The notes under the pieces were generated by a model. The model ran no database searches. It was not told where the DNA came from and worked only from the letters and a program-made list of their open reading frames with translations. The translations under genes and the position numbers were made by a program. From Prochlorococcus sp. AG-436-C14 (GTDB lineage Bacteria; Cyanobacteriota; Cyanobacteriia; PCC-6307; Cyanobiaceae), in contig QCPD01000014.1 of assembly GCA_003209755.1 (NCBI GenBank), forward strand, positions 1 through 41,842: a stretch of 41,842 nt of DNA. Reading direction: 5' to 3'. This document shows positions 1-41,842 of this stretch, in pieces (within the stretch, counting starts at the first letter, position 1; each line of letters begins with the position of its first letter).

Positions 1-59
1 TTATCGCAATGTATATTAATTCAGTAATATTGATGATTATCAACTTGATATAGTTATTA

Positions 60-236
60 CTATTTGATTCTTGTATCTAGGATCAATATATCTTCTACTT
101 TGCAACTACCATTAAGCCATTCTCTAAACTCTTGAGCAATTGCTAGCCTTTCCCTTTTAGGTAGCTTTTGGGCTCTAATTAAGAGCAATGTCATTGAATC
201 TGCAATCAGCTCTTCAACATTTGGCTTTTCTTGCAT
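60..236 (-). CDS. small hypothetical protein (58 aa)
   Basis: An uninterrupted 58-codon frame begins at ATG (MQEKPNVEEL) and ends with TAG. The product is soluble and amphipathic: an acidic N-terminus, a Leu-rich helix, then a basic KLPKRERLAIAQEF stretch that should also be helical. There is no signal peptide or membrane segment. I do not recognise a family. It lies about 100 bp downstream of the next minus-strand gene and could share its transcript. Confidence 0.5.
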   Translation of the reverse strand: MQEKPNVEELIADSMTLLLIRAQKLPKRERLAIAQEFREWLNGSCKVEDILILDTRIK

Positions 237-332
237 TTACGACTATTAACTGTTTCTCTTTTAAATTATCTATCTTGTTGAATGATTACTTCAGACGTAA
301 GGATATAAATAGAATTTACGAATACTTAACCA

Positions 333-743
333 TTAAGAAGGAAATATAAAATAGTCGTTCCACAAAGTCATATCTGACTTGCCTGAAGATCTTTGCATCC
401 ACGCTACTTTCCATTTCTCATCAATCTTTTTAAAAATCGAAGTTACTGTAGGGAGGTCATCATTTTGTGTCCCTTTATAAGTAAATCTTGAGCCGAGGGT
501 GAAAACGCACATTGCAGCACTTGAACCTAAGAGTTCAAATTTGTGCACCTTTGTGATTTCTGCGCTTTGTAATAAAAGATCTCCTGAGGACCACATCTCT
601 TGAAAACCTTTTGCGTCAATGGGATTCCCGCTTGGTCTTATAAATAAAAAGTCAGGGGTTGCATTGTCTAAAAAGAATGATCCCATTCTCTCTGTTGAGG
701 CAAAGGCTTCTAGGATGGATAGGATTTCTTCTTTAGAAGACAT
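333..743 (-). CDS. NTF2/SnoaL-like fold protein
   Basis: The 136 aa product has the layout of a SnoaL/DUF4440-like (NTF2 fold) domain: an N-terminal helix with an 'ILEAF' stretch, a Pro-rich 'DFLFIRPSGNPIDAKGF' segment, then alternating beta strands ending in 'WKVAWMQRSS'. Such domains bind small hydrophobic ligands or act as scaffolds. The fold is inferred from pattern; no catalytic set can be assigned. Start is the ATG at 743. It is well separated from its neighbours and probably monocistronic. Confidence 0.7.
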   Translation of the reverse strand: MSSKEEILSILEAFASTERMGSFFLDNATPDFLFIRPSGNPIDAKGFQEMWSSGDLLLQSAEITKVHKFELLGSSAAMCVFTLGSRFTYKGTQNDDLPTVTSIFKKIDEKWKVAWMQRSSGKSDMTLWNDYFIFPS

Positions 744-883
744 TGATCTATTAAAAACAATAAACTAGCATTACAGATCTGCTCAATATTGGATGTTTTC
801 TTTGCCATCTTTTCTTGTTGTGCTGACAACATGAACCAACCCTTTCTATCGAGAAATAAAATAATTTAAATTAACAAGAAAAT

Positions 884-1099
884 TTAGGCAACTTGTTCGG
901 ATAAGTCATTTGCGAAAAGAGATATAATTTCACCTTTTGGTGTTTTATAAACTCTCTCTACAATTTCGCCTTCAGTAATGATTACTTTAGTATTCATTGA
1001 ACCTGAGGGCAATGTCTTAATAGCCGGTATAAGAGCTTCTTTTAAATCTGGGAACTGATCCAAATCCTTGAAGTCTTTAATTTTCTTCTTAGCAACCAT
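884..1099 (-). CDS. small conserved protein, paralogue of the gene at 4469
   Basis: This 71 aa protein shares a conserved core with the product of 4469-4738: 'LPSGS(M/F)NTKVII', then 'GEIVERV(Y/F)KTP.G', then 'SLF' and a C-terminal 'QVA'. The Lys-rich N-terminus is shorter and diverged. No membrane segment or known motif is visible. Two copies within 4 kb on opposite strands point to duplication and transposition of a small gene. Function unknown; reading frame confidence is high because of the paralogue. Confidence 0.8.
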   Translation of the reverse strand: MVAKKKIKDFKDLDQFPDLKEALIPAIKTLPSGSMNTKVIITEGEIVERVYKTPKGEIISLFANDLSEQVA

Positions 1100-1533
1100 T
1101 ACAATAAATAAGTCGAAGTTATTTCTTTCTTTTAACTAACTTTTCTCCACTCGTAAAGAGCTTGTATAGCTAATCAGCTCTTTATAAGACTAACGTGAAA
1201 ATTAGATATGGTTTTTGGATTAGGAATTGCTTTTATAAGCTTGTTTCATTGTTTTCAAAAGGGTTGTACCTAATGTCCAAAATCAATACCATTTCAGTAC
1301 TCAAAAGTAGTTATCCAAGAATTACTTGTTATGGTGGAAATATCATTCTTCTATCTTATTGAGTCGATAAACAATCGCGAATGATTAATTGATTTTATCC
1401 ATCAACAACAAGCGCTCAGTTGTACTAAGAATAATTTTTTCCTTTCAGTGTCTCTGTTAATTTCTACTTCTTTTTTTTATTATCTATTCTGTTTAAGCGA
1501 TATTATATTAATTTATATTTTTGACCTATAGAT
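1100..1533. other. intergenic region, no gene seen
   Basis: AT-rich stretch between the divergent gene at 884-1099 and purT. Only very short open frames occur (for example 21 codons from 1209). It must hold divergent promoters, but no clear operator, hairpin or RNA gene was recognised. Confidence 0.4.
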
Positions 1534-2703
1534 ATGATTATGAACGTTTTTCCAAAGAAAATAATGCTTTTAGGTAGCGGTGAATTAGGAAAAGAGGTGG
1601 CAATCGCAGCAAAAAGATTAGGTTGTTATGTTATTGCATGTGACAGATATAATGATGCGCCAGCCATGCAGATAGCTGATCAATTTCAAGTATTAAATAT
1701 GAATAATGGTACTGAATTAAAAGAAGTGATATATAAATGTAATCCTGATATAATTATTCCTGAAATTGAGGCTCTTGCAGTAGATGTATTAAAGGAAATC
1801 GAACAAAAAATAACAGTAATACCAAATGCAAGAGCCACTGCAATAACTATGAATAGAGATAAAATAAGAGATTTAGCTGCTAACGAATTAAATATAAGAA
1901 CTGCAAAATTTAGTTATGCGATGAATCAATCAGAACTTAATTTGCATGCAGAGACGATTGGTTATCCTTTATTAATTAAGCCAGTTATGAGTTCTTCAGG
2001 TAAAGGACAAAGTTTAGTTAATAATAAAAATGATTTAGTCCAGGCTTGGGATTTGGCTATTGAAAAATCAAGAGGTAAATCAAATAAAATTATATTAGAG
2101 GAATTTATTGATTTTGATTTAGAAATTACTTTATTAACTATTAGACAATTTAATGGTAAAACATTATTTTGTGCACCGATAGGACACGAGCAAAAGAATG
2201 GAGATTATCAATGTAGTTGGCAACCAGCTACATTAACTGACAGTGTTTTAGATAAGGCTCAAAAGATAGCCAAATGTGTCACTGATAATCTTGGTGGAGT
2301 AGGTTTGTTTGGCGTTGAATTTTTTATTAAGGGTGAGGAGGTGATTTTTTCAGAGCTGTCACCAAGACCACATGACACAGGCTTAGTAACTTTGATTAGC
2401 CAAAATTTAAATGAGTTTGAATTACACCTTAGAGCTGTTTTAGGTATCCCAATTCCAGAAATAGTTTGTCATGAAGCTTCTGCGAGCAGAGTGATTTTGG
2501 CATCCCAGAAAACTTCAAATATAGCTTTCACGGGACTTGAAGATGCCTTAAGTCAATCGAATACAGGTGTATTTATATTTGGCAAGCCGAGCTCTACTGA
2601 AGGTCGTCGAATGGGAGTAGCTGTAGCAAATGCAGAAACCATAGATGAGGCAAAAATCAAAGCTGATAAAGCAGCTCAATCAGTCCAATTTATAAATGAA
2701 TAA
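1534..2703 (+). CDS. purT: formate-dependent phosphoribosylglycinamide formyltransferase (PurT)
   Basis: PurT is an ATP-grasp enzyme that makes formylglycinamide ribonucleotide from GAR, formate and ATP in purine synthesis, independently of formyl-tetrahydrofolate. The 389 aa length matches the family. Visible landmarks: N-terminal nucleotide-binding 'LLGSGELGKEVAIAAKRLG' (res 11-29), 'MNRDKIR', 'YPLLIKPVMSSSGKGQS' (ATP-grasp P-loop-like segment), 'LEEFIDFDLEIT', 'GLFGVEFF' and 'FSELSPRPHDTGLVTLISQ', the metal/GAR-binding segment. A second ATG two codons in (MNVF) is an equally good start. The next gene overlaps its end by 8 bp, which suggests translational coupling. Confidence 0.97.
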   Translation: MIMNVFPKKIMLLGSGELGKEVAIAAKRLGCYVIACDRYNDAPAMQIADQFQVLNMNNGTELKEVIYKCNPDIIIPEIEALAVDVLKEIEQKITVIPNARATAITMNRDKIRDLAANELNIRTAKFSYAMNQSELNLHAETIGYPLLIKPVMSSSGKGQSLVNNKNDLVQAWDLAIEKSRGKSNKIILEEFIDFDLEITLLTIRQFNGKTLFCAPIGHEQKNGDYQCSWQPATLTDSVLDKAQKIAKCVTDNLGGVGLFGVEFFIKGEEVIFSELSPRPHDTGLVTLISQNLNEFELHLRAVLGIPIPEIVCHEASASRVILASQKTSNIAFTGLEDALSQSNTGVFIFGKPSSTEGRRMGVAVANAETIDEAKIKADKAAQSVQFINE

Positions 2704-2953
2704 TTTTAATTCAGATTGTTTACCTGATTTCATTAAGTGCCAGTCGATTTGGTTTCTATTTTTAACTGAGTTGAATTGGAATCCAAGCGCAATTAACCCT
2801 CTTGAGTTGGTCCCTGAATCTTTTTGGCCTGAAGTTACGGATCTCTTAATTGAAGCTAGATATATTGGTCAAAGTAGGAATTATTACCTTAAAGAGTCTG
2901 ATAAATACATGGATTATTTAAGTAAAGGTGGTAGGCCTTTTAAAGCGGATTGA
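2696..2953 (+). CDS. hypothetical protein coupled to purT
   Basis: The 85 aa frame starts inside the last codons of purT (ATGAATAA overlap), a typical sign of translational coupling. The product is soluble, rich in aromatic residues ('IWFLFLTELNWNPSAINP', 'SFWPEV'), and ends in a basic '(K)GGRPFKAD' tail. No known domain was recognised. The overlap supports that it is real; any link with purine synthesis is only positional. Confidence 0.7.
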   Translation: MNNFNSDCLPDFIKCQSIWFLFLTELNWNPSAINPLELVPESFWPEVTDLLIEARYIGQSRNYYLKESDKYMDYLSKGGRPFKAD

Positions 2954-3058
2954 AAATCATACATATTCTTTTAATTGCTTAACAACTTCCTTTAGCCCCA
3001 TAATTGTTAACATCATTTAACTGGCCTTGCCTAACAAAAACTAAATTACAATTGATTT

Positions 3059-3190
3059 ATGGGGATAGAGGATCCGAAACTTCGTTTGTTCATGTTTCTT
3101 TTGATTAATTTAATAGTGATAGTAGTTTTAAGAAACTGGGTATTAAATAATGAGGCTTTTGTGTGGTTACTAAATGGTTTACCTTCTTGA
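3059..3190 (+). CDS. single-helix membrane peptide (43 aa)
   Basis: ATG at 3059, TGA at 3188-3190. Residues about 10-26 ('FMFLLINLIVIVVL') form one clear membrane segment, preceded by a short charged N-terminus (MGIEDPKLR) and followed by 'RNWVLNNEAFVWLLNG'. This is a usual pattern for Prochlorococcus mini-membrane proteins. It lies directly before a broken membrane peptide at 3191-3374, which may have been its operon partner. Confidence 0.55.
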   Translation: MGIEDPKLRLFMFLLINLIVIVVLRNWVLNNEAFVWLLNGLPS

Positions 3191-3374
3191 AGTGTTAAGG
3201 AAGTATTTGATTAAATTTTTCAAAATATTGCTTCATCTGGTTTTAAGTCGGTAATTACTTTGACAATTTCTGCCATATTAGTACCCTTTTTTTGCGTTTT
3301 ATGACTTTTGTAAGAAGAGGGAAAAGGGCGAAGGTTGGTTTAGTTTAAAAAAAGAAAAAGAAGAGGATAAATAA
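3191..3374 (+). pseudogene. degraded single-helix membrane protein
   Basis: Read in two frames, the DNA encodes a plausible one-helix protein: 'SVKEVFD' then TAA, 'IFQNIASSGFKSVITLTIS' plus 'AILVPFF' in the same frame, then 'FYDFCKKREKGEGW' and an acidic/basic tail in the next frame, ending in TAA at 3372-3374. Removing one T from the T7 run at 3287-3293 joins helix and tail, and the TAA at 3212 would be CAA in an intact gene. No start codon is evident. Either a true pseudogene or, for the frameshift only, a homopolymer error. Confidence 0.45.
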
Positions 3375-3578
3375 TTAACTTTCATAGTGATTTAAGGGTG
3401 CTTTTTAGTAAGAAATGCAACTATTTCGGTTAACACTACATAATTCACTGTTTTATGTATCATGAGGAACATCACTTAATGATAATTTCTGTTATTTTTG
3501 ATACACGTTCAGCTAGATTTCAAGCTGCAGTAAGACTCGAGACATGGAACGGGGTCTTGAGCACTACGAGAAAGAGCA

Positions 3579-3749
3579 ATGACTGTTCTTACTTACAGAG
3601 GCAAAGAGTACCTTCAACATAAAGAAGCTACTCCAAAAAAAGCCTTAGAACTTAGTTACAGAAGTAACGTCTACACATCTAGGCAGGCAGAAGCTAAAAA
3701 GCAGATGCAAGCATCCTTAACTTACAGAGGTAATACATACCAAAAGTAA
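3579..3749 (+). CDS. DUF4278 domain protein
   Basis: The 56 aa product is built from three copies of the DUF4278 motif: 'LTYRGKEYLQHK', 'LSYRSNVYTSRQ' and 'LTYRGNTYQK'. The family is small, cyanobacterial and of unknown function. Start is the ATG at 3579; the stop is followed 14 bp later by a strong intrinsic terminator, so this is the end of a transcript. An overlapping upstream frame (3480-3621) is rejected. Confidence 0.85.
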   Translation: MTVLTYRGKEYLQHKEATPKKALELSYRSNVYTSRQAEAKKQMQASLTYRGNTYQK

Positions 3750-3763
3750 TTTAAAGGAGATCT

Positions 3764-3792
3764 AAAAGGGGCATAAATTGCCCCTTTTTTTT
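3764..3792 (+). terminator. intrinsic terminator after the DUF4278 gene
   Basis: AAAAGGGGCA-TAAA-TTGCCCC followed by eight T residues: a stable GC stem with a T tract, just after the stop codon of the DUF4278 gene. Confidence 0.9.
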
Positions 3793-3875
3793 ATGCTTAT
3801 TTGCCCAACAAATATCTAGCTGAATAATGGTTTTGGTTCTATGTATTTTTGCCTGAGTTCTATTACTCTGGTTTT

Positions 3876-4046
3876 ATGGGCGGCATCCGATGTAGAAATA
3901 ATAATGACTCCGAAATAATCACAATGATTACTCAACAGTCATGGCCTAATTGCAAGCTACCTAAAACTCAAAAGGCACTTGAAGCTATTTATTCAATGCT
4001 CTGGAAAAGACCAAAGGTGTTTAGATGGTATTACAGGTCAAACTAA
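3876..4046 (+). CDS. possible small hypothetical protein
   Basis: A 56-codon frame from the ATG at 3876 (MGGIRCRNNN) to a TAA; the frame is open further upstream with a TTG. The C-terminal half ('KALEAIYSMLWKRPKVFRW') could form a basic helix. No family or clear ribosome binding site was recognised, so this may be a chance frame or a fragment. Confidence 0.3.
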   Translation: MGGIRCRNNNDSEIITMITQQSWPNCKLPKTQKALEAIYSMLWKRPKVFRWYYRSN

Positions 4047-4124
4047 TAGCTTTATTCAAGGGAAACCGAACACGCAAATCAATTAAAAGTTGTTGAGAAT
4101 AATAATTGAATCCTTTATTAATTA

Positions 4125-4301
4125 ATGCAAAGATTATTTAAACCTAATAGTAGTGTGTTGGCCTTGTTCATGTTTTTACCTATTACACCGAGTATTGCAG
4201 CTATTACTGTTTTTACACAGTCAGTTTAAAATGACAGACGTACTGAGGTAACGTCTATTTCTCATCATGAACAGCGAGTGATTGATGCTACTAGATATTA
4301 A
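4125..4301 (+). pseudogene. secreted small protein interrupted by an in-frame TAA
   Basis: The ATG at 4125 opens a 34-codon frame with a good signal peptide ('SSVLALFMFLPITPSIAA', cleavage plausible after AIA/AA) that stops at TAA 4227-4229. The same frame continues past the stop for 23 codons ('NDRRTEVTSISHHEQRVIDA') to a second TAA at 4299-4301. The continuation is polar and protein-like, suggesting a nonsense mutation in a roughly 58-codon exported protein. A 34 aa peptide could still be made. Function unknown. Confidence 0.45.
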
Positions 4302-4468
4302 TGACTATTTTCACTTTGAGCTACCAGTAAAATTTTTATATGAATTTATTCTTTGCTCATTAAAACTTTATTTATAGTCTTATTAATTTTATCCCGATCT
4401 TGGTTTAAAAACTCTTTACTTCATGAGATCAGTAGGTTACAAGTCATACATAACAGCTAACTCAAAGT

Positions 4469-4738
4469 ATGGTTTTGATGAAAAAGTTTAAGGCCTTTGA
4501 TGATGCAATCTTAGATTTGCATCCTGAGTTAAAAGAGGTTCTTAAACCTAATGATCAGTATCCAGAGCTAGAGATTCTTTTAAAAAAAAGATCTGTAAAT
4601 CTACCTTCTGGGTCCTTCAATACGAAGGTAATTATCAATGATGGAGAAATTGTCGAACGCGTATTCAAGACACCCATGGGTCAAGTTGTCTCGCTATTCT
4701 CAGAACCATCAAATGTAATTCTTGATCAAGTTGCTTAA
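4469..4738 (+). CDS. small conserved protein, paralogue of the gene at 884
   Basis: An 89 aa protein with the same core as the gene at 884-1099: 'LPSGSFNTKVIINDGEIVER', a 'KTPMGQ' turn, 'VVSLFSE' and terminal 'LDQVA'. It has about 20 extra residues before the core, containing a 'DLHPELKEVL' helix. Start may be the ATG at 4469 or at 4478 (MKKFKAF). The conserved C-terminal half implies a shared fold; the role is unknown. Confidence 0.8.
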   Translation: MVLMKKFKAFDDAILDLHPELKEVLKPNDQYPELEILLKKRSVNLPSGSFNTKVIINDGEIVERVFKTPMGQVVSLFSEPSNVILDQVA

Positions 4739-4891
4739 TAAGTGATTTTCAACTAATTTATGGTTTTTTTAGATTTGAGATTCAATCTGGAGATGATCTA
4801 AACGCCTTTTATTTATACACGTCTCTAAACTAACTTTTTGTAAAACTTTCACTATGCCTAATAGTGTAGTTAATAACGTCATGAAAAAATC

Positions 4892-5443
4892 ATGGAAATA
4901 GTTGAAGCAATTAAAAAACGAAGGACCATTCATATCTTTTCCAAAAAAAGTGTTCCTAGCGAAGTAATTCAAAAATCAATAGTTGCAGCTAATCAGGCAC
5001 CTTGCCACAGAAGGACTTTCCCATGGCGTTTTACCAACATAGGGATAAAAAAAAGGGAACTTCTATATCAATTACAGCTGACTCTGAAGTTTGGTGATAA
5101 GTCGATAGATGAATCTAGTTTAAAAAAAATAAGGGACAAAATGCTAAACCCTTCCCATTTGCTTATTGCCACTCAAGTATGTACTGATAATCAAGTTCAA
5201 AAACTCGAAGATTATGCTGCTTGTGCTTGCGCGATTCAAAACCTGTCGCTTTCACTTGTCGCCGATGATGTTGGTTGCAAGTGGTCAACAGGAAAAATCA
5301 CTAAAGACCCTAATACCTATCAAATCGCACAAATAAATTCAAGTGAGGAGGAAATTATTGGTTTTATTTGGATTGGTTATGGAAATGAGCCGCCTTTAAT
5401 CAAAAGACCTTTAATTAGTTCTATTTATAGAGAGAGGGATTAA
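4892..5443 (+). CDS. nitroreductase-family flavoprotein
   Basis: The 183 aa product follows the nitroreductase (FMN-dependent NAD(P)H oxidoreductase) plan: N-terminal 'AIKKRRTIHIFSKKSVPSE' (residues 6-24, FMN phosphate-binding Arg pair), 'ANQAPCHRRTFPWRF' for the isoalloxazine site, central 'DYAACACAIQNLSLSLVAD' helix at the dimer interface, 'GCKWSTG' and C-terminal 'IIGFIWIGYGNEPP'. This is the short form common in cyanobacteria. Substrate unknown. The ATG at 4892 places the RRT motif at the normal distance from the N-terminus. Confidence 0.9.
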   Translation: MEIVEAIKKRRTIHIFSKKSVPSEVIQKSIVAANQAPCHRRTFPWRFTNIGIKKRELLYQLQLTLKFGDKSIDESSLKKIRDKMLNPSHLLIATQVCTDNQVQKLEDYAACACAIQNLSLSLVADDVGCKWSTGKITKDPNTYQIAQINSSEEEIIGFIWIGYGNEPPLIKRPLISSIYRERD

Positions 5444-5704
5444 CCTGTTTTAACTCATAGAAGAGAGATAATAAAACTGATAAGGAAGTGTTGAGGCCAC
5501 ACTGAAAACAATCATCATCATCCCTGTCTTATCTAATCGTTTCATGCTCAAAAATTATATTGTATAAATTTAATTGAAGGATAGCTTTTGTACGGTTATT
5601 TTAGGTAGGGAGAACTAGACATCACTTAGTAATAAATTTCTGAAAAACAAGCCCAAAGGGGGGATAAACTTCTCTCATGATCAATACGTGAACTCATAGA
5701 AAAT

Positions 5705-6037
5705 ATGCCATATCCTCAATCAGGTCTTAGTCCCTGTTTAAATCCGCTTAATTGCGTTTTTTTTCAAAAAGAATTTGAAGATGTTGACAAGACCTTTGAG
5801 CAACTTATTAGGATTGCCCAGAAAATTCCTAGAACCAAAGTTTTAGAGGTTAATGATAAATATTGGAAAGGGGTTTGTCGTAGTTTGATTTTCAGATTTC
5901 CAGACGACTTGGAGATTTTAAAAATTGATAAGAAGATTCAAATCAAATCGGCATCAAGATATGGTGGTGGCGATCTTGGAGTTAATGGAACTCGAGTGGG
6001 AAGATTATTAACTGCTCTAGAAAAATCAAATAGTTAG
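5705..6037 (+). CDS. DUF1499 family protein
   Basis: The 110 aa protein ends with the DUF1499 signature 'IQIKSASRYGGGDLGVNGTR' followed by a helix, preceded by 'VCRSLIFRFPDDLEI' and 'NCVFFQKEFED'. DUF1499 proteins are widespread in bacteria and plastids; their role is not established. It is shorter than many members because it lacks an N-terminal membrane extension. Start is the ATG at 5705 (MPYPQSGLSPC). Confidence 0.85.
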   Translation: MPYPQSGLSPCLNPLNCVFFQKEFEDVDKTFEQLIRIAQKIPRTKVLEVNDKYWKGVCRSLIFRFPDDLEILKIDKKIQIKSASRYGGGDLGVNGTRVGRLLTALEKSNS

Positions 6038-6055
6038 AAACCAAAACTTTCATAA

Positions 6056-6268
6056 AACAATCAATTTGTTGTCGTTGGGAAACATGCTAGTTATTTTTTA
6101 AATAACTGTATAAATAAAATAAACAGAGCACAAAAATATTTTTTACATCTTCCAAAGGGGACTCATTTTGAAAAAACCATTGATACAGAATATGGGAAAG
6201 AGAATATATATGTGAGCCCAGACGGCAAAAAACATTCAATACCTATGATTCCAGATACAATTACTTGA
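6056..6268 (+). pseudogene. open frame without a start codon, probable remnant
   Basis: Seventy codons stay open from a TAA at 6053 to TGA at 6266, giving a protein-like sequence ('NKINRAQKYFLHLPKGTHFE', later 'YVSPDGKKHSIPMIPDT'), but there is no ATG, GTG or TTG before the well-formed part. It may be the 3' end of a lost gene or use a rare start. Family not recognised. Confidence 0.3.
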
Positions 6269-6288
6269 CGAACTCCAACGCGTTAAAA

Positions 6289-6585
6289 TTAGCAGTTAGG
6301 ACAATTGTTTATCCATCTTGTGATTTTTGTTTCTTCATAAATATGACCAGAGGCTTCAACAATAGGCTTTGTTTCCGGACTGATAAAAATGTTATGTAAA
6401 ACATTCTCTGGTCCTTCAAACATTACAGTTGCTCTTTTTGAGTCTCCTATACATTCGCCGATATAAAAAGTTTTAACTCCCATCTCTCTAAACATCTTCT
6501 GCTGCTCTGTCGCATTCATATGAGTGCAGTACTCTGAAAAAATATTACTAAGCTTAAAGTCTAAAACAGTGATTTTAGTTGCTAT
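6289..6585 (-). CDS. DUF3764 family protein with a degraded start codon
   Basis: From the ATG at 6519 the product has 76 aa, but the frame is open upstream and encodes the missing first strand of the family, 'ATKITVLDFKLS', starting at an ATA (6583-6585) where an ATG is expected. With it the protein would be 98 aa, the length of the DUF3764 proteins at 21116 and 40437, and it aligns along its length: 'VL.F', a 'GV..' strand, 'ATVMFEGPENVL' and 'ASGHIYEETKITRW'. Either ATA initiates, translation starts internally at 6519 without the first strand, or the gene is dying. Function of DUF3764 unknown. Confidence 0.7.
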   Translation of the reverse strand: MATKITVLDFKLSNIFSEYCTHMNATEQQKMFREMGVKTFYIGECIGDSKRATVMFEGPENVLHNIFISPETKPIVEASGHIYEETKITRWINNCPNC

Positions 6586-6683
6586 GGAAAAGGTAAATGA
6601 ATTTTAGAGGATATACATGCCTACCATTTTACTTGTCTCCCTAAAGACTTTGTTGTTTTCGATTTCATCTCATAGGAATGATA

Positions 6684-6845
6684 TTAGTTTGTTTTTTTAT
6701 TTATGCCGTTAGCGTTTTCGATGTCTTGTAAAAGCCCTTTTGTGGCTTGGTGAAAACCATTTTTCACTAAAAACGTTTGAGCTTCATCAAATTTCTGTTG
6801 AATTTTTTTTATGTACGGAGTCATCTCATTTGGAGATAAAGACAT
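6684..6845 (-). CDS. small helical hypothetical protein (53 aa)
   Basis: ATG at 6845 to TAA at 6684. The product begins 'MSLSPNEMTPYIKKIQQKFD', continues with an amphipathic helix ('EAQTFLVKNGFHQATKGLL') and ends in a polar Asn/Lys tail. It is soluble and probably all-helical. No family was recognised, but codon use and length fit the other small genes here. Confidence 0.55.
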   Translation of the reverse strand: MSLSPNEMTPYIKKIQQKFDEAQTFLVKNGFHQATKGLLQDIENANGINKKTN

Positions 6846-7014
6846 CTGTTTTTAATACTCTTTTTAAAGTTTGCTTTTTATACAAAATGATATGAAGTGG
6901 CAACTGCTACAAAAAAATAATATTAGTAATAACTACTCACTCAATTAATAGAGAAGGCTAGTAGTTTTGCGTATTGCATCTACAGCTTCTAACGATATAA
7001 CTAACTCAAGTTGC

Positions 7015-7212
7015 ATGTTGAAATTGTCTATCTTTAAGCACCTAGGCAAAAGGTTTTCAATAAAAAAGCTTGGCAACAGCAAATGTTATTCAAGATGCGA
7101 AATGCACCCTTTACCTAATGAGATTTATCAAGACATTGTTGATTTTCAATCCGATGTGAATAGACCTATAGATATTTCTATTTATCGGGAATTTAAAAAA
7201 GAAGCTGCATGA
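7015..7212 (+). CDS. possible small hypothetical protein
   Basis: A 65-codon frame from ATG 7015 (MLKLSIFKHLGKRF) to TGA; a TTG at 6967 could lengthen it. The N-terminal half is basic, with 'KCYSRCEMHPLP' in the middle, two cysteines four residues apart plus a nearby His, and the end is 'YREFKKEAA'. No known domain. The gene is plausible but unsupported by a paralogue in the window. Confidence 0.4.
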   Translation: MLKLSIFKHLGKRFSIKKLGNSKCYSRCEMHPLPNEIYQDIVDFQSDVNRPIDISIYREFKKEAA

Positions 7213-7380
7213 GTTCCTAACTAGATTGTTTTGGTTCTTATTTTCTATGATTCCACTTATCTATTAATAGGGTGTATATTTTCCAACTTTACAATTTTGT
7301 TCAATAGGGCTATTAATTTTTTTCCTTGAGTTATCGAATGACTGTAGAGTATAAAGAAAGAAGTAATTAAATTTTTCTTG

Positions 7381-7584
7381 ATGGATAGCTTGAAAGCCAA
7401 GTCTTTAGCGAGTGAATTAAATGAATTAGCATGTAAAGGATGCACTGAAGGATGGCTAGAGAAACACGATGGACTATCAGATCCAATTCAAGATATTAAT
7501 GAGTGTGGATCTCTTGGATTTATTACCCCTGAACGACAAGAACGATTAATTAATGAAGTTAAAGAGATTAAAGCTAAAAATTAA
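7381..7584 (+). CDS. small soluble hypothetical protein
   Basis: A 67 aa product begins 'MDSLKAKSLASELNELACKG' and has a helical C-terminus 'PERQERLINEVKEIKAK'. ATG 7381 is preferred over the TTG just before it. It forms a tight plus-strand run with the next two genes (5 bp, then 1 bp gaps), so an operon of small genes is likely. Function not recognised. Confidence 0.6.
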   Translation: MDSLKAKSLASELNELACKGCTEGWLEKHDGLSDPIQDINECGSLGFITPERQERLINEVKEIKAKN

Positions 7585-7589
7585 ATAAT

Positions 7590-7853
7590 ATGGATAAAAA
7601 AAAAGGAAGTAGCCCGAGTAAATTTTCTGTTCCTCCTTTCGCTTCAGATGATGAGATATGGATAAAAATTCTTGAAGTTTTGACACCATCTGAACAGCTA
7701 GAGGCTAGCCGTTCAAAATCAGAGTTCAATGATCCATATATGGGTGGTAAAGAGATTATTGTTAAACGCTCTGATCAGTCCGACATAGCTGTTGCGTTAC
7801 TTTCTGAAGTCACTTCTGATGGTGATGAATGGGCAATATATAGAGAACTTTGA
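7590..7853 (+). CDS. small soluble hypothetical protein
   Basis: The 87 aa product starts 'MDKKKGSSPSKFSVPPFASD' and contains 'EIWIKILEVLTPSEQLEASR' and 'KEIIVKRSDQSDIAVALLSE', a mixed alpha/beta pattern without membrane segments. It lies 5 bp after the gene at 7381 and 1 bp before the ATG of the membrane protein at 7855. No family recognised. Confidence 0.6.
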   Translation: MDKKKGSSPSKFSVPPFASDDEIWIKILEVLTPSEQLEASRSKSEFNDPYMGGKEIIVKRSDQSDIAVALLSEVTSDGDEWAIYREL

Positions 7854-7854
7854 A

Positions 7855-8034
7855 ATGGATACTTATTCATTAATTGCATTTGTGACCATTATATTATCTC
7901 TTTTTAGTTTGGTGTTGCTTTCTCAATTATTTAGAAATTTAATTAGAAAGCAAATAGATGATCAAATGAAAGATATGATTCCGATAAAAGCTATTCGAGA
8001 AAGAATAGGAATAAGAATAAAATTGAAAAAATAG
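7855..8034 (+). CDS. single-helix membrane protein (59 aa)
   Basis: The frame is open further upstream, but the sensible start is ATG 7855 (MDTYSLIAF), one base after the stop of the previous gene; the longer version would overlap that gene out of frame. Residues 5-26 form a membrane helix ('SLIAFVTIILSLFSLVLLSQ'), followed by a basic cytoplasmic tail ('IGIRIKLKK'). Third gene of a probable operon; role unknown. Confidence 0.6.
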   Translation: MDTYSLIAFVTIILSLFSLVLLSQLFRNLIRKQIDDQMKDMIPIKAIRERIGIRIKLKK

Positions 8035-8271
8035 CATAAATATTATTTTAATTTTGAGTTAGTTGTTTACAGCTTTTCTTTTTTTACGCGATTTTTTTAT
8101 ATAACTATTAATATGAGCTATTAGAATGAAGATTAATCCCTATTTCGCCATTACTTTTTAGTAAAATATGCTTCATATATCAGTTTTTCTTATGCGTATA
8201 AGTTAGTAAGTAATACCGATAGAAAAAAATAAAAAGAAAGGATAGATTAACTCTAATTATAGGAGACCTTT

Positions 8272-8430
8272 ATGAATACGATCGATGCGAAGAAAATGTC
8301 TCAAGGCCAAGTTGATCCAATTGAAGATTATCTTGAGTGTGTAACATATTGTTCAATATCTAGCAGTGCGGAAGAGAACGATTGCCAAACTATATGTATG
8401 GAAAGGCATTTAAAAAGCTCATATTTTTAG
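8272..8430 (+). CDS. small twin-CX3C protein (52 aa)
   Basis: An excellent Shine-Dalgarno (AGGAGA at 8261-8266) precedes ATG 8272. The product contains two CX3C pairs, 'ECVTYCSI' and 'DCQTICMERH', eleven residues apart, each in a predicted helix: the layout of a disulfide-linked or metal-binding helical hairpin. It starts 'MNTIDAKKMSQGQVDPIEDY', with no signal peptide. I recall similar tiny Cys-pair proteins in Prochlorococcus but cannot name a family. The role is unknown; redox or metal sensing is only a guess. Confidence 0.75.
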   Translation: MNTIDAKKMSQGQVDPIEDYLECVTYCSISSSAEENDCQTICMERHLKSSYF

Positions 8431-8810
8431 ACTTTTTCACCAAAAATTAAAACTAGAGAAAATTACAGCTCTTTAATAATGCAATTAACTTTTGGATTCT
8501 CAATCTCAAATTAGAGACCTAAATACACTCTCTTATCTAGCGAGCAATAATACTCGAAAAATCTATGAATAATCCAGTAGGAATAAGTATACATTCGCTT
8601 GATTTATACCAAATATTTTCATGTTTACTAAATGACTTGAGCAGTTCTACCTAGTCTTGCTTAGCTGTTGATGTGGTAAAAAAAACAATAGTCTTGAGTA
8701 ATCATTTTTAAAAATCTAATTTTGATGTTGGGGTAATAACAAAAGGTTTAAATACTTATGAAAAAAATAGACATAATTGCCATCTTAAAATTAGATGATA
8801 TATAAAAATT
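8431..8810. other. intergenic region, no gene seen
   Basis: AT-rich sequence with stop codons in all frames; only a 15-codon ATG frame (8760) is present. No hairpin followed by a T run and no RNA gene were recognised. Confidence 0.4.
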
Positions 8811-8981
8811 TTGGCTCATCCCATATCTTGGTATTGGCTTGTTGGCTTTTTTCTATGGATGGTTCACAACGTTTTGGTTCTTAATCGTAAAGTTAATACT
8901 GACAAAGAACGACAAATATCAAAGCGATTTAATGCAATCTCAAGGCTCTATCCCGAAGGTACGTACATTTCACATAGATAA
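8811..8981 (+). CDS. possible small membrane protein (TTG start)
   Basis: Fifty-six codons from TTG 8811 to TAA 8981. The N-terminus is a strong membrane helix rich in Trp ('PISWYWLVGFFLWMVHNVLV'), followed by a basic soluble tail ('KERQISKRFNAISRLYPEG'). No ATG is available in frame, so the start is uncertain, but the composition is convincingly protein-like. Family unknown. Confidence 0.4.
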   Translation: MAHPISWYWLVGFFLWMVHNVLVLNRKVNTDKERQISKRFNAISRLYPEGTYISHR

Positions 8982-9027
8982 TAATCATTAGTTGATTTTA
9001 ATTATCAACAGCCCTTTCTTCGTTGCC

Positions 9028-9162
9028 TTAATAATGGGGTGGCTTAGAAGTTTCTTCAGGGAAATATTCTTCAGTTTCATTTTCATATGCGTCACCTTTC
9101 TTTTTGAAGTATTCCTCTGATGGATCGTAACCATCGTTGTCTGGATTGATTTTCCCTTTCAT
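9028..9162 (-). CDS. small acidic protein (44 aa)
   Basis: ATG 9162 to TAA 9028. The product is very acidic and Tyr/Pro-containing ('MKGKINPDNDGYDPSEEYFK', 'ENETEEYFPEE'), with no hydrophobic segment, so probably intrinsically disordered. No family recognised. Confidence 0.5.
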   Translation of the reverse strand: MKGKINPDNDGYDPSEEYFKKKGDAYENETEEYFPEETSKPPHY

Positions 9163-9210
9163 AGTTTAATATTTTTTCTTTGGCGAGATCAGTGGATCTG
9201 TCAAAGTATG

Positions 9211-9402
9211 TTATCCAGGTATCCCATTACAAATAATTCCTGCTTTGGCCATTGAAATTAAAACAAAATGATGAAAGCTAGGAACGGCTTTGTCTAATGC
9301 TATGAGAAATATAAGCAATGACATTGATGTCATTGAAAGATATTGCATCCAATGAATACCTGCTTTATCCAGTCCATTTTTGTCAAAACTTGTACTAGTC
9401 AT
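9211..9402 (-). CDS. small membrane protein (63 aa)
   Basis: ATG 9402 to TAA 9211. A central hydrophobic segment ('MTSMSLLIFLIALDKAV') and a second weaker one near the C-terminus ('FVLISMAKAGIIC') suggest a membrane hairpin. The first residues 'MTSTSFDKNGLDKAGIHW' look soluble. It lies between GH57 and the acidic peptide gene on the same strand. Function unknown. Confidence 0.5.
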   Translation of the reverse strand: MTSTSFDKNGLDKAGIHWMQYLSMTSMSLLIFLIALDKAVPSFHHFVLISMAKAGIICNGIPG

Positions 9403-9492
9403 TTTATTAAAGCTATGGTCGGTGACCTTAACGCAAAAAATTATTTTTTGCTAGTTATTTCTTTTTCTTGATTGACGCCTTTACAAAATTGA

Positions 9493-10968
9493 TTAACTGC
9501 TCTGTGCTGAAATTTCAAAGTTTCTAATCACCTCTTCACCCTTTCTGAAGATCGTTTTAGCATATTCAGTCCATTTCCCCTGTCCCCAATAACGGAAGCA
9601 GCTAGTTTCTAATAGCAAAAGGTATAGGAGCGCTTCTTGATAGTCATGGGTTTTTGTTAACGATGGATTTTGAACTAATAATTGGTCAAATGTTTCGTGA
9701 AAATACGAACTAAGTTTTGAAATTGGTTCTAAAACATTTATATATCCATCTTCCCAACTCAAATTGTTAGTCCAGCTGGCTCCACTCAAAGAAAAAGATT
9801 GATCTTCCTCTTTTAATTCATTAATTGCTTTTTTAACCAAAGTAGGCGTTATTGGGCCTGATACTTTTTCCCATATTTTGTGTTGATTGATTGCTTGTAT
9901 CAATGGATAATTATCTTCATCTATATTTGATGTCTCTAAGAAGTCGAGGTATTCAGATCCGTTCATAGCTATTGTTGGACTTATATTCGTTTTTGGACCA
10001 ATTTTTTTATATGCCTGAATGAATGCTTGAGGAAATTCGTTCATCATTACTCCGCCATTTTCTCCGTCAGCTATTTGGGAAACAAGAGTGGGAATAATCT
10101 GTTGCCCTAAATTCTGTTTAGATAACTCCAGTGCTTCGTAATAAGGTTGCATTTGCCCAACAAGCTTTGTATCTGATCCTTGAGTTTTTATTAGTGAAAG
10201 AATAGAGATGATCTCTCCATTACTATTTTGAGCTTTGAGCATATTGGGAATATATTTTTGCTCGTCTCTTAGATTAGAGCCATCTATATTTTGAACACTA
10301 TGTTCTTGAACCATTACCCAACGATATCCACATTCTTTGAGAGCTTTGATTAATTGAAAAAGAACATCAGGTTGGTTTGGAAGATGCATCTCAGGAAGAG
10401 AGAATCCATTCACTCGACGCAATGCATCTTCTCCGAATAATGACAAGAAGTGATGCTGCCAGGCTGTTATCTGTAATTTAAAGTCAGAAGGTGGAGTTGA
10501 AGAGGCTACAGCATGACTCCAAAAGGTTCCTAGCCATTCAATGTGTGGATGAACTGTCTCATCACACGTTAGGAGTTTTAACGATGTAAGAATATCCTCG
10601 CGACCCATTTGTTCGAGTCCCCAAAGAAGATTACCTGAGTAATCAAGCATTATTTTGGGGTCATATCCTTCATTTATCAGGCTTGGAATGATTTCAGCTA
10701 GACGTTTATAACATTGAGCAAATGGTTCGGCATTGTGATTATCTCCTTCTGAAGAGTGTTCAAACATATATTGCAAATGTGAAATGAGCTCTCCATTCTT
10801 ACCTGCTGGAATTGTTGGTTGATGCATATGGAGGGCACATGCAAATCCTGAATTAAAATTATCTAACCTTGATATTTCGTTGTATTGTCTACTTTCTCTT
10901 TCCTTATTTACTATTCTATTAATTGCAAATTCCAATCCACATATCGGTGGTAAGTCTTTGTTGTTCAT
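9493..10968 (-). CDS. glycoside hydrolase family 57 protein
   Basis: GH57 enzymes act on alpha-glucans (amylase, amylopullulanase, branching or glucanotransferase activities). The 491 aa product shows the family's first conserved region 'ALHMHQP' (HxHQP at residues 47-51), then 'AEIIPSLINEGYDPKIMLDY', 'HPHIEWLGTFWSHAV', 'GFSLPEMHL' (region with the expected catalytic Glu, in 'PEM'), and 'VSQIADGENGGVMMNEFPQA', resembling the Asp-containing catalytic region. Length is within the range of the shorter GH57 members. Substrate cannot be told; a role in glycogen metabolism is plausible. Start is ATG 10968. Confidence 0.85.
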   Translation of the reverse strand: MNNKDLPPICGLEFAINRIVNKERESRQYNEISRLDNFNSGFACALHMHQPTIPAGKNGELISHLQYMFEHSSEGDNHNAEPFAQCYKRLAEIIPSLINEGYDPKIMLDYSGNLLWGLEQMGREDILTSLKLLTCDETVHPHIEWLGTFWSHAVASSTPPSDFKLQITAWQHHFLSLFGEDALRRVNGFSLPEMHLPNQPDVLFQLIKALKECGYRWVMVQEHSVQNIDGSNLRDEQKYIPNMLKAQNSNGEIISILSLIKTQGSDTKLVGQMQPYYEALELSKQNLGQQIIPTLVSQIADGENGGVMMNEFPQAFIQAYKKIGPKTNISPTIAMNGSEYLDFLETSNIDEDNYPLIQAINQHKIWEKVSGPITPTLVKKAINELKEEDQSFSLSGASWTNNLSWEDGYINVLEPISKLSSYFHETFDQLLVQNPSLTKTHDYQEALLYLLLLETSCFRYWGQGKWTEYAKTIFRKGEEVIRNFEISAQSS

Positions 10969-11118
10969 ATTATTGAGGTTATATTTTTAAAGCAATCCCA
11001 CTGAAAGGGCTTTTTCTGATTAATCGGAGTATATACAATAAAAAAATTTTTTCATAGATTTAATTTGTTTTACGGTTCAATGCCCTTGAGAAATACTTTT
11101 ATTATTCAAGGTATTTTT

Positions 11119-11727
11119 TTACCTATGAAATAAGAACAGTATAAATAGGTATGTTTTTCTAATAGTGCTAAAAACACTAATCGATTGCAATACAAAATTT
11201 ATTTTGCCTGGGTTAAAGCCAGGATTGAGTTCTCCTGGCCTACCGAATTTTGAATGTAGTAATTGAAATTGGCTTATAGAGTCCGATTTTAATTGAATTG
11301 GTAAAGAAATTTTTTTGGCAAGAACAGTTGGTTCAAGGCTTTCAAAAGGAACTTTGATAATTGTTGTCCCAAATCTTTTTTTTCTATTTCTGCTACCCAT
11401 CTAAGCCCACCAGGAGACTTAATCTAAGAAAAATTCTCTTAAGCCAAAAATTCCGTATTTACATGACACTCCAAATTTTAAAGTTCGACCTTTCCCTTCA
11501 ATTTTCAATTCAAAACCTTGATAATTCGATAAATTTAGAAAAGGTGAAAATATTGGAGATTTGCAACTAACAAAGCCCCCTTTTTCCTCAACTACAACAC
11601 CTTCCAGAGAGAGGCCTTTTGAGGAAGCCTTACAAACTGCCTTGCTTAAACCTCCCATAATAGTGTCGTTCAATGAAAACCAATCATCAAAGTCACTGGA
11701 TGAAACGACTTTTGATAGCTTCGGCAT
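11119..11727 (-). pseudogene. CIA30-family gene with two frame breaks
   Basis: CIA30 (NDUFAF1-like) domains are carbohydrate-binding-like beta sandwiches found in complex I assembly factors and cyanobacterial proteins. The first 102 codons (start 11727) read 'DWFSLNDTIMGGLSKA' and 'LKFGVSCKYGIFGLREFFLD', then stop. The expected next segment 'KSPGGLRWVAEIEKK' is in the +1 frame, and the rest ('TTIIKVPFESLEPTV', 'FQLLHSKFGRPGELNPGFNP') is back in the original frame, up to 11119. Joining needs one base removed near 11419 and one A added to the A8 run (T8 at 11376-11383 on the plus strand). The protein is otherwise well preserved, so the break is recent, or is an error. Confidence 0.75.
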
Positions 11728-11944
11728 TTTTTATAAACAATTTTTTTAACTCTATAAAAATTTTTTTTTTGAATCCTGAGTTTAAATATATAGATTTCAC
11801 CAGATAAAGAAAAATACCTTTGCGGCTCATTCAATGATTCTTAAAGTCTTTGAAATGATTTTTAATCATTAATAAGGCTATTAGAGAAGTTGTTAGATCT
11901 GAGATGATTCGCTTGAGTTGGCTTAAAGATTCATCCAATGATGG

Positions 11945-12118
11945 TCAATCATTAAAGAGAAGGCAACCCGGGGATGATGGATTTATGGAGCATTCCACAT
12001 CCCAAAAGCCTTCACATTCTATCCCTTCCCAATGATTAATCATTGTTTCTAATTCTTTGATTCTTTCTTTAGCGATATCAATTTTTTCAAGGAGATTTGA
12101 TGAAGTTTCTTTCTTCAT
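11945..12118 (-). CDS. CP12-like mini-protein (C-terminal module only)
   Basis: A 57 aa protein ends in 'ECSINPSSPGCLLFND', which matches the CP12 C-terminal signature: Cys, three residues, Pro, four residues, Cys, two residues, aromatic, acidic, Asp. In CP12 this Cys loop binds GAPDH and helps shut down the Calvin cycle in the dark. The N-terminal half is one helix ('SSNLLEKIDIAKERIKELET') and the CP12 N-terminal Cys pair and PRK-binding part are absent. A paralogue sits at 29040. The GAPDH link is inference. Confidence 0.7.
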   Translation of the reverse strand: MKKETSSNLLEKIDIAKERIKELETMINHWEGIECEGFWDVECSINPSSPGCLLFND

Positions 12119-12254
12119 GATTTTTCCTTGTTACTATCTCTATTTAACTACTAAATTGATATTAAATCTATCGATATAATTACTGATGTATTTGTTCCTA
12201 TTAGAAATTGAAAAAATTTTTCCAGAAAAACTTTTTTATTTTCGTATTTAATAT

Positions 12255-12518
12255 CTACCGTTGATTGAAATAGAACGAATTACAAAAGTTACCAACATTA
12301 TTTGTCTCAGCTTTAAGACCTGTTTTCTTTGCAATCACTGTAATCTTCGCATTTTTTTCTTTTAGTGAATAGTCATTCTGATTTAGGTACATTGTGTAGT
12401 ATTCTCTGCATAGATTTGAGAGTTCTTTTTCTCTGGAAAAGGGGATACGGCCTACAGCTATCACGATCAGAGCCAGAGCTATTGCTCCTGTAAAAGCTTT
12501 ATTGAGTGAGTTAGTCAT
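12255..12518 (-). CDS. membrane-anchored small protein with a Cys pair
   Basis: The 87 aa product has an N-terminal membrane anchor or signal ('AFTGAIALALIVIAVGRIPF') and a polar domain with two cysteines at its two ends ('LCREYY' and 'GNFCNSFYF'), suggesting a disulfide in the periplasm or thylakoid lumen. The layout resembles the genes at 16181 and 17359. It is 42 bp downstream of the CRTISO-like gene's stop side on the same strand. Function unknown. Confidence 0.6.
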   Translation of the reverse strand: MTNSLNKAFTGAIALALIVIAVGRIPFSREKELSNLCREYYTMYLNQNDYSLKEKNAKITVIAKKTGLKAETNNVGNFCNSFYFNQR

Positions 12519-12560
12519 TTGATTTGTATTTTCATTTTGTCTATCAAGAATAGGCTTTTT

Positions 12561-14090
12561 CTATATGTCTAGCTCTTTGATTAGATCTCTTTGAATTTTG
12601 GAACCAAGAATTGTATTGGCGGCCATAGCACCACTAGCGGCTACAGGTGGTATGCCGATTCCTGGGAATGTACTAGAGCCGCACAATAATAGATTTTTAA
12701 TAGGAGTTTTATTCCCTGGAAAAAGCCTTTCTGCTGCTGACAAGGCTGGACCATAACTACCATTTTTTGTATTTAAAAATCTTTGATGAGTCAGTGGTGT
12801 CCCTAGCATTTTTATTTCGATTCTTTCCTGAATATCAGGTATTAGGTTTTTTATTGGTTGCCAGAAGACTGAGCAACGCTCCTCTTTTGTCTTTTTATAT
12901 TCTTTGCTACCTATTTTAAGATTTTCCCATTTCTCCCAAGGCTCATTAGCAGGCGTATATCCATGAAGAATGTGTTTGTTAGGGGGAGCCATGGTTGGAT
13001 CCAATACCGATGGAATGGAGAGAACTACTACATTCCTTTCAGCAGTAATACCTTTAGCCCAATCATCTACCCATATTGAATGGATTGGAATATTTTCCAG
13101 TCCTTCTGCATTAAATCCAAGATGTACATGAAGAAATGACTTGCATTTTGGAGTCATGGACCTTTCCTCTCTCCATTTTTGAGATATTTCTTTTGGTATT
13201 AAATCAAGGGTGTTCCAAATATCTGCGTTGCTAACAATATGATCTGCAAATATTTTCTCACCATTTTTCAACTCAATTCCGATTGCTTTATTCCTTTTTA
13301 TAATTATCTGACTAACTTTTGAATTCAGTTGGAGATTGCCTCCAAATGAGTAAATTCCATTTAATAGAGCCATAACGATAGATTCACTCCCTCCCTTTGG
13401 ATATTCCAGATAGGCATCTGGTTTGAACCAATCATCAAAAAGGGTTGCCATCGCAGCTGCATTCGTTTCGTCTTTTGATAAACCGCTTATTAGAAAGCAA
13501 AGTAAATCAACCCAATTTCGTAAAAATGGATCTTTAAGATGTTCATCCACTAAATTTCCAAAAGCACCTCCTAGGTATTTAAAAGATTTCAAGTGAGTGA
13601 GGAGTGTTTTACTACGTCTTAAGAGTTGAAAAATAGTGTCCTTGTTTTGATTTAGTGCTATTAGGGGAATAGCATTAGCTGCTGCACCAATTGGTTTAAT
13701 AACTTGAATAAAATGTTCCCATTCTTTAATTGCATCATTTCCGCTAATTGAATTGATCTGATCAAGGAATCTTTTATCTCCAACTCCAATCGTGTAGTCA
13801 CCTTCAGGAATTTGAACATTCCAATCCTGATATTTAATTAATTCAACTTTTTGGTTAAGAGCTTTAAGTACTTGACCTAAAGGATTTTTCGTAGGCCAAG
13901 TACCTATTCCACTCCAAAGAGAGGGACCAGATTCAAATTTATAACCATTTTTCTCAAAGCCATGAGCGGCTCCTCCTGGTTTTGAGTGAGCCTCGAGAAT
14001 TAGGACTTTTTTGCCAGCTTTTGCGAGTAATCCTGCGCAACATAATCCTCCTATACCACTTCCAACTACTATTACTTCTGGATTTTTCAT
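12561..14090 (-). CDS. CRTISO/phytoene-dehydrogenase-like FAD oxidoreductase
   Basis: The 509 aa protein begins with a textbook FAD-binding Rossmann motif, 'VIVVGSGIGGLCCAGLLAKA' (GxGxxG at residues 10-15), then 'VLILEAHSKPGGAAHGFEK', as in carotenoid isomerases (CrtH/CRTISO) and retinol saturases. Internal 'ADIWNTLDLIP' and C-terminal 'LLLCGSSTFPGIGIPPVAAS' are also typical of the carotenoid oxidoreductase family. It is probably a paralogue of CrtH rather than CrtH itself, acting on a carotenoid or related isoprenoid at the membrane. It is next to a PAP/fibrillin gene (95 bp), which fits a plastoglobule-like or carotenoid-related function. Confidence 0.85.
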   Translation of the reverse strand: MKNPEVIVVGSGIGGLCCAGLLAKAGKKVLILEAHSKPGGAAHGFEKNGYKFESGPSLWSGIGTWPTKNPLGQVLKALNQKVELIKYQDWNVQIPEGDYTIGVGDKRFLDQINSISGNDAIKEWEHFIQVIKPIGAAANAIPLIALNQNKDTIFQLLRRSKTLLTHLKSFKYLGGAFGNLVDEHLKDPFLRNWVDLLCFLISGLSKDETNAAAMATLFDDWFKPDAYLEYPKGGSESIVMALLNGIYSFGGNLQLNSKVSQIIIKRNKAIGIELKNGEKIFADHIVSNADIWNTLDLIPKEISQKWREERSMTPKCKSFLHVHLGFNAEGLENIPIHSIWVDDWAKGITAERNVVVLSIPSVLDPTMAPPNKHILHGYTPANEPWEKWENLKIGSKEYKKTKEERCSVFWQPIKNLIPDIQERIEIKMLGTPLTHQRFLNTKNGSYGPALSAAERLFPGNKTPIKNLLLCGSSTFPGIGIPPVAASGAMAANTILGSKIQRDLIKELDI

Positions 14091-14184
14091 TTATTTTTTA
14101 TTAAAAAATTTTTCTTCTTTAGAGTTTCTACTACAAATTCTTCAGAATTGCTTCAATGAAGTCAGTATTTAGGAAGGGATTTTC

Positions 14185-14946
14185 TTAAATTTTTGTTTGG
14201 TCTAGAAGAGGAATTGATGGACGTATGTAAACAAATAATGCTCCGTGCATATCTCTAATGATTCTTAAATCTTCGTCAACATAGATCACGCTAATCTCAC
14301 AATTTGGATTTTCTTTGTTCCATGGCAAAAGTTTCCAGACGGTCTTTACTGGATACCACCTTTCCATGAGAATAGTGTCTAAAAAAGGAATTTTCCCCAG
14401 TCCATCCACCTCTGATACTTTAGTCTTCTCTAACTCCATTGAAAGAATGTTGTCTGTTAGTTTAAGCCCCTTAGCCAGAGTTATGACTCGACCACCAAAG
14501 GTAGGCAAAAGCTTGAACCACCCAATGATTGGGATTGTTGTAAGTCCAAAGATAGTGGTATCAAAGGTGGAGATCATTTCCCCTTTATTAAAATTGATAT
14601 TTTGGCCGATTCTTCCTACTGTTGATAATCCAAATGATCCAACTTGTAAAAGATGAAGCTTGAAAAATAAATCGCTTTTTGATTTGTCGTTTAAAGCCTT
14701 TTCAATGGCTAAAAAAAATGGAGAGCTTCTAAATAATTCAACTGATGAGTAAATAAGCTCCCATTCACCTTCAATAGAACTCTGAGTTATTTCATCTGAG
14801 AAGGGTAGTAGATCTTCAACTAGTTTATTCATCTCTACTAATTTATTTTGGTAAATAGGAGCAATCATCGCGTTCATCCTTTGACCTCTATCTGTTGCTG
14901 CTGCTAGCTGATAAATAAGGGCTTTGAGATCCTTCCTGTCTTGCAT
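14185..14946 (-). CDS. PAP/fibrillin family protein
   Basis: PAP/fibrillins are lipocalin-like lipid-associated proteins of plastids and cyanobacteria, binding carotenoids or quinones at membranes. Visible hallmarks in this 253 aa protein: N-terminal helix 'LIYQLAAATDRG', 'IEGEWELIYSSVELFRSSPF' (W-E-L-x-Y-S/T), 'NFNKGEMISTFD', 'LSMELEKTKVSEVDG' and C-terminal 'IYVDEDLRIIRDMHGALFVY' (the family's 'D..lRi.R...g.lfV' end). The length is typical. It likely forms an operon with the downstream CRTISO-like gene. Confidence 0.9.
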   Translation of the reverse strand: MQDRKDLKALIYQLAAATDRGQRMNAMIAPIYQNKLVEMNKLVEDLLPFSDEITQSSIEGEWELIYSSVELFRSSPFFLAIEKALNDKSKSDLFFKLHLLQVGSFGLSTVGRIGQNINFNKGEMISTFDTTIFGLTTIPIIGWFKLLPTFGGRVITLAKGLKLTDNILSMELEKTKVSEVDGLGKIPFLDTILMERWYPVKTVWKLLPWNKENPNCEISVIYVDEDLRIIRDMHGALFVYIRPSIPLLDQTKI

Positions 14947-15076
14947 TTTATTTAATTGGTTAATTCGTTATTAACACTTTGACCTTAACTAAAATTTCCT
15001 AAAGACCTTGACTTTATATATAGGTTTAACAAGTAATATTTGATTATTTCATATCGATTTTGCTTATAATATTCTT

Positions 15077-15229
15077 ATGATTACAGCTAAAACCTTACTA
15101 CTGACAATATTTGTTCCTTTGGCGTGTCTTAAATTTTTTGGCTTTTATAAAAAAATCCTCAAGGTCTCAGAACCGTCTTTAAAGCAAGTAAAGGCAAAAT
15201 TAGAAAAAACATTTGCAATAGATAGCTAG
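15077..15229 (+). CDS. single-helix membrane peptide (50 aa)
   Basis: ATG 15077 to TAG 15229. The N-terminus is hydrophobic ('TLLLTIFVPLACLKFFGFY') and the rest is a basic amphipathic helix ('KQVKAKLEKTFAIDS'). A consensus TATAAT (15065-15070) ends seven bases before the ATG, so the transcript may be leaderless. No family recognised. Confidence 0.5.
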   Translation: MITAKTLLLTIFVPLACLKFFGFYKKILKVSEPSLKQVKAKLEKTFAIDS

Positions 15230-15428
15230 GTTGATTGGCCGAATATTTTGTGTTTTATGGCGATTATTGCTTACTTTTATAGAAAGATTAAACCTTTAAT
15301 TCCTTCTTGATAGTCATTTTCTCCTTAAGTGAGACTTTACCTGTCTTTTTTTCTAAACAAGCCTATGACTTGTTTTTTGTATACCTTATGCCTTTTTATT
15401 AATAGTTTTTTTTCTAAATTAATAAGAT

Positions 15429-15466
15429 GAACAATCTATTTACATCTACATGTAAATAGATTGTTC
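15429..15466. repeat. perfect 16 bp inverted repeat (hairpin) upstream of the histone-like gene
   Basis: GAACAATCTATTTACA, a 6-base spacer (TCTACA), then TGTAAATAGATTGTTC: both arms match perfectly. It is AT-rich, is not followed by a T tract on the plus strand, and ends 53 bp before the ATG at 15520. The paralogous gene at 26516 lacks it. It may be an operator, a 5' leader hairpin or a trace of a small mobile repeat. Confidence 0.7.
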
Positions 15467-15519
15467 GGTTTGGATACCCACAATGTGCTAGATGTTGTGT
15501 ATAGGTAATTCTTAATTTA

Positions 15520-16107
15520 ATGTCTCAATTAAGTATCAAAGTTAGCGCTAAAGGAGAAGCTATGATCGCTACTCTTCAAAAGGAAATTTTTAACCGAAGA
15601 AGAAAAAAAGTAACAGCATCACAAGTTGTTGAAACTCTTGTAGAGAGCGGTGCTAAGTCACAATCTGATAAGCGTTATGCAGCTTCTTGGAAAAACTTAA
15701 TAAAAGATATTGAGAAAGCTGCAAAAGTTTCTGAGATCCATGGTAATAAGCCTGCAAATGTTAGTGCTGATGAGTGGGCTTTGATTCTCTCTCATCGTAC
15801 TCGTAAGTCCTCAAGTCCTAAGAAGGTGTCAGCAAAAGGCTCCGCCAAAAAGACAGCCGCTAAAAAAACTGCAGCTAAAAAAGCCATTGCAAAGAAAGCA
15901 GTAACTAAAGCTACTCCTGCCAAGAGTGCTTCAAAAGCAAAAGTTAAGACTTCTAAAGTTAAGACTGCAGTTAAGAAAATAGCTTCTGCTCAAGCTAAAA
16001 AAGCAACTTCAACCGCTAAATCAGTTTCTAAAAGAACATCTAAGGCTGTTGCAGGCAGACCTGCGAAGCGTGCAAGAAAAGTTAGTTCTAAAGCCGTAAA
16101 AGCTTAG
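15520..16107 (+). CDS. histone-H1-like DNA-binding protein, copy 1
   Basis: The 195 aa protein has a globular N-terminal part of about 97 residues ('LSIKVSAKGEAMIATLQKEI', 'SWKNLIKDIEKAAKVS', 'SADEWALILSHRTRK') and a Lys/Ala-rich tail with AKKTAAKKT-type repeats, like histone H1 tails. It ends with 'AGRPAKRARK', an AT-hook-like GRP core in a basic setting. The N-terminal domain is not a known HU or H-NS fold as far as I can see. The paralogue at 26516 is almost identical over the first 97 residues but differs widely in codons, so the domain is under strong selection. Likely nucleoid-associated. Confidence 0.85.
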   Translation: MSQLSIKVSAKGEAMIATLQKEIFNRRRKKVTASQVVETLVESGAKSQSDKRYAASWKNLIKDIEKAAKVSEIHGNKPANVSADEWALILSHRTRKSSSPKKVSAKGSAKKTAAKKTAAKKAIAKKAVTKATPAKSASKAKVKTSKVKTAVKKIASAQAKKATSTAKSVSKRTSKAVAGRPAKRARKVSSKAVKA

Positions 16108-16113
16108 TTAAGA

Positions 16114-16162
16114 AGCCAGACCCGTTAAAGCGGCGTGAAAAGTGCAAAGCTTTTCTCTGGCT
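16114..16162 (+). promoter_or_regulatory. structured 3' element after the histone-like gene, copy 1
   Basis: Seven bases after the stop codon the RNA can form an outer stem AGCCAGA/TCTGGCT enclosing two hairpins: CCG-TTAAAG-CGG and GAAAAG-TGCAAAG-CTTTTC. The same three-stem plan follows the paralogue (27042-27084) with compensating base changes. No T tract follows here, so it is not just a terminator. Confidence 0.65.
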
Positions 16163-16180
16163 ATTCTATAAATGTGTTAA

Positions 16181-16507
16181 TTAGTATCCCAAGCCTACAT
16201 TGCCTTTTGTGTAGCCTTGGCAGTAGTACTTGGAATGGTAGTAGTGATTAGTAATATCAGCTTTTTCTCCTTTTAGCCCCTCGGTTCTTTTCTTCCCTAA
16301 TTTTAATTCTCTTGCAGCCTCTTTCCCTGTAATTAAATCAGCGCTAAGGCGTCCGCAAATATCTTTAACTTTGAAGTCTTTCGCTGAAGGAACTCTGACA
16401 TAGCCAGCAAAAAATGCCAGAAATAATCCAAGGGTTACAAATCTTCGGTGGTTTCTCCACCATTCATAACTATTGAGATTGAGTCTCTTTTTTAAATCCA
16501 TGTTCAT
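16181..16507 (-). CDS. membrane-anchored protein with a Cys pair
   Basis: In this 108 aa product a basic N-terminus is followed by one membrane helix ('RFVTLGLFLAFFAGYVRV') and a polar, probably extracytoplasmic domain with two cysteines ('KDICGRLSADLITGKEAARE' and 'SKYYCQGYTKG'). A basic cytoplasmic end and external Cys pair suggest a disulfide-stabilised lumenal domain. It is convergent with the histone-like gene. Family unknown; compare the genes at 12255 and 17359. Confidence 0.65.
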   Translation of the reverse strand: MNMDLKKRLNLNSYEWWRNHRRFVTLGLFLAFFAGYVRVPSAKDFKVKDICGRLSADLITGKEAARELKLGKKRTEGLKGEKADITNHYYHSKYYCQGYTKGNVGLGY

Positions 16508-16679
16508 TTATATCCATAATAGATTTGTTCACCTTAGGTTTTAGTCCTTTTCTTTATTGATGAAGTACTTTTAGGTGATTATTTTAGCTTATTCACATAC
16601 TTAAAGAATTAATCCTATTTGCTTTTCAATTGATCCTATTCAGCTAGTACGATTGGATTAATGGCAAATTTATTTAGGA

Positions 16680-17267
16680 ATGCTTGAGAAAATTTCAAAA
16701 GATGATTGGCAATACTTTATCCCCTTCATGGCTTGCACTATTTGCTTCTTTGCAACAGATTTCCTAGGAATAATTGATAAGACTTCTATTGCTTATTGGT
16801 CTGGACGTTTGTTTTATGAGCCATACAGGATTATTACATCACATTTTTTTCATGGTGATTTTAATCATTTATTGGCAAATATCTCTGGAATCATAGTAGC
16901 TAGATATTTTCTTAAATCTTTAGGCCTTCAAAGTGACTATTTCTTTCTGGCTTTCATAGTATTGATCATGCCTCTGCAGTCTTTCATTTGTTGGTGCGTT
17001 GATATTTTGGTTTATAGAAATCCAATGTCTCTAGGCATTGGATTTAGTGGAGTTTTATTTGGTATCGACGCGTTTATTCTAATGACTACAATTTATGGAA
17101 AGAAAAAATTTGTTTACATTGGATGCGAGCTAAAGAAAGATCCTAGATTAGTTAAATCTATTTCTGTTCTCACAGGTATTGGAATTATTTGGTCATTCCT
17201 ACCTGGAATTAGTTTGTTAGGTCATATGTCTGGACTTTTGTCGGGATTTCTATTGTTTTGGCTCTAA
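16680..17267 (+). CDS. rhomboid-family intramembrane serine protease
   Basis: Rhomboids cleave membrane proteins within the bilayer using a Ser-His dyad. This 195 aa protein keeps the features: 'HFFHGDFNHLLANI' (residues 55-68), the 'GFSGVLFG' active-site motif with Ser123, and 'GHMSGLLSG' with catalytic His183. Six hydrophobic segments are visible, as in the basic bacterial form. An insertion of charged residues ('YGKKKFVYIGCELKKDP') separates helices four and five. Start is ATG 16680. Substrate unknown. Confidence 0.88.
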   Translation: MLEKISKDDWQYFIPFMACTICFFATDFLGIIDKTSIAYWSGRLFYEPYRIITSHFFHGDFNHLLANISGIIVARYFLKSLGLQSDYFFLAFIVLIMPLQSFICWCVDILVYRNPMSLGIGFSGVLFGIDAFILMTTIYGKKKFVYIGCELKKDPRLVKSISVLTGIGIIWSFLPGISLLGHMSGLLSGFLLFWL

Positions 17268-17358
17268 ATAAACAATTGATTTGATGTTATTGTTTCTTAA
17301 GAAAACCGTGATCTTCTCAATGGTGAAAATTTTCAACTCAACTTTAATTGAGTTGCCT

Positions 17359-17619
17359 TCACTTCACTTGATAAACTTTTGATCTTCCATTGCATTTACG
17401 GACCGCCCATTCGATTGGAGATTTTAAACTTTCTTGTTCCACGCAAATAGTCTGATAATTAGCCCATTTAGCTATTGGCCCTAACCTTATTGCAATTAGT
17501 GCAAGGCTAAACGCACATAAAAATGCACACAACAGCAAAGCAATTCCAGTGAATAGATCATTAAACTTGAACTTCATTTCTGTCAGATTGAAGTTCTTAT
17601 TTTTCTTGGTCTCACTCAT
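17359..17619 (-). CDS. membrane-anchored small protein with a Cys pair
   Basis: The 86 aa product has a basic N-terminus ('MSETKKNKNFNL'), a long membrane segment ('LLLCAFLCAFSLALIAIRLG') and a short external domain with two cysteines ('YQTICVEQ' and 'VRKCNGRSK') about 18 residues apart. Same architecture as 12255 and 16181, without clear sequence identity. Function unknown. Confidence 0.6.
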   Translation of the reverse strand: MSETKKNKNFNLTEMKFKFNDLFTGIALLLCAFLCAFSLALIAIRLGPIAKWANYQTICVEQESLKSPIEWAVRKCNGRSKVYQVK

Positions 17620-17756
17620 AGAACTAATGGTTTGGATTAAAATGCCTCAATATTTAAAGACTTTTATACAATTACCTTTTTTATGGTGGCATAGGGAATA
17701 AAAGCTGAATGAATTCTATAGATCTATTTATTGATAGTTAACAGTTGGCAATTTTC

Positions 17757-17960
17757 TTAGGCTTCTTCATTTGTTTTTTTTCCATTAAACATCCTTTTCT
17801 CTCCGATCACGATTGTTAACCATCCAAGTGCCAGAAGCACTCCAGCTTGATAGTCTGCTTTTAGAAAATCAAATAAAGCGAGGGTGCTTGCAGAAATGGC
17901 AAGAGTACGAACAGCAAACCTTGCAAAGGTAATTTTCTTTTTTTTAATAGGTTTATCCAT
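17757..17960 (-). CDS. small two-helix membrane protein (67 aa)
   Basis: A basic start ('MDKPIKKKKITFARFAVRTL') leads into one or two hydrophobic helices ('AISASTLALFDFLKA' and 'AGVLLALGWLTIVIG'), ending in a charged tail. Reading frame and composition are typical of picocyanobacterial membrane peptides. Family not recognised. Confidence 0.6.
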   Translation of the reverse strand: MDKPIKKKKITFARFAVRTLAISASTLALFDFLKADYQAGVLLALGWLTIVIGEKRMFNGKKTNEEA

Positions 17961-18014
17961 TTTCCCATTTTGCAGGCACTGATTTCGTAAAACAAATTTT
18001 GATCAGATGACTTA

Positions 18015-18224
18015 TCAAAAATTATTCTTTTGAAAAAATCTTGTTAATAGAATTAAATCTATTATTTCTTCCTTGTCGTAAGAAGATTGATCCTTTTTTC
18101 TCACACCGCTTCCCTCTGTTAAACCTTGTAGATCTAGTTTCTTTCTAATCAACATTTTTCTTTCTGCACTTGAAAGACTTTTAAAACGTTTTTTCCTCTC
18201 TTCACGACTTTCACTATTGTTCAT
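18015..18224 (-). CDS. small basic soluble protein (69 aa)
   Basis: The N-terminal half is strongly charged ('ESREERKKRFKSLSSAERKM'), the middle contains 'KLDLQGLTEGSGVRKKDQSS' and the end is a hydrophobic helix ('EEIIDLILLTRFFQ'). It could bind nucleic acid through its basic part, but there is no defined motif. It lies in a minus-strand run of small genes (17359-19650). Confidence 0.5.
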   Translation of the reverse strand: MNNSESREERKKRFKSLSSAERKMLIRKKLDLQGLTEGSGVRKKDQSSYDKEEIIDLILLTRFFQKNNF

Positions 18225-18283
18225 TGGATTTGTTTAATAAAAATTTGTCTATTACTAAAGAATTGATAATTGGTTTTTTTAGT

Positions 18284-18586
18284 TTAATTCATTAAATAAT
18301 TGTTATCTAGAAGTGCATCAATGACTTTTGCTCCTCTTGATTTCTTCCCAAGAGAAAGGGGATTGGCCTTATCTAGTATTGAAGCAAAGCATGAGATCCA
18401 ACTACTACCTTCGCATATTTGAGCTGCCTGGCAAATGTGCTTTGGTGCTTTTTCTGTGCAACCTTGAGTCCGAGAAAATTTTATAGATTCTAGTTGAGAA
18501 TCAAGTTCTAATTCTAGTAATGGTAGTTCGTCTTTTTTAATACCTTTACCAGCAGCGTAGCTTTCAAGCAAGATTTGATAGTTCAT
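18284..18586 (-). CDS. EGSSW-family small protein, member 1
   Basis: This 100 aa protein shares a core with those at 27147 and 30505: a helical N-terminus, then 'APKHICQAAQICEGSSWISC', 'FASILDKANPLSLGKKSRG' and a C-terminal 'KVIDALL' helix. The conserved 'P-K-H-I-C' Cys and 'EGSSW' loop are the strongest landmarks. No known domain. The three copies are scattered over 12 kb, always on the minus strand. Confidence 0.75.
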   Translation of the reverse strand: MNYQILLESYAAGKGIKKDELPLLELELDSQLESIKFSRTQGCTEKAPKHICQAAQICEGSSWISCFASILDKANPLSLGKKSRGAKVIDALLDNNYLMN

Positions 18587-18615
18587 TATTTAATGAGTTT
18601 TCCTACTATTGAAAA

Positions 18616-18807
18616 TTAAGAACGAAAAAGTTTTTCTAAATCCTTCTTTGCTTTCTCCAATTCATTTAGTTCATTTTTGTTTGTTTTTTGCCCCCATTTA
18701 TCCACTTCTCCAGTGCGACCATTCTTAATTGTCATCCTTACCCACCAAAATTGAAGACTCAAGAAAATCAGAGCAAAAAAAATTAGTTCAATAGTTCCTT
18801 GTTTCAT
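18616..18807 (-). CDS. single-helix membrane protein with coiled-coil tail
   Basis: The 63 aa product has a membrane segment near the N-terminus ('IELIFFALIFLSLQFWWV') followed by a hydrophilic tail with heptad character ('ELNELEKAKKDLEKLF'). The topology suggests a membrane-tethered helix. No family recognised. Confidence 0.55.
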   Translation of the reverse strand: MKQGTIELIFFALIFLSLQFWWVRMTIKNGRTGEVDKWGQKTNKNELNELEKAKKDLEKLFRS

Positions 18808-18871
18808 ATCAAACTACAATTCTTACAAATTGATCTTTTTCTTTTCGTTGTACTGATTTTTCATTTTTTTA

Positions 18872-18991
18872 TTACTCATTAGGATCAACTTCTGTGATTT
18901 TTAGATTTAAGCCAACGTAAAGAAGAATACCTCCAATAAGAGGGGTCCAAAGACCCAATTGGTTTAAATCATGTGATTGCAGAAATTCCAT
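18872..18991 (-). CDS. single-helix membrane peptide (39 aa)
   Basis: ATG 18991 lies directly beside the stop of the upstream gene (18992). The product is 'MEFLQSHDLNQLGLWTPLIG' followed by 'GILLYVGLNLKI' and an acidic end 'TEVDPNE'. One membrane helix. The tight junction supports cotranscription with the genes up to 19650. Confidence 0.5.
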   Translation of the reverse strand: MEFLQSHDLNQLGLWTPLIGGILLYVGLNLKITEVDPNE

Positions 18992-19183
18992 TTATTCTTC
19001 ATCTCTTCTAATGATGATTTGATTTGTTTTATATTGAGATACTACCCTACTAGCTATTTCAACAATAAATGAATTTGGACAGTGTAAAGCCTCTTGTAAC
19101 TCAGCTAATTCATCAGAAATAAACTCTATACTCCTTGCAATAACTGCTTGATGCTCTTCTTGTGGTTCCCATTCTTTTGCCAT
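18992..19183 (-). CDS. small soluble helical protein (63 aa)
   Basis: The product starts 'MAKEWEPQEEHQAVIARSIE' and continues as a helix ('FISDELAELQEALHC'), then 'IASRVVSQYKTNQIIIRR'. Its ATG overlaps the stop of the frameshifted gene upstream (TAATG), indicating translational coupling. The first residues resemble those of the upstream gene ('MPEEWHPTNEE'), so the two are probably tandem paralogues. Role unknown. Confidence 0.65.
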   Translation of the reverse strand: MAKEWEPQEEHQAVIARSIEFISDELAELQEALHCPNSFIVEIASRVVSQYKTNQIIIRRDEE

Positions 19184-19346
19184 TAATTTTCTTGATAATG
19201 ATCTGCTATTTCGTTAAGCATTTTTGAAATATATTTTTCAGTTGCAGTTGTTTGCTCTTTTATATTTTCGCATGCGACCTTAACTTGTATCCATGCACCA
19301 CTATCACTTCAAGTTCTTCGTTTGTAGGATGCCATTCTTCAGGCAT
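19183..19346 (-). pseudogene. frameshifted tandem paralogue of the gene at 18992
   Basis: ATG 19346 opens 'MPEEWHPTNEELEV', similar to 'MAKEWEPQEEHQAV' of the next gene, but this frame stops after 28 codons. A one-base shift near 19304 gives 'DSGAWIQVKVACENIKEQTT' and 'EKYISKMLNEIADHYQEN', ending in a TAA that overlaps the next ATG. The whole is about 54 codons, close to the 63 of its neighbour. Disrupted or sequencing error. Confidence 0.6.
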
Positions 19347-19347
19347 A

Positions 19348-19443
19348 TTAAATATGAGTCAAACCAAACATGATCCCTTTTGAGATTGCCCATCCAATAC
19401 CTAGACATATGACAACTGTAAAAATTGTTTTTAAAAGGTCCAT
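19348..19443 (-). CDS. single-helix membrane peptide (31 aa)
   Basis: ATG 19443 to TAA 19348, one base upstream of the next start codon. 'MDLLKTIFTVVICLGIGWAI' is almost entirely a membrane helix with one Cys; the end is 'SKGIMFGLTHI'. It resembles tiny subunits of photosynthetic complexes in size but matches none I know. Cotranscription with its neighbours is likely. Confidence 0.5.
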   Translation of the reverse strand: MDLLKTIFTVVICLGIGWAISKGIMFGLTHI

Positions 19444-19449
19444 ATTCTT

Positions 19450-19650
19450 TTAGTCTCTCCCAAAAGCAGTCCTTAACGAACTTGAAAAATCGAATTGAAC
19501 ACCATCATTAGATGAACCTAGGTTTTGAATTAGCTTTGAACTGGCAAATCTTGATTGAGTTGATGAATAAATTGATTGAGATTTTACTGCTGATGATTTT
19601 ACTGCCGCTGTTTTCTTTGCTGTCGCTTTTGTTGCTGTAGCTGAGGTCAT
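19450..19650 (-). CDS. small Ala/Lys/Ser-rich protein (66 aa)
   Basis: The N-terminus is low-complexity and basic ('ATKATAKKTAAVKSSAVK'), reminiscent of histone-like tails, and the C-terminus is more ordered ('SRFASSKLIQNLGSSNDG' then 'SLRTAFGRD'). It is the first gene of the minus-strand cluster down to 18872. Nucleic-acid binding is possible from composition only. Family unknown. Confidence 0.55.
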   Translation of the reverse strand: MTSATATKATAKKTAAVKSSAVKSQSIYSSTQSRFASSKLIQNLGSSNDGVQFDFSSSLRTAFGRD

Positions 19651-19713
19651 TAAACAAATTGTATTTCTTACAACTTAGACAAACTGAGATAAAAGGCGAT
19701 AGTTGTTAACTTT

Positions 19714-20643
19714 TTACAATCTTAAAATCATCAACCAAACAGGGATTGAAATGAGTGCGATGATCGTACTTAAGACAACAAGAGATGTGGCTTCCTCCTC
19801 ATCTCTTGAAGCTGCTTGGGATATTAGTAAGACAGATATTGCTGTTGGCGCAGCTGATTGAAGTACTAAAGCCTCTCGCATGACGTTAGGTAATCGGATT
19901 GCTGCGGAAATGATCAACATAATGACTGGCAATCCAACCAGTTTCATGATTAAAGCATTTTTTATGGATATTATTTGGATTTTTATTCTTGTGAGATTTA
20001 CTTTTCTCAGCCAACTTAGACGCATTCCAACGATTACCAGTGCTAGAACAATTACAACTCTTGAAGGTATCCACATTAAGTCTGTTATTTGTTCATCCCA
20101 TGGAGATGAATGAACAATTAATGCGCCAATTAATCCTTTTACAGCAGGACTGCTAAATATTGCTTTTATGAAATTCTTCCAATATCTATGTGAATTTAAA
20201 ACATTTGAAGGATCTGTTAGGAGTATTGGTCCGATACTCCAAATTACTAATGTCGCACCAAGGTCAAAACCTATACTGTAAATCAAAGCTTGATTTGGAA
20301 GTACTGCTAGTGAAACTGGTATTCCGAAATACCCAGTATTTCCAAAAGCACTACCTAATTGAAGAGTTCTGTTTGGTATAAATTTTTTTATAGATGAAAA
20401 ACTATTTAATATAGCCATTAAAGAACAAATAGCTACCAATGCTAATGCAGCAGATTCTATTAAAGGTAATTCAAGGCCGGACTTAAGTAATATCCCCATC
20501 AAGCTGATAGGAATTCCATAGCTAATAAGAGGACGAGAAATCGTTAGGGATAAATCTTTTTTAAATTCTCCGAGTAAATAGCCTATTAAAAGACAAGGTA
20601 TCAATTCAGCTAATAGAAAGATTATTTCCAACTGAGTAAACAA
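19714..20643 (-). CDS. AEC (auxin efflux carrier) family transporter
   Basis: Members of the AEC family are membrane transporters for organic anions such as malate or malonate. The 309 aa protein has about ten hydrophobic segments, with typical stretches: 'SYGIPISLMGILLKSG', 'LGSAFGNTGYFGIPVSLAVL' (conserved N-T-G-Y/N-x-G-x-P motif), and C-terminal 'VLQSAAPTAISVLLISQAAS' (the family's 'P.a..a..la' helix). Length is standard. Substrate and direction unknown. Start is ATG 20643. Confidence 0.9.
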   Translation of the reverse strand: MFTQLEIIFLLAELIPCLLIGYLLGEFKKDLSLTISRPLISYGIPISLMGILLKSGLELPLIESAALALVAICSLMAILNSFSSIKKFIPNRTLQLGSAFGNTGYFGIPVSLAVLPNQALIYSIGFDLGATLVIWSIGPILLTDPSNVLNSHRYWKNFIKAIFSSPAVKGLIGALIVHSSPWDEQITDLMWIPSRVVIVLALVIVGMRLSWLRKVNLTRIKIQIISIKNALIMKLVGLPVIMLIISAAIRLPNVMREALVLQSAAPTAISVLLISQAASRDEEEATSLVVLSTIIALISIPVWLMILRL

Positions 20644-20789
20644 ATAGCATTTTAGTCTTTATGAGAATTTAAGAGTAGTCTTATTGATTCATTCCTTTAT
20701 TTTAACCATAGTTTATCTTTGCTAGTACTTTTTGGGTTTTGGACATATTCCTTTTTCACTGATTGAGAAAGTTTTAATTCATAATTACC

Positions 20790-21014
20790 TTATTTCTCCT
20801 TGTAAATACTTTTTTCTGTACATCCTAATGTTTCTCCAAATAGAATATCTGTACACATTGCATTACATAAAAGATAAACGACCCAACTGGCAACAGGAAC
20901 ACCAACTAAATAACTCAATGGGTGTTTTACTCTGATTAACCCAACTGAGGCAACGCTTAAAACAACAATCAAGTTGATGATTCGTTTGAGGTTTTTTCTT
21001 GTTATCTGCATCAT
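20790..21014 (-). CDS. small two-helix membrane protein (74 aa)
   Basis: A basic start ('MMQITRKNLKRI') precedes hydrophobic segments 'INLIVVLSVASVGLI' and 'LVGVPVASWVVYLLC'. The short C-terminal part has cysteines ('CNAMCTDILFGETLGCTEK'). Starting at the second Met is equally possible. Family not recognised. Confidence 0.6.
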   Translation of the reverse strand: MMQITRKNLKRIINLIVVLSVASVGLIRVKHPLSYLVGVPVASWVVYLLCNAMCTDILFGETLGCTEKSIYKEK

Positions 21015-21115
21015 ATATTTCTAGCAGAAACTTTTCTTTTTTATCTAGTTTTTACAACAACTGTTAGTCAGTTGTGTTTTGTTTGGGTATCGTTTGCGCA
21101 TATTAAAGATTATCG

Positions 21116-21427
21116 ATGTCTTCTACTGTAACCTCAGTTTTTACTTTTAAGGTTGAAAGTACCTTTGACGAGTGGGCTGCAATCTTCGACAGCAAAGAAG
21201 CTACCAGAAGGCATAGAGAGTTTAATATTCAGCCTTTGTACAGAGGGTGTAGTGATGAAGACCCTAAAAAAATCATTGTTATCCATCAGCACCCAGAGGG
21301 TAATATTGAGAAATTTATAGAAGCCAATGGAGACTGGATGGCGAGCCACAGAGTTGATTTATCTACAATGGAGAAGTCTGCTTGGACTTGGACTGACAAC
21401 ACTGGTGTTCAGTTTAAAGCCGCTTAA
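21116..21427 (+). CDS. DUF3764 family protein
   Basis: This 103 aa protein has the DUF3764 pattern: 'SVFTFKVESTFDEWAAIFDS', 'FNIQPLYRGCSDEDPKKIIV' (strand-turn-strand with R-G-x-S-x-D-P), 'HQHPEGNIEKFI' and 'STMEKSAWTW'. It looks like a ferredoxin-like or antibiotic monooxygenase-like small fold; function unknown. Related members here are at 6289 and 40437. It is divergent from the membrane gene at 20790, with a 100 bp promoter gap. Confidence 0.85.
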   Translation: MSSTVTSVFTFKVESTFDEWAAIFDSKEATRRHREFNIQPLYRGCSDEDPKKIIVIHQHPEGNIEKFIEANGDWMASHRVDLSTMEKSAWTWTDNTGVQFKAA

Positions 21428-21603
21428 TAAAATACAGGCCGTGTCCTTTTAGAATAGCCATATATCATATTCCAGAGTTTTATTCTTTCTAGCCATTCAA
21501 TTTATTAATAGTTGGCATATCTAAATTTTAAGATAAGCGTTGATCAAGTATTTCTCTAATTAAAATAATATTTTTTGTATAGAGGTGGTGAGTTATAAAA
21601 AAA

Positions 21604-21720
21604 TTAAATTGAATTAGAAAACTCAATGGGTATTGATATTATTCCTATTAATAAAATTAGAATTGGGAGATTCAACAATATAAGTAGTTGAAAAAACTTA
21701 AACTTAGTGAATTTAAACAT
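21604..21720 (-). CDS. single-helix membrane peptide (38 aa)
   Basis: ATG 21720, two bases after the stop of the upstream gene. The product 'MFKFTKFKFFQLLILLNLPI' plus 'LILLIGIISIPIEFSNSI' is nearly all hydrophobic after a short basic end. Tight spacing suggests an operon with 21723-21827. Function unknown. Confidence 0.45.
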   Translation of the reverse strand: MFKFTKFKFFQLLILLNLPILILLIGIISIPIEFSNSI

Positions 21721-21722
21721 AG

Positions 21723-21827
21723 CTAGTAATCAGTACGCTTGAGTCCCCATAAATTTCCTTGCTTTGAAGCTTTAACAATCGCTTTGTAAATATCTAAAGT
21801 CATTCCTTTAATTAGATCGTATAACAT
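21723..21827 (-). CDS. small peptide (34 aa)
   Basis: 'MLYDLIKGMTLDIYKAIVKA' followed by 'SKQGNLWGLKRTDY'. An amphipathic helix with a basic aromatic tail. It is paired with the membrane peptide gene at 21604. No family recognised. Confidence 0.45.
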   Translation of the reverse strand: MLYDLIKGMTLDIYKAIVKASKQGNLWGLKRTDY

Positions 21828-22163
21828 TTTAAAGTTACCTTTTTAATCACTTACTGTATGTAGGGAGAGATACCAAATATATAAAGTAAAAATTATTAAT
21901 GTAATTAGTTTTTCTAATAATTGATTATTTAGGGGGCTCGTTATTTATAAGTCTTTTAAATTTATGTAAAGTCTACAAAACCTATTTTAACTTAAACTTT
22001 AGGCTTATTACTATCATGAAGTTAGAATTTAATTTGTTTGAGATCTACTTGTTCTAAATCATTAACAGAATTTAGATTCGGTTTCCTGTCCAAAGATTGT
22101 TCGGTAGATTTCTTTCAGAAGTGGTTAGTTTTTTTTATATTTGATTTGTTGAATATTGAAAAA
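21828..22163. other. intergenic region, no convincing gene
   Basis: Mostly AT-rich DNA. A plus-strand frame is open from 22038 into the gene at 22164, but its 42 extra codons are not convincing. No terminator or RNA gene seen. Confidence 0.35.
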
Positions 22164-22361
22164 ATGTCCTCAAGACCAATTACATCCTGTAAGAGATACG
22201 CTGTTAGCTTCCGAGATTTGGCTAACAAAAGACATGAGTTAGGGTTTTATGCTATTGACGCTTTTGAAGCTAGGCAGCTAGCAATTGAGTTCAACAAATT
22301 TGTTCGTGAGCATCCAAATTGTATTGACAGGATTTCTCTTAGAAATAAAGTTAATGTTTGA
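22164..22361 (+). CDS. small basic soluble protein (65 aa)
   Basis: The frame is open upstream to 22038, but ATG 22164 (MSSRPITSCKRYAV) begins the sensible part. It continues 'FRDLANKRHELGFYAIDAFE' and 'ARQLAIEFNKFVREHPN', a strand-then-helix pattern with many charged residues, somewhat like small proteins where a 'YAIDAFEAR' strand leads into a helix. Family not named. Confidence 0.6.
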   Translation: MSSRPITSCKRYAVSFRDLANKRHELGFYAIDAFEARQLAIEFNKFVREHPNCIDRISLRNKVNV

Positions 22362-22488
22362 TTCACTACGTTTGTATGACATTTGGCTAATTATTATTTT
22401 ATGTCTGGAGATATTGGTTAATTAATTAAACACTCTGAGAAGAATTTGCTCAACAAAAGATCTAAGGGCTATTTCAAAGCTTGTTAGC

Positions 22489-22992
22489 TTATTTATCTTT
22501 TACCCATAGAGCAAGTCCTCCACCCTTTCCTCTAGCTGACAACCAATTACCATTTGGATCGATAGCTATTAGTGCAAAAAACGGTCTCTTCTTTGGATCC
22601 GTTGCCGGTAGAGATCTCTTTAAAATAGTCAATGAAGCTAGTTTTATTTGAATGCAATCAAAAGAAAAGGGTAATAATGGCTGCTTCCTTTCTAAATTTG
22701 CGTAGCCACTAAATCTCAGAGTTAATAATCCAAATTTAATTGCGTTGGCGATAGTAAATTTCTCTTCTTCTGGATTCTGTGTATCCTTCTTTAACTCTAG
22801 ACTGGCTGAAAGAACTTGTAGCAAAGTGCTCGAAATCGAGTCTTCTTTATCTGATCCCTGCTTCCAAACTGAATTAAATTGCCAGTGTCCTAATAGAGAT
22901 TCAAATTCAATGCCACTTCCTTCTGCTCTTGCGTTTTTTTCTAATTCTTTAAGTTTGTCTAGAGAAGGAAGATCCATTCTATTTTCGTCCAT
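22489..22992 (-). CDS. conserved soluble beta-rich protein, fibrillin-like
   Basis: The 167 aa protein starts with a charged helix ('LDKLKELEKNARAEGS') and continues with strands: 'LLGHWQFNSVWKQGSDKE', 'IKFGLLTLRFSGYANLERK', 'PLLPFSFDCIQIKLASL', and a C-terminal 'FFALIAIDPNGNWLSARG' plus 'KGGGLALWVK'. The order W-strand, short barrel strands and terminal 'ARG.GGGLALW' resembles PAP/fibrillin-like lipocalin barrels, but the match is loose. Function unknown. Confidence 0.7.
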   Translation of the reverse strand: MDENRMDLPSLDKLKELEKNARAEGSGIEFESLLGHWQFNSVWKQGSDKEDSISSTLLQVLSASLELKKDTQNPEEEKFTIANAIKFGLLTLRFSGYANLERKQPLLPFSFDCIQIKLASLTILKRSLPATDPKKRPFFALIAIDPNGNWLSARGKGGGLALWVKDK

Positions 22993-23380
22993 TTCAATTA
23001 AATTTGTTTGAATAATTTTAAGCAGAAATCTGACGTCGAGTGGTTTTATCCTTTATTAATTTTTCAGCCATGAGTAGTTTTGAGTTGATTATTGGCTTAA
23101 TTGTACATTTATTTATTCATGTGTTTTCTTTCAATATCTAATTTTTTTTTTATATTATGAGACTTTTAAATTTTTAAATATTTACGTCTTAATTAGAAAT
23201 CAATAAGAGCTTGATTCCCTAGTTTTGGCTAATGAATATAAACCATGTACATCACTCTTAATATTAGGACTGAATTTATTTATGCTTATTTTTTTGCTTT
23301 TAGCTATTTAGTTCATAATATTCAAGCTATGGACGGTGCTTATTCTTTTTGTTTGAATGGAGTGTTAATTAACTTCCCAA
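22993..23380. other. intergenic region, no gene seen
   Basis: AT-rich, with long T runs (for example 23143-23152). No open frame of convincing composition; presumably carries divergent promoters for 22489-22992 and 23381-23554. Confidence 0.35.
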
Positions 23381-23554
23381 ATGACTACCTTTAGAGAAAG
23401 AATTAATTCACATCTCCCGATAGTGCTTCAATTGTTAAGCACTGCATCATTGGTTGTGATCGCTCTGTCTGCTATTTGTGGATCTCAATCATTGAAGAAA
23501 TTGTCTTCTGCCCATGAAATGCCTAGCTCGGCAGAAGTACATCACGATCACTGA
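23381..23554 (+). CDS. single-helix membrane protein with a His-rich end (57 aa)
   Basis: ATG 23381 to TGA 23554. 'TTFRERINSHLPIVLQLLST' leads into the membrane helix 'ASLVVIALSAICGS'; the tail ends in 'EVHHDH'. The terminal His cluster could bind metal, but that is speculative. A strong terminator follows. Confidence 0.6.
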   Translation: MTTFRERINSHLPIVLQLLSTASLVVIALSAICGSQSLKKLSSAHEMPSSAEVHHDH

Positions 23555-23579
23555 TGTTCTAACTTTATAAACTGTATCT

Positions 23580-23606
23580 AAGGGCTTATATAAGCCCTTT
23601 CTTTTT
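23580..23606 (+). terminator. intrinsic terminator
   Basis: AAGGGCTTATATAAGCCCTT is a perfect 20 bp palindrome followed by TCTTTTT. It ends the gene at 23381 and, being symmetrical, may also act for the convergent SRAP gene. Confidence 0.85.
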
Positions 23607-23615
23607 GTCCTGACT

Positions 23616-24254
23616 TTACAGGAAGGATAATTGGTCGGCATTAGATTTGTTTATTGGCTCGGCTGTCCATTCTTCTGGGTCCCATTTAGTCATTAGGGGT
23701 TTTAAAGCTTTAAGATCTTGAGCATTTTTGACTGAAGAGATCCATTCTTCTTCTAGGCCATTTGGAATAATTACGGGCATACGGTTATGAAATTGTTTGA
23801 CTAAATTATTTGGCTCGGTCGTTAGCACACAACAGCTCTCTAGTTCACATCCTTCTTTAGACATCCATCTATTCCAAAGTCCACCTAACCAGAAAGTTTG
23901 AGAATCTTTTCTACCTATTAGGTGACCTTTTTCTAGAAAGCCACTAGCTGGTATCAAACATCTCTTATGCCTCCAGCTTGCACGAAAAAGCTTCTTCTCT
24001 TCAACACTTTCTGATCTCGCGTTAAATGGCTTTTGCCTTTTGCTTGCAAAAGGGTCTTTACTCCACTCAGATATAAATCCCCAAAGCATTATGGATGTTT
24101 GTGTCTTGCCTTCATTCTTAAGAACAAGAATTGGAGAACCTGGGTTGATTAATATTTGTGGTTCATAATTTTGACTAAATCCTCTTGGCACATCTTTTTT
24201 TAAAAGATCGGGTAAATTTATAAATTTTGTTAATAGCTGATATCTTCCGCACAT
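23616..24254 (-). CDS. SRAP domain protein (YedK/HMCES family)
   Basis: SRAP proteins crosslink to abasic sites in single-stranded DNA through their N-terminal cysteine and shield them from breakage. The 212 aa product starts 'MCGRYQLL', so removal of Met exposes the catalytic Cys2. Other family residues: 'KPFNARSESVEEK' (Asn in the active site), 'KRCLIPASGFLEK' (Glu in the active site) and 'VKQFHNRMPVII' (catalytic His in H-x-R-M-P). Length fits bacterial YedK. Single gene, convergent with 23381. Confidence 0.95.
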   Translation of the reverse strand: MCGRYQLLTKFINLPDLLKKDVPRGFSQNYEPQILINPGSPILVLKNEGKTQTSIMLWGFISEWSKDPFASKRQKPFNARSESVEEKKLFRASWRHKRCLIPASGFLEKGHLIGRKDSQTFWLGGLWNRWMSKEGCELESCCVLTTEPNNLVKQFHNRMPVIIPNGLEEEWISSVKNAQDLKALKPLMTKWDPEEWTAEPINKSNADQLSFL

Positions 24255-24311
24255 ACAATTAATCCTTTAGATGCTTTTTTGTCAGAATCATTATTAAAAC
24301 TATTAGCGTTC

Positions 24312-25169
24312 TTAAAATAATGGCAAAGTTCCTTGAGTAATTTTTTTTTGATTTGAATTTCCTGAAAATAGTATTTTTGAATATTGATCTGCGTAGGTGC
24401 AGTTCTTGCATGAAGGATTTGATTCTGGAATCTCTGACTGATTCATCAGTGCCACCATTTCATCTAGTCGACTCTCTATCCAATCATAGCTCCATTTTAT
24501 GGAACAAGATATTCATCAAAACGCATGGTCTTATTAAATTCATCTTCATCCCTTTTTGTATTGCAGACTAGAAAATAAGATATTGGATGAACGCTAAAGC
24601 CTATCCCCGAAAGTAAGTAAGCATAAAAGTCCATTTGAATTTTATAGGCCTCGTGAAATGGATCCTCTAAATAGTCTTTCTTATCAACTCGTCCGTTTTT
24701 TGCTTGTGATTTGTAATCTACAATTATTAGTTCTCTTGTAATAGTTTCTTGCCAAATATCGTCTACACCTCCAGTCAAAATTATTCCGGTATCCTTGTAA
24801 CGATCCATTAGTCCTCGATGAAGTGAGTTTCTCCAGTTATCTATTTCAGGATGATCAAATGGAACGACATGAGATAGTCCATTAGATGCAAATATTCTGT
24901 GTGGAATCTGTTTCTGTCTGCAATCGTCAAATTCTTTTTTGAGTAATAGGTCTGTGGTTTCATTGAGAGTCCAACCTGGTGTCCCTGGAGGATCAAGTCC
25001 TCTTACCCTATCGAGATAAAAGCACCTTTGACACGTTAAAAAATTTGAGAAACGAGCTCTACTAATTTTGAAATTTCTTGTTGATTGGGTTTATAGAGAG
25101 AAGACTTACGACTTCGAAGCCCTGTTGTTCAATTGGTATTTTTTTGCTATTTCTTTTGAGATCAATCAT
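24312..25169 (-). pseudogene. broken PD-(D/E)XK nuclease (Cas4/RecB-like, Fe-S cysteines)
   Basis: The gene can be rebuilt across several frames. The central part reads 'ISRARFSNFLTCQRCFYLDR', 'GLDPPGTPGWTLNETTDLLL', 'GGVDDIW' and 'ELIIVDYKSQAK', the catalytic D...D-x-K motifs. The C-terminus has 'NPSCKNCTYADQYSK', so one or two early Cys and two late Cys could hold a Fe-S cluster as in Cas4/AddB. Breaks: in-frame stops in the N-terminal region (25060-25110), a one-base loss at 24497 that stops the frame after 'FDEYLVP', and an A9 run (24341-24349) before the final 'ITQGTLPLF'. No intact version is seen. Confidence 0.75.
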
Positions 25170-25440
25170 TTTGTGTAATCACATAAGGTGTTCAACTGGA
25201 TTTTTAGATAGATTAAATTTTCCTTAACACACTTGTCTTTTTTCTATCAATTAACAGATTTAGAACTTTTTACTCAATTGAGAAGATTTTTTATTAATCG
25301 TTTTTAAACCTTTAAAGTTACCTTTCAGAAGTTTTTGGTAAGAACAGACTTTTTACTAACAAATTCCTTCAAATAAAAAAGTTTTCCACAGCAAAGCGTC
25401 TCTAAATAAATCAATGTTCTAGAAAACAAGCAATTCCAAT

Positions 25441-25473
25441 AAAAAAGACCCTAGGTATGGTGTCCTACGGGTC
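25441..25473 (-). terminator. intrinsic terminator of element copy A
   Basis: On the minus strand, GACCCGTAGG-ACACCATA-CCTAGGGTC (one bulged base) is followed by TTTTTTATT. The same hairpin is present on the plus strand at 39033-39064. Confidence 0.85.
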
Positions 25474-25649
25474 TGGGTGATGGGGATACTATTTCTAACC
25501 CTATTTTCCGTATAAATCAACCCCCCCCCTACAGATGGTGTTCATTTAAGTCTGAGTTAAATATATGGTGGTTTTTTGTTGCCTATTCTGATTGATTTGA
25601 TTATTATTTTTTAAAGCTGGGTGATGGGGATCCTTCAGCAGATTATTTT

Positions 25650-25675
25650 GCCCTCATGAGATGAGGGCTTTTTTA
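25650..25675 (+). terminator. intrinsic terminator at the inner edge of element copy A
   Basis: GCCCTCATGAGATGAGGGC followed by TTTTTT on the plus strand. With the terminator at 25441 it closes the element on both sides in outward orientation. Confidence 0.85.
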
Positions 25676-25876
25676 TTGATTTTTTTAGAGTCGTGAGGAG
25701 TTTAGTCGTTTAATTGTTTTTTCAATTAGCCTTTCTATCCCTGAAATACTCATTGTGTTTGGGCACCTCTCATCTTCAACTTTTGGTATTGGAGGTGACA
25801 CATATTAGATGTTTTAAAATATATGACTTGCAATACCTATTATTTATTGCTAGTACATGTGTACTGCTAGCAATAA

Positions 25877-26077
25877 ATGACTCCATCCGCTTCCCCGTAT
25901 GCTGTTTTTAAGGCTGAAGAATGGGTACCTCCGGTAGCCCAACCTATTGGCATTGGTCAATGTCTACGCCTGACCCCAAAAAAACTTGCACCAATCAGAT
26001 CTTCGATCAAGAAGAAGAGTTGTAATTCCTTGAGAAAGGAATTCTCAAAAAAATATGTTCAGCTTGCGTTCGCATGA
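25877..26077 (+). CDS. possible small basic protein
   Basis: A 66-codon frame from ATG 25877 ('MTPSASPYAVFKAEEWVPPV') with a basic middle ('LTPKKLAPIRSSIKKKS') and end. It overlaps another frame (26055-26246). No family recognised; composition is plausible but not convincing. Confidence 0.3.
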   Translation: MTPSASPYAVFKAEEWVPPVAQPIGIGQCLRLTPKKLAPIRSSIKKKSCNSLRKEFSKKYVQLAFA

Positions 26078-26515
26078 CATGTCAACATTTTCATTATTCC
26101 AGCGACAAACATTGCAGAACACTTCTTTCATATCATGTTCACGTCGTCTTATTCCTCATGGATGTCATTTGATTTCACGTTGTCATCTTTGGGAGCTGCA
26201 ACAAGAGAGAGATTGGTTGGTGTTCAGAGGTAGACTGACACCTTGAATAGATCAACTTGTTTATAAGATTTTTAATACTATCTTTGATCAGTGTATGAGC
26301 TTTATGAACTTTATTGACGAGCGTTGTCTTTGTATTGGTTTTTGGCTTTTCTTTCACCCACTAGATATGGCTTTATAGTCAAGATTGAATTATTTTAAGG
26401 TGTCATTTTATGTGATATTGATAGATATATTATAATTTAGTAGTCGATTAACCATTGACTATTGAATTAAATACCCTATATGTGATAGATGTATTAAGAA
26501 AGTAATTATTGAGTT
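26078..26515. other. intergenic region with a doubtful open frame
   Basis: A plus-strand frame at 26055-26246 is rich in Cys, His and Arg ('SCSRRLIPHGCHLISRCHLW') and could be a small metal-binding protein, but it has no supporting signal. Upstream of the histone-like gene, a TATTATAAT sequence near 26428-26436 may be a promoter -10 element. Confidence 0.3.
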
Positions 26516-27034
26516 ATGTCTCAGTTATCCATCAAAGTTAGTGCTAAAGGTGATGCCTTGATCGCTACCTTGCAAAAGGAGATCTTTAACAGACGTCGTA
26601 AGAAGGTTACTGCTTCTCAAGTCGTTGAAACCCTTGTTGAAAGCGGTGCTAAATCTCAGTCTGATAAACGTTACGCAGCTTCTTGGAAAAACCTAATTAA
26701 AGATATCGAAAAAGCAGCTAAAGTTTCTGAAGTTCATGGGAATAAGCCAGCAAATATTAGCGCTGATGAATGGGCTTTAATTCTTTCTCATCGCACACGT
26801 AAAGGCTCTGCTCCAAAAGCTGCTGCAGCTAAAAAAACTACAGCTAAAAAAGCTGTCGCAAAAAAAACAGTTGCTAAAAAGGCAACAGCAAAGAAAGTTG
26901 TAGCTAAAAAGCCAGTAGCGAAAAAGGCTGCAGCCAAAGCTAAAACTGAGGCTTCTGCAGTTGTAAAGCCGAGTGCTGGTAGGCCTGCTAGGCGTGCACG
27001 TAAAGCGAGAAAAGCACCTGAAGCTGCTAAATAA
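26516..27034 (+). CDS. histone-H1-like DNA-binding protein, copy 2
   Basis: A 172 aa paralogue of 15520-16107. The N-terminal 97 residues differ at only a handful of conservative positions (for example 'GDALIATLQKEI' against 'GEAMIATLQKEI'), while codons differ widely. The tail is shorter but follows the same pattern of AKK(T/A) repeats and ends with 'AGRPARRARKARKAPEAAK', an AT-hook-like motif. Two divergent promoters regions (no 16 bp hairpin here) suggest different regulation. It probably coats or bends DNA, possibly with copy 1 as a partner. Confidence 0.85.
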   Translation: MSQLSIKVSAKGDALIATLQKEIFNRRRKKVTASQVVETLVESGAKSQSDKRYAASWKNLIKDIEKAAKVSEVHGNKPANISADEWALILSHRTRKGSAPKAAAAKKTTAKKAVAKKTVAKKATAKKVVAKKPVAKKAAAKAKTEASAVVKPSAGRPARRARKARKAPEAAK

Positions 27035-27041
27035 GGCTTTC

Positions 27042-27093
27042 CCAGACCGTCAGGCGGCATGAGAGGTTCAATGCCTCTCACTGGTGTTTTTTT
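27042..27093 (+). terminator. structured terminator after the histone-like gene, copy 2
   Basis: Outer stem CCAG/CTGG enclosing CCG-TCAGG-CGG and GAGAGG-TTCAATG-CCTCTC, followed by TGTTTTTTT. It has the same plan as 16114-16162, with compensating changes in the last hairpin (GAAAAG/CTTTTC there). Here a T tract makes it a likely terminator. Confidence 0.7.
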
Positions 27094-27146
27094 AGATATC
27101 TTGGAAATATTTGTCTTGATATGTCTGTTAAGCTAGGCCTCTTTAT

Positions 27147-27443
27147 TTAATCAGTAATTATTAATCCTGCGTTGCACAGAGCATTAAATACTTTTGTTTT
27201 ACGCTCCATTGGTTTTTTTGTTGGGTGAAGCATATCAAGTATGGACGCAATACAACTTATTTCATAGGAGCCTTGGGAAATGAGAGCTGCATCACATATT
27301 TTATTATTAGAGATAACAGGTTTTATGCTAGTGAATTTCAATTTCTGAATAGATGCCTTTAAAACTTGTTCGAGATATTCTAGTTGTTCGTTATTTAATG
27401 TCTTTCTGTCTACATAATCCATTAAAACTAATGAGGGTGTCAC
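27147..27443 (-). CDS. EGSSW-family small protein, member 2 (diverged)
   Basis: A 98 aa relative of 18284 and 30505. Helical N-terminus ('LNNEQLEYLEQVLKASIQKL'), then 'NKICDAALISQGSYEISC' where the usual EGSSW has become QGSYE, 'IASILDMLHPTKKPMERK' and 'KVFNALCNAG'. ATG 27443 or the internal ATG 27422 (MDYVDRK) may start it; the second gives a start like the 30505 member's. Function unknown. Confidence 0.7.
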   Translation of the reverse strand: MTPSLVLMDYVDRKTLNNEQLEYLEQVLKASIQKLKFTSIKPVISNNKICDAALISQGSYEISCIASILDMLHPTKKPMERKTKVFNALCNAGLIITD

Positions 27444-27515
27444 TACGAAATTAATAAAAATCTAATTTAACCGCTTTCTAGGAATAATTATGAACTCTTT
27501 GGATTTTTCTATCTT

Positions 27516-27731
27516 TTAGGTGTCTTTCTTATTCATATCAGCTTTATATGCATTGAGAGCCTCTTTGATTCTTCCTGGAGCAAAAGGATTTTTACCTTTT
27601 GCCTCTTTCTTGGCTTCTTGCCATGCATTGTCGATTTCTTTCTTTGCTATCGGATCGTTATTGAAATTTGTGTATAGCTTCATCAGATACCAAGTGCTTA
27701 AAACTAAAAGTCCTAGACCTAATAAATACAT
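27516..27731 (-). CDS. single-helix membrane protein (71 aa)
   Basis: An N-terminal membrane helix ('LLGLGLLVLSTWYLMKLY') is followed by a charged helical tail ('EIDNAWQEAKKEAKG', 'GRIKEALNAYKADMNKKD'). The topology suggests a cytoplasmic or stromal-side helical domain tethered to the membrane. No family recognised. Confidence 0.6.
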   Translation of the reverse strand: MYLLGLGLLVLSTWYLMKLYTNFNNDPIAKKEIDNAWQEAKKEAKGKNPFAPGRIKEALNAYKADMNKKDT

Positions 27732-27811
27732 TAGACTGTCTCGATAATTACGACAATCTAACCAATTGAAGGGAATTTGCGCCTATAAATAAAAAAAAAT
27801 ACGTTTGCGCT

Positions 27812-27967
27812 ATGCCACTTATCGTAGATCCTTCTAAAGATACTAGTAATGGGGTTGGTAAGATTTTTAGAACAATCAATATCACACTTGCCATTGCACT
27901 ACCTTTTTCCGCAATTTTGGTAACTATCTTTTGGGGTTTAAAACATGGTTTCAGTAGTTTTATTTAA
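27812..27967 (+). CDS. single-helix membrane protein (51 aa)
   Basis: ATG 27812 to TAA 27967. A polar start ('MPLIVDPSKDTSNGVGKIF') and a membrane helix ('LAIALPFSAILVTIFWG') near the C-terminus, as in small subunits of photosynthetic complexes, though I cannot match it to one. It is divergent from the gene at 27516. Confidence 0.55.
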   Translation: MPLIVDPSKDTSNGVGKIFRTINITLAIALPFSAILVTIFWGLKHGFSSFI

Positions 27968-27988
27968 TTTCAATATAGAAATAATTTT

Positions 27989-28147
27989 TTATCCAAATAC
28001 AGTTTTAATGAGTTCAATAAATAATTTGATACTCCAAAATAAGATGCCTCCATAAATAAAGCCTGCCAGACCAGAAGCCCAGTCATTGTAAAATTTCCAG
28101 GAAATGATTATCACGAGGATTCCAAGTAAGAGTGAATATGTAGCCAT
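27989..28147 (-). CDS. small two-helix membrane protein (52 aa)
   Basis: ATG 28147 to TAA 27989. 'MATYSLLLGILVIIISWKFY' and 'GLAGFIYGGILFWSIKLF' make two short hydrophobic segments. It is convergent with 27812-27967. Family not recognised. Confidence 0.55.
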   Translation of the reverse strand: MATYSLLLGILVIIISWKFYNDWASGLAGFIYGGILFWSIKLFIELIKTVFG

Positions 28148-28324
28148 TGTGTTGTTGTCCCCTTCAATAGACGCTTTATGTAAAAGTTTAGAGGTCGGTA
28201 TACCTAACTTTTAAGTAGTAGCAACCGAAGTGAGTTGTATTTACCGAATTAACTTCTACGGTATGCCTCATCCCTAACCAAATTAATTTAGGACAGAGTA
28301 GTTGTGTACTCCGAAATAAAAGTT

Positions 28325-28591
28325 ATGTACACTTCAATCTTCGACTCTTTTTTCTCCGATTCTTTATTTGCGCCTACCAGAACTGTTTATGTGGTTTCTG
28401 ATAGCCAGCTTGAAGAGCTTAAGCGTAATCAACGTCAAGAGGAACTCGACAACATCGAGGACTCTAGAAAAAGATTAGAAGAAAGTTATCAAGCTCGTAT
28501 TAAAGTTCTTGATGAACGTCAAAATGAGATAAAAGAGGAACTTAAGACTTTGTATCCCACAAAGGTTAAGGCTGTCCTAAATAAGAAATAA
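28325..28591 (+). CDS. small coiled-coil protein (88 aa)
   Basis: The frame opens with a GTG at 28304, but ATG 28325 (MYTSIFDSFFSDSL) is the better start. The first 30 residues are hydrophobic/aromatic ('APTRTVYVVSDSQLEELK') and the rest is a long charged helix ('RKRLEESYQARIKVLDER', 'NEIKEELKTLYP') likely to form a coiled coil. I recall phage and picocyanobacterial genes of this type but cannot name a family. Terminator follows 31 bp later. Confidence 0.65.
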   Translation: MYTSIFDSFFSDSLFAPTRTVYVVSDSQLEELKRNQRQEELDNIEDSRKRLEESYQARIKVLDERQNEIKEELKTLYPTKVKAVLNKK

Positions 28592-28622
28592 CTGTAGTTG
28601 GTCTGAAGAATGTGTTTCTTAG

Positions 28623-28654
28623 CTCCTCCACTATATTAAGTGGAGGAGTTTTTT
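28623..28654 (+). terminator. intrinsic terminator
   Basis: CTCCTCCACT-ATATTA-AGTGGAGGAG followed by TTTTTT, a perfect 10 bp stem, ends the coiled-coil gene. Confidence 0.92.
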
Positions 28655-28720
28655 ATTAATTTAATTCGCTTCCTTGGAAAAATTCCTTTATATCTAGGCC
28701 TAGTGAAAAGCTGTAGTTCT

Positions 28721-28846
28721 CTAGTTCTTTATTTGGCTTTCTTTAAGTGCCTTATTTCCTTCTTTAAGGGTTGTGCTGACCCACCAAACTGTAATTCCTG
28801 TAATTACAATGCCTAATGTCATTATTGATATTATTGTTGAAGTCAC
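28721..28846 (-). CDS. single-helix membrane peptide (41 aa)
   Basis: GTG 28846 gives 'MTSTIISIMTLGIVITGITV', with 'WWVSTTLKEGNKALKESQ' after it; an internal ATG nine codons in is possible. One membrane helix, then a polar tail. Family unknown. Confidence 0.45.
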   Translation of the reverse strand: MTSTIISIMTLGIVITGITVWWVSTTLKEGNKALKESQIKN

Positions 28847-29039
28847 AGGAAAGTATCATTAGTTGTATTCATAATCATTATCTGGATAAGGCACATAATA
28901 AAATTTATAAAACGGTTTTTCGAGATTGATAACTTAATAAATTATGCTTTTAATAAAATTTAAAAGAAAGATAAGGATAAATGCACTTGCAATAGGGCTT
29001 ATTGATGGTTTATACCGATAATAATTGAAGAGGAAAACA

Positions 29040-29201
29040 ATGAAACTTCAAACTTCATTTAGTGTCCCCAGAGAAAATATGGGTGACATAGGTAGAAAAC
29101 ACGAGGCCGTCAAAAGAGGAATGACAGCGATCGCTTCATACTGGGAGAGAGAGTGTGCTTTAAATCCTTCCTCACCTGCATGTCTGATTTTTGAGGACTA
29201 G
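29040..29201 (+). CDS. CP12-like mini-protein (C-terminal module only)
   Basis: A 53 aa product preceded by GAAGAGG. It ends 'RECALNPSSPACLIFED', matching the CP12 C-terminal Cys loop (C-x3-P-x4-C-x2-[YF]-E-D) even more closely than its paralogue at 11945 ('CSINPSSPGCLLFND'). The helix before it ('HEAVKRGMTAIASYWE') fits the GAPDH-facing helix of CP12. The PRK-binding N-terminal half is absent, so it could compete with full-length CP12 for GAPDH. That role is inference. Confidence 0.75.
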   Translation: MKLQTSFSVPRENMGDIGRKHEAVKRGMTAIASYWERECALNPSSPACLIFED

Positions 29202-29263
29202 TAGTTGAAAGTACATAAGGAAATATTCTTTCCTTGAGCAAATAGTTAATCTTTTACTTCTCA

Positions 29264-29524
29264 ATGATAAGTGTTATAAAAACTTGGTTTGGATTTTTTC
29301 TTTCCCTATTTTTAGTAATTAGTGTTTGCTTCCAGTCAGTTGAAGCGCAGCTGGTGTTAAATACATCTGAAGTTGTTATTGAAAATGATCAAGGCTCAAT
29401 GGATACAAAAAGTATTGATGATCTTTTAGGCCCAGATATAAATTTTCCATTTGATCCAGCAAATCATAGAGACGGGTCTAATCCGATCAAAAGAATTGGC
29501 AAAATAAGCGACGATAATTTGTAA
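29264..29524 (+). CDS. secreted acidic peptide, FPF-motif family
   Basis: The 86 aa product has a clear signal peptide ('GFFLSLFLVISVCFQSVEA', cleavage after VEA) and an acidic mature part ending in 'DDLLGPDINFPFDPANHRDG' and a basic-neutral tail. 'NFPFDP' aligns with 'AFPFIPG' and 'VFPFPPG' of the exported proteins at 37969 and 32653. Export to periplasm, lumen or outside is expected; function unknown. Confidence 0.65.
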   Translation: MISVIKTWFGFFLSLFLVISVCFQSVEAQLVLNTSEVVIENDQGSMDTKSIDDLLGPDINFPFDPANHRDGSNPIKRIGKISDDNL

Positions 29525-29536
29525 GTAAGTATCTTT

Positions 29537-29743
29537 CTATTTTCTAAGCAAAAGTTCTAAACGTTTTTTTTGTTCTTCAAGAGATTGGGCTTTTTCATTT
29601 CTTTTTTCCTCCATTCTATTTTTTATTGACTCATCAGCTTGTCTTGCGATACTTGCCTTCCTAAGGAATACAAGGATTGATATTACAGCAAATACAAATG
29701 CTAGAGAACCCAATGGAACTATTGTTGCGTTCATTTCTTCCAT
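29537..29743 (-). CDS. single-helix membrane protein with coiled-coil tail (68 aa)
   Basis: N-terminal membrane helix ('PLGSLAFVFAVISILVFL') and a long charged helix ('ESIKNRMEEKRNEKAQSLEE', 'QKKRLELLLRK'). Its ATG overlaps the stop of the upstream gene (TAATG), so the two are translationally coupled. Function unknown. Confidence 0.65.
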   Translation of the reverse strand: MEEMNATIVPLGSLAFVFAVISILVFLRKASIARQADESIKNRMEEKRNEKAQSLEEQKKRLELLLRK

Positions 29744-29907
29744 TAGTAATTACATGCGTTATATAAACGATTAGCTTTCTGCTGATCCTCACATTTTTTT
29801 AGTTTCGTCTCTAATTCTTCCATCTCTTTTTGTGCCTGATTGATTAATTCCAATGACCATTGCCAGTTTCGCTCATTGCAATGTTGTTTCGCAGAATCCC
29901 AGTCCAT
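29743..29907 (-). CDS. small helical protein with three Cys (54 aa)
   Basis: ATG 29907. 'MDWDSAKQHCNERNWQWSLE' is followed by a charged helix ('AQKEMEELETKLKKCEDQ') and ends 'ANRLYNACNY'. The cysteines at both ends could bridge a helical hairpin. Coupled by TAATG to the membrane coiled-coil protein at 29537, its likely partner. Confidence 0.6.
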   Translation of the reverse strand: MDWDSAKQHCNERNWQWSLELINQAQKEMEELETKLKKCEDQQKANRLYNACNY

Positions 29908-30117
29908 GTTTGGATTACTTTAATAATGGATGATTTAGTCGAGAAGAACTCTTTATGACTCATAGAGAATAACAAGCTTATGAACTAAATATTGTGTTTT
30001 TATCTTCTTTTTGAAAACTTTTTTTTAATGAGCTTTTGGGCTTATCAATTCACACCTAACTTTTAATCCTCATTTTGACTCTGCCTCACTTAGGCTCGAG
30101 ATATAATTATTTATTCC

Positions 30118-30528
30118 ATGGAAACAGCTTTTGCTTGGAGCCTTTGCCTGTCTGCCGTTGTTGTTTTGCTTTCAATTGGGCCTCTAACTTATGGCCGAGT
30201 CAAAGCTGGATATTCGGCGGAGAATATGAGTGCTCCAAGGGCTTTGTTTGATGAGCTTCCAGATTTTGGTAAAAGAGCTGTTTGGTGCCATCAAAATTGC
30301 TGGGAGAGCATAACTCTTCACGCTCCTGCGTGTTTACTATGTCTGATTACCGGTGTTGTCTCCCCTGTGGCAGTGATAGCTGCGTGGGTTCACCCATTCG
30401 TGAGGTTTATTTATATCGGTGCTTATGTTGGTGATATTCCTCCTGCTAGAGGACTTTGTTGGGCATCGGGTCTTATATGTTCAACTCTATTGTATAAAGA
30501 GGGCTTAACTGCTTTGCTTTCTTCTTAA
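30118..30528 (+). CDS. MAPEG family membrane protein
   Basis: MAPEG proteins are four-helix trimeric membrane proteins (glutathione transferase-like in eukaryotes). The 136 aa product has the right length and topology and the family features 'NMSAPRALFDELPDFGKRAV' (aPR..f) and 'WCHQNCWESITLHAPACLL' (A-x-H-x-N-x-x-E near helix 2), plus 'VRFIYIGAYVGDIPPARGL' (R-x-x-Y-x-x-x-Y). The bacterial role is unknown, possibly lipid peroxide detoxification. The start ATG 30118 overlaps no neighbour; the 3' end overlaps the convergent gene by 24 bp. Confidence 0.85.
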   Translation: METAFAWSLCLSAVVVLLSIGPLTYGRVKAGYSAENMSAPRALFDELPDFGKRAVWCHQNCWESITLHAPACLLCLITGVVSPVAVIAAWVHPFVRFIYIGAYVGDIPPARGLCWASGLICSTLLYKEGLTALLSS

Positions 30529-30786
30529 TTGATCTACGACTAAACCTCTTGGCTTGCCAGCTTTAACAGGATTTAATCTATCAAGTACAACTGCAACTGC
30601 TTTAAACCAAGAACTTCCCTCTGGAATATTAATTTGATTACAAATATGTTTTGGAGCTAGTTCAAGGGAGAGATTCGTATCTATTTCATTGATTACCTGT
30701 TGATAATGTTTTTCTAAAAGCTCAATATCCTCTTTCTCGAGAATGTTGCCTGAACAATACCAATCTAGTGATGTTTTCCAATCCAT
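30505..30786 (-). CDS. EGSSW-family small protein, member 3
   Basis: This 93 aa protein has the family core: 'LAPKHICNQINIPEGSSWFK', 'AVAVVLDRLNPVKAGKPRG' and a C-terminal 'VVDQLRR' helix. It begins 'MDWKTSLDWYCSGNILEKED'. It lies 15 bp downstream of the LOG gene on the same strand, so it is probably cotranscribed with it. Function unknown. Confidence 0.75.
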   Translation of the reverse strand: MDWKTSLDWYCSGNILEKEDIELLEKHYQQVINEIDTNLSLELAPKHICNQINIPEGSSWFKAVAVVLDRLNPVKAGKPRGLVVDQLRRKQSS

Positions 30787-30801
30787 TATCTGATAATACG
30801 T

Positions 30802-31650
30802 CTATTGTTTGATAATGCCCCATGCTTCTGAAGCACTATCGGCGTATTGAAAGAGATTCATATGTTCATCTGAAATGAGCCCATAATCAGAAAGGAATTG
30901 AAAGTTGATCACTTTCGACCAATAATCTCGACCAAATAGAATTATTGGAATTTGTGTTTTCATTCCTGTTTGACGAAGAGTCAGTAATTCAAATAGTTCA
31001 TCAAATGTTCCAAATCCACCTGGGAAAAACACTGCTGCAACTGATCTCATTACAAAATGAAATTTTCTTAAGGCAAAGTAATTAAATTTAAAGCAAAGTC
31101 CAGGCGTGATATATGAATTGGGATGTTGTTCGTTTGGAAGGCTTATATTTAAACCTATGGATTTACAGTCGGCATCAAAAGCGCCTCGATTAGCAGCTTC
31201 CATAATCCCTGGGCCGCCACCAGTGACAATTACATGTGAATTGCAGTGTTCTTTTTGGTTTTGTCTGGAGATAATCTTTGCGAATTCTCTGGCCGAGTCG
31301 TAGTAATGAGATATCGAATGTAAATTCTTTAGACGTGTTATTTCTCTCTGTAAATTAGATGAGCTCGGGTCTTTGTTGAGAGAGTTCTTAGCTAGTTCAA
31401 GTCTGTTCTCTATAGAGCTTTTATTGGAAAGATTGGCACCTCCAAAGACTATGATTGTTGATAATATGTTTTGCTCTTCTAGGATCTTTTCTGGTTTACT
31501 GATTTCCAGGAGCATTCGTACTCCTCTCATTTCATCACTATTAATTAACTCTCTATCTTCATGGGCTAATTGGTAGTTGCTGGAACTAATAATTAATTCA
31601 AGATTTTTTCTGACTAGCTCTCGGTTGTCACTTCTATTTTGAGTACTCAT
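30802..31650 (-). CDS. LOG family protein (TIGR00730-like)
   Basis: LOG proteins hydrolyse nucleoside 5'-monophosphates such as cytokinin ribotides. The 282 aa product has the two signatures: 'VIVTGGGPGIMEAANRGA' and 'FPGGFGTFDELFELLTLRQT' (PGGxGTxxE). The extra N-terminal region of about 60 residues and 'STIIVFGGANLSNK' (first strand) mark the longer type II-like form. Substrate unknown. The bases after ATG 31650 ('MSTQNRSDNRELVRKN') look like a genuine start. Confidence 0.9.
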   Translation of the reverse strand: MSTQNRSDNRELVRKNLELIISSSNYQLAHEDRELINSDEMRGVRMLLEISKPEKILEEQNILSTIIVFGGANLSNKSSIENRLELAKNSLNKDPSSSNLQREITRLKNLHSISHYYDSAREFAKIISRQNQKEHCNSHVIVTGGGPGIMEAANRGAFDADCKSIGLNISLPNEQHPNSYITPGLCFKFNYFALRKFHFVMRSVAAVFFPGGFGTFDELFELLTLRQTGMKTQIPIILFGRDYWSKVINFQFLSDYGLISDEHMNLFQYADSASEAWGIIKQ

Positions 31651-31743
31651 CAGAATATGCCTCCATAAGATTTAATGCTTTAAACAATTAGAACTGTTCA
31701 TACATTCACTTGAAATGAATAATGAATAGGCTGATGCCATTGT

Positions 31744-32085
31744 CTACATTCCCATTGCTTTTCTAAGTTTTGTCGCCTCGTCCATTCCCTCCATGATTGT
31801 GAAAGTAGAATTAACTGTCGCGGCTGTACGTAGCTTTGATAGCTCTTGATATTCACTGGATTCATATGCTTCTACTGCTATTCGCATTGATGGGAATTCA
31901 CAAATGACGGCTAGGTTTGAATCTTCAGTTATTTCTTTTCCTACTGGGTCTGTATCTTTCGCAAATACCTCCCCACCATTTTCTTTGAGCCATGGCCCAA
32001 CTTTTTCGACATATTCATCAAATAATTCTTGATTTATAACCTTTGCAGTTGAGATCCAGTACCCTTTGGCTCCTTTCTTATCCAT
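31744..32085 (-). CDS. DUF1330 family protein
   Basis: The 113 aa protein follows the DUF1330 ferredoxin-like dimer pattern: 'GYWISTAKVINQELFDEYVE', 'GEVFAKDTDP', 'LAVICEFPSMRIAVEAYESS' and 'EYQELSKLRTAATVNSTFTI'. The family is of unknown enzymatic function. Length is standard. Start ATG 32085. Confidence 0.9.
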   Translation of the reverse strand: MDKKGAKGYWISTAKVINQELFDEYVEKVGPWLKENGGEVFAKDTDPVGKEITEDSNLAVICEFPSMRIAVEAYESSEYQELSKLRTAATVNSTFTIMEGMDEATKLRKAMGM

Positions 32086-32171
32086 TAACTTTTGTCAATT
32101 ATGAATTTAGAATAGATCAGACTTACCTCAAAAAATAATTTTCAAATCAATGGCCTATAAGTCTCAATAAT

Positions 32172-32582
32172 TTATTTCCATAGACTTCTTTTTTTTAAAA
32201 GATCTTCGATATTTGGCCATGCTGCAATTAGTTCCTTGAGGGCTTGTCTATTTGGAGTGTATAAAACACATGAGAAAGCACTGATGACATAAAAGACAAA
32301 CCACAACTTATTGATTGAGTAAACAGAGACAAAGGAGAATATAAAACTACCAATGAATACAAAAAAGAGTGATCGATTTATCACTTCAAGTGGAGATCTT
32401 CTTAATCGTCTAAGCAATCTTTTTGTAGATTTTGTCTTTGAGAATCTTTGTGCCTCTATTTCTTCTTCTTTGATTAGTCTTTCATTTTCTTGATCCAAGA
32501 TTTCGTTTGATCTGACAATATCTTCTATCTCTTGACTGGATAAGTTATCTAGAGGCTCTGAGTCTTTTTTTATTACTGCCAT
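32172..32582 (-). CDS. two-helix membrane protein with an acidic N-terminus
   Basis: The first 60 residues are charged ('SSQEIEDIVRSNEILDQENE', 'LLRRLRRSPLEVINRS'), followed by two adjacent membrane helices ('LFFVFIGSFIFSFVSVYSI' and 'LWFVFYVISAFSCVLY') and a short C-terminal helix ('LKELIAAWPNIEDLLKKR'). The layout is reminiscent of CAAD-domain thylakoid proteins, but there is no firm match. Conserved type of picocyanobacterial membrane protein. Confidence 0.65.
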   Translation of the reverse strand: MAVIKKDSEPLDNLSSQEIEDIVRSNEILDQENERLIKEEEIEAQRFSKTKSTKRLLRRLRRSPLEVINRSLFFVFIGSFIFSFVSVYSINKLWFVFYVISAFSCVLYTPNRQALKELIAAWPNIEDLLKKRSLWK

Positions 32583-32652
32583 TAGTTCAACAAACTTAAA
32601 AGTTAGATAGTTATCTGTATCTACCTTACTAAAGCGAATGTTTGCCTTTTGA

Positions 32653-32898
32653 TTAATTACCTAGACCAGGTGGAAAAGGAAAAACTTGTTCATCCCCAAA
32701 AATATCCTCCATACTCAACTCTTCACTTTGTGATTCCATTCTTAGAGCGTCTTCTTCGGATTCCATTCCCATTTCATATGAGTCACCTTCTCCATAATCC
32801 TCTGGTGGAACCCAGCCTTGTATTACAGCCTCAGCGCTATTCAATCCAGAGAAAACAATGAATACGAATAAAACTAATTTGATTAGAAAATTTTTCAT
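32653..32898 (-). CDS. secreted acidic peptide, FPF-motif family
   Basis: The 81 aa product has a signal peptide ('IKLVLFVFIVFSGLNSAEA', cleavage after AEA) and an acidic, Met/Glu/Ser-rich mature part ('YGEGDSYEMGMESEEDALRM') that ends 'EDIFGDEQVFPFPPGLGN'. The ending matches the protein at 37969 ('GDDQAFPFIPGFG'). Export is clear; role unknown. Confidence 0.75.
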   Translation of the reverse strand: MKNFLIKLVLFVFIVFSGLNSAEAVIQGWVPPEDYGEGDSYEMGMESEEDALRMESQSEELSMEDIFGDEQVFPFPPGLGN

Positions 32899-33024
32899 AT
32901 ACCTATGCTCTCATTACTTAGGCTAATGCTTGATCAGAAGCTTGATTAGCTTTAGGACTTGTAAAAATACCTTTTGGATTGTCCTAATTAGATTGAGGCT
33001 TTTTTTTCTTATTGGAAACTGATT

Positions 33025-33159
33025 TTAATCTGCATTTTGTCTGACAGGTCTCATCATTCCACCTCCATCATCATCGTCATCCCCAAAACCAAAAAAAAGC
33101 CAGGTAATAGCAAATACAGCTAATGCCCCTGATAGCGTCAATGCTTGTAACTCGTTCAA
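33025..33159 (-). CDS. one-helix membrane protein ending in Asp run plus GGG (44 aa)
   Basis: TTG 33159 start. One membrane helix ('LSGALAVFAITWLFFGFG') is followed directly by DDDDD-GGGMM-RPVRQ. The same order (helix, Asp run, GG(G), short tail with PV or VA) is seen at 36640 and 39246. The Asp run right at the membrane surface could bind cations or dock a basic partner. Confidence 0.6.
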   Translation of the reverse strand: MNELQALTLSGALAVFAITWLFFGFGDDDDDGGGMMRPVRQNAD

Positions 33160-33263
33160 AGCTTTGCGGCTAATTTTCTACGACCTTAACCTCTATTTTG
33201 TTTTTTTGTTGATGAGGAGTGCTTTCTTTCTGGTTAAATTGTCGAAACTTAATTTGATTACTA

Positions 33264-33356
33264 ATGGAAGAATTAGCCAAAAGAGTGGAAGAACTTGAGC
33301 GTCGAGTCCAGCATTTAGAAGAAGTGCTGAAATACCAAGCAAGAAAAAACAAATGA
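33264..33356 (+). CDS. coiled-coil mini-protein (30 aa)
   Basis: ATG 33264: 'MEELAKRVEELERRVQHLEE' continuing 'VLKYQARKNK'. Perfect heptad pattern with L/V at a and d positions, so a parallel coiled-coil dimer or trimer is likely. Too short for most gene finders. Very similar Prochlorococcus peptides come to mind, but I cannot verify them. Confidence 0.6.
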   Translation: MEELAKRVEELERRVQHLEEVLKYQARKNK

Positions 33357-33369
33357 TCTCTGTAGCCAT

Positions 33370-33573
33370 CTAACCAATACCTGGTATATCAAAAGGGAGT
33401 TTGTCTTCAAGTACTACTAAGTATTTTTGGACTGCTGGAATTCGTAGTAGAGCTAATGGAACAACAATATTCAGAACAATCCATGCTCCTCCAACTAATG
33501 GAGCCCATTTACCAGCTTTTTTAATAAAGCTCATTCCCTTTTCTTTCTCTGAAGACTGATTCATGTTTTTCAT
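33370..33573 (-). CDS. single-helix membrane protein ending in PFDIPGIG (67 aa)
   Basis: A basic start ('MKNMNQSSEKEKGMSFIKKA'), one membrane segment ('GGAWIVLNIVVPLALLRIP') and the ending 'VVLEDKLPFDIPGIG'. The C-terminal PF-x-x-PG-x-G resembles the endings of the exported FPF-family proteins. Its start codon touches the 591 bp repeat (33572-34162), which therefore supplies its promoter and leader. Confidence 0.65.
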   Translation of the reverse strand: MKNMNQSSEKEKGMSFIKKAGKWAPLVGGAWIVLNIVVPLALLRIPAVQKYLVVLEDKLPFDIPGIG

Positions 33574-34162
33574 TTATTGATTAGATCTTAGCTAGACCCA
33601 AACTTATTATTTTCGATCAGGTGAAGTGGAAATGCAATGGGCATTAAGGCTGATTGCGTTGAGGTGCGAATAGAGCAAAGATAAGTTTGTTGAGCTCAGA
33701 GGCACCATTGATGGTCGACACTCCACCTGAGTATTTAAGAGAAGCGAACTGAATTCTGGTTCCTGCTCCAACATTCTCAATGAATAAGTAGGCTATTCGT
33801 CTGATGCGACAAGGATCAATGATATAGGTGCGTCAATTCAGTCGAAACTCCTCTGCATCGTTTAGGTGCCCTAACGGAGTCAAAAAGCCTTTCTACTAGA
33901 CACTTGGCCCCAGGCCACCAATATCCAGAAGCTTCCAAAGAATCGGTAAAGGAAAAGGGCCCCCTGAGGCCCTTTTTAAATGTCTAATTGGATGTGATTA
34001 TTCTTTCTACGGTTTCCCTACCTAAGACGTACGGTCCTACAGAACCATTGAAGAAAAGGAAAAATTAGGATTGGTGTACGTCAGGCAATCAATTGCACTG
34101 GTCATCGATTGATTGGCTTCTGGGGAGGAGCACTGACGTTTTTTATTCAAAGAAACAACCTT
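33572..34162. repeat. 591 bp direct repeat, copy 1
   Basis: Identical base for base to 41252-41842, offset 7680 bp. The GC content is clearly higher than in the flanks. It contains a strong plus-strand terminator (33953-33977) and several short inverted repeats, but no frame with a good start. The repeat border sits at the start codon of 33370-33573 in this copy, and at four bases from the start of 40903-41247 in the other. An RNA gene or mobile promoter unit are the main options. Confidence 0.85.
33953..33977 (+). terminator. intrinsic terminator inside the repeat, copy 1
   Basis: AAAAGGGCC-CCCTGA-GGCCCTTTTT: 9 bp stem, 6-base loop and T5. It would end a plus-strand transcript from the left part of the repeat; the near-palindrome could also work on the minus strand. 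Confidence 0.88.
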
Positions 34163-34280
34163 CTAAAGCTCAGTATAAAAAGAAGGTTGACCTGAGAAGT
34201 TCAAAAAATATAAGAACAAACCACTATCAGCCGTGTAAGAATAATTACTCAAAACATCTATTTTTTATTTTCTCTAAAGA

Positions 34281-34511
34281 TTAGTTGCCATCGCAATCTT
34301 CATCTTTTGGCAACTGAAGCCATCCACTCGTCCACTTTGAGTATGTTTTTAATTCAGACCATGGAACTCTTATAAGAATTTCGTTGTTGTTAACGGGAAA
34401 AAGTTCTACCCACCGTTCATCTTTTTTTCCTCCATAGCTTTTAACTTCAAAATGTCGATAACCTTCTCTTTTTACTGCTGAGGTCCAAGCTGCATTCGGT
34501 GGCCATCTCAT
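34281..34511 (-). CDS. small Trp-rich protein, TIGR02450-like
   Basis: The 76 aa product matches the small Trp-rich conserved family TIGR02450: 'AAWTSAVKREGYRHFEVKSY' (W-T...HF), 'ERWVELFPVNNNEILIRVPW' and 'SELKTYSKWTSGW' (W-x-E-L...S-K-W...G-W). The usual 'E-K-H-F' has become 'Y-R-H-F'. Function unknown. Start ATG 34511 (MRWPPNAAWTS). Confidence 0.75.
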   Translation of the reverse strand: MRWPPNAAWTSAVKREGYRHFEVKSYGGKKDERWVELFPVNNNEILIRVPWSELKTYSKWTSGWLQLPKDEDCDGN

Positions 34512-34842
34512 CTTCTTTCTTTGTAGAGGTATTAATTAGCACTTATAAAATTTTAGTTGATATTTTCTCTAATATCTTTAAGTAGTTTTATTTCTCCATA
34601 CCTATATTTAATCCATTAATAATCCAACTGCTGATATCTGTTTCCGGATTTCATGGTTTGGATATTGATCGAAATAATAACCCATGCAAAAAATAATTGA
34701 GCAAGTAAAAACCACTGTTCTAATTGATTTTTTACGAAAATTAACTTGCATACTGGATTTAGCGATCAAGCCATATTAAGACATCAACTCTAATTGATAT
34801 GTAATTCAAAGTTTGTTCATCCTTGAGGTTAATTACCTGTCT
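34512..34842. other. intergenic region, one doubtful small frame
   Basis: Contains a 31-codon plus-strand frame at 34684-34779 ('MQKIIEQVKTTVLIDFLRKL') without support. Otherwise AT-rich; it precedes the decayed response regulator gene and would have held its promoter. Confidence 0.3.
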
Positions 34843-35572
34843 ATGAATCCATTCAAGTCAAGAATTTTAATTATTGAAGTCAATAAAAGTATTCGTGAAA
34901 CACTCCGTGAAGTCCTTGTTTCAGAGGGCTATGAAGTCGAAGCTTCTAAGGCTGGTGATGAAGCTCAGATAAGAATTTTACTCAGTTCGACACAAGCAAA
35001 AAGAATGATTTAGTTTTTTAGACTTGATGTTACCCAACCTGAGTGGGATAGAGCTTTGTAGAAGAGTCCGAAAAAACAAAATAAAATTCCAATTCTTATT
35101 GTCAGTGCAAAAGACAGCGAATCAGACCGTGTATTGGGTTTAGAAATTGGTGCCGACGATTATTTGATAAAGCCATTTGAAGTAAATGAATTAATTGTTA
35201 TGTATCGTGCAATTTTAGAAGGTATGAAACTAATCATTTCAAACTCAATATTCTTCTCAAGTCCTTAGCTTTAAAAATATATCCTTATATAAACAGGAAT
35301 ACCGGGTCACTAAAAACAATAAGGAAATAAATCTTGCCCCAAAGGAATACAAAATCATGCAATGGTTTCTGCAGAATCCTAAGCGGGTGTTGCTTGTTAT
35401 CAACTTTTAGAACTAATTTGGAGGGTTTATGTGGGAGATTCTAAAACTGTAGTGAAACATTAGGTGGATTAGAAATAAGATAGAGGAAGATGCAGTGGCT
35501 TCAAACTATATAAAAATTGTTAGAGGTTTTGGCTAAAAATTTGGGCAATGGCGGTATATATTACAAAATATT
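34843..35572 (+). pseudogene. decayed OmpR/PhoB-type response regulator
   Basis: The receiver domain is recognisable: 'SRILIIEVNKSIRETLREVL' (the acidic pair expected here has become E-V-N), 'EGYEVEASKAGDEAQ', then stop codons at the phospho-Asp strand, where 'LDVTQPEWDRAL' stands for 'LDVMLPG.DG'. '[20 protein letters not shown]' and '[18 protein letters not shown]' are still clean. A frameshift near 35220 leads to the DNA-binding domain: 'EYRVTKNNKEINLAPKEYKI', then remnants of the winged helix ending 'VRGFG' TAA 'KFG'. At least four stops and frameshifts. In marine cyanobacteria such a regulator next to a sensor kinase is usually PhoB; that identity is inference. Confidence 0.85.
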
Positions 35573-35644
35573 TAAAAATCTATTTAGTTAATAAAAACGA
35601 TTCTAATTATCAGAAAAGTTGGAACGACCACAAAGAATTTTTAA

Positions 35645-35845
35645 CAATGGTTAAATCGTCAACAAGAAGTTGATGTCTCTCAACTTTTAAATTGGAACGA
35701 TGATATTAATCAGAGTAGGATTATTATTACGTCTAAGAACAAAATCATCTATATCAATAAGCAAGCTATGAAATTATTGTCTATTAAAAAGGATTCAAAA
35801 ATATTATGGAAATCCCTCTTTAAACTCATAATCCCAGACGAGTAA
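35645..35845 (+). pseudogene. remnant of a PhoR-like sensor kinase
   Basis: An in-frame fragment between stops: 'QWLNRQQEVDVSQLLNWNDD', 'RIIITSKNKIIYINKQAMKL' and 'LSIKKDSKILWKSL', ending at TAA 35843. The 'RIIIT..N.IIY.NK.A..LL.I' segment is a PAS-like sensor sequence of PhoR-type kinases. No H-box, N-box or G-box follow, so the kinase core was deleted. Its place just after the response regulator remnant supports a lost phoB-phoR pair. Confidence 0.6.
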
Positions 35846-36016
35846 AAGAGAACTTCAAGAGCTTTATAGCGCAAAGACATTTAAAAGTAATCCTTAGATT
35901 TAGCTTTATTCAGAATTGTTCTAATAATTTTAAGTTAATTATTCCAACTAGTTATCAATGGATATCTTTTATGCTCTGATAGTTATCATATTCTTATAAA
36001 ATCAAGATTGTTTCAT

Positions 36017-36175
36017 ATGAGCAAGAAAATCTCCAAGAAAGCCAGTGCTATTAGAACAATTTCTCTAGCGGTTGGTTCTCTTAGTCTTCTCGTTATTGCT
36101 GTTTCTCAAATTACAGGCAATGAGGCCTGCACAAGTAATGTTTATTTAATTGAAAATCAAATAAGACTTTCATGA
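36017..36175 (+). CDS. single-helix membrane protein (52 aa)
   Basis: ATG 36017 to TGA 36175. A basic N-terminus ('MSKKISKKASAIRTIS') and one membrane helix ('LAVGSLSLLVIAVSQITG'), then an external 'NEACTSNVYLIENQ' with one Cys. It may be an anchored or exported peptide. It follows the two-component remnants. Family not recognised. Confidence 0.5.
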   Translation: MSKKISKKASAIRTISLAVGSLSLLVIAVSQITGNEACTSNVYLIENQIRLS

Positions 36176-36395
36176 TTTTATTTTCAATCTGAATATTAAA
36201 GAACCTGATTTTTTTAGGTGAATTTTTCAAGAGATATTTTTTTTATATTTTGATCATTTTGGGATCTTATTCAATTGTTGGATATTTTTACAACTTCAAT
36301 TTGTGTTACATATGCATTGTTTAACGTGTTGCTACTGCTTATTTGGTCAAGACTCCCATCTCACTAACCTTCATTCATCCCGACATTTAAATAAA

Positions 36396-36533
36396 TTATT
36401 CTAGGTCTAGTGAAAAATCGGCTAGATCCATTATTTTTTTAAATTCGTCCATCTCCTCATCCGAAACACCTGTTTTCTTCTGAAGTTCTTTTAATAAAAC
36501 ATCTATTTTTCTTTTGATATTTTCTTCGCTCAA
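36396..36533 (-). CDS. small acidic helical protein (45 aa, TTG start)
   Basis: TTG 36533 start: 'MSEENIKRKIDVLLKELQKK', then 'TGVSDEEMDEFKKIMDLADF'. Two amphipathic helices, soluble. No ATG is available before the conserved-looking part. Family unknown. Confidence 0.45.
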   Translation of the reverse strand: MSEENIKRKIDVLLKELQKKTGVSDEEMDEFKKIMDLADFSLDLE

Positions 36534-36639
36534 AATTTTTTATTAATTACATAAGTAAGTATATATTCAATTCACCCAAACCTGTTTAAAAACGACAAAT
36601 TTTTGTTGTCAATTAGTACTTATTATTTTGGTAGTCAAT

Positions 36640-36816
36640 TCAGGCCTGTGCTCCATCTGCTACACGCATCGTCATTCCTCCATCCATGTCATCATCATCG
36701 TTGTTGTCGATTATTGCCTTTCCAACCTCATAAAGAAGATAAGTCCCAACAATAATTAGAACGAAAAGGAAATTAAAATCTCCTGAGTTTGAAGCGTATG
36801 TTTGAATTTCACCCAT
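36640..36816 (-). CDS. one-helix membrane protein with Asp run and GG (58 aa)
   Basis: Good Shine-Dalgarno (GAGGA) before ATG 36816. The membrane helix ('FNFLFVLIIVGTYLLYEVG') is followed by 'KAIIDNNDDDDMDGGMTMRV' and a short tail. The helix, Asp run, GG(G)-M order matches 33025 and 39246. Two bases separate it from the upstream broken gene at 36819. Confidence 0.65.
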   Translation of the reverse strand: MGEIQTYASNSGDFNFLFVLIIVGTYLLYEVGKAIIDNNDDDDMDGGMTMRVADGAQA

Positions 36817-36818
36817 AA

Positions 36819-36995
36819 TTATCCTCTGTTAAACAACCCTCTTCTCTTTTGTTGTGGCTTAGCTGCTCTAGTTCCACGAGACTGCTGCATTTCAGCTTTA
36901 GTAATTGGCTTACGATTTTGGAAAGTATCCCAACCAAGTAAAGCCACAGTTCAAATGGCTCCAAAGAAAAGAACTACACCTGGTATTAAATCCAT
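36819..36995 (-). pseudogene. membrane protein with an internal TGA at codon 15
   Basis: The 58-codon frame starts 'MDLIPGVVLFFGAI', meets TGA (36951-36953) in the middle of the membrane helix, and continues cleanly with 'TVALLGWDTFQNRKPITKAE' and a basic tail 'KPQQKRRGLFNRG' to TAA. TGG to TGA is the obvious change. A downstream start is unlikely because the helix would be cut. Directly upstream of 36640-36816, likely in one transcript. Confidence 0.65.
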
Positions 36996-37160
36996 CTAGT
37001 TGAATTAAGTTCAACAAAGTTAGTGGAATTGTTATTTAGACCGTGGATAAAAAATATTGCTTCAGCTAATACCCCTGATAACTTTTGCTGTGTACGGGTG
37101 CCCCCTTTACATTCCTTTACTTTTCCTTTACATTCATGGCCATTATTTGAGTTTAATCTC

Positions 37161-37268
37161 GTGACTCCAGAAGCAGAAAAGTTTAATGGTTGGATGGCAA
37201 TGATCGGCTTTATTGCTGCTTTCGGTGCTTACGCAACAACAGGTCAAATCATTCCAGGTATTTTTTAG
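37161..37268 (+). CDS. high-light-inducible protein (Hli), short form
   Basis: Hli proteins are single-helix relatives of plant light-harvesting proteins that bind chlorophyll and carotenoid and protect photosystem assembly under stress. The 35 aa product from GTG 37161 begins '(V)TPEAEKFNGWMAMIGFIAA' and ends 'TTGQIIPGIF'; the chlorophyll-binding motif is E-x-x-N-G-x-x-A-M-x-G-F. The frame is open further upstream, but the codons before GTG are not Hli-like and known short Hli proteins start at this point. Eight bases upstream of the second hli. Confidence 0.9.
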   Translation: MTPEAEKFNGWMAMIGFIAAFGAYATTGQIIPGIF

Positions 37269-37276
37269 GTTCTTAT

Positions 37277-37573
37277 ATGACTTCTAGTAACCCAGTTTCT
37301 GATCAATCAATAGATCCAACTGATAATCAATCAGAAGGTCAATCTGTTGATCCAACAGGAATCCCTGCTTACAGTTCTGCTTCTAACCAGATCATTACTG
37401 AATATGGCAAGCAAAACATGTTTGCTACCCAAGTACAAACTCAATTAGTTGAAAACTATTCCAACTACCCTGAGGAAGCAGAAAAGACCAATGGCCGTTG
37501 GGCAATGATTGGAATGATTGCTTTACTTGGCGCTTATATCACTACTGGTCAAATTATTCCTGGCATATTTTAA
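37277..37573 (+). CDS. high-light-inducible protein (Hli), long form
   Basis: A 98 aa Hli with a 60-residue soluble N-terminal extension ('DQSIDPTDNQSEGQSVDPTG', 'QNMFATQVQTQLVENYSNYP') and the chlorophyll-binding helix at the end: 'EEAEKTNGRWAMIGMIALLG' then 'AYITTGQIIPGIF'. Its last residues are the same as those of the upstream short Hli, showing tandem duplication of the helix. The N-terminal extension is Ser/Asp/Gln-rich and probably disordered. The pair probably forms one transcript induced by light stress. Confidence 0.93.
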   Translation: MTSSNPVSDQSIDPTDNQSEGQSVDPTGIPAYSSASNQIITEYGKQNMFATQVQTQLVENYSNYPEEAEKTNGRWAMIGMIALLGAYITTGQIIPGIF

Positions 37574-37605
37574 ATAGCTTTAGACAGATCAATCTTCATA
37601 TAAAT

Positions 37606-37713
37606 CTAGAGATTTTTCTCTAGAATTTTTTGTTCCATTTGAGCATTTAATCCATTTTTTCCAGTTTTTGCAAAATAAAAATTTAAATAAGCAAAAAATG
37701 CCAAATCAATCAT
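37606..37713 (-). CDS. small hypothetical peptide (35 aa)
   Basis: ATG 37713: 'MIDLAFFAYLNFYFAKTGKN' and 'GLNAQMEQKILEKNL'. Short aromatic N-terminus and a polar helical tail. It is convergent with the hli pair. Not recognised. Confidence 0.4.
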   Translation of the reverse strand: MIDLAFFAYLNFYFAKTGKNGLNAQMEQKILEKNL

Positions 37714-37762
37714 GTTAGGAATAGTTCCCCAATAATCTCACCTTGTCCAAGCAAATTAATTC

Positions 37763-37867
37763 TTAGGAAATACGATCACTGATCATCCTTATCAATGGCG
37801 CAATTGACCCTATTGCAAGCACTGCAAACATAACAAAAATGATTATTTTTGATTCCCATTTTTCCAT
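37763..37867 (-). CDS. single-helix membrane peptide (34 aa)
   Basis: ATG 37867: 'MEKWESKIIIFVMFAVLAIG' and 'SIAPLIRMISDRIS'. One membrane helix with charged ends on both sides. Size and composition fit subunits of photosynthetic complexes, but no match is known to me. Confidence 0.5.
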   Translation of the reverse strand: MEKWESKIIIFVMFAVLAIGSIAPLIRMISDRIS

Positions 37868-37968
37868 GAAAATGGTTTAGCTAATTACCACTTATATCTG
37901 TGGATTTTTTATAGCTTTCGAAAAAATTAGTAATTTATTATCAATCAATACTTTCAATAAAAAGATAA

Positions 37969-38229
37969 TCAGTCTTTACCGGAATTTTTACCAAAACCTG
38001 GAATAAAAGGAAATGCTTGATCATCTCCAAGGTCTGGGGCAGCACTAGTTTTCGAACCATCCAAGGCATCACTCGACTCTTCGATCACAATACCCATAGA
38101 GTTGTCTTCATTCATATTAGATCCCATTTGCGCCGCCACTACAGGGTTGATTCCTGAAAAGATAGTTGTTGAGGCTAAAAAAACAGACAAAGCTAAAAAA
38201 CTGGCAGCCCTAAATATCTTTTTGAGCAT
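37969..38229 (-). CDS. secreted acidic peptide, FPF-motif family
   Basis: The 86 aa product has a signal peptide ('SFLALSVFLASTTIFSGINP', then VVAA; cleavage after VAA) and an acidic mature part ('NMNEDNSMGIVIEESSDALD') that ends 'LGDDQAFPFIPGFGKNSGKD'. The end motif GD(D/E)Q-x-FPF-x-PG-x-G is shared with 32653-32898. Export is certain by pattern; the role is unknown. Confidence 0.75.
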   Translation of the reverse strand: MLKKIFRAASFLALSVFLASTTIFSGINPVVAAQMGSNMNEDNSMGIVIEESSDALDGSKTSAAPDLGDDQAFPFIPGFGKNSGKD

Positions 38230-38311
38230 GAATACAAATCAGTTATATACAATCTAACGTCGGTATTCACCCAAACGTGTTAGGTCTGAATACTCAATTA
38301 ATGAGAATCAG

Positions 38312-38392
38312 TTAGATAATAGGAGTCGTAGCAATTGTTGAAACTTCTGAGAAGATAGCAACAGCCATGAATATGTAAGGAACTAATTTCAT
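38312..38392 (-). CDS. possible membrane mini-peptide (26 aa)
   Basis: ATG 38392: 'MKLVPYIFMAVAIFSEVSTI' then 'ATTPII'. One short membrane helix. It is similar in size to tiny photosystem or cytochrome b6f subunits, with no clear match. Low support. Confidence 0.3.
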   Translation of the reverse strand: MKLVPYIFMAVAIFSEVSTIATTPII

Positions 38393-38519
38393 TGTTTTTG
38401 TGAATATGTATTAAGCATATATGCTCATCATCTAATCAGTGGTAGCTGATTGTACGGATCTCGCCCCAACGACCATAAGCAAATTTGTTTGTGGCTATAA
38501 AAATATCTGATAACCAATA

Positions 38520-38732
38520 TCAATTGCTATCACTGTTTTGTTGGATCGCTTTTTTTGCAAGATTTTCTAATTGATCAGGTGAAACTGGTGTCGTTTTGTT
38601 TTTTCCTTCTTTTAATCCTCTCAGTAAAGAAGTAATTATTGCCAGTCCTAAAAATGCACCTAACCCCAACCAAAAAATTCTCTCTACTAAGAGTGCTGTG
38701 GGATTACCAATTGCATCAGTTACTTGTTCCAT
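38520..38732 (-). CDS. single-helix membrane protein (70 aa)
   Basis: The membrane segment ('IFWLGLGAFLGLAIITSLL') lies in the middle, followed by a basic region ('RGLKEGKNKTTPVSPDQLEN') and a soluble helix ('LAKKAIQQNSDSN'). Start ATG 38732. Family unknown. Confidence 0.6.
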   Translation of the reverse strand: MEQVTDAIGNPTALLVERIFWLGLGAFLGLAIITSLLRGLKEGKNKTTPVSPDQLENLAKKAIQQNSDSN

Positions 38733-38823
38733 CTTCTCGATTTAAAAAAAAAATTATCAGAGCAGTTTTTCACTAATTTTGCCTTAATCCATCTTAGAAA
38801 TTATGTGCAAAAATTCATGGCAT

Positions 38824-38846
38824 AAAAAAACCCTCAAATTTGAGGG
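38824..38846 (-). terminator. intrinsic terminator at the inner edge of element copy B
   Basis: On the minus strand, CCCTCAAATTTGAGGG (a perfect palindrome) is followed by TTTTTTT. It mirrors the terminator at 25650-25675 of copy A. Confidence 0.85.
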
Positions 38847-39032
38847 AGATGATACTGAGAGATCCCCATCACCCAGTAATTTGAAAATACTACTCGCTGT
38901 ATACCTATTACGCAAGCTAATCATTCCAGATATGGGTCATTTTTTCTGTTTTTTTAATCTTTCTAACACCAGATATGGTAGGGGTTGCAATTTGGTTGAA
39001 AAACAGTTAAAAATAAGATCCCCATCACCCAG

Positions 39033-39064
39033 GCCCGTAGGACACCATACCTAGGGTCTTTTTT
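39033..39064 (+). terminator. intrinsic terminator of element copy B
   Basis: GCCCGTAGG-ACACCATA-CCTAGGGTC then TTTTTTATT. The same hairpin as at 25441-25473, differing by one base in the stem. Confidence 0.85.
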
Positions 39065-39245
39065 ATTGGAATTGCTTTTTATTTAGATCTTGGAGTTATT
39101 TAGTAACTCTGAGGCTGTGGAAAACTTAGACCGCTTGAAGTAATTTTTTTACAGAAGGATCGTTTAGATAAACATTCACTTCGTGCTAACCGTTACACTA
39201 AATATTTTTAGATCAGTTAGGTTTGTTCAAACAATTTTCTGATAC

Positions 39246-39422
39246 ATGTCTGAGCTTCAGCTGGTTGACTCATTTCCCCTCTGGAAAGCTGTTTTATGGT
39301 GTTTCTACCCTATGGCTGCTCTAGTTCTTGTAGAACTAATCTCAAGAGCGCTTCCAGATGATGATGACGATTTCGGTGGAGGAAAGTTGATACCTGCTTA
39401 CCAACCTGTTCGAGCAAGATAG
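39246..39422 (+). CDS. one-helix membrane protein with Asp run and GGG (58 aa)
   Basis: ATG 39246. 'MSELQLVDSFPLWKAVLWCF' leads through a membrane helix ('YPMAALVLVELISRAL') to 'PDDDDDFGGGKLIPAYQPV' and a basic end. It shares the order helix, Asp run, GGG, P-x-x-PV with 33025-33159 and, more loosely, 36640-36816. The likely role is as a small membrane adaptor; this is inference. PTOX lies 118 bp downstream on the same strand. Confidence 0.65.
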   Translation: MSELQLVDSFPLWKAVLWCFYPMAALVLVELISRALPDDDDDFGGGKLIPAYQPVRAR

Positions 39423-39540
39423 ATTTAATCTTCGGCCTACTTCCATATTCAGCTCCAGTTGCTATCGATAGTTAAATAAATAAGTTATAACTCAAATCCT
39501 TTCGTTAAGTATTTATACTTAGCTAGTGAGCTAAGGAATT

Positions 39541-40044
39541 ATGAAAGGTATTAATTCATTTGTTTTAAATTTCAGTGTAAGCATTCTTGATCGGATCTAC
39601 GAAGGTAGACCGATTCAACGTTTTTGGGTTCTTGAGGTAATTGCTAGAGCACCTTATTTTGCATTCTTATCGGTTTTGCATTTACAAGAGTCGCTTGGCC
39701 TAAAGACTCCTTTAAGCAACAAGCTCATGAAGGCTCATTTTTACCAAGCAATCAATGAGACGGAGCATTTAGAAGAGATGGAATCACGAAGCGGCAATAG
39801 ATATTGGGTTGATCGATTTCTTGCTAGGCATTTAGTGCTCTTCTATTACTGGGTAATGGTTTTTTATTACTTGCTATCTCCATCAAATGCATACGATATC
39901 AATATAAAAATTGAAGAGCATGCGTATGAAACTTATGCAAAGTATCTAACCGTTAATCCAAACGATCAGAGAATACGTGAAATTGCTCAAGATGAGATCA
40001 ATCATGCGAACGAATTAAAAGAAGCAATTGCTTTAATAAGTTAA
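39541..40044 (+). CDS. ptox: plastoquinol terminal oxidase (PTOX, alternative oxidase family)
   Basis: PTOX is a di-iron membrane-bound enzyme that oxidises plastoquinol with O2, a safety valve for photosynthetic electron flow. The 167 aa protein retains all six metal ligands of the family: Glu32 in 'WVLEVIARAPY', Glu73 and His76 in 'NETEHLEEM', Glu125 in 'IEEHAYETY', and Glu152 and His155 in 'DEINHANEL'. It is shorter than plant PTOX, as usual for marine cyanobacteria. Start ATG 39541. It complements the Hli pair as a light-stress gene. Confidence 0.95.
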   Translation: MKGINSFVLNFSVSILDRIYEGRPIQRFWVLEVIARAPYFAFLSVLHLQESLGLKTPLSNKLMKAHFYQAINETEHLEEMESRSGNRYWVDRFLARHLVLFYYWVMVFYYLLSPSNAYDINIKIEEHAYETYAKYLTVNPNDQRIREIAQDEINHANELKEAIALIS

Positions 40045-40099
40045 GATGCCAACTTTTTGTTGATGTTAATAATGATAATTTTTCCTTGTGCTTTTTAAA

Positions 40100-40369
40100 T
40101 TATCTAAAGCATGCATCTCCAACAATTCTGAGCTTCTCGATACGAGTAAGGTTCTCTCTCTTTAGCAGTGTTTTGGGGGATACAGCCAAGCCTAATTTGA
40201 TTCTGTTTGGCAATGATTCAACTAATGATTCAATATCTGTTAAATCTTCATTAGAAGATGCAATCACATCTTTTGCGCATTCCCAACCTTTGGTCGTAAT
40301 GATTTGAGGCCATATAAACCAAAGACCGCTAAATGCTCCGAGAATTAAGAAAAACAGATTTCTAATCAT
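40100..40369 (-). CDS. membrane-anchored small protein with a Cys pair (89 aa)
   Basis: An N-terminal hydrophobic anchor ('MIRNLFFLILGAFSGLWFIW') is followed by an external domain with two cysteines ('TTKGWECAKDVIASSNEDLT' and the terminal 'VGDACFR'). The two Cys at the domain ends suggest a disulfide, as in 12255, 16181 and 17359. Convergent with PTOX. Function unknown. Confidence 0.65.
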   Translation of the reverse strand: MIRNLFFLILGAFSGLWFIWPQIITTKGWECAKDVIASSNEDLTDIESLVESLPNRIKLGLAVSPKTLLKRENLTRIEKLRIVGDACFR

Positions 40370-40436
40370 TGTTCAGATTTAATTGAGACTAATCTTTTGA
40401 TTTGATTCTTTATTTATACCTAAGCAATTTGGATCC

Positions 40437-40703
40437 TCAAGACCAGAGACTAGGTTCTGCCGTACTCATGACTGCACCATTTTTTTCAAATATTTCAATG
40501 TTCTCTTGTATGTGTTTCCCTAAGACACCCTCTAAAGCTTGAACTATAACGATCGCTTTTTCAGGATTGTCTTTGCTGACACCTCTGAAAATCACCTTTA
40601 TACCTTTGGCTGATCTAGCTGGTGCCTCATCGTTGTCAAACTTTTTCACCCATTCATCGTAAGGTACATTCACATCAAATGTACATACAGTTGTTTCAAG
40701 CAT
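40437..40703 (-). CDS. DUF3764 family protein
   Basis: An 88 aa protein with the DUF3764 plan: 'TTVCTFDVNVPYDEWVKKFD', 'GIKVIFRGVSKDNPEKAIVI' and 'NIEIFEKNGAVMSTAEPSLW'. Related to 21116 and 6289, all with 'R-G-x-S-x-D-P' or its diverged counterpart. Start ATG 40703. Function unknown. Confidence 0.85.
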   Translation of the reverse strand: MLETTVCTFDVNVPYDEWVKKFDNDEAPARSAKGIKVIFRGVSKDNPEKAIVIVQALEGVLGKHIQENIEIFEKNGAVMSTAEPSLWS

Positions 40704-40902
40704 TAGGTGAGAAATAAAGTTATTTCTTCAATTTAAAAGCTTCTACCTTGCTTGCAGTAACGCATCATATTTGTGGCCTGAATGCAATAAATATATTATC
40801 GGATGTCTTTAAATATTCTTTGCTAGAGGAATTTTCCGTATGCCACACCAGTAAACTATCGCGTTCATTCATTAAGCGGATCGTATTAGAAAATTGCTAA
40901 AA

Positions 40903-41247
40903 CTACTTTGAATTGGGGAAGTATTTTGAATATGCATCACCATTTAAGATGCAAAAATCGAATAAAAATATCTTAAAGTTTTCTGGGTATTCTTTCCATG
41001 GCAGACTTTTCAACTCTTCAAGCTCCGTTTCGCTAAGTTTTTTCATATTTGCGTATACGTAAAACCCGTCGTCTAAGTCTTTAGGGATATCTTCATTAAC
41101 CGAGCTTGTTGATTCAATTGAATTTGTGAAAAATTCTTCCTTAGATGAATCGAAAAATTCAATTTTTTGATGATCAGTTCTGCATCCTTTAGCTATTTCA
41201 CCGAAATTGCTTATTTGATCTTGTTTGCTTGTTTGTTCTCTTGACAT
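40903..41247 (-). CDS. soluble hypothetical protein (114 aa)
   Basis: The first 60 residues are polar and probably disordered ('SREQTSKQDQISNFGEIAKG', 'SIESTSSVNEDIPKD'). The rest looks folded: 'DDGFYVYANMKKLSETELEE', 'LKSLPWKEYPENFKIFLFDF' and 'CILNGDAYSKYFPN'. No domain was recognised. The start codon lies four bases from the 591 bp repeat copy 2, which thus supplies the upstream regulatory region. Confidence 0.65.
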   Translation of the reverse strand: MSREQTSKQDQISNFGEIAKGCRTDHQKIEFFDSSKEEFFTNSIESTSSVNEDIPKDLDDGFYVYANMKKLSETELEELKSLPWKEYPENFKIFLFDFCILNGDAYSKYFPNSK

Positions 41248-41251
41248 ATTG

Positions 41252-41842
41252 ATTTATTGATTAGATCTTAGCTAGACCCAAACTTATTATTTTCGATCAG
41301 GTGAAGTGGAAATGCAATGGGCATTAAGGCTGATTGCGTTGAGGTGCGAATAGAGCAAAGATAAGTTTGTTGAGCTCAGAGGCACCATTGATGGTCGACA
41401 CTCCACCTGAGTATTTAAGAGAAGCGAACTGAATTCTGGTTCCTGCTCCAACATTCTCAATGAATAAGTAGGCTATTCGTCTGATGCGACAAGGATCAAT
41501 GATATAGGTGCGTCAATTCAGTCGAAACTCCTCTGCATCGTTTAGGTGCCCTAACGGAGTCAAAAAGCCTTTCTACTAGACACTTGGCCCCAGGCCACCA
41601 ATATCCAGAAGCTTCCAAAGAATCGGTAAAGGAAAAGGGCCCCCTGAGGCCCTTTTTAAATGTCTAATTGGATGTGATTATTCTTTCTACGGTTTCCCTA
41701 CCTAAGACGTACGGTCCTACAGAACCATTGAAGAAAAGGAAAAATTAGGATTGGTGTACGTCAGGCAATCAATTGCACTGGTCATCGATTGATTGGCTTC
41801 TGGGGAGGAGCACTGACGTTTTTTATTCAAAGAAACAACCTT
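41252..41842. repeat. 591 bp direct repeat, copy 2 (truncated by the window edge)
   Basis: Identical to 33572-34162 along its entire visible length. It reaches the last base of the window, so its right border is unknown and the true repeat may be longer. Repeats often break assemblies, so the end of the window may be a contig end. Confidence 0.9.
41633..41657 (+). terminator. intrinsic terminator inside the repeat, copy 2
   Basis: Same AAAAGGGCC/GGCCCTTTT stem with T5 as at 33953-33977. Confidence 0.88.

What the first reader, a model, noticed from the sequence alone, without database searches (positions are those of the whole stretch)
25376..39124. Two inverted copies of an unknown non-coding element frame a 13.7 kb accessory segment
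At 25376-25676 (minus) and 38824-39124 (plus) there is the same ordered set: outward terminator, GATCCCCATCACCCAG, 130-140 nt spacer with a G tract, the same 15-16 mer again, then a near-identical hairpin terminator, TTATTGGAATTGC and TGTGGAAAAC. No coding frame fits. The conserved borders and diverged spacer suggest a functional RNA pair, or end units of an island. Recombination between them would invert the segment, which holds the Hli pair, decayed PhoBR and secreted peptides.
Basis: partly seen in the sequence, partly recalled or inferred. Interest (0 to 1): 0.8.

Follow-up and report, generated by a model that had tools for sequence, protein, structure and literature searches.

The report
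Divergent small RNAs targeting sigma mRNA
The two matching non-coding pieces look like copies of a small-RNA gene, kept across Prochlorococcus and related marine cyanobacteria, whose conserved stretch is antisense to the start site of one sigma-factor message and so probably controls how much of that switch protein is made.

Summary
Copies A (25376-25676, minus) and B (38824-39124, plus) belong to a multi-copy family absent from Rfam: a third copy lies in the same genome, 142 of 151 genomes of the high-light genus match, and weaker matches occur in marine Synechococcus. Each element has two same-orientation copies of TCCCCATCACCC; an outward terminator stands 5' of the first in 56 of 56 genus elements. 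The forward half looks like an 80-95 nt sRNA gene. Its 12-mer is exactly antisense to the predicted translation start of one sigma-70 gene downstream of ppk in 37 of 47 genomes; synonymous sites there are frozen. I infer translational repression of that sigma factor. The 5' motif, read on the other strand, copies the sigma start site, suggesting a divergent decoy RNA. A palindrome like those before nrdJ overlaps the predicted sRNA promoter, suggesting NrdR control. Segment orientation is constant in 16 of 16 informative genomes. MED4 copies do not overlap Yfr1-Yfr21. No transcript was seen here; Yfr22-27 and Yfr101-108 could not be compared in full.

The parts
25376..25676 (-). Copy A, whole element
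   Evidence: 27 A-type copies aligned in the genus.
38824..39124 (+). Copy B, whole element
   Evidence: 21 B-type copies aligned.
25473..25487 (-). Seed (motif 2) of the predicted forward sRNA of copy A
   Evidence: antisense to the sigma start site.
39018..39032 (+). Seed (motif 2) of the predicted forward sRNA of copy B
   Evidence: antisense to the sigma start site.
25439..25530 (-). Predicted sRNA of copy A, G-tract to T-run; 5' end inferred
   Evidence: Conserved block; no transcript data.
38980..39064 (+). Predicted sRNA of copy B, G-tract to T-run; 5' end inferred
   Evidence: Conserved block; no transcript data.
25441..25473 (-). Forward terminator hairpin and T-run of copy A
39032..39064 (+). 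Forward terminator hairpin and T-run of copy B
25526..25541 (-). NrdR-like palindrome over the predicted promoter of copy A (ACACCATCTGTAGGGG)
   Evidence: Score 14.8, just under the 99th percentile of the control (14.96).
38966..38981 (+). NrdR-like palindrome over the predicted promoter of copy B (ACACCAGATATGGTAG)
   Evidence: Score 7.4, just under the 95th percentile of the control (7.7).
25617..25631 (+). Motif 1 of copy A, read on the plus strand as a copy of the sigma start site (predicted decoy RNA)
   Evidence: followed on this strand by the terminator at 25650-25668.
38862..38876 (-). Motif 1 of copy B, read on the minus strand as a copy of the sigma start site (predicted decoy RNA)
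   Evidence: followed on this strand by the terminator at 38846-38831.
25650..25678 (+). Outward terminator of copy A (stem 25650-25668 and T-tail)
38824..38846 (-). Outward terminator of copy B (stem 38831-38846 and T-tail)

Best explanation
A and B are two copies of a multi-copy gene element of Prochlorococcus and its marine relatives that makes a trans-acting small RNA. From a promoter in the spacer an RNA of about 80-95 nt runs to the strong terminator; just before the hairpin it carries UCCCCAUCACCC(A/G)GGCC. This stretch is antisense to the Shine-Dalgarno/start-codon region (GGCCAGGGUGAUGGGGAU) of the mRNA of one sigma-70 (RpoD/SigA-type) factor encoded downstream of ppk, so the RNA should block ribosome loading and lower that sigma factor. 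The 5' motif copy belongs to a second, divergent RNA on the other strand, which ends at the outward terminator and carries the sigma start sequence itself; it would act as a decoy for the sRNA. Shown by computation: the family, its architecture, the antisense match, nucleotide-level constraint at the target. Inferred: transcription, repression, the decoy, and control by NrdR.
For: Conserved family. Exact 12-mer antisense match at the predicted start of the sigma gene in 15 of 18 genomes and 22 of 29 more. In the window's own genome the exact 12-mer occurs six times: five in the elements and once at the sigma start. Among 204 invariant degenerate residues of 31 orthologs only Gly2, Ile3 and Leu5 keep one codon, none of 200 columns after codon 8; Gly2 and two bases of Ile3 were fixed by how the set was chosen, Ile3's third base and Leu5 were not. 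Outward terminator 5' of motif 1 in 56 of 56 genus elements and 16 of 17 others against 66 of 2000 random stretches. Duplex gain with the start region for B -19.5, MIT9301-length genome -20.7, control mean -3.3, sd 4.3, n 397. Between-clade changes in seed flanks go with changes in the target (permutation p 0.008). Promoter palindrome at -50 to -55 from the seed core in 21 of 21, 19 of 21 at or above the control's 95th percentile.
Against: No transcript, no protein data. The sigma-70 promoter scan is at chance: one site in A (plus strand, 25579-25607, where the reverse RNA would need it; shuffles 1.1) and none in B (shuffles 1.6). sRNA folding is not more stable than shuffles (z -0.5 to -1.2), and in A and B the CCC(C) of the seed is predicted paired to the G-tract. 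Duplex gain is only -10.2 for A, -11.2 for the SS120-length and -13.8 for the MIT9313-length genome; one control 70-mer reached -53.5, probably from the element itself. Covariation is weak: mean gain 1.1 kcal/mol, own target best in 3 of 16, 12th or worse in 4 of 16. G044, G064 and G074 keep the exact sigma start without an R2 match at E<=0.1, although G074 has a motif pair with a terminator. Box spacing differs from nrdJ.
Confidence: 0.7

Rival explanations
1. One long forward RNA of about 230-250 nt with two seeds: hairpin, motif 1, spacer and motif 2 lie in one transcript, and the outward 'terminator' is its 5' stem-loop or the end of a neighbouring gene. The sigma target stays the same, but there is no decoy.
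For: Motif 1 and motif 2 have the same orientation; a long fold is possible; multi-seed sRNAs are known (general knowledge).
Against: The 5' hairpin is preceded by an A-tract in terminator fashion for the other strand, 56 of 56 genus and 16 of 17 other elements; sequence upstream of it is poorly conserved in A; the promoter palindrome lies between the motifs; motif 1 is missing in 5 of 5 main high-light copies.
Confidence: 0.2
2. The motif is a shared protein-binding or translation-start sequence: the elements carry copies of the sigma gene's start region that are bound by the same protein or make tiny MGI... peptides, without RNA-RNA pairing.
For: The reverse reading of motif 1 holds GTGATGGGGATC like the sigma start; the sigma start folds into a conserved hairpin in 13 of 13 sequences.
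Against: The forward unit has promoter box, seed and terminator in the antisense sense; seed flanks change with the target.
Confidence: 0.07
3. The copies are end units of a mobile or invertible island.
For: Outward inverted pair at a conserved place around a segment of variable length: 13.2 kb here; by the places about 16.3-16.9 kb in most, 18.1 kb in G014, 31.9 kb in G002, 42.6 kb in G010.
Against: Inside collinear with both flanks in 16 of 16 informative genomes; A and B are separate stable types (spacings 143-147 and 156-157); copies elsewhere.
Confidence: 0.03

Closest known systems
Yfr1/Yfr10 with Yfr2-5 (Cyano-1) of picocyanobacteria
   Same: Multi-copy sRNAs with a short conserved seed; one sRNA complementary to another that counteracts it (PMC6778093 passages).
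   Different: Other seeds and loci; here the complementary RNA is predicted from the same element on the other strand, and the target is a sigma start site. Rfam Cyano-1 and Yfr10 do not match these elements.
Yfr103
   Same: Multi-copy ncRNA present in NATL1A/2A, SS120, MIT9313 and marine Synechococcus, function unknown (PMC5069720 section 8).
   Different: Seven paralogs of 290-328 nt in CC9605, where R2 finds one copy at E<=0.1 (genome of that length). Sequence of Yfr103 not available to me, so not excluded.
sRNAs acting on sigma-factor mRNAs (DsrA, RprA, ArcZ, OxyS on rpoS)
   Same: Trans sRNA aimed at a sigma-factor 5' region (recalled).
   Different: Here the seed covers the start codon itself, pointing to repression; multi-copy; no relation in sequence was tested.
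NrdR-box promoters of ribonucleotide reductase genes
   Same: Palindromes like the double boxes before nrdJ in these genomes.
   Different: Spacing mostly 34 or 40-43 instead of 31-32; controls a non-coding RNA; no binding shown.

Membership tests
Rfam families (Yfr13, Yfr19, Yfr10, Cyano-1, Cyano-2) | Covariance-model match over the element | tested here: not met
   Window at gathering: only Glutamine-II, elsewhere. Element loci with lax thresholds: no known sRNA over the element above its gathering score; a sub-threshold Chlorobi-1 match (23.3 against 50 bits, E 0.015) lies on the other strand of one high-light copy, and four weaker ones in B. In the MED4-length genome Yfr13, Yfr19 and Yfr10 match exactly at their published places, not at these copies.
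Yfr1-Yfr21 of MED4 | Genome position | tested here: not met
   Copies at 348883-348973 (+), 772350-772450 (-), 936747-936842 (+) overlap none of the listed places.
Yfr103 | Copy number and length in CC9605 | tested here: inconclusive
   One R2 match against seven published paralogs; no sequence to compare.
Yfr22-27, Yfr101-108 | Sequence or position | not testable with these tools
   Source paper not held; supplements not available; name searches gave no coordinates.
RBS-blocking trans-acting sRNA | Conserved seed antisense to a Shine-Dalgarno/start region | tested here: met
RBS-blocking trans-acting sRNA | Expressed, and represses its target | not testable with these tools
   No RNA or protein data.
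sRNA decoy/sponge | Complementary RNA from its own transcription unit | tested here: inconclusive
   Terminator present; promoter scan at chance.
NrdR regulon | NrdR-type palindromes at the promoter | tested here: inconclusive
   19 of 21 at or above the 95th, 8 of 21 at or above the 99th percentile, but spacing differs from nrdJ and boxes were picked with a recalled consensus.
Invertible segment | Segment found in both orientations | tested here: not met
   One orientation in 16 of 16 informative genomes.

The most novel reading that the evidence does not exclude
A conserved three-part RNA switch, amplified to as many as nine copies per streamlined genome: NrdR, sensing DNA-precursor supply, sets a small RNA that shuts the start site of one alternative sigma factor, while a divergent decoy RNA from the same element, a copy of that start site, tunes or releases it. 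It would tie DNA synthesis to promoter choice in Prochlorococcus and marine Synechococcus.
Probability: 0.33. Interest if true: 0.87.

Novelty: new variant of a known kind. Interest (0 to 1): 0.72.

Why it matters
Prochlorococcus has few regulatory proteins; MED4 has five sigma factors (PMC6778093 passages). A widespread multi-copy RNA aimed at one sigma start site is a directly testable idea of how a streamlined cell chooses promoters, and it predicts a link between nucleotide supply and transcription in a very abundant photosynthetic group. The decoy inside the same element would be an unusual, compact form of sRNA titration. It also suggests that the sRNA catalogue of even model strains is incomplete.

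Tried and rejected
Invertible or mobile segment: contradicted by collinearity in 16 of 16 informative genomes. Coding element: the 83-aa frame over B is broken in 7 of 21 copies. Yfr13 and Yfr19, first suspected from length and distribution in Steglich 2008, rejected by coordinates in the MED4-length genome and by Rfam. Yfr103 judged unlikely by copy number, not excluded. Known phages: no blastn match to window 38955-39130 at E<=1 in 50,697 records. Other targets in the window's genome: of the four two-mismatch 15-mer sites, one is in copy C and three lie inside open frames (for one of these the start codon was not determined). Own folding of the sRNA is unimpressive.

Literature: ten searches listed no paper on this seed, on a sigma-targeting sRNA of this kind in Prochlorococcus, or on an NrdR-controlled sRNA in cyanobacteria; the library holds open-licence papers only. 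PMC7368042 predicts another sigma gene, sigD, as a target of a different sRNA, Yfr28. What I saw: passages of PMC7368042 and part 1 of 2 of its section 11; passages of PMC5069720 and its section 8; passages of PMC6778093; passages of PMC2518516 and its section 7; passages of PMC3898218 and PMC1242208; the rest as listings.

Recalled, not from any call: strain names attached to contig lengths (MED4 1657990, NATL2A 1842899, MIT9313 2410873, MIT9301 1641879, MIT9515 1704176, SS120 1751080, CC9605 2510659), the label high-light for genus g18, NrdR and DnaA consensus sequences, the rpoS sRNAs. That the window's genus is Prochlorococcus rests on record titles whose contig lengths equal those of genus genomes (AG-402-P18, 123638 = G014:C6; AG-402-O21, 88064 = G016:C7; list).
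Full report
The observation. Each has, in order: an outward terminator, motif 1, a spacer with a palindrome and a G-tract, motif 2, a strong hairpin with TTTTTTATTG, and further out TGTGGAAAAC. Rfam at gathering threshold finds nothing on them.

A family. With at most one mismatch the 15-mer occurs seven times in the window's own genome: four times in A and B, twice in a third copy C on another contig, and once at a sigma gene. In the genus 40 of 41 genomes match with at most one mismatch, against one control match in all 41. I aligned 27 A, 21 B and 8 C copies from the fetched loci, found by motif 2 and the terminator loop. A model from 15 sequences matches 110 of 300 genomes of the family at E<=0.01; a broader one from 22 sequences matches 136 of 300 at E<=0.05, 142 of 151 of the high-light genus and 0 of 11 genomes outside the family. 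Matching genomes have 1-9 matches. Marine Synechococcus-type genomes carry weaker matches (E from about 1e-6 up to 0.35) that mostly show seed and terminator, many with an upstream palindrome.

Architecture. The forward block shared from high-light to MIT9313-type genomes is ACACTA..TAGT, GGGG(G)TTG, a variable stretch, AAATA, TCCCCATCACCC(A/G)GGCCC, hairpin, T-run. Motif 1 recurs about 145-170 nt upstream in many clades, often as TGATCCCCATCACCCGGCC, after an A-tract and hairpin; it is missing in 5 of 5 main high-light copies but present in the second high-light type. A simple terminator test finds the outward terminator in 56 of 56 genus elements and 16 of 17 others, and a terminator in 66 of 2000 random stretches. 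The forward terminator is also found in 56 of 56, but the elements were collected by its loop, so that count is no evidence. Each element thus looks like two divergent units; the reverse RNA would carry GGCCGGGUGAUGGGGAUCA or the like.

The target. The one-mismatch site is the start of a 341-aa sigma factor (TIGR02997, 394.6 bits against a cut-off of 384.5), about 150 nt downstream of a polyphosphate kinase gene on the same strand. In 18 genomes where I sought the ortholog (12 with R1 matches and 6 without), 15 have the exact complement of the sRNA core at its predicted start. In 29 more, chosen because they had R1 or R2 matches, 22 do. The ten without it are seven g46 genomes, one g31 genome, G049 and G063. 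G049 and G063 also have no R2 match at E<=0.1. The g46 and g31 genomes have a start with one base fewer (GGGTGTGGGGA); weak R2 matches at E<=0.5 occur in 5 of 7 and 1 of 1. Against a clean co-distribution, G044, G064 and G074 keep the exact start without an R2 match at E<=0.1 (G044 and G064 match at E<=0.5, G074 does not, though it has a motif pair with a terminator). In this genome the pairing runs GAUCCCCAUCACCC, one mismatch, GGCC, from the Shine-Dalgarno edge into codon 3.

Constraint at the target. In 31 orthologs collected by GTGATGGGGAT, 204 residue columns are invariant and degenerate; only Gly2 (GGG), Ile3 (ATC) and Leu5 (CTG) keep a single codon, and none of the 200 columns after codon 8 does. 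The collecting string fixes Gly2's codon and two bases of Ile3; the third base of Ile3 and all of Leu5 are free, so two codons carry the argument. Leu5 lies just outside the sRNA match; it closes a hairpin that folds in 13 of 13 start regions. ATC and CTG are minority codons in the rest of the same gene in the MIT9301- and MIT9515-length genomes (ATC 2 and 4 of 20 Ile; CTG 1 of 36 and 2 of 35 Leu).

Does the sRNA track its target? Between clades, target GGGGAUC tends to go with sRNA (A/U)UCCCC, GGGGAC with GUCCCC, GGCU with AGCC and GGCC with GGCC; g5 and G295 fit less well. A permutation of 16 hand-picked pairs gives p 0.008, but the mean gain is 1.1 kcal/mol, 3 of 16 prefer their own target over all others, and 4 of 16 rank it 12th or worse. 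I treat this as supportive only. With full sRNAs, the duplex gain is -19.5 for B, -10.2 for A, -20.7, -13.8 and -11.2 for the MIT9301-, MIT9313- and SS120-length genomes; 397 control stretches average -3.3 (sd 4.3), one reaching -53.5, probably the element's own other strand.

Control. nrdJ promoters of these genomes carry a double palindrome. A matrix from 26 automatically picked boxes (two of 13 genomes mis-picked; picking used a recalled NrdR consensus) puts 19 of 21 sRNA promoters at or above the control's 95th and 8 of 21 at or above its 99th percentile; a box lies 50-55 nt upstream of the seed core in 21 of 21. The second-best box is 34 nt away in 6, 40-43 nt in 11, 30 nt in 2 and further in 2, while nrdJ boxes are 31-32 nt apart. 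NrdR control is plausible but unproven; window copy B scores just below the 95th percentile.

Orientation. Inside and both flanks are collinear in 15 single stretches and in G002, 16 of 16; G002 has a small inverted piece within its insertion, and G010 was uninformative.

Known or new. No Rfam family matches above threshold. The genome of MED4's length has three copies, none overlapping Yfr1-21; the coordinate frame is confirmed by exact Rfam hits for Yfr10, Yfr13 and Yfr19. Yfr103 has seven paralogs of about 300 nt in CC9605, where I find one copy. Yfr22-27 and Yfr101-108 could not be compared in full, so some copies may already have been seen as transcripts; I found no report of the sigma target, the divergent layout or the promoter box in the searches named under Tried and rejected.

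Verdict. A real, widespread element that most likely encodes regulatory RNA. Shown: family, architecture, antisense match, constraint at the target. Inferred: transcription, repression of the sigma factor, decoy function, NrdR input.

Noticed in passing
25381-25390 (-) and 39116-39125 (+): TGTGGAAAAC, like a cyanobacterial DnaA box (recalled TTTTCCACA), lies about 75 nt beyond each sRNA terminator; TGTGGAAAA occurs nowhere else in the window and only at A and B in each of six other fetched loci, L197-L202.
   Followed up: partly
41249-41842 and 33569-34162: 594 bp at the contig end repeat an inner stretch at 99.8% identity; NATL2A-length G002 and G026 also show this sequence to the right of B. 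A real duplication or an assembly edge.
   Followed up: partly
L009:1773-1955 (+): In copy C a 60-aa frame sits between an inner and an outer motif copy on the reverse strand; no Pfam or NCBIfam match.
   Followed up: partly
L461 (G245, CC9605-length genome): There the element lies between a Cyano-1 (Yfr2) and a Cyano-2 RNA match, a cluster of sRNA genes.
   Followed up: no
L462:8936-11706: A 12.7-kb contig of the viral collection carries a B-type element between an Hli-like gene and an alternative-oxidase-like gene: host capture by a phage, or a chimeric assembly.
   Followed up: no
25521-25530 (-): The G-tract of A-type copies varies by a few bases between strains, which could be phase variation or drift.
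   Followed up: no
15520-15819 and 26516-26815 (+): Two paralogous genes, 80% identical over 300 nt, with lysine/alanine-rich repeats; weak HC2 match for the second, below cut-off.
   Followed up: no
3503-3561 (+): Glutamine-II riboswitch; others lie near copy C and near a MIT9313-type element.
   Followed up: no
39541-40044 (+): Alternative oxidase (Pfam AOX) directly downstream of copy B; an Hli-like pair lies upstream (37023-37573).
   Followed up: no
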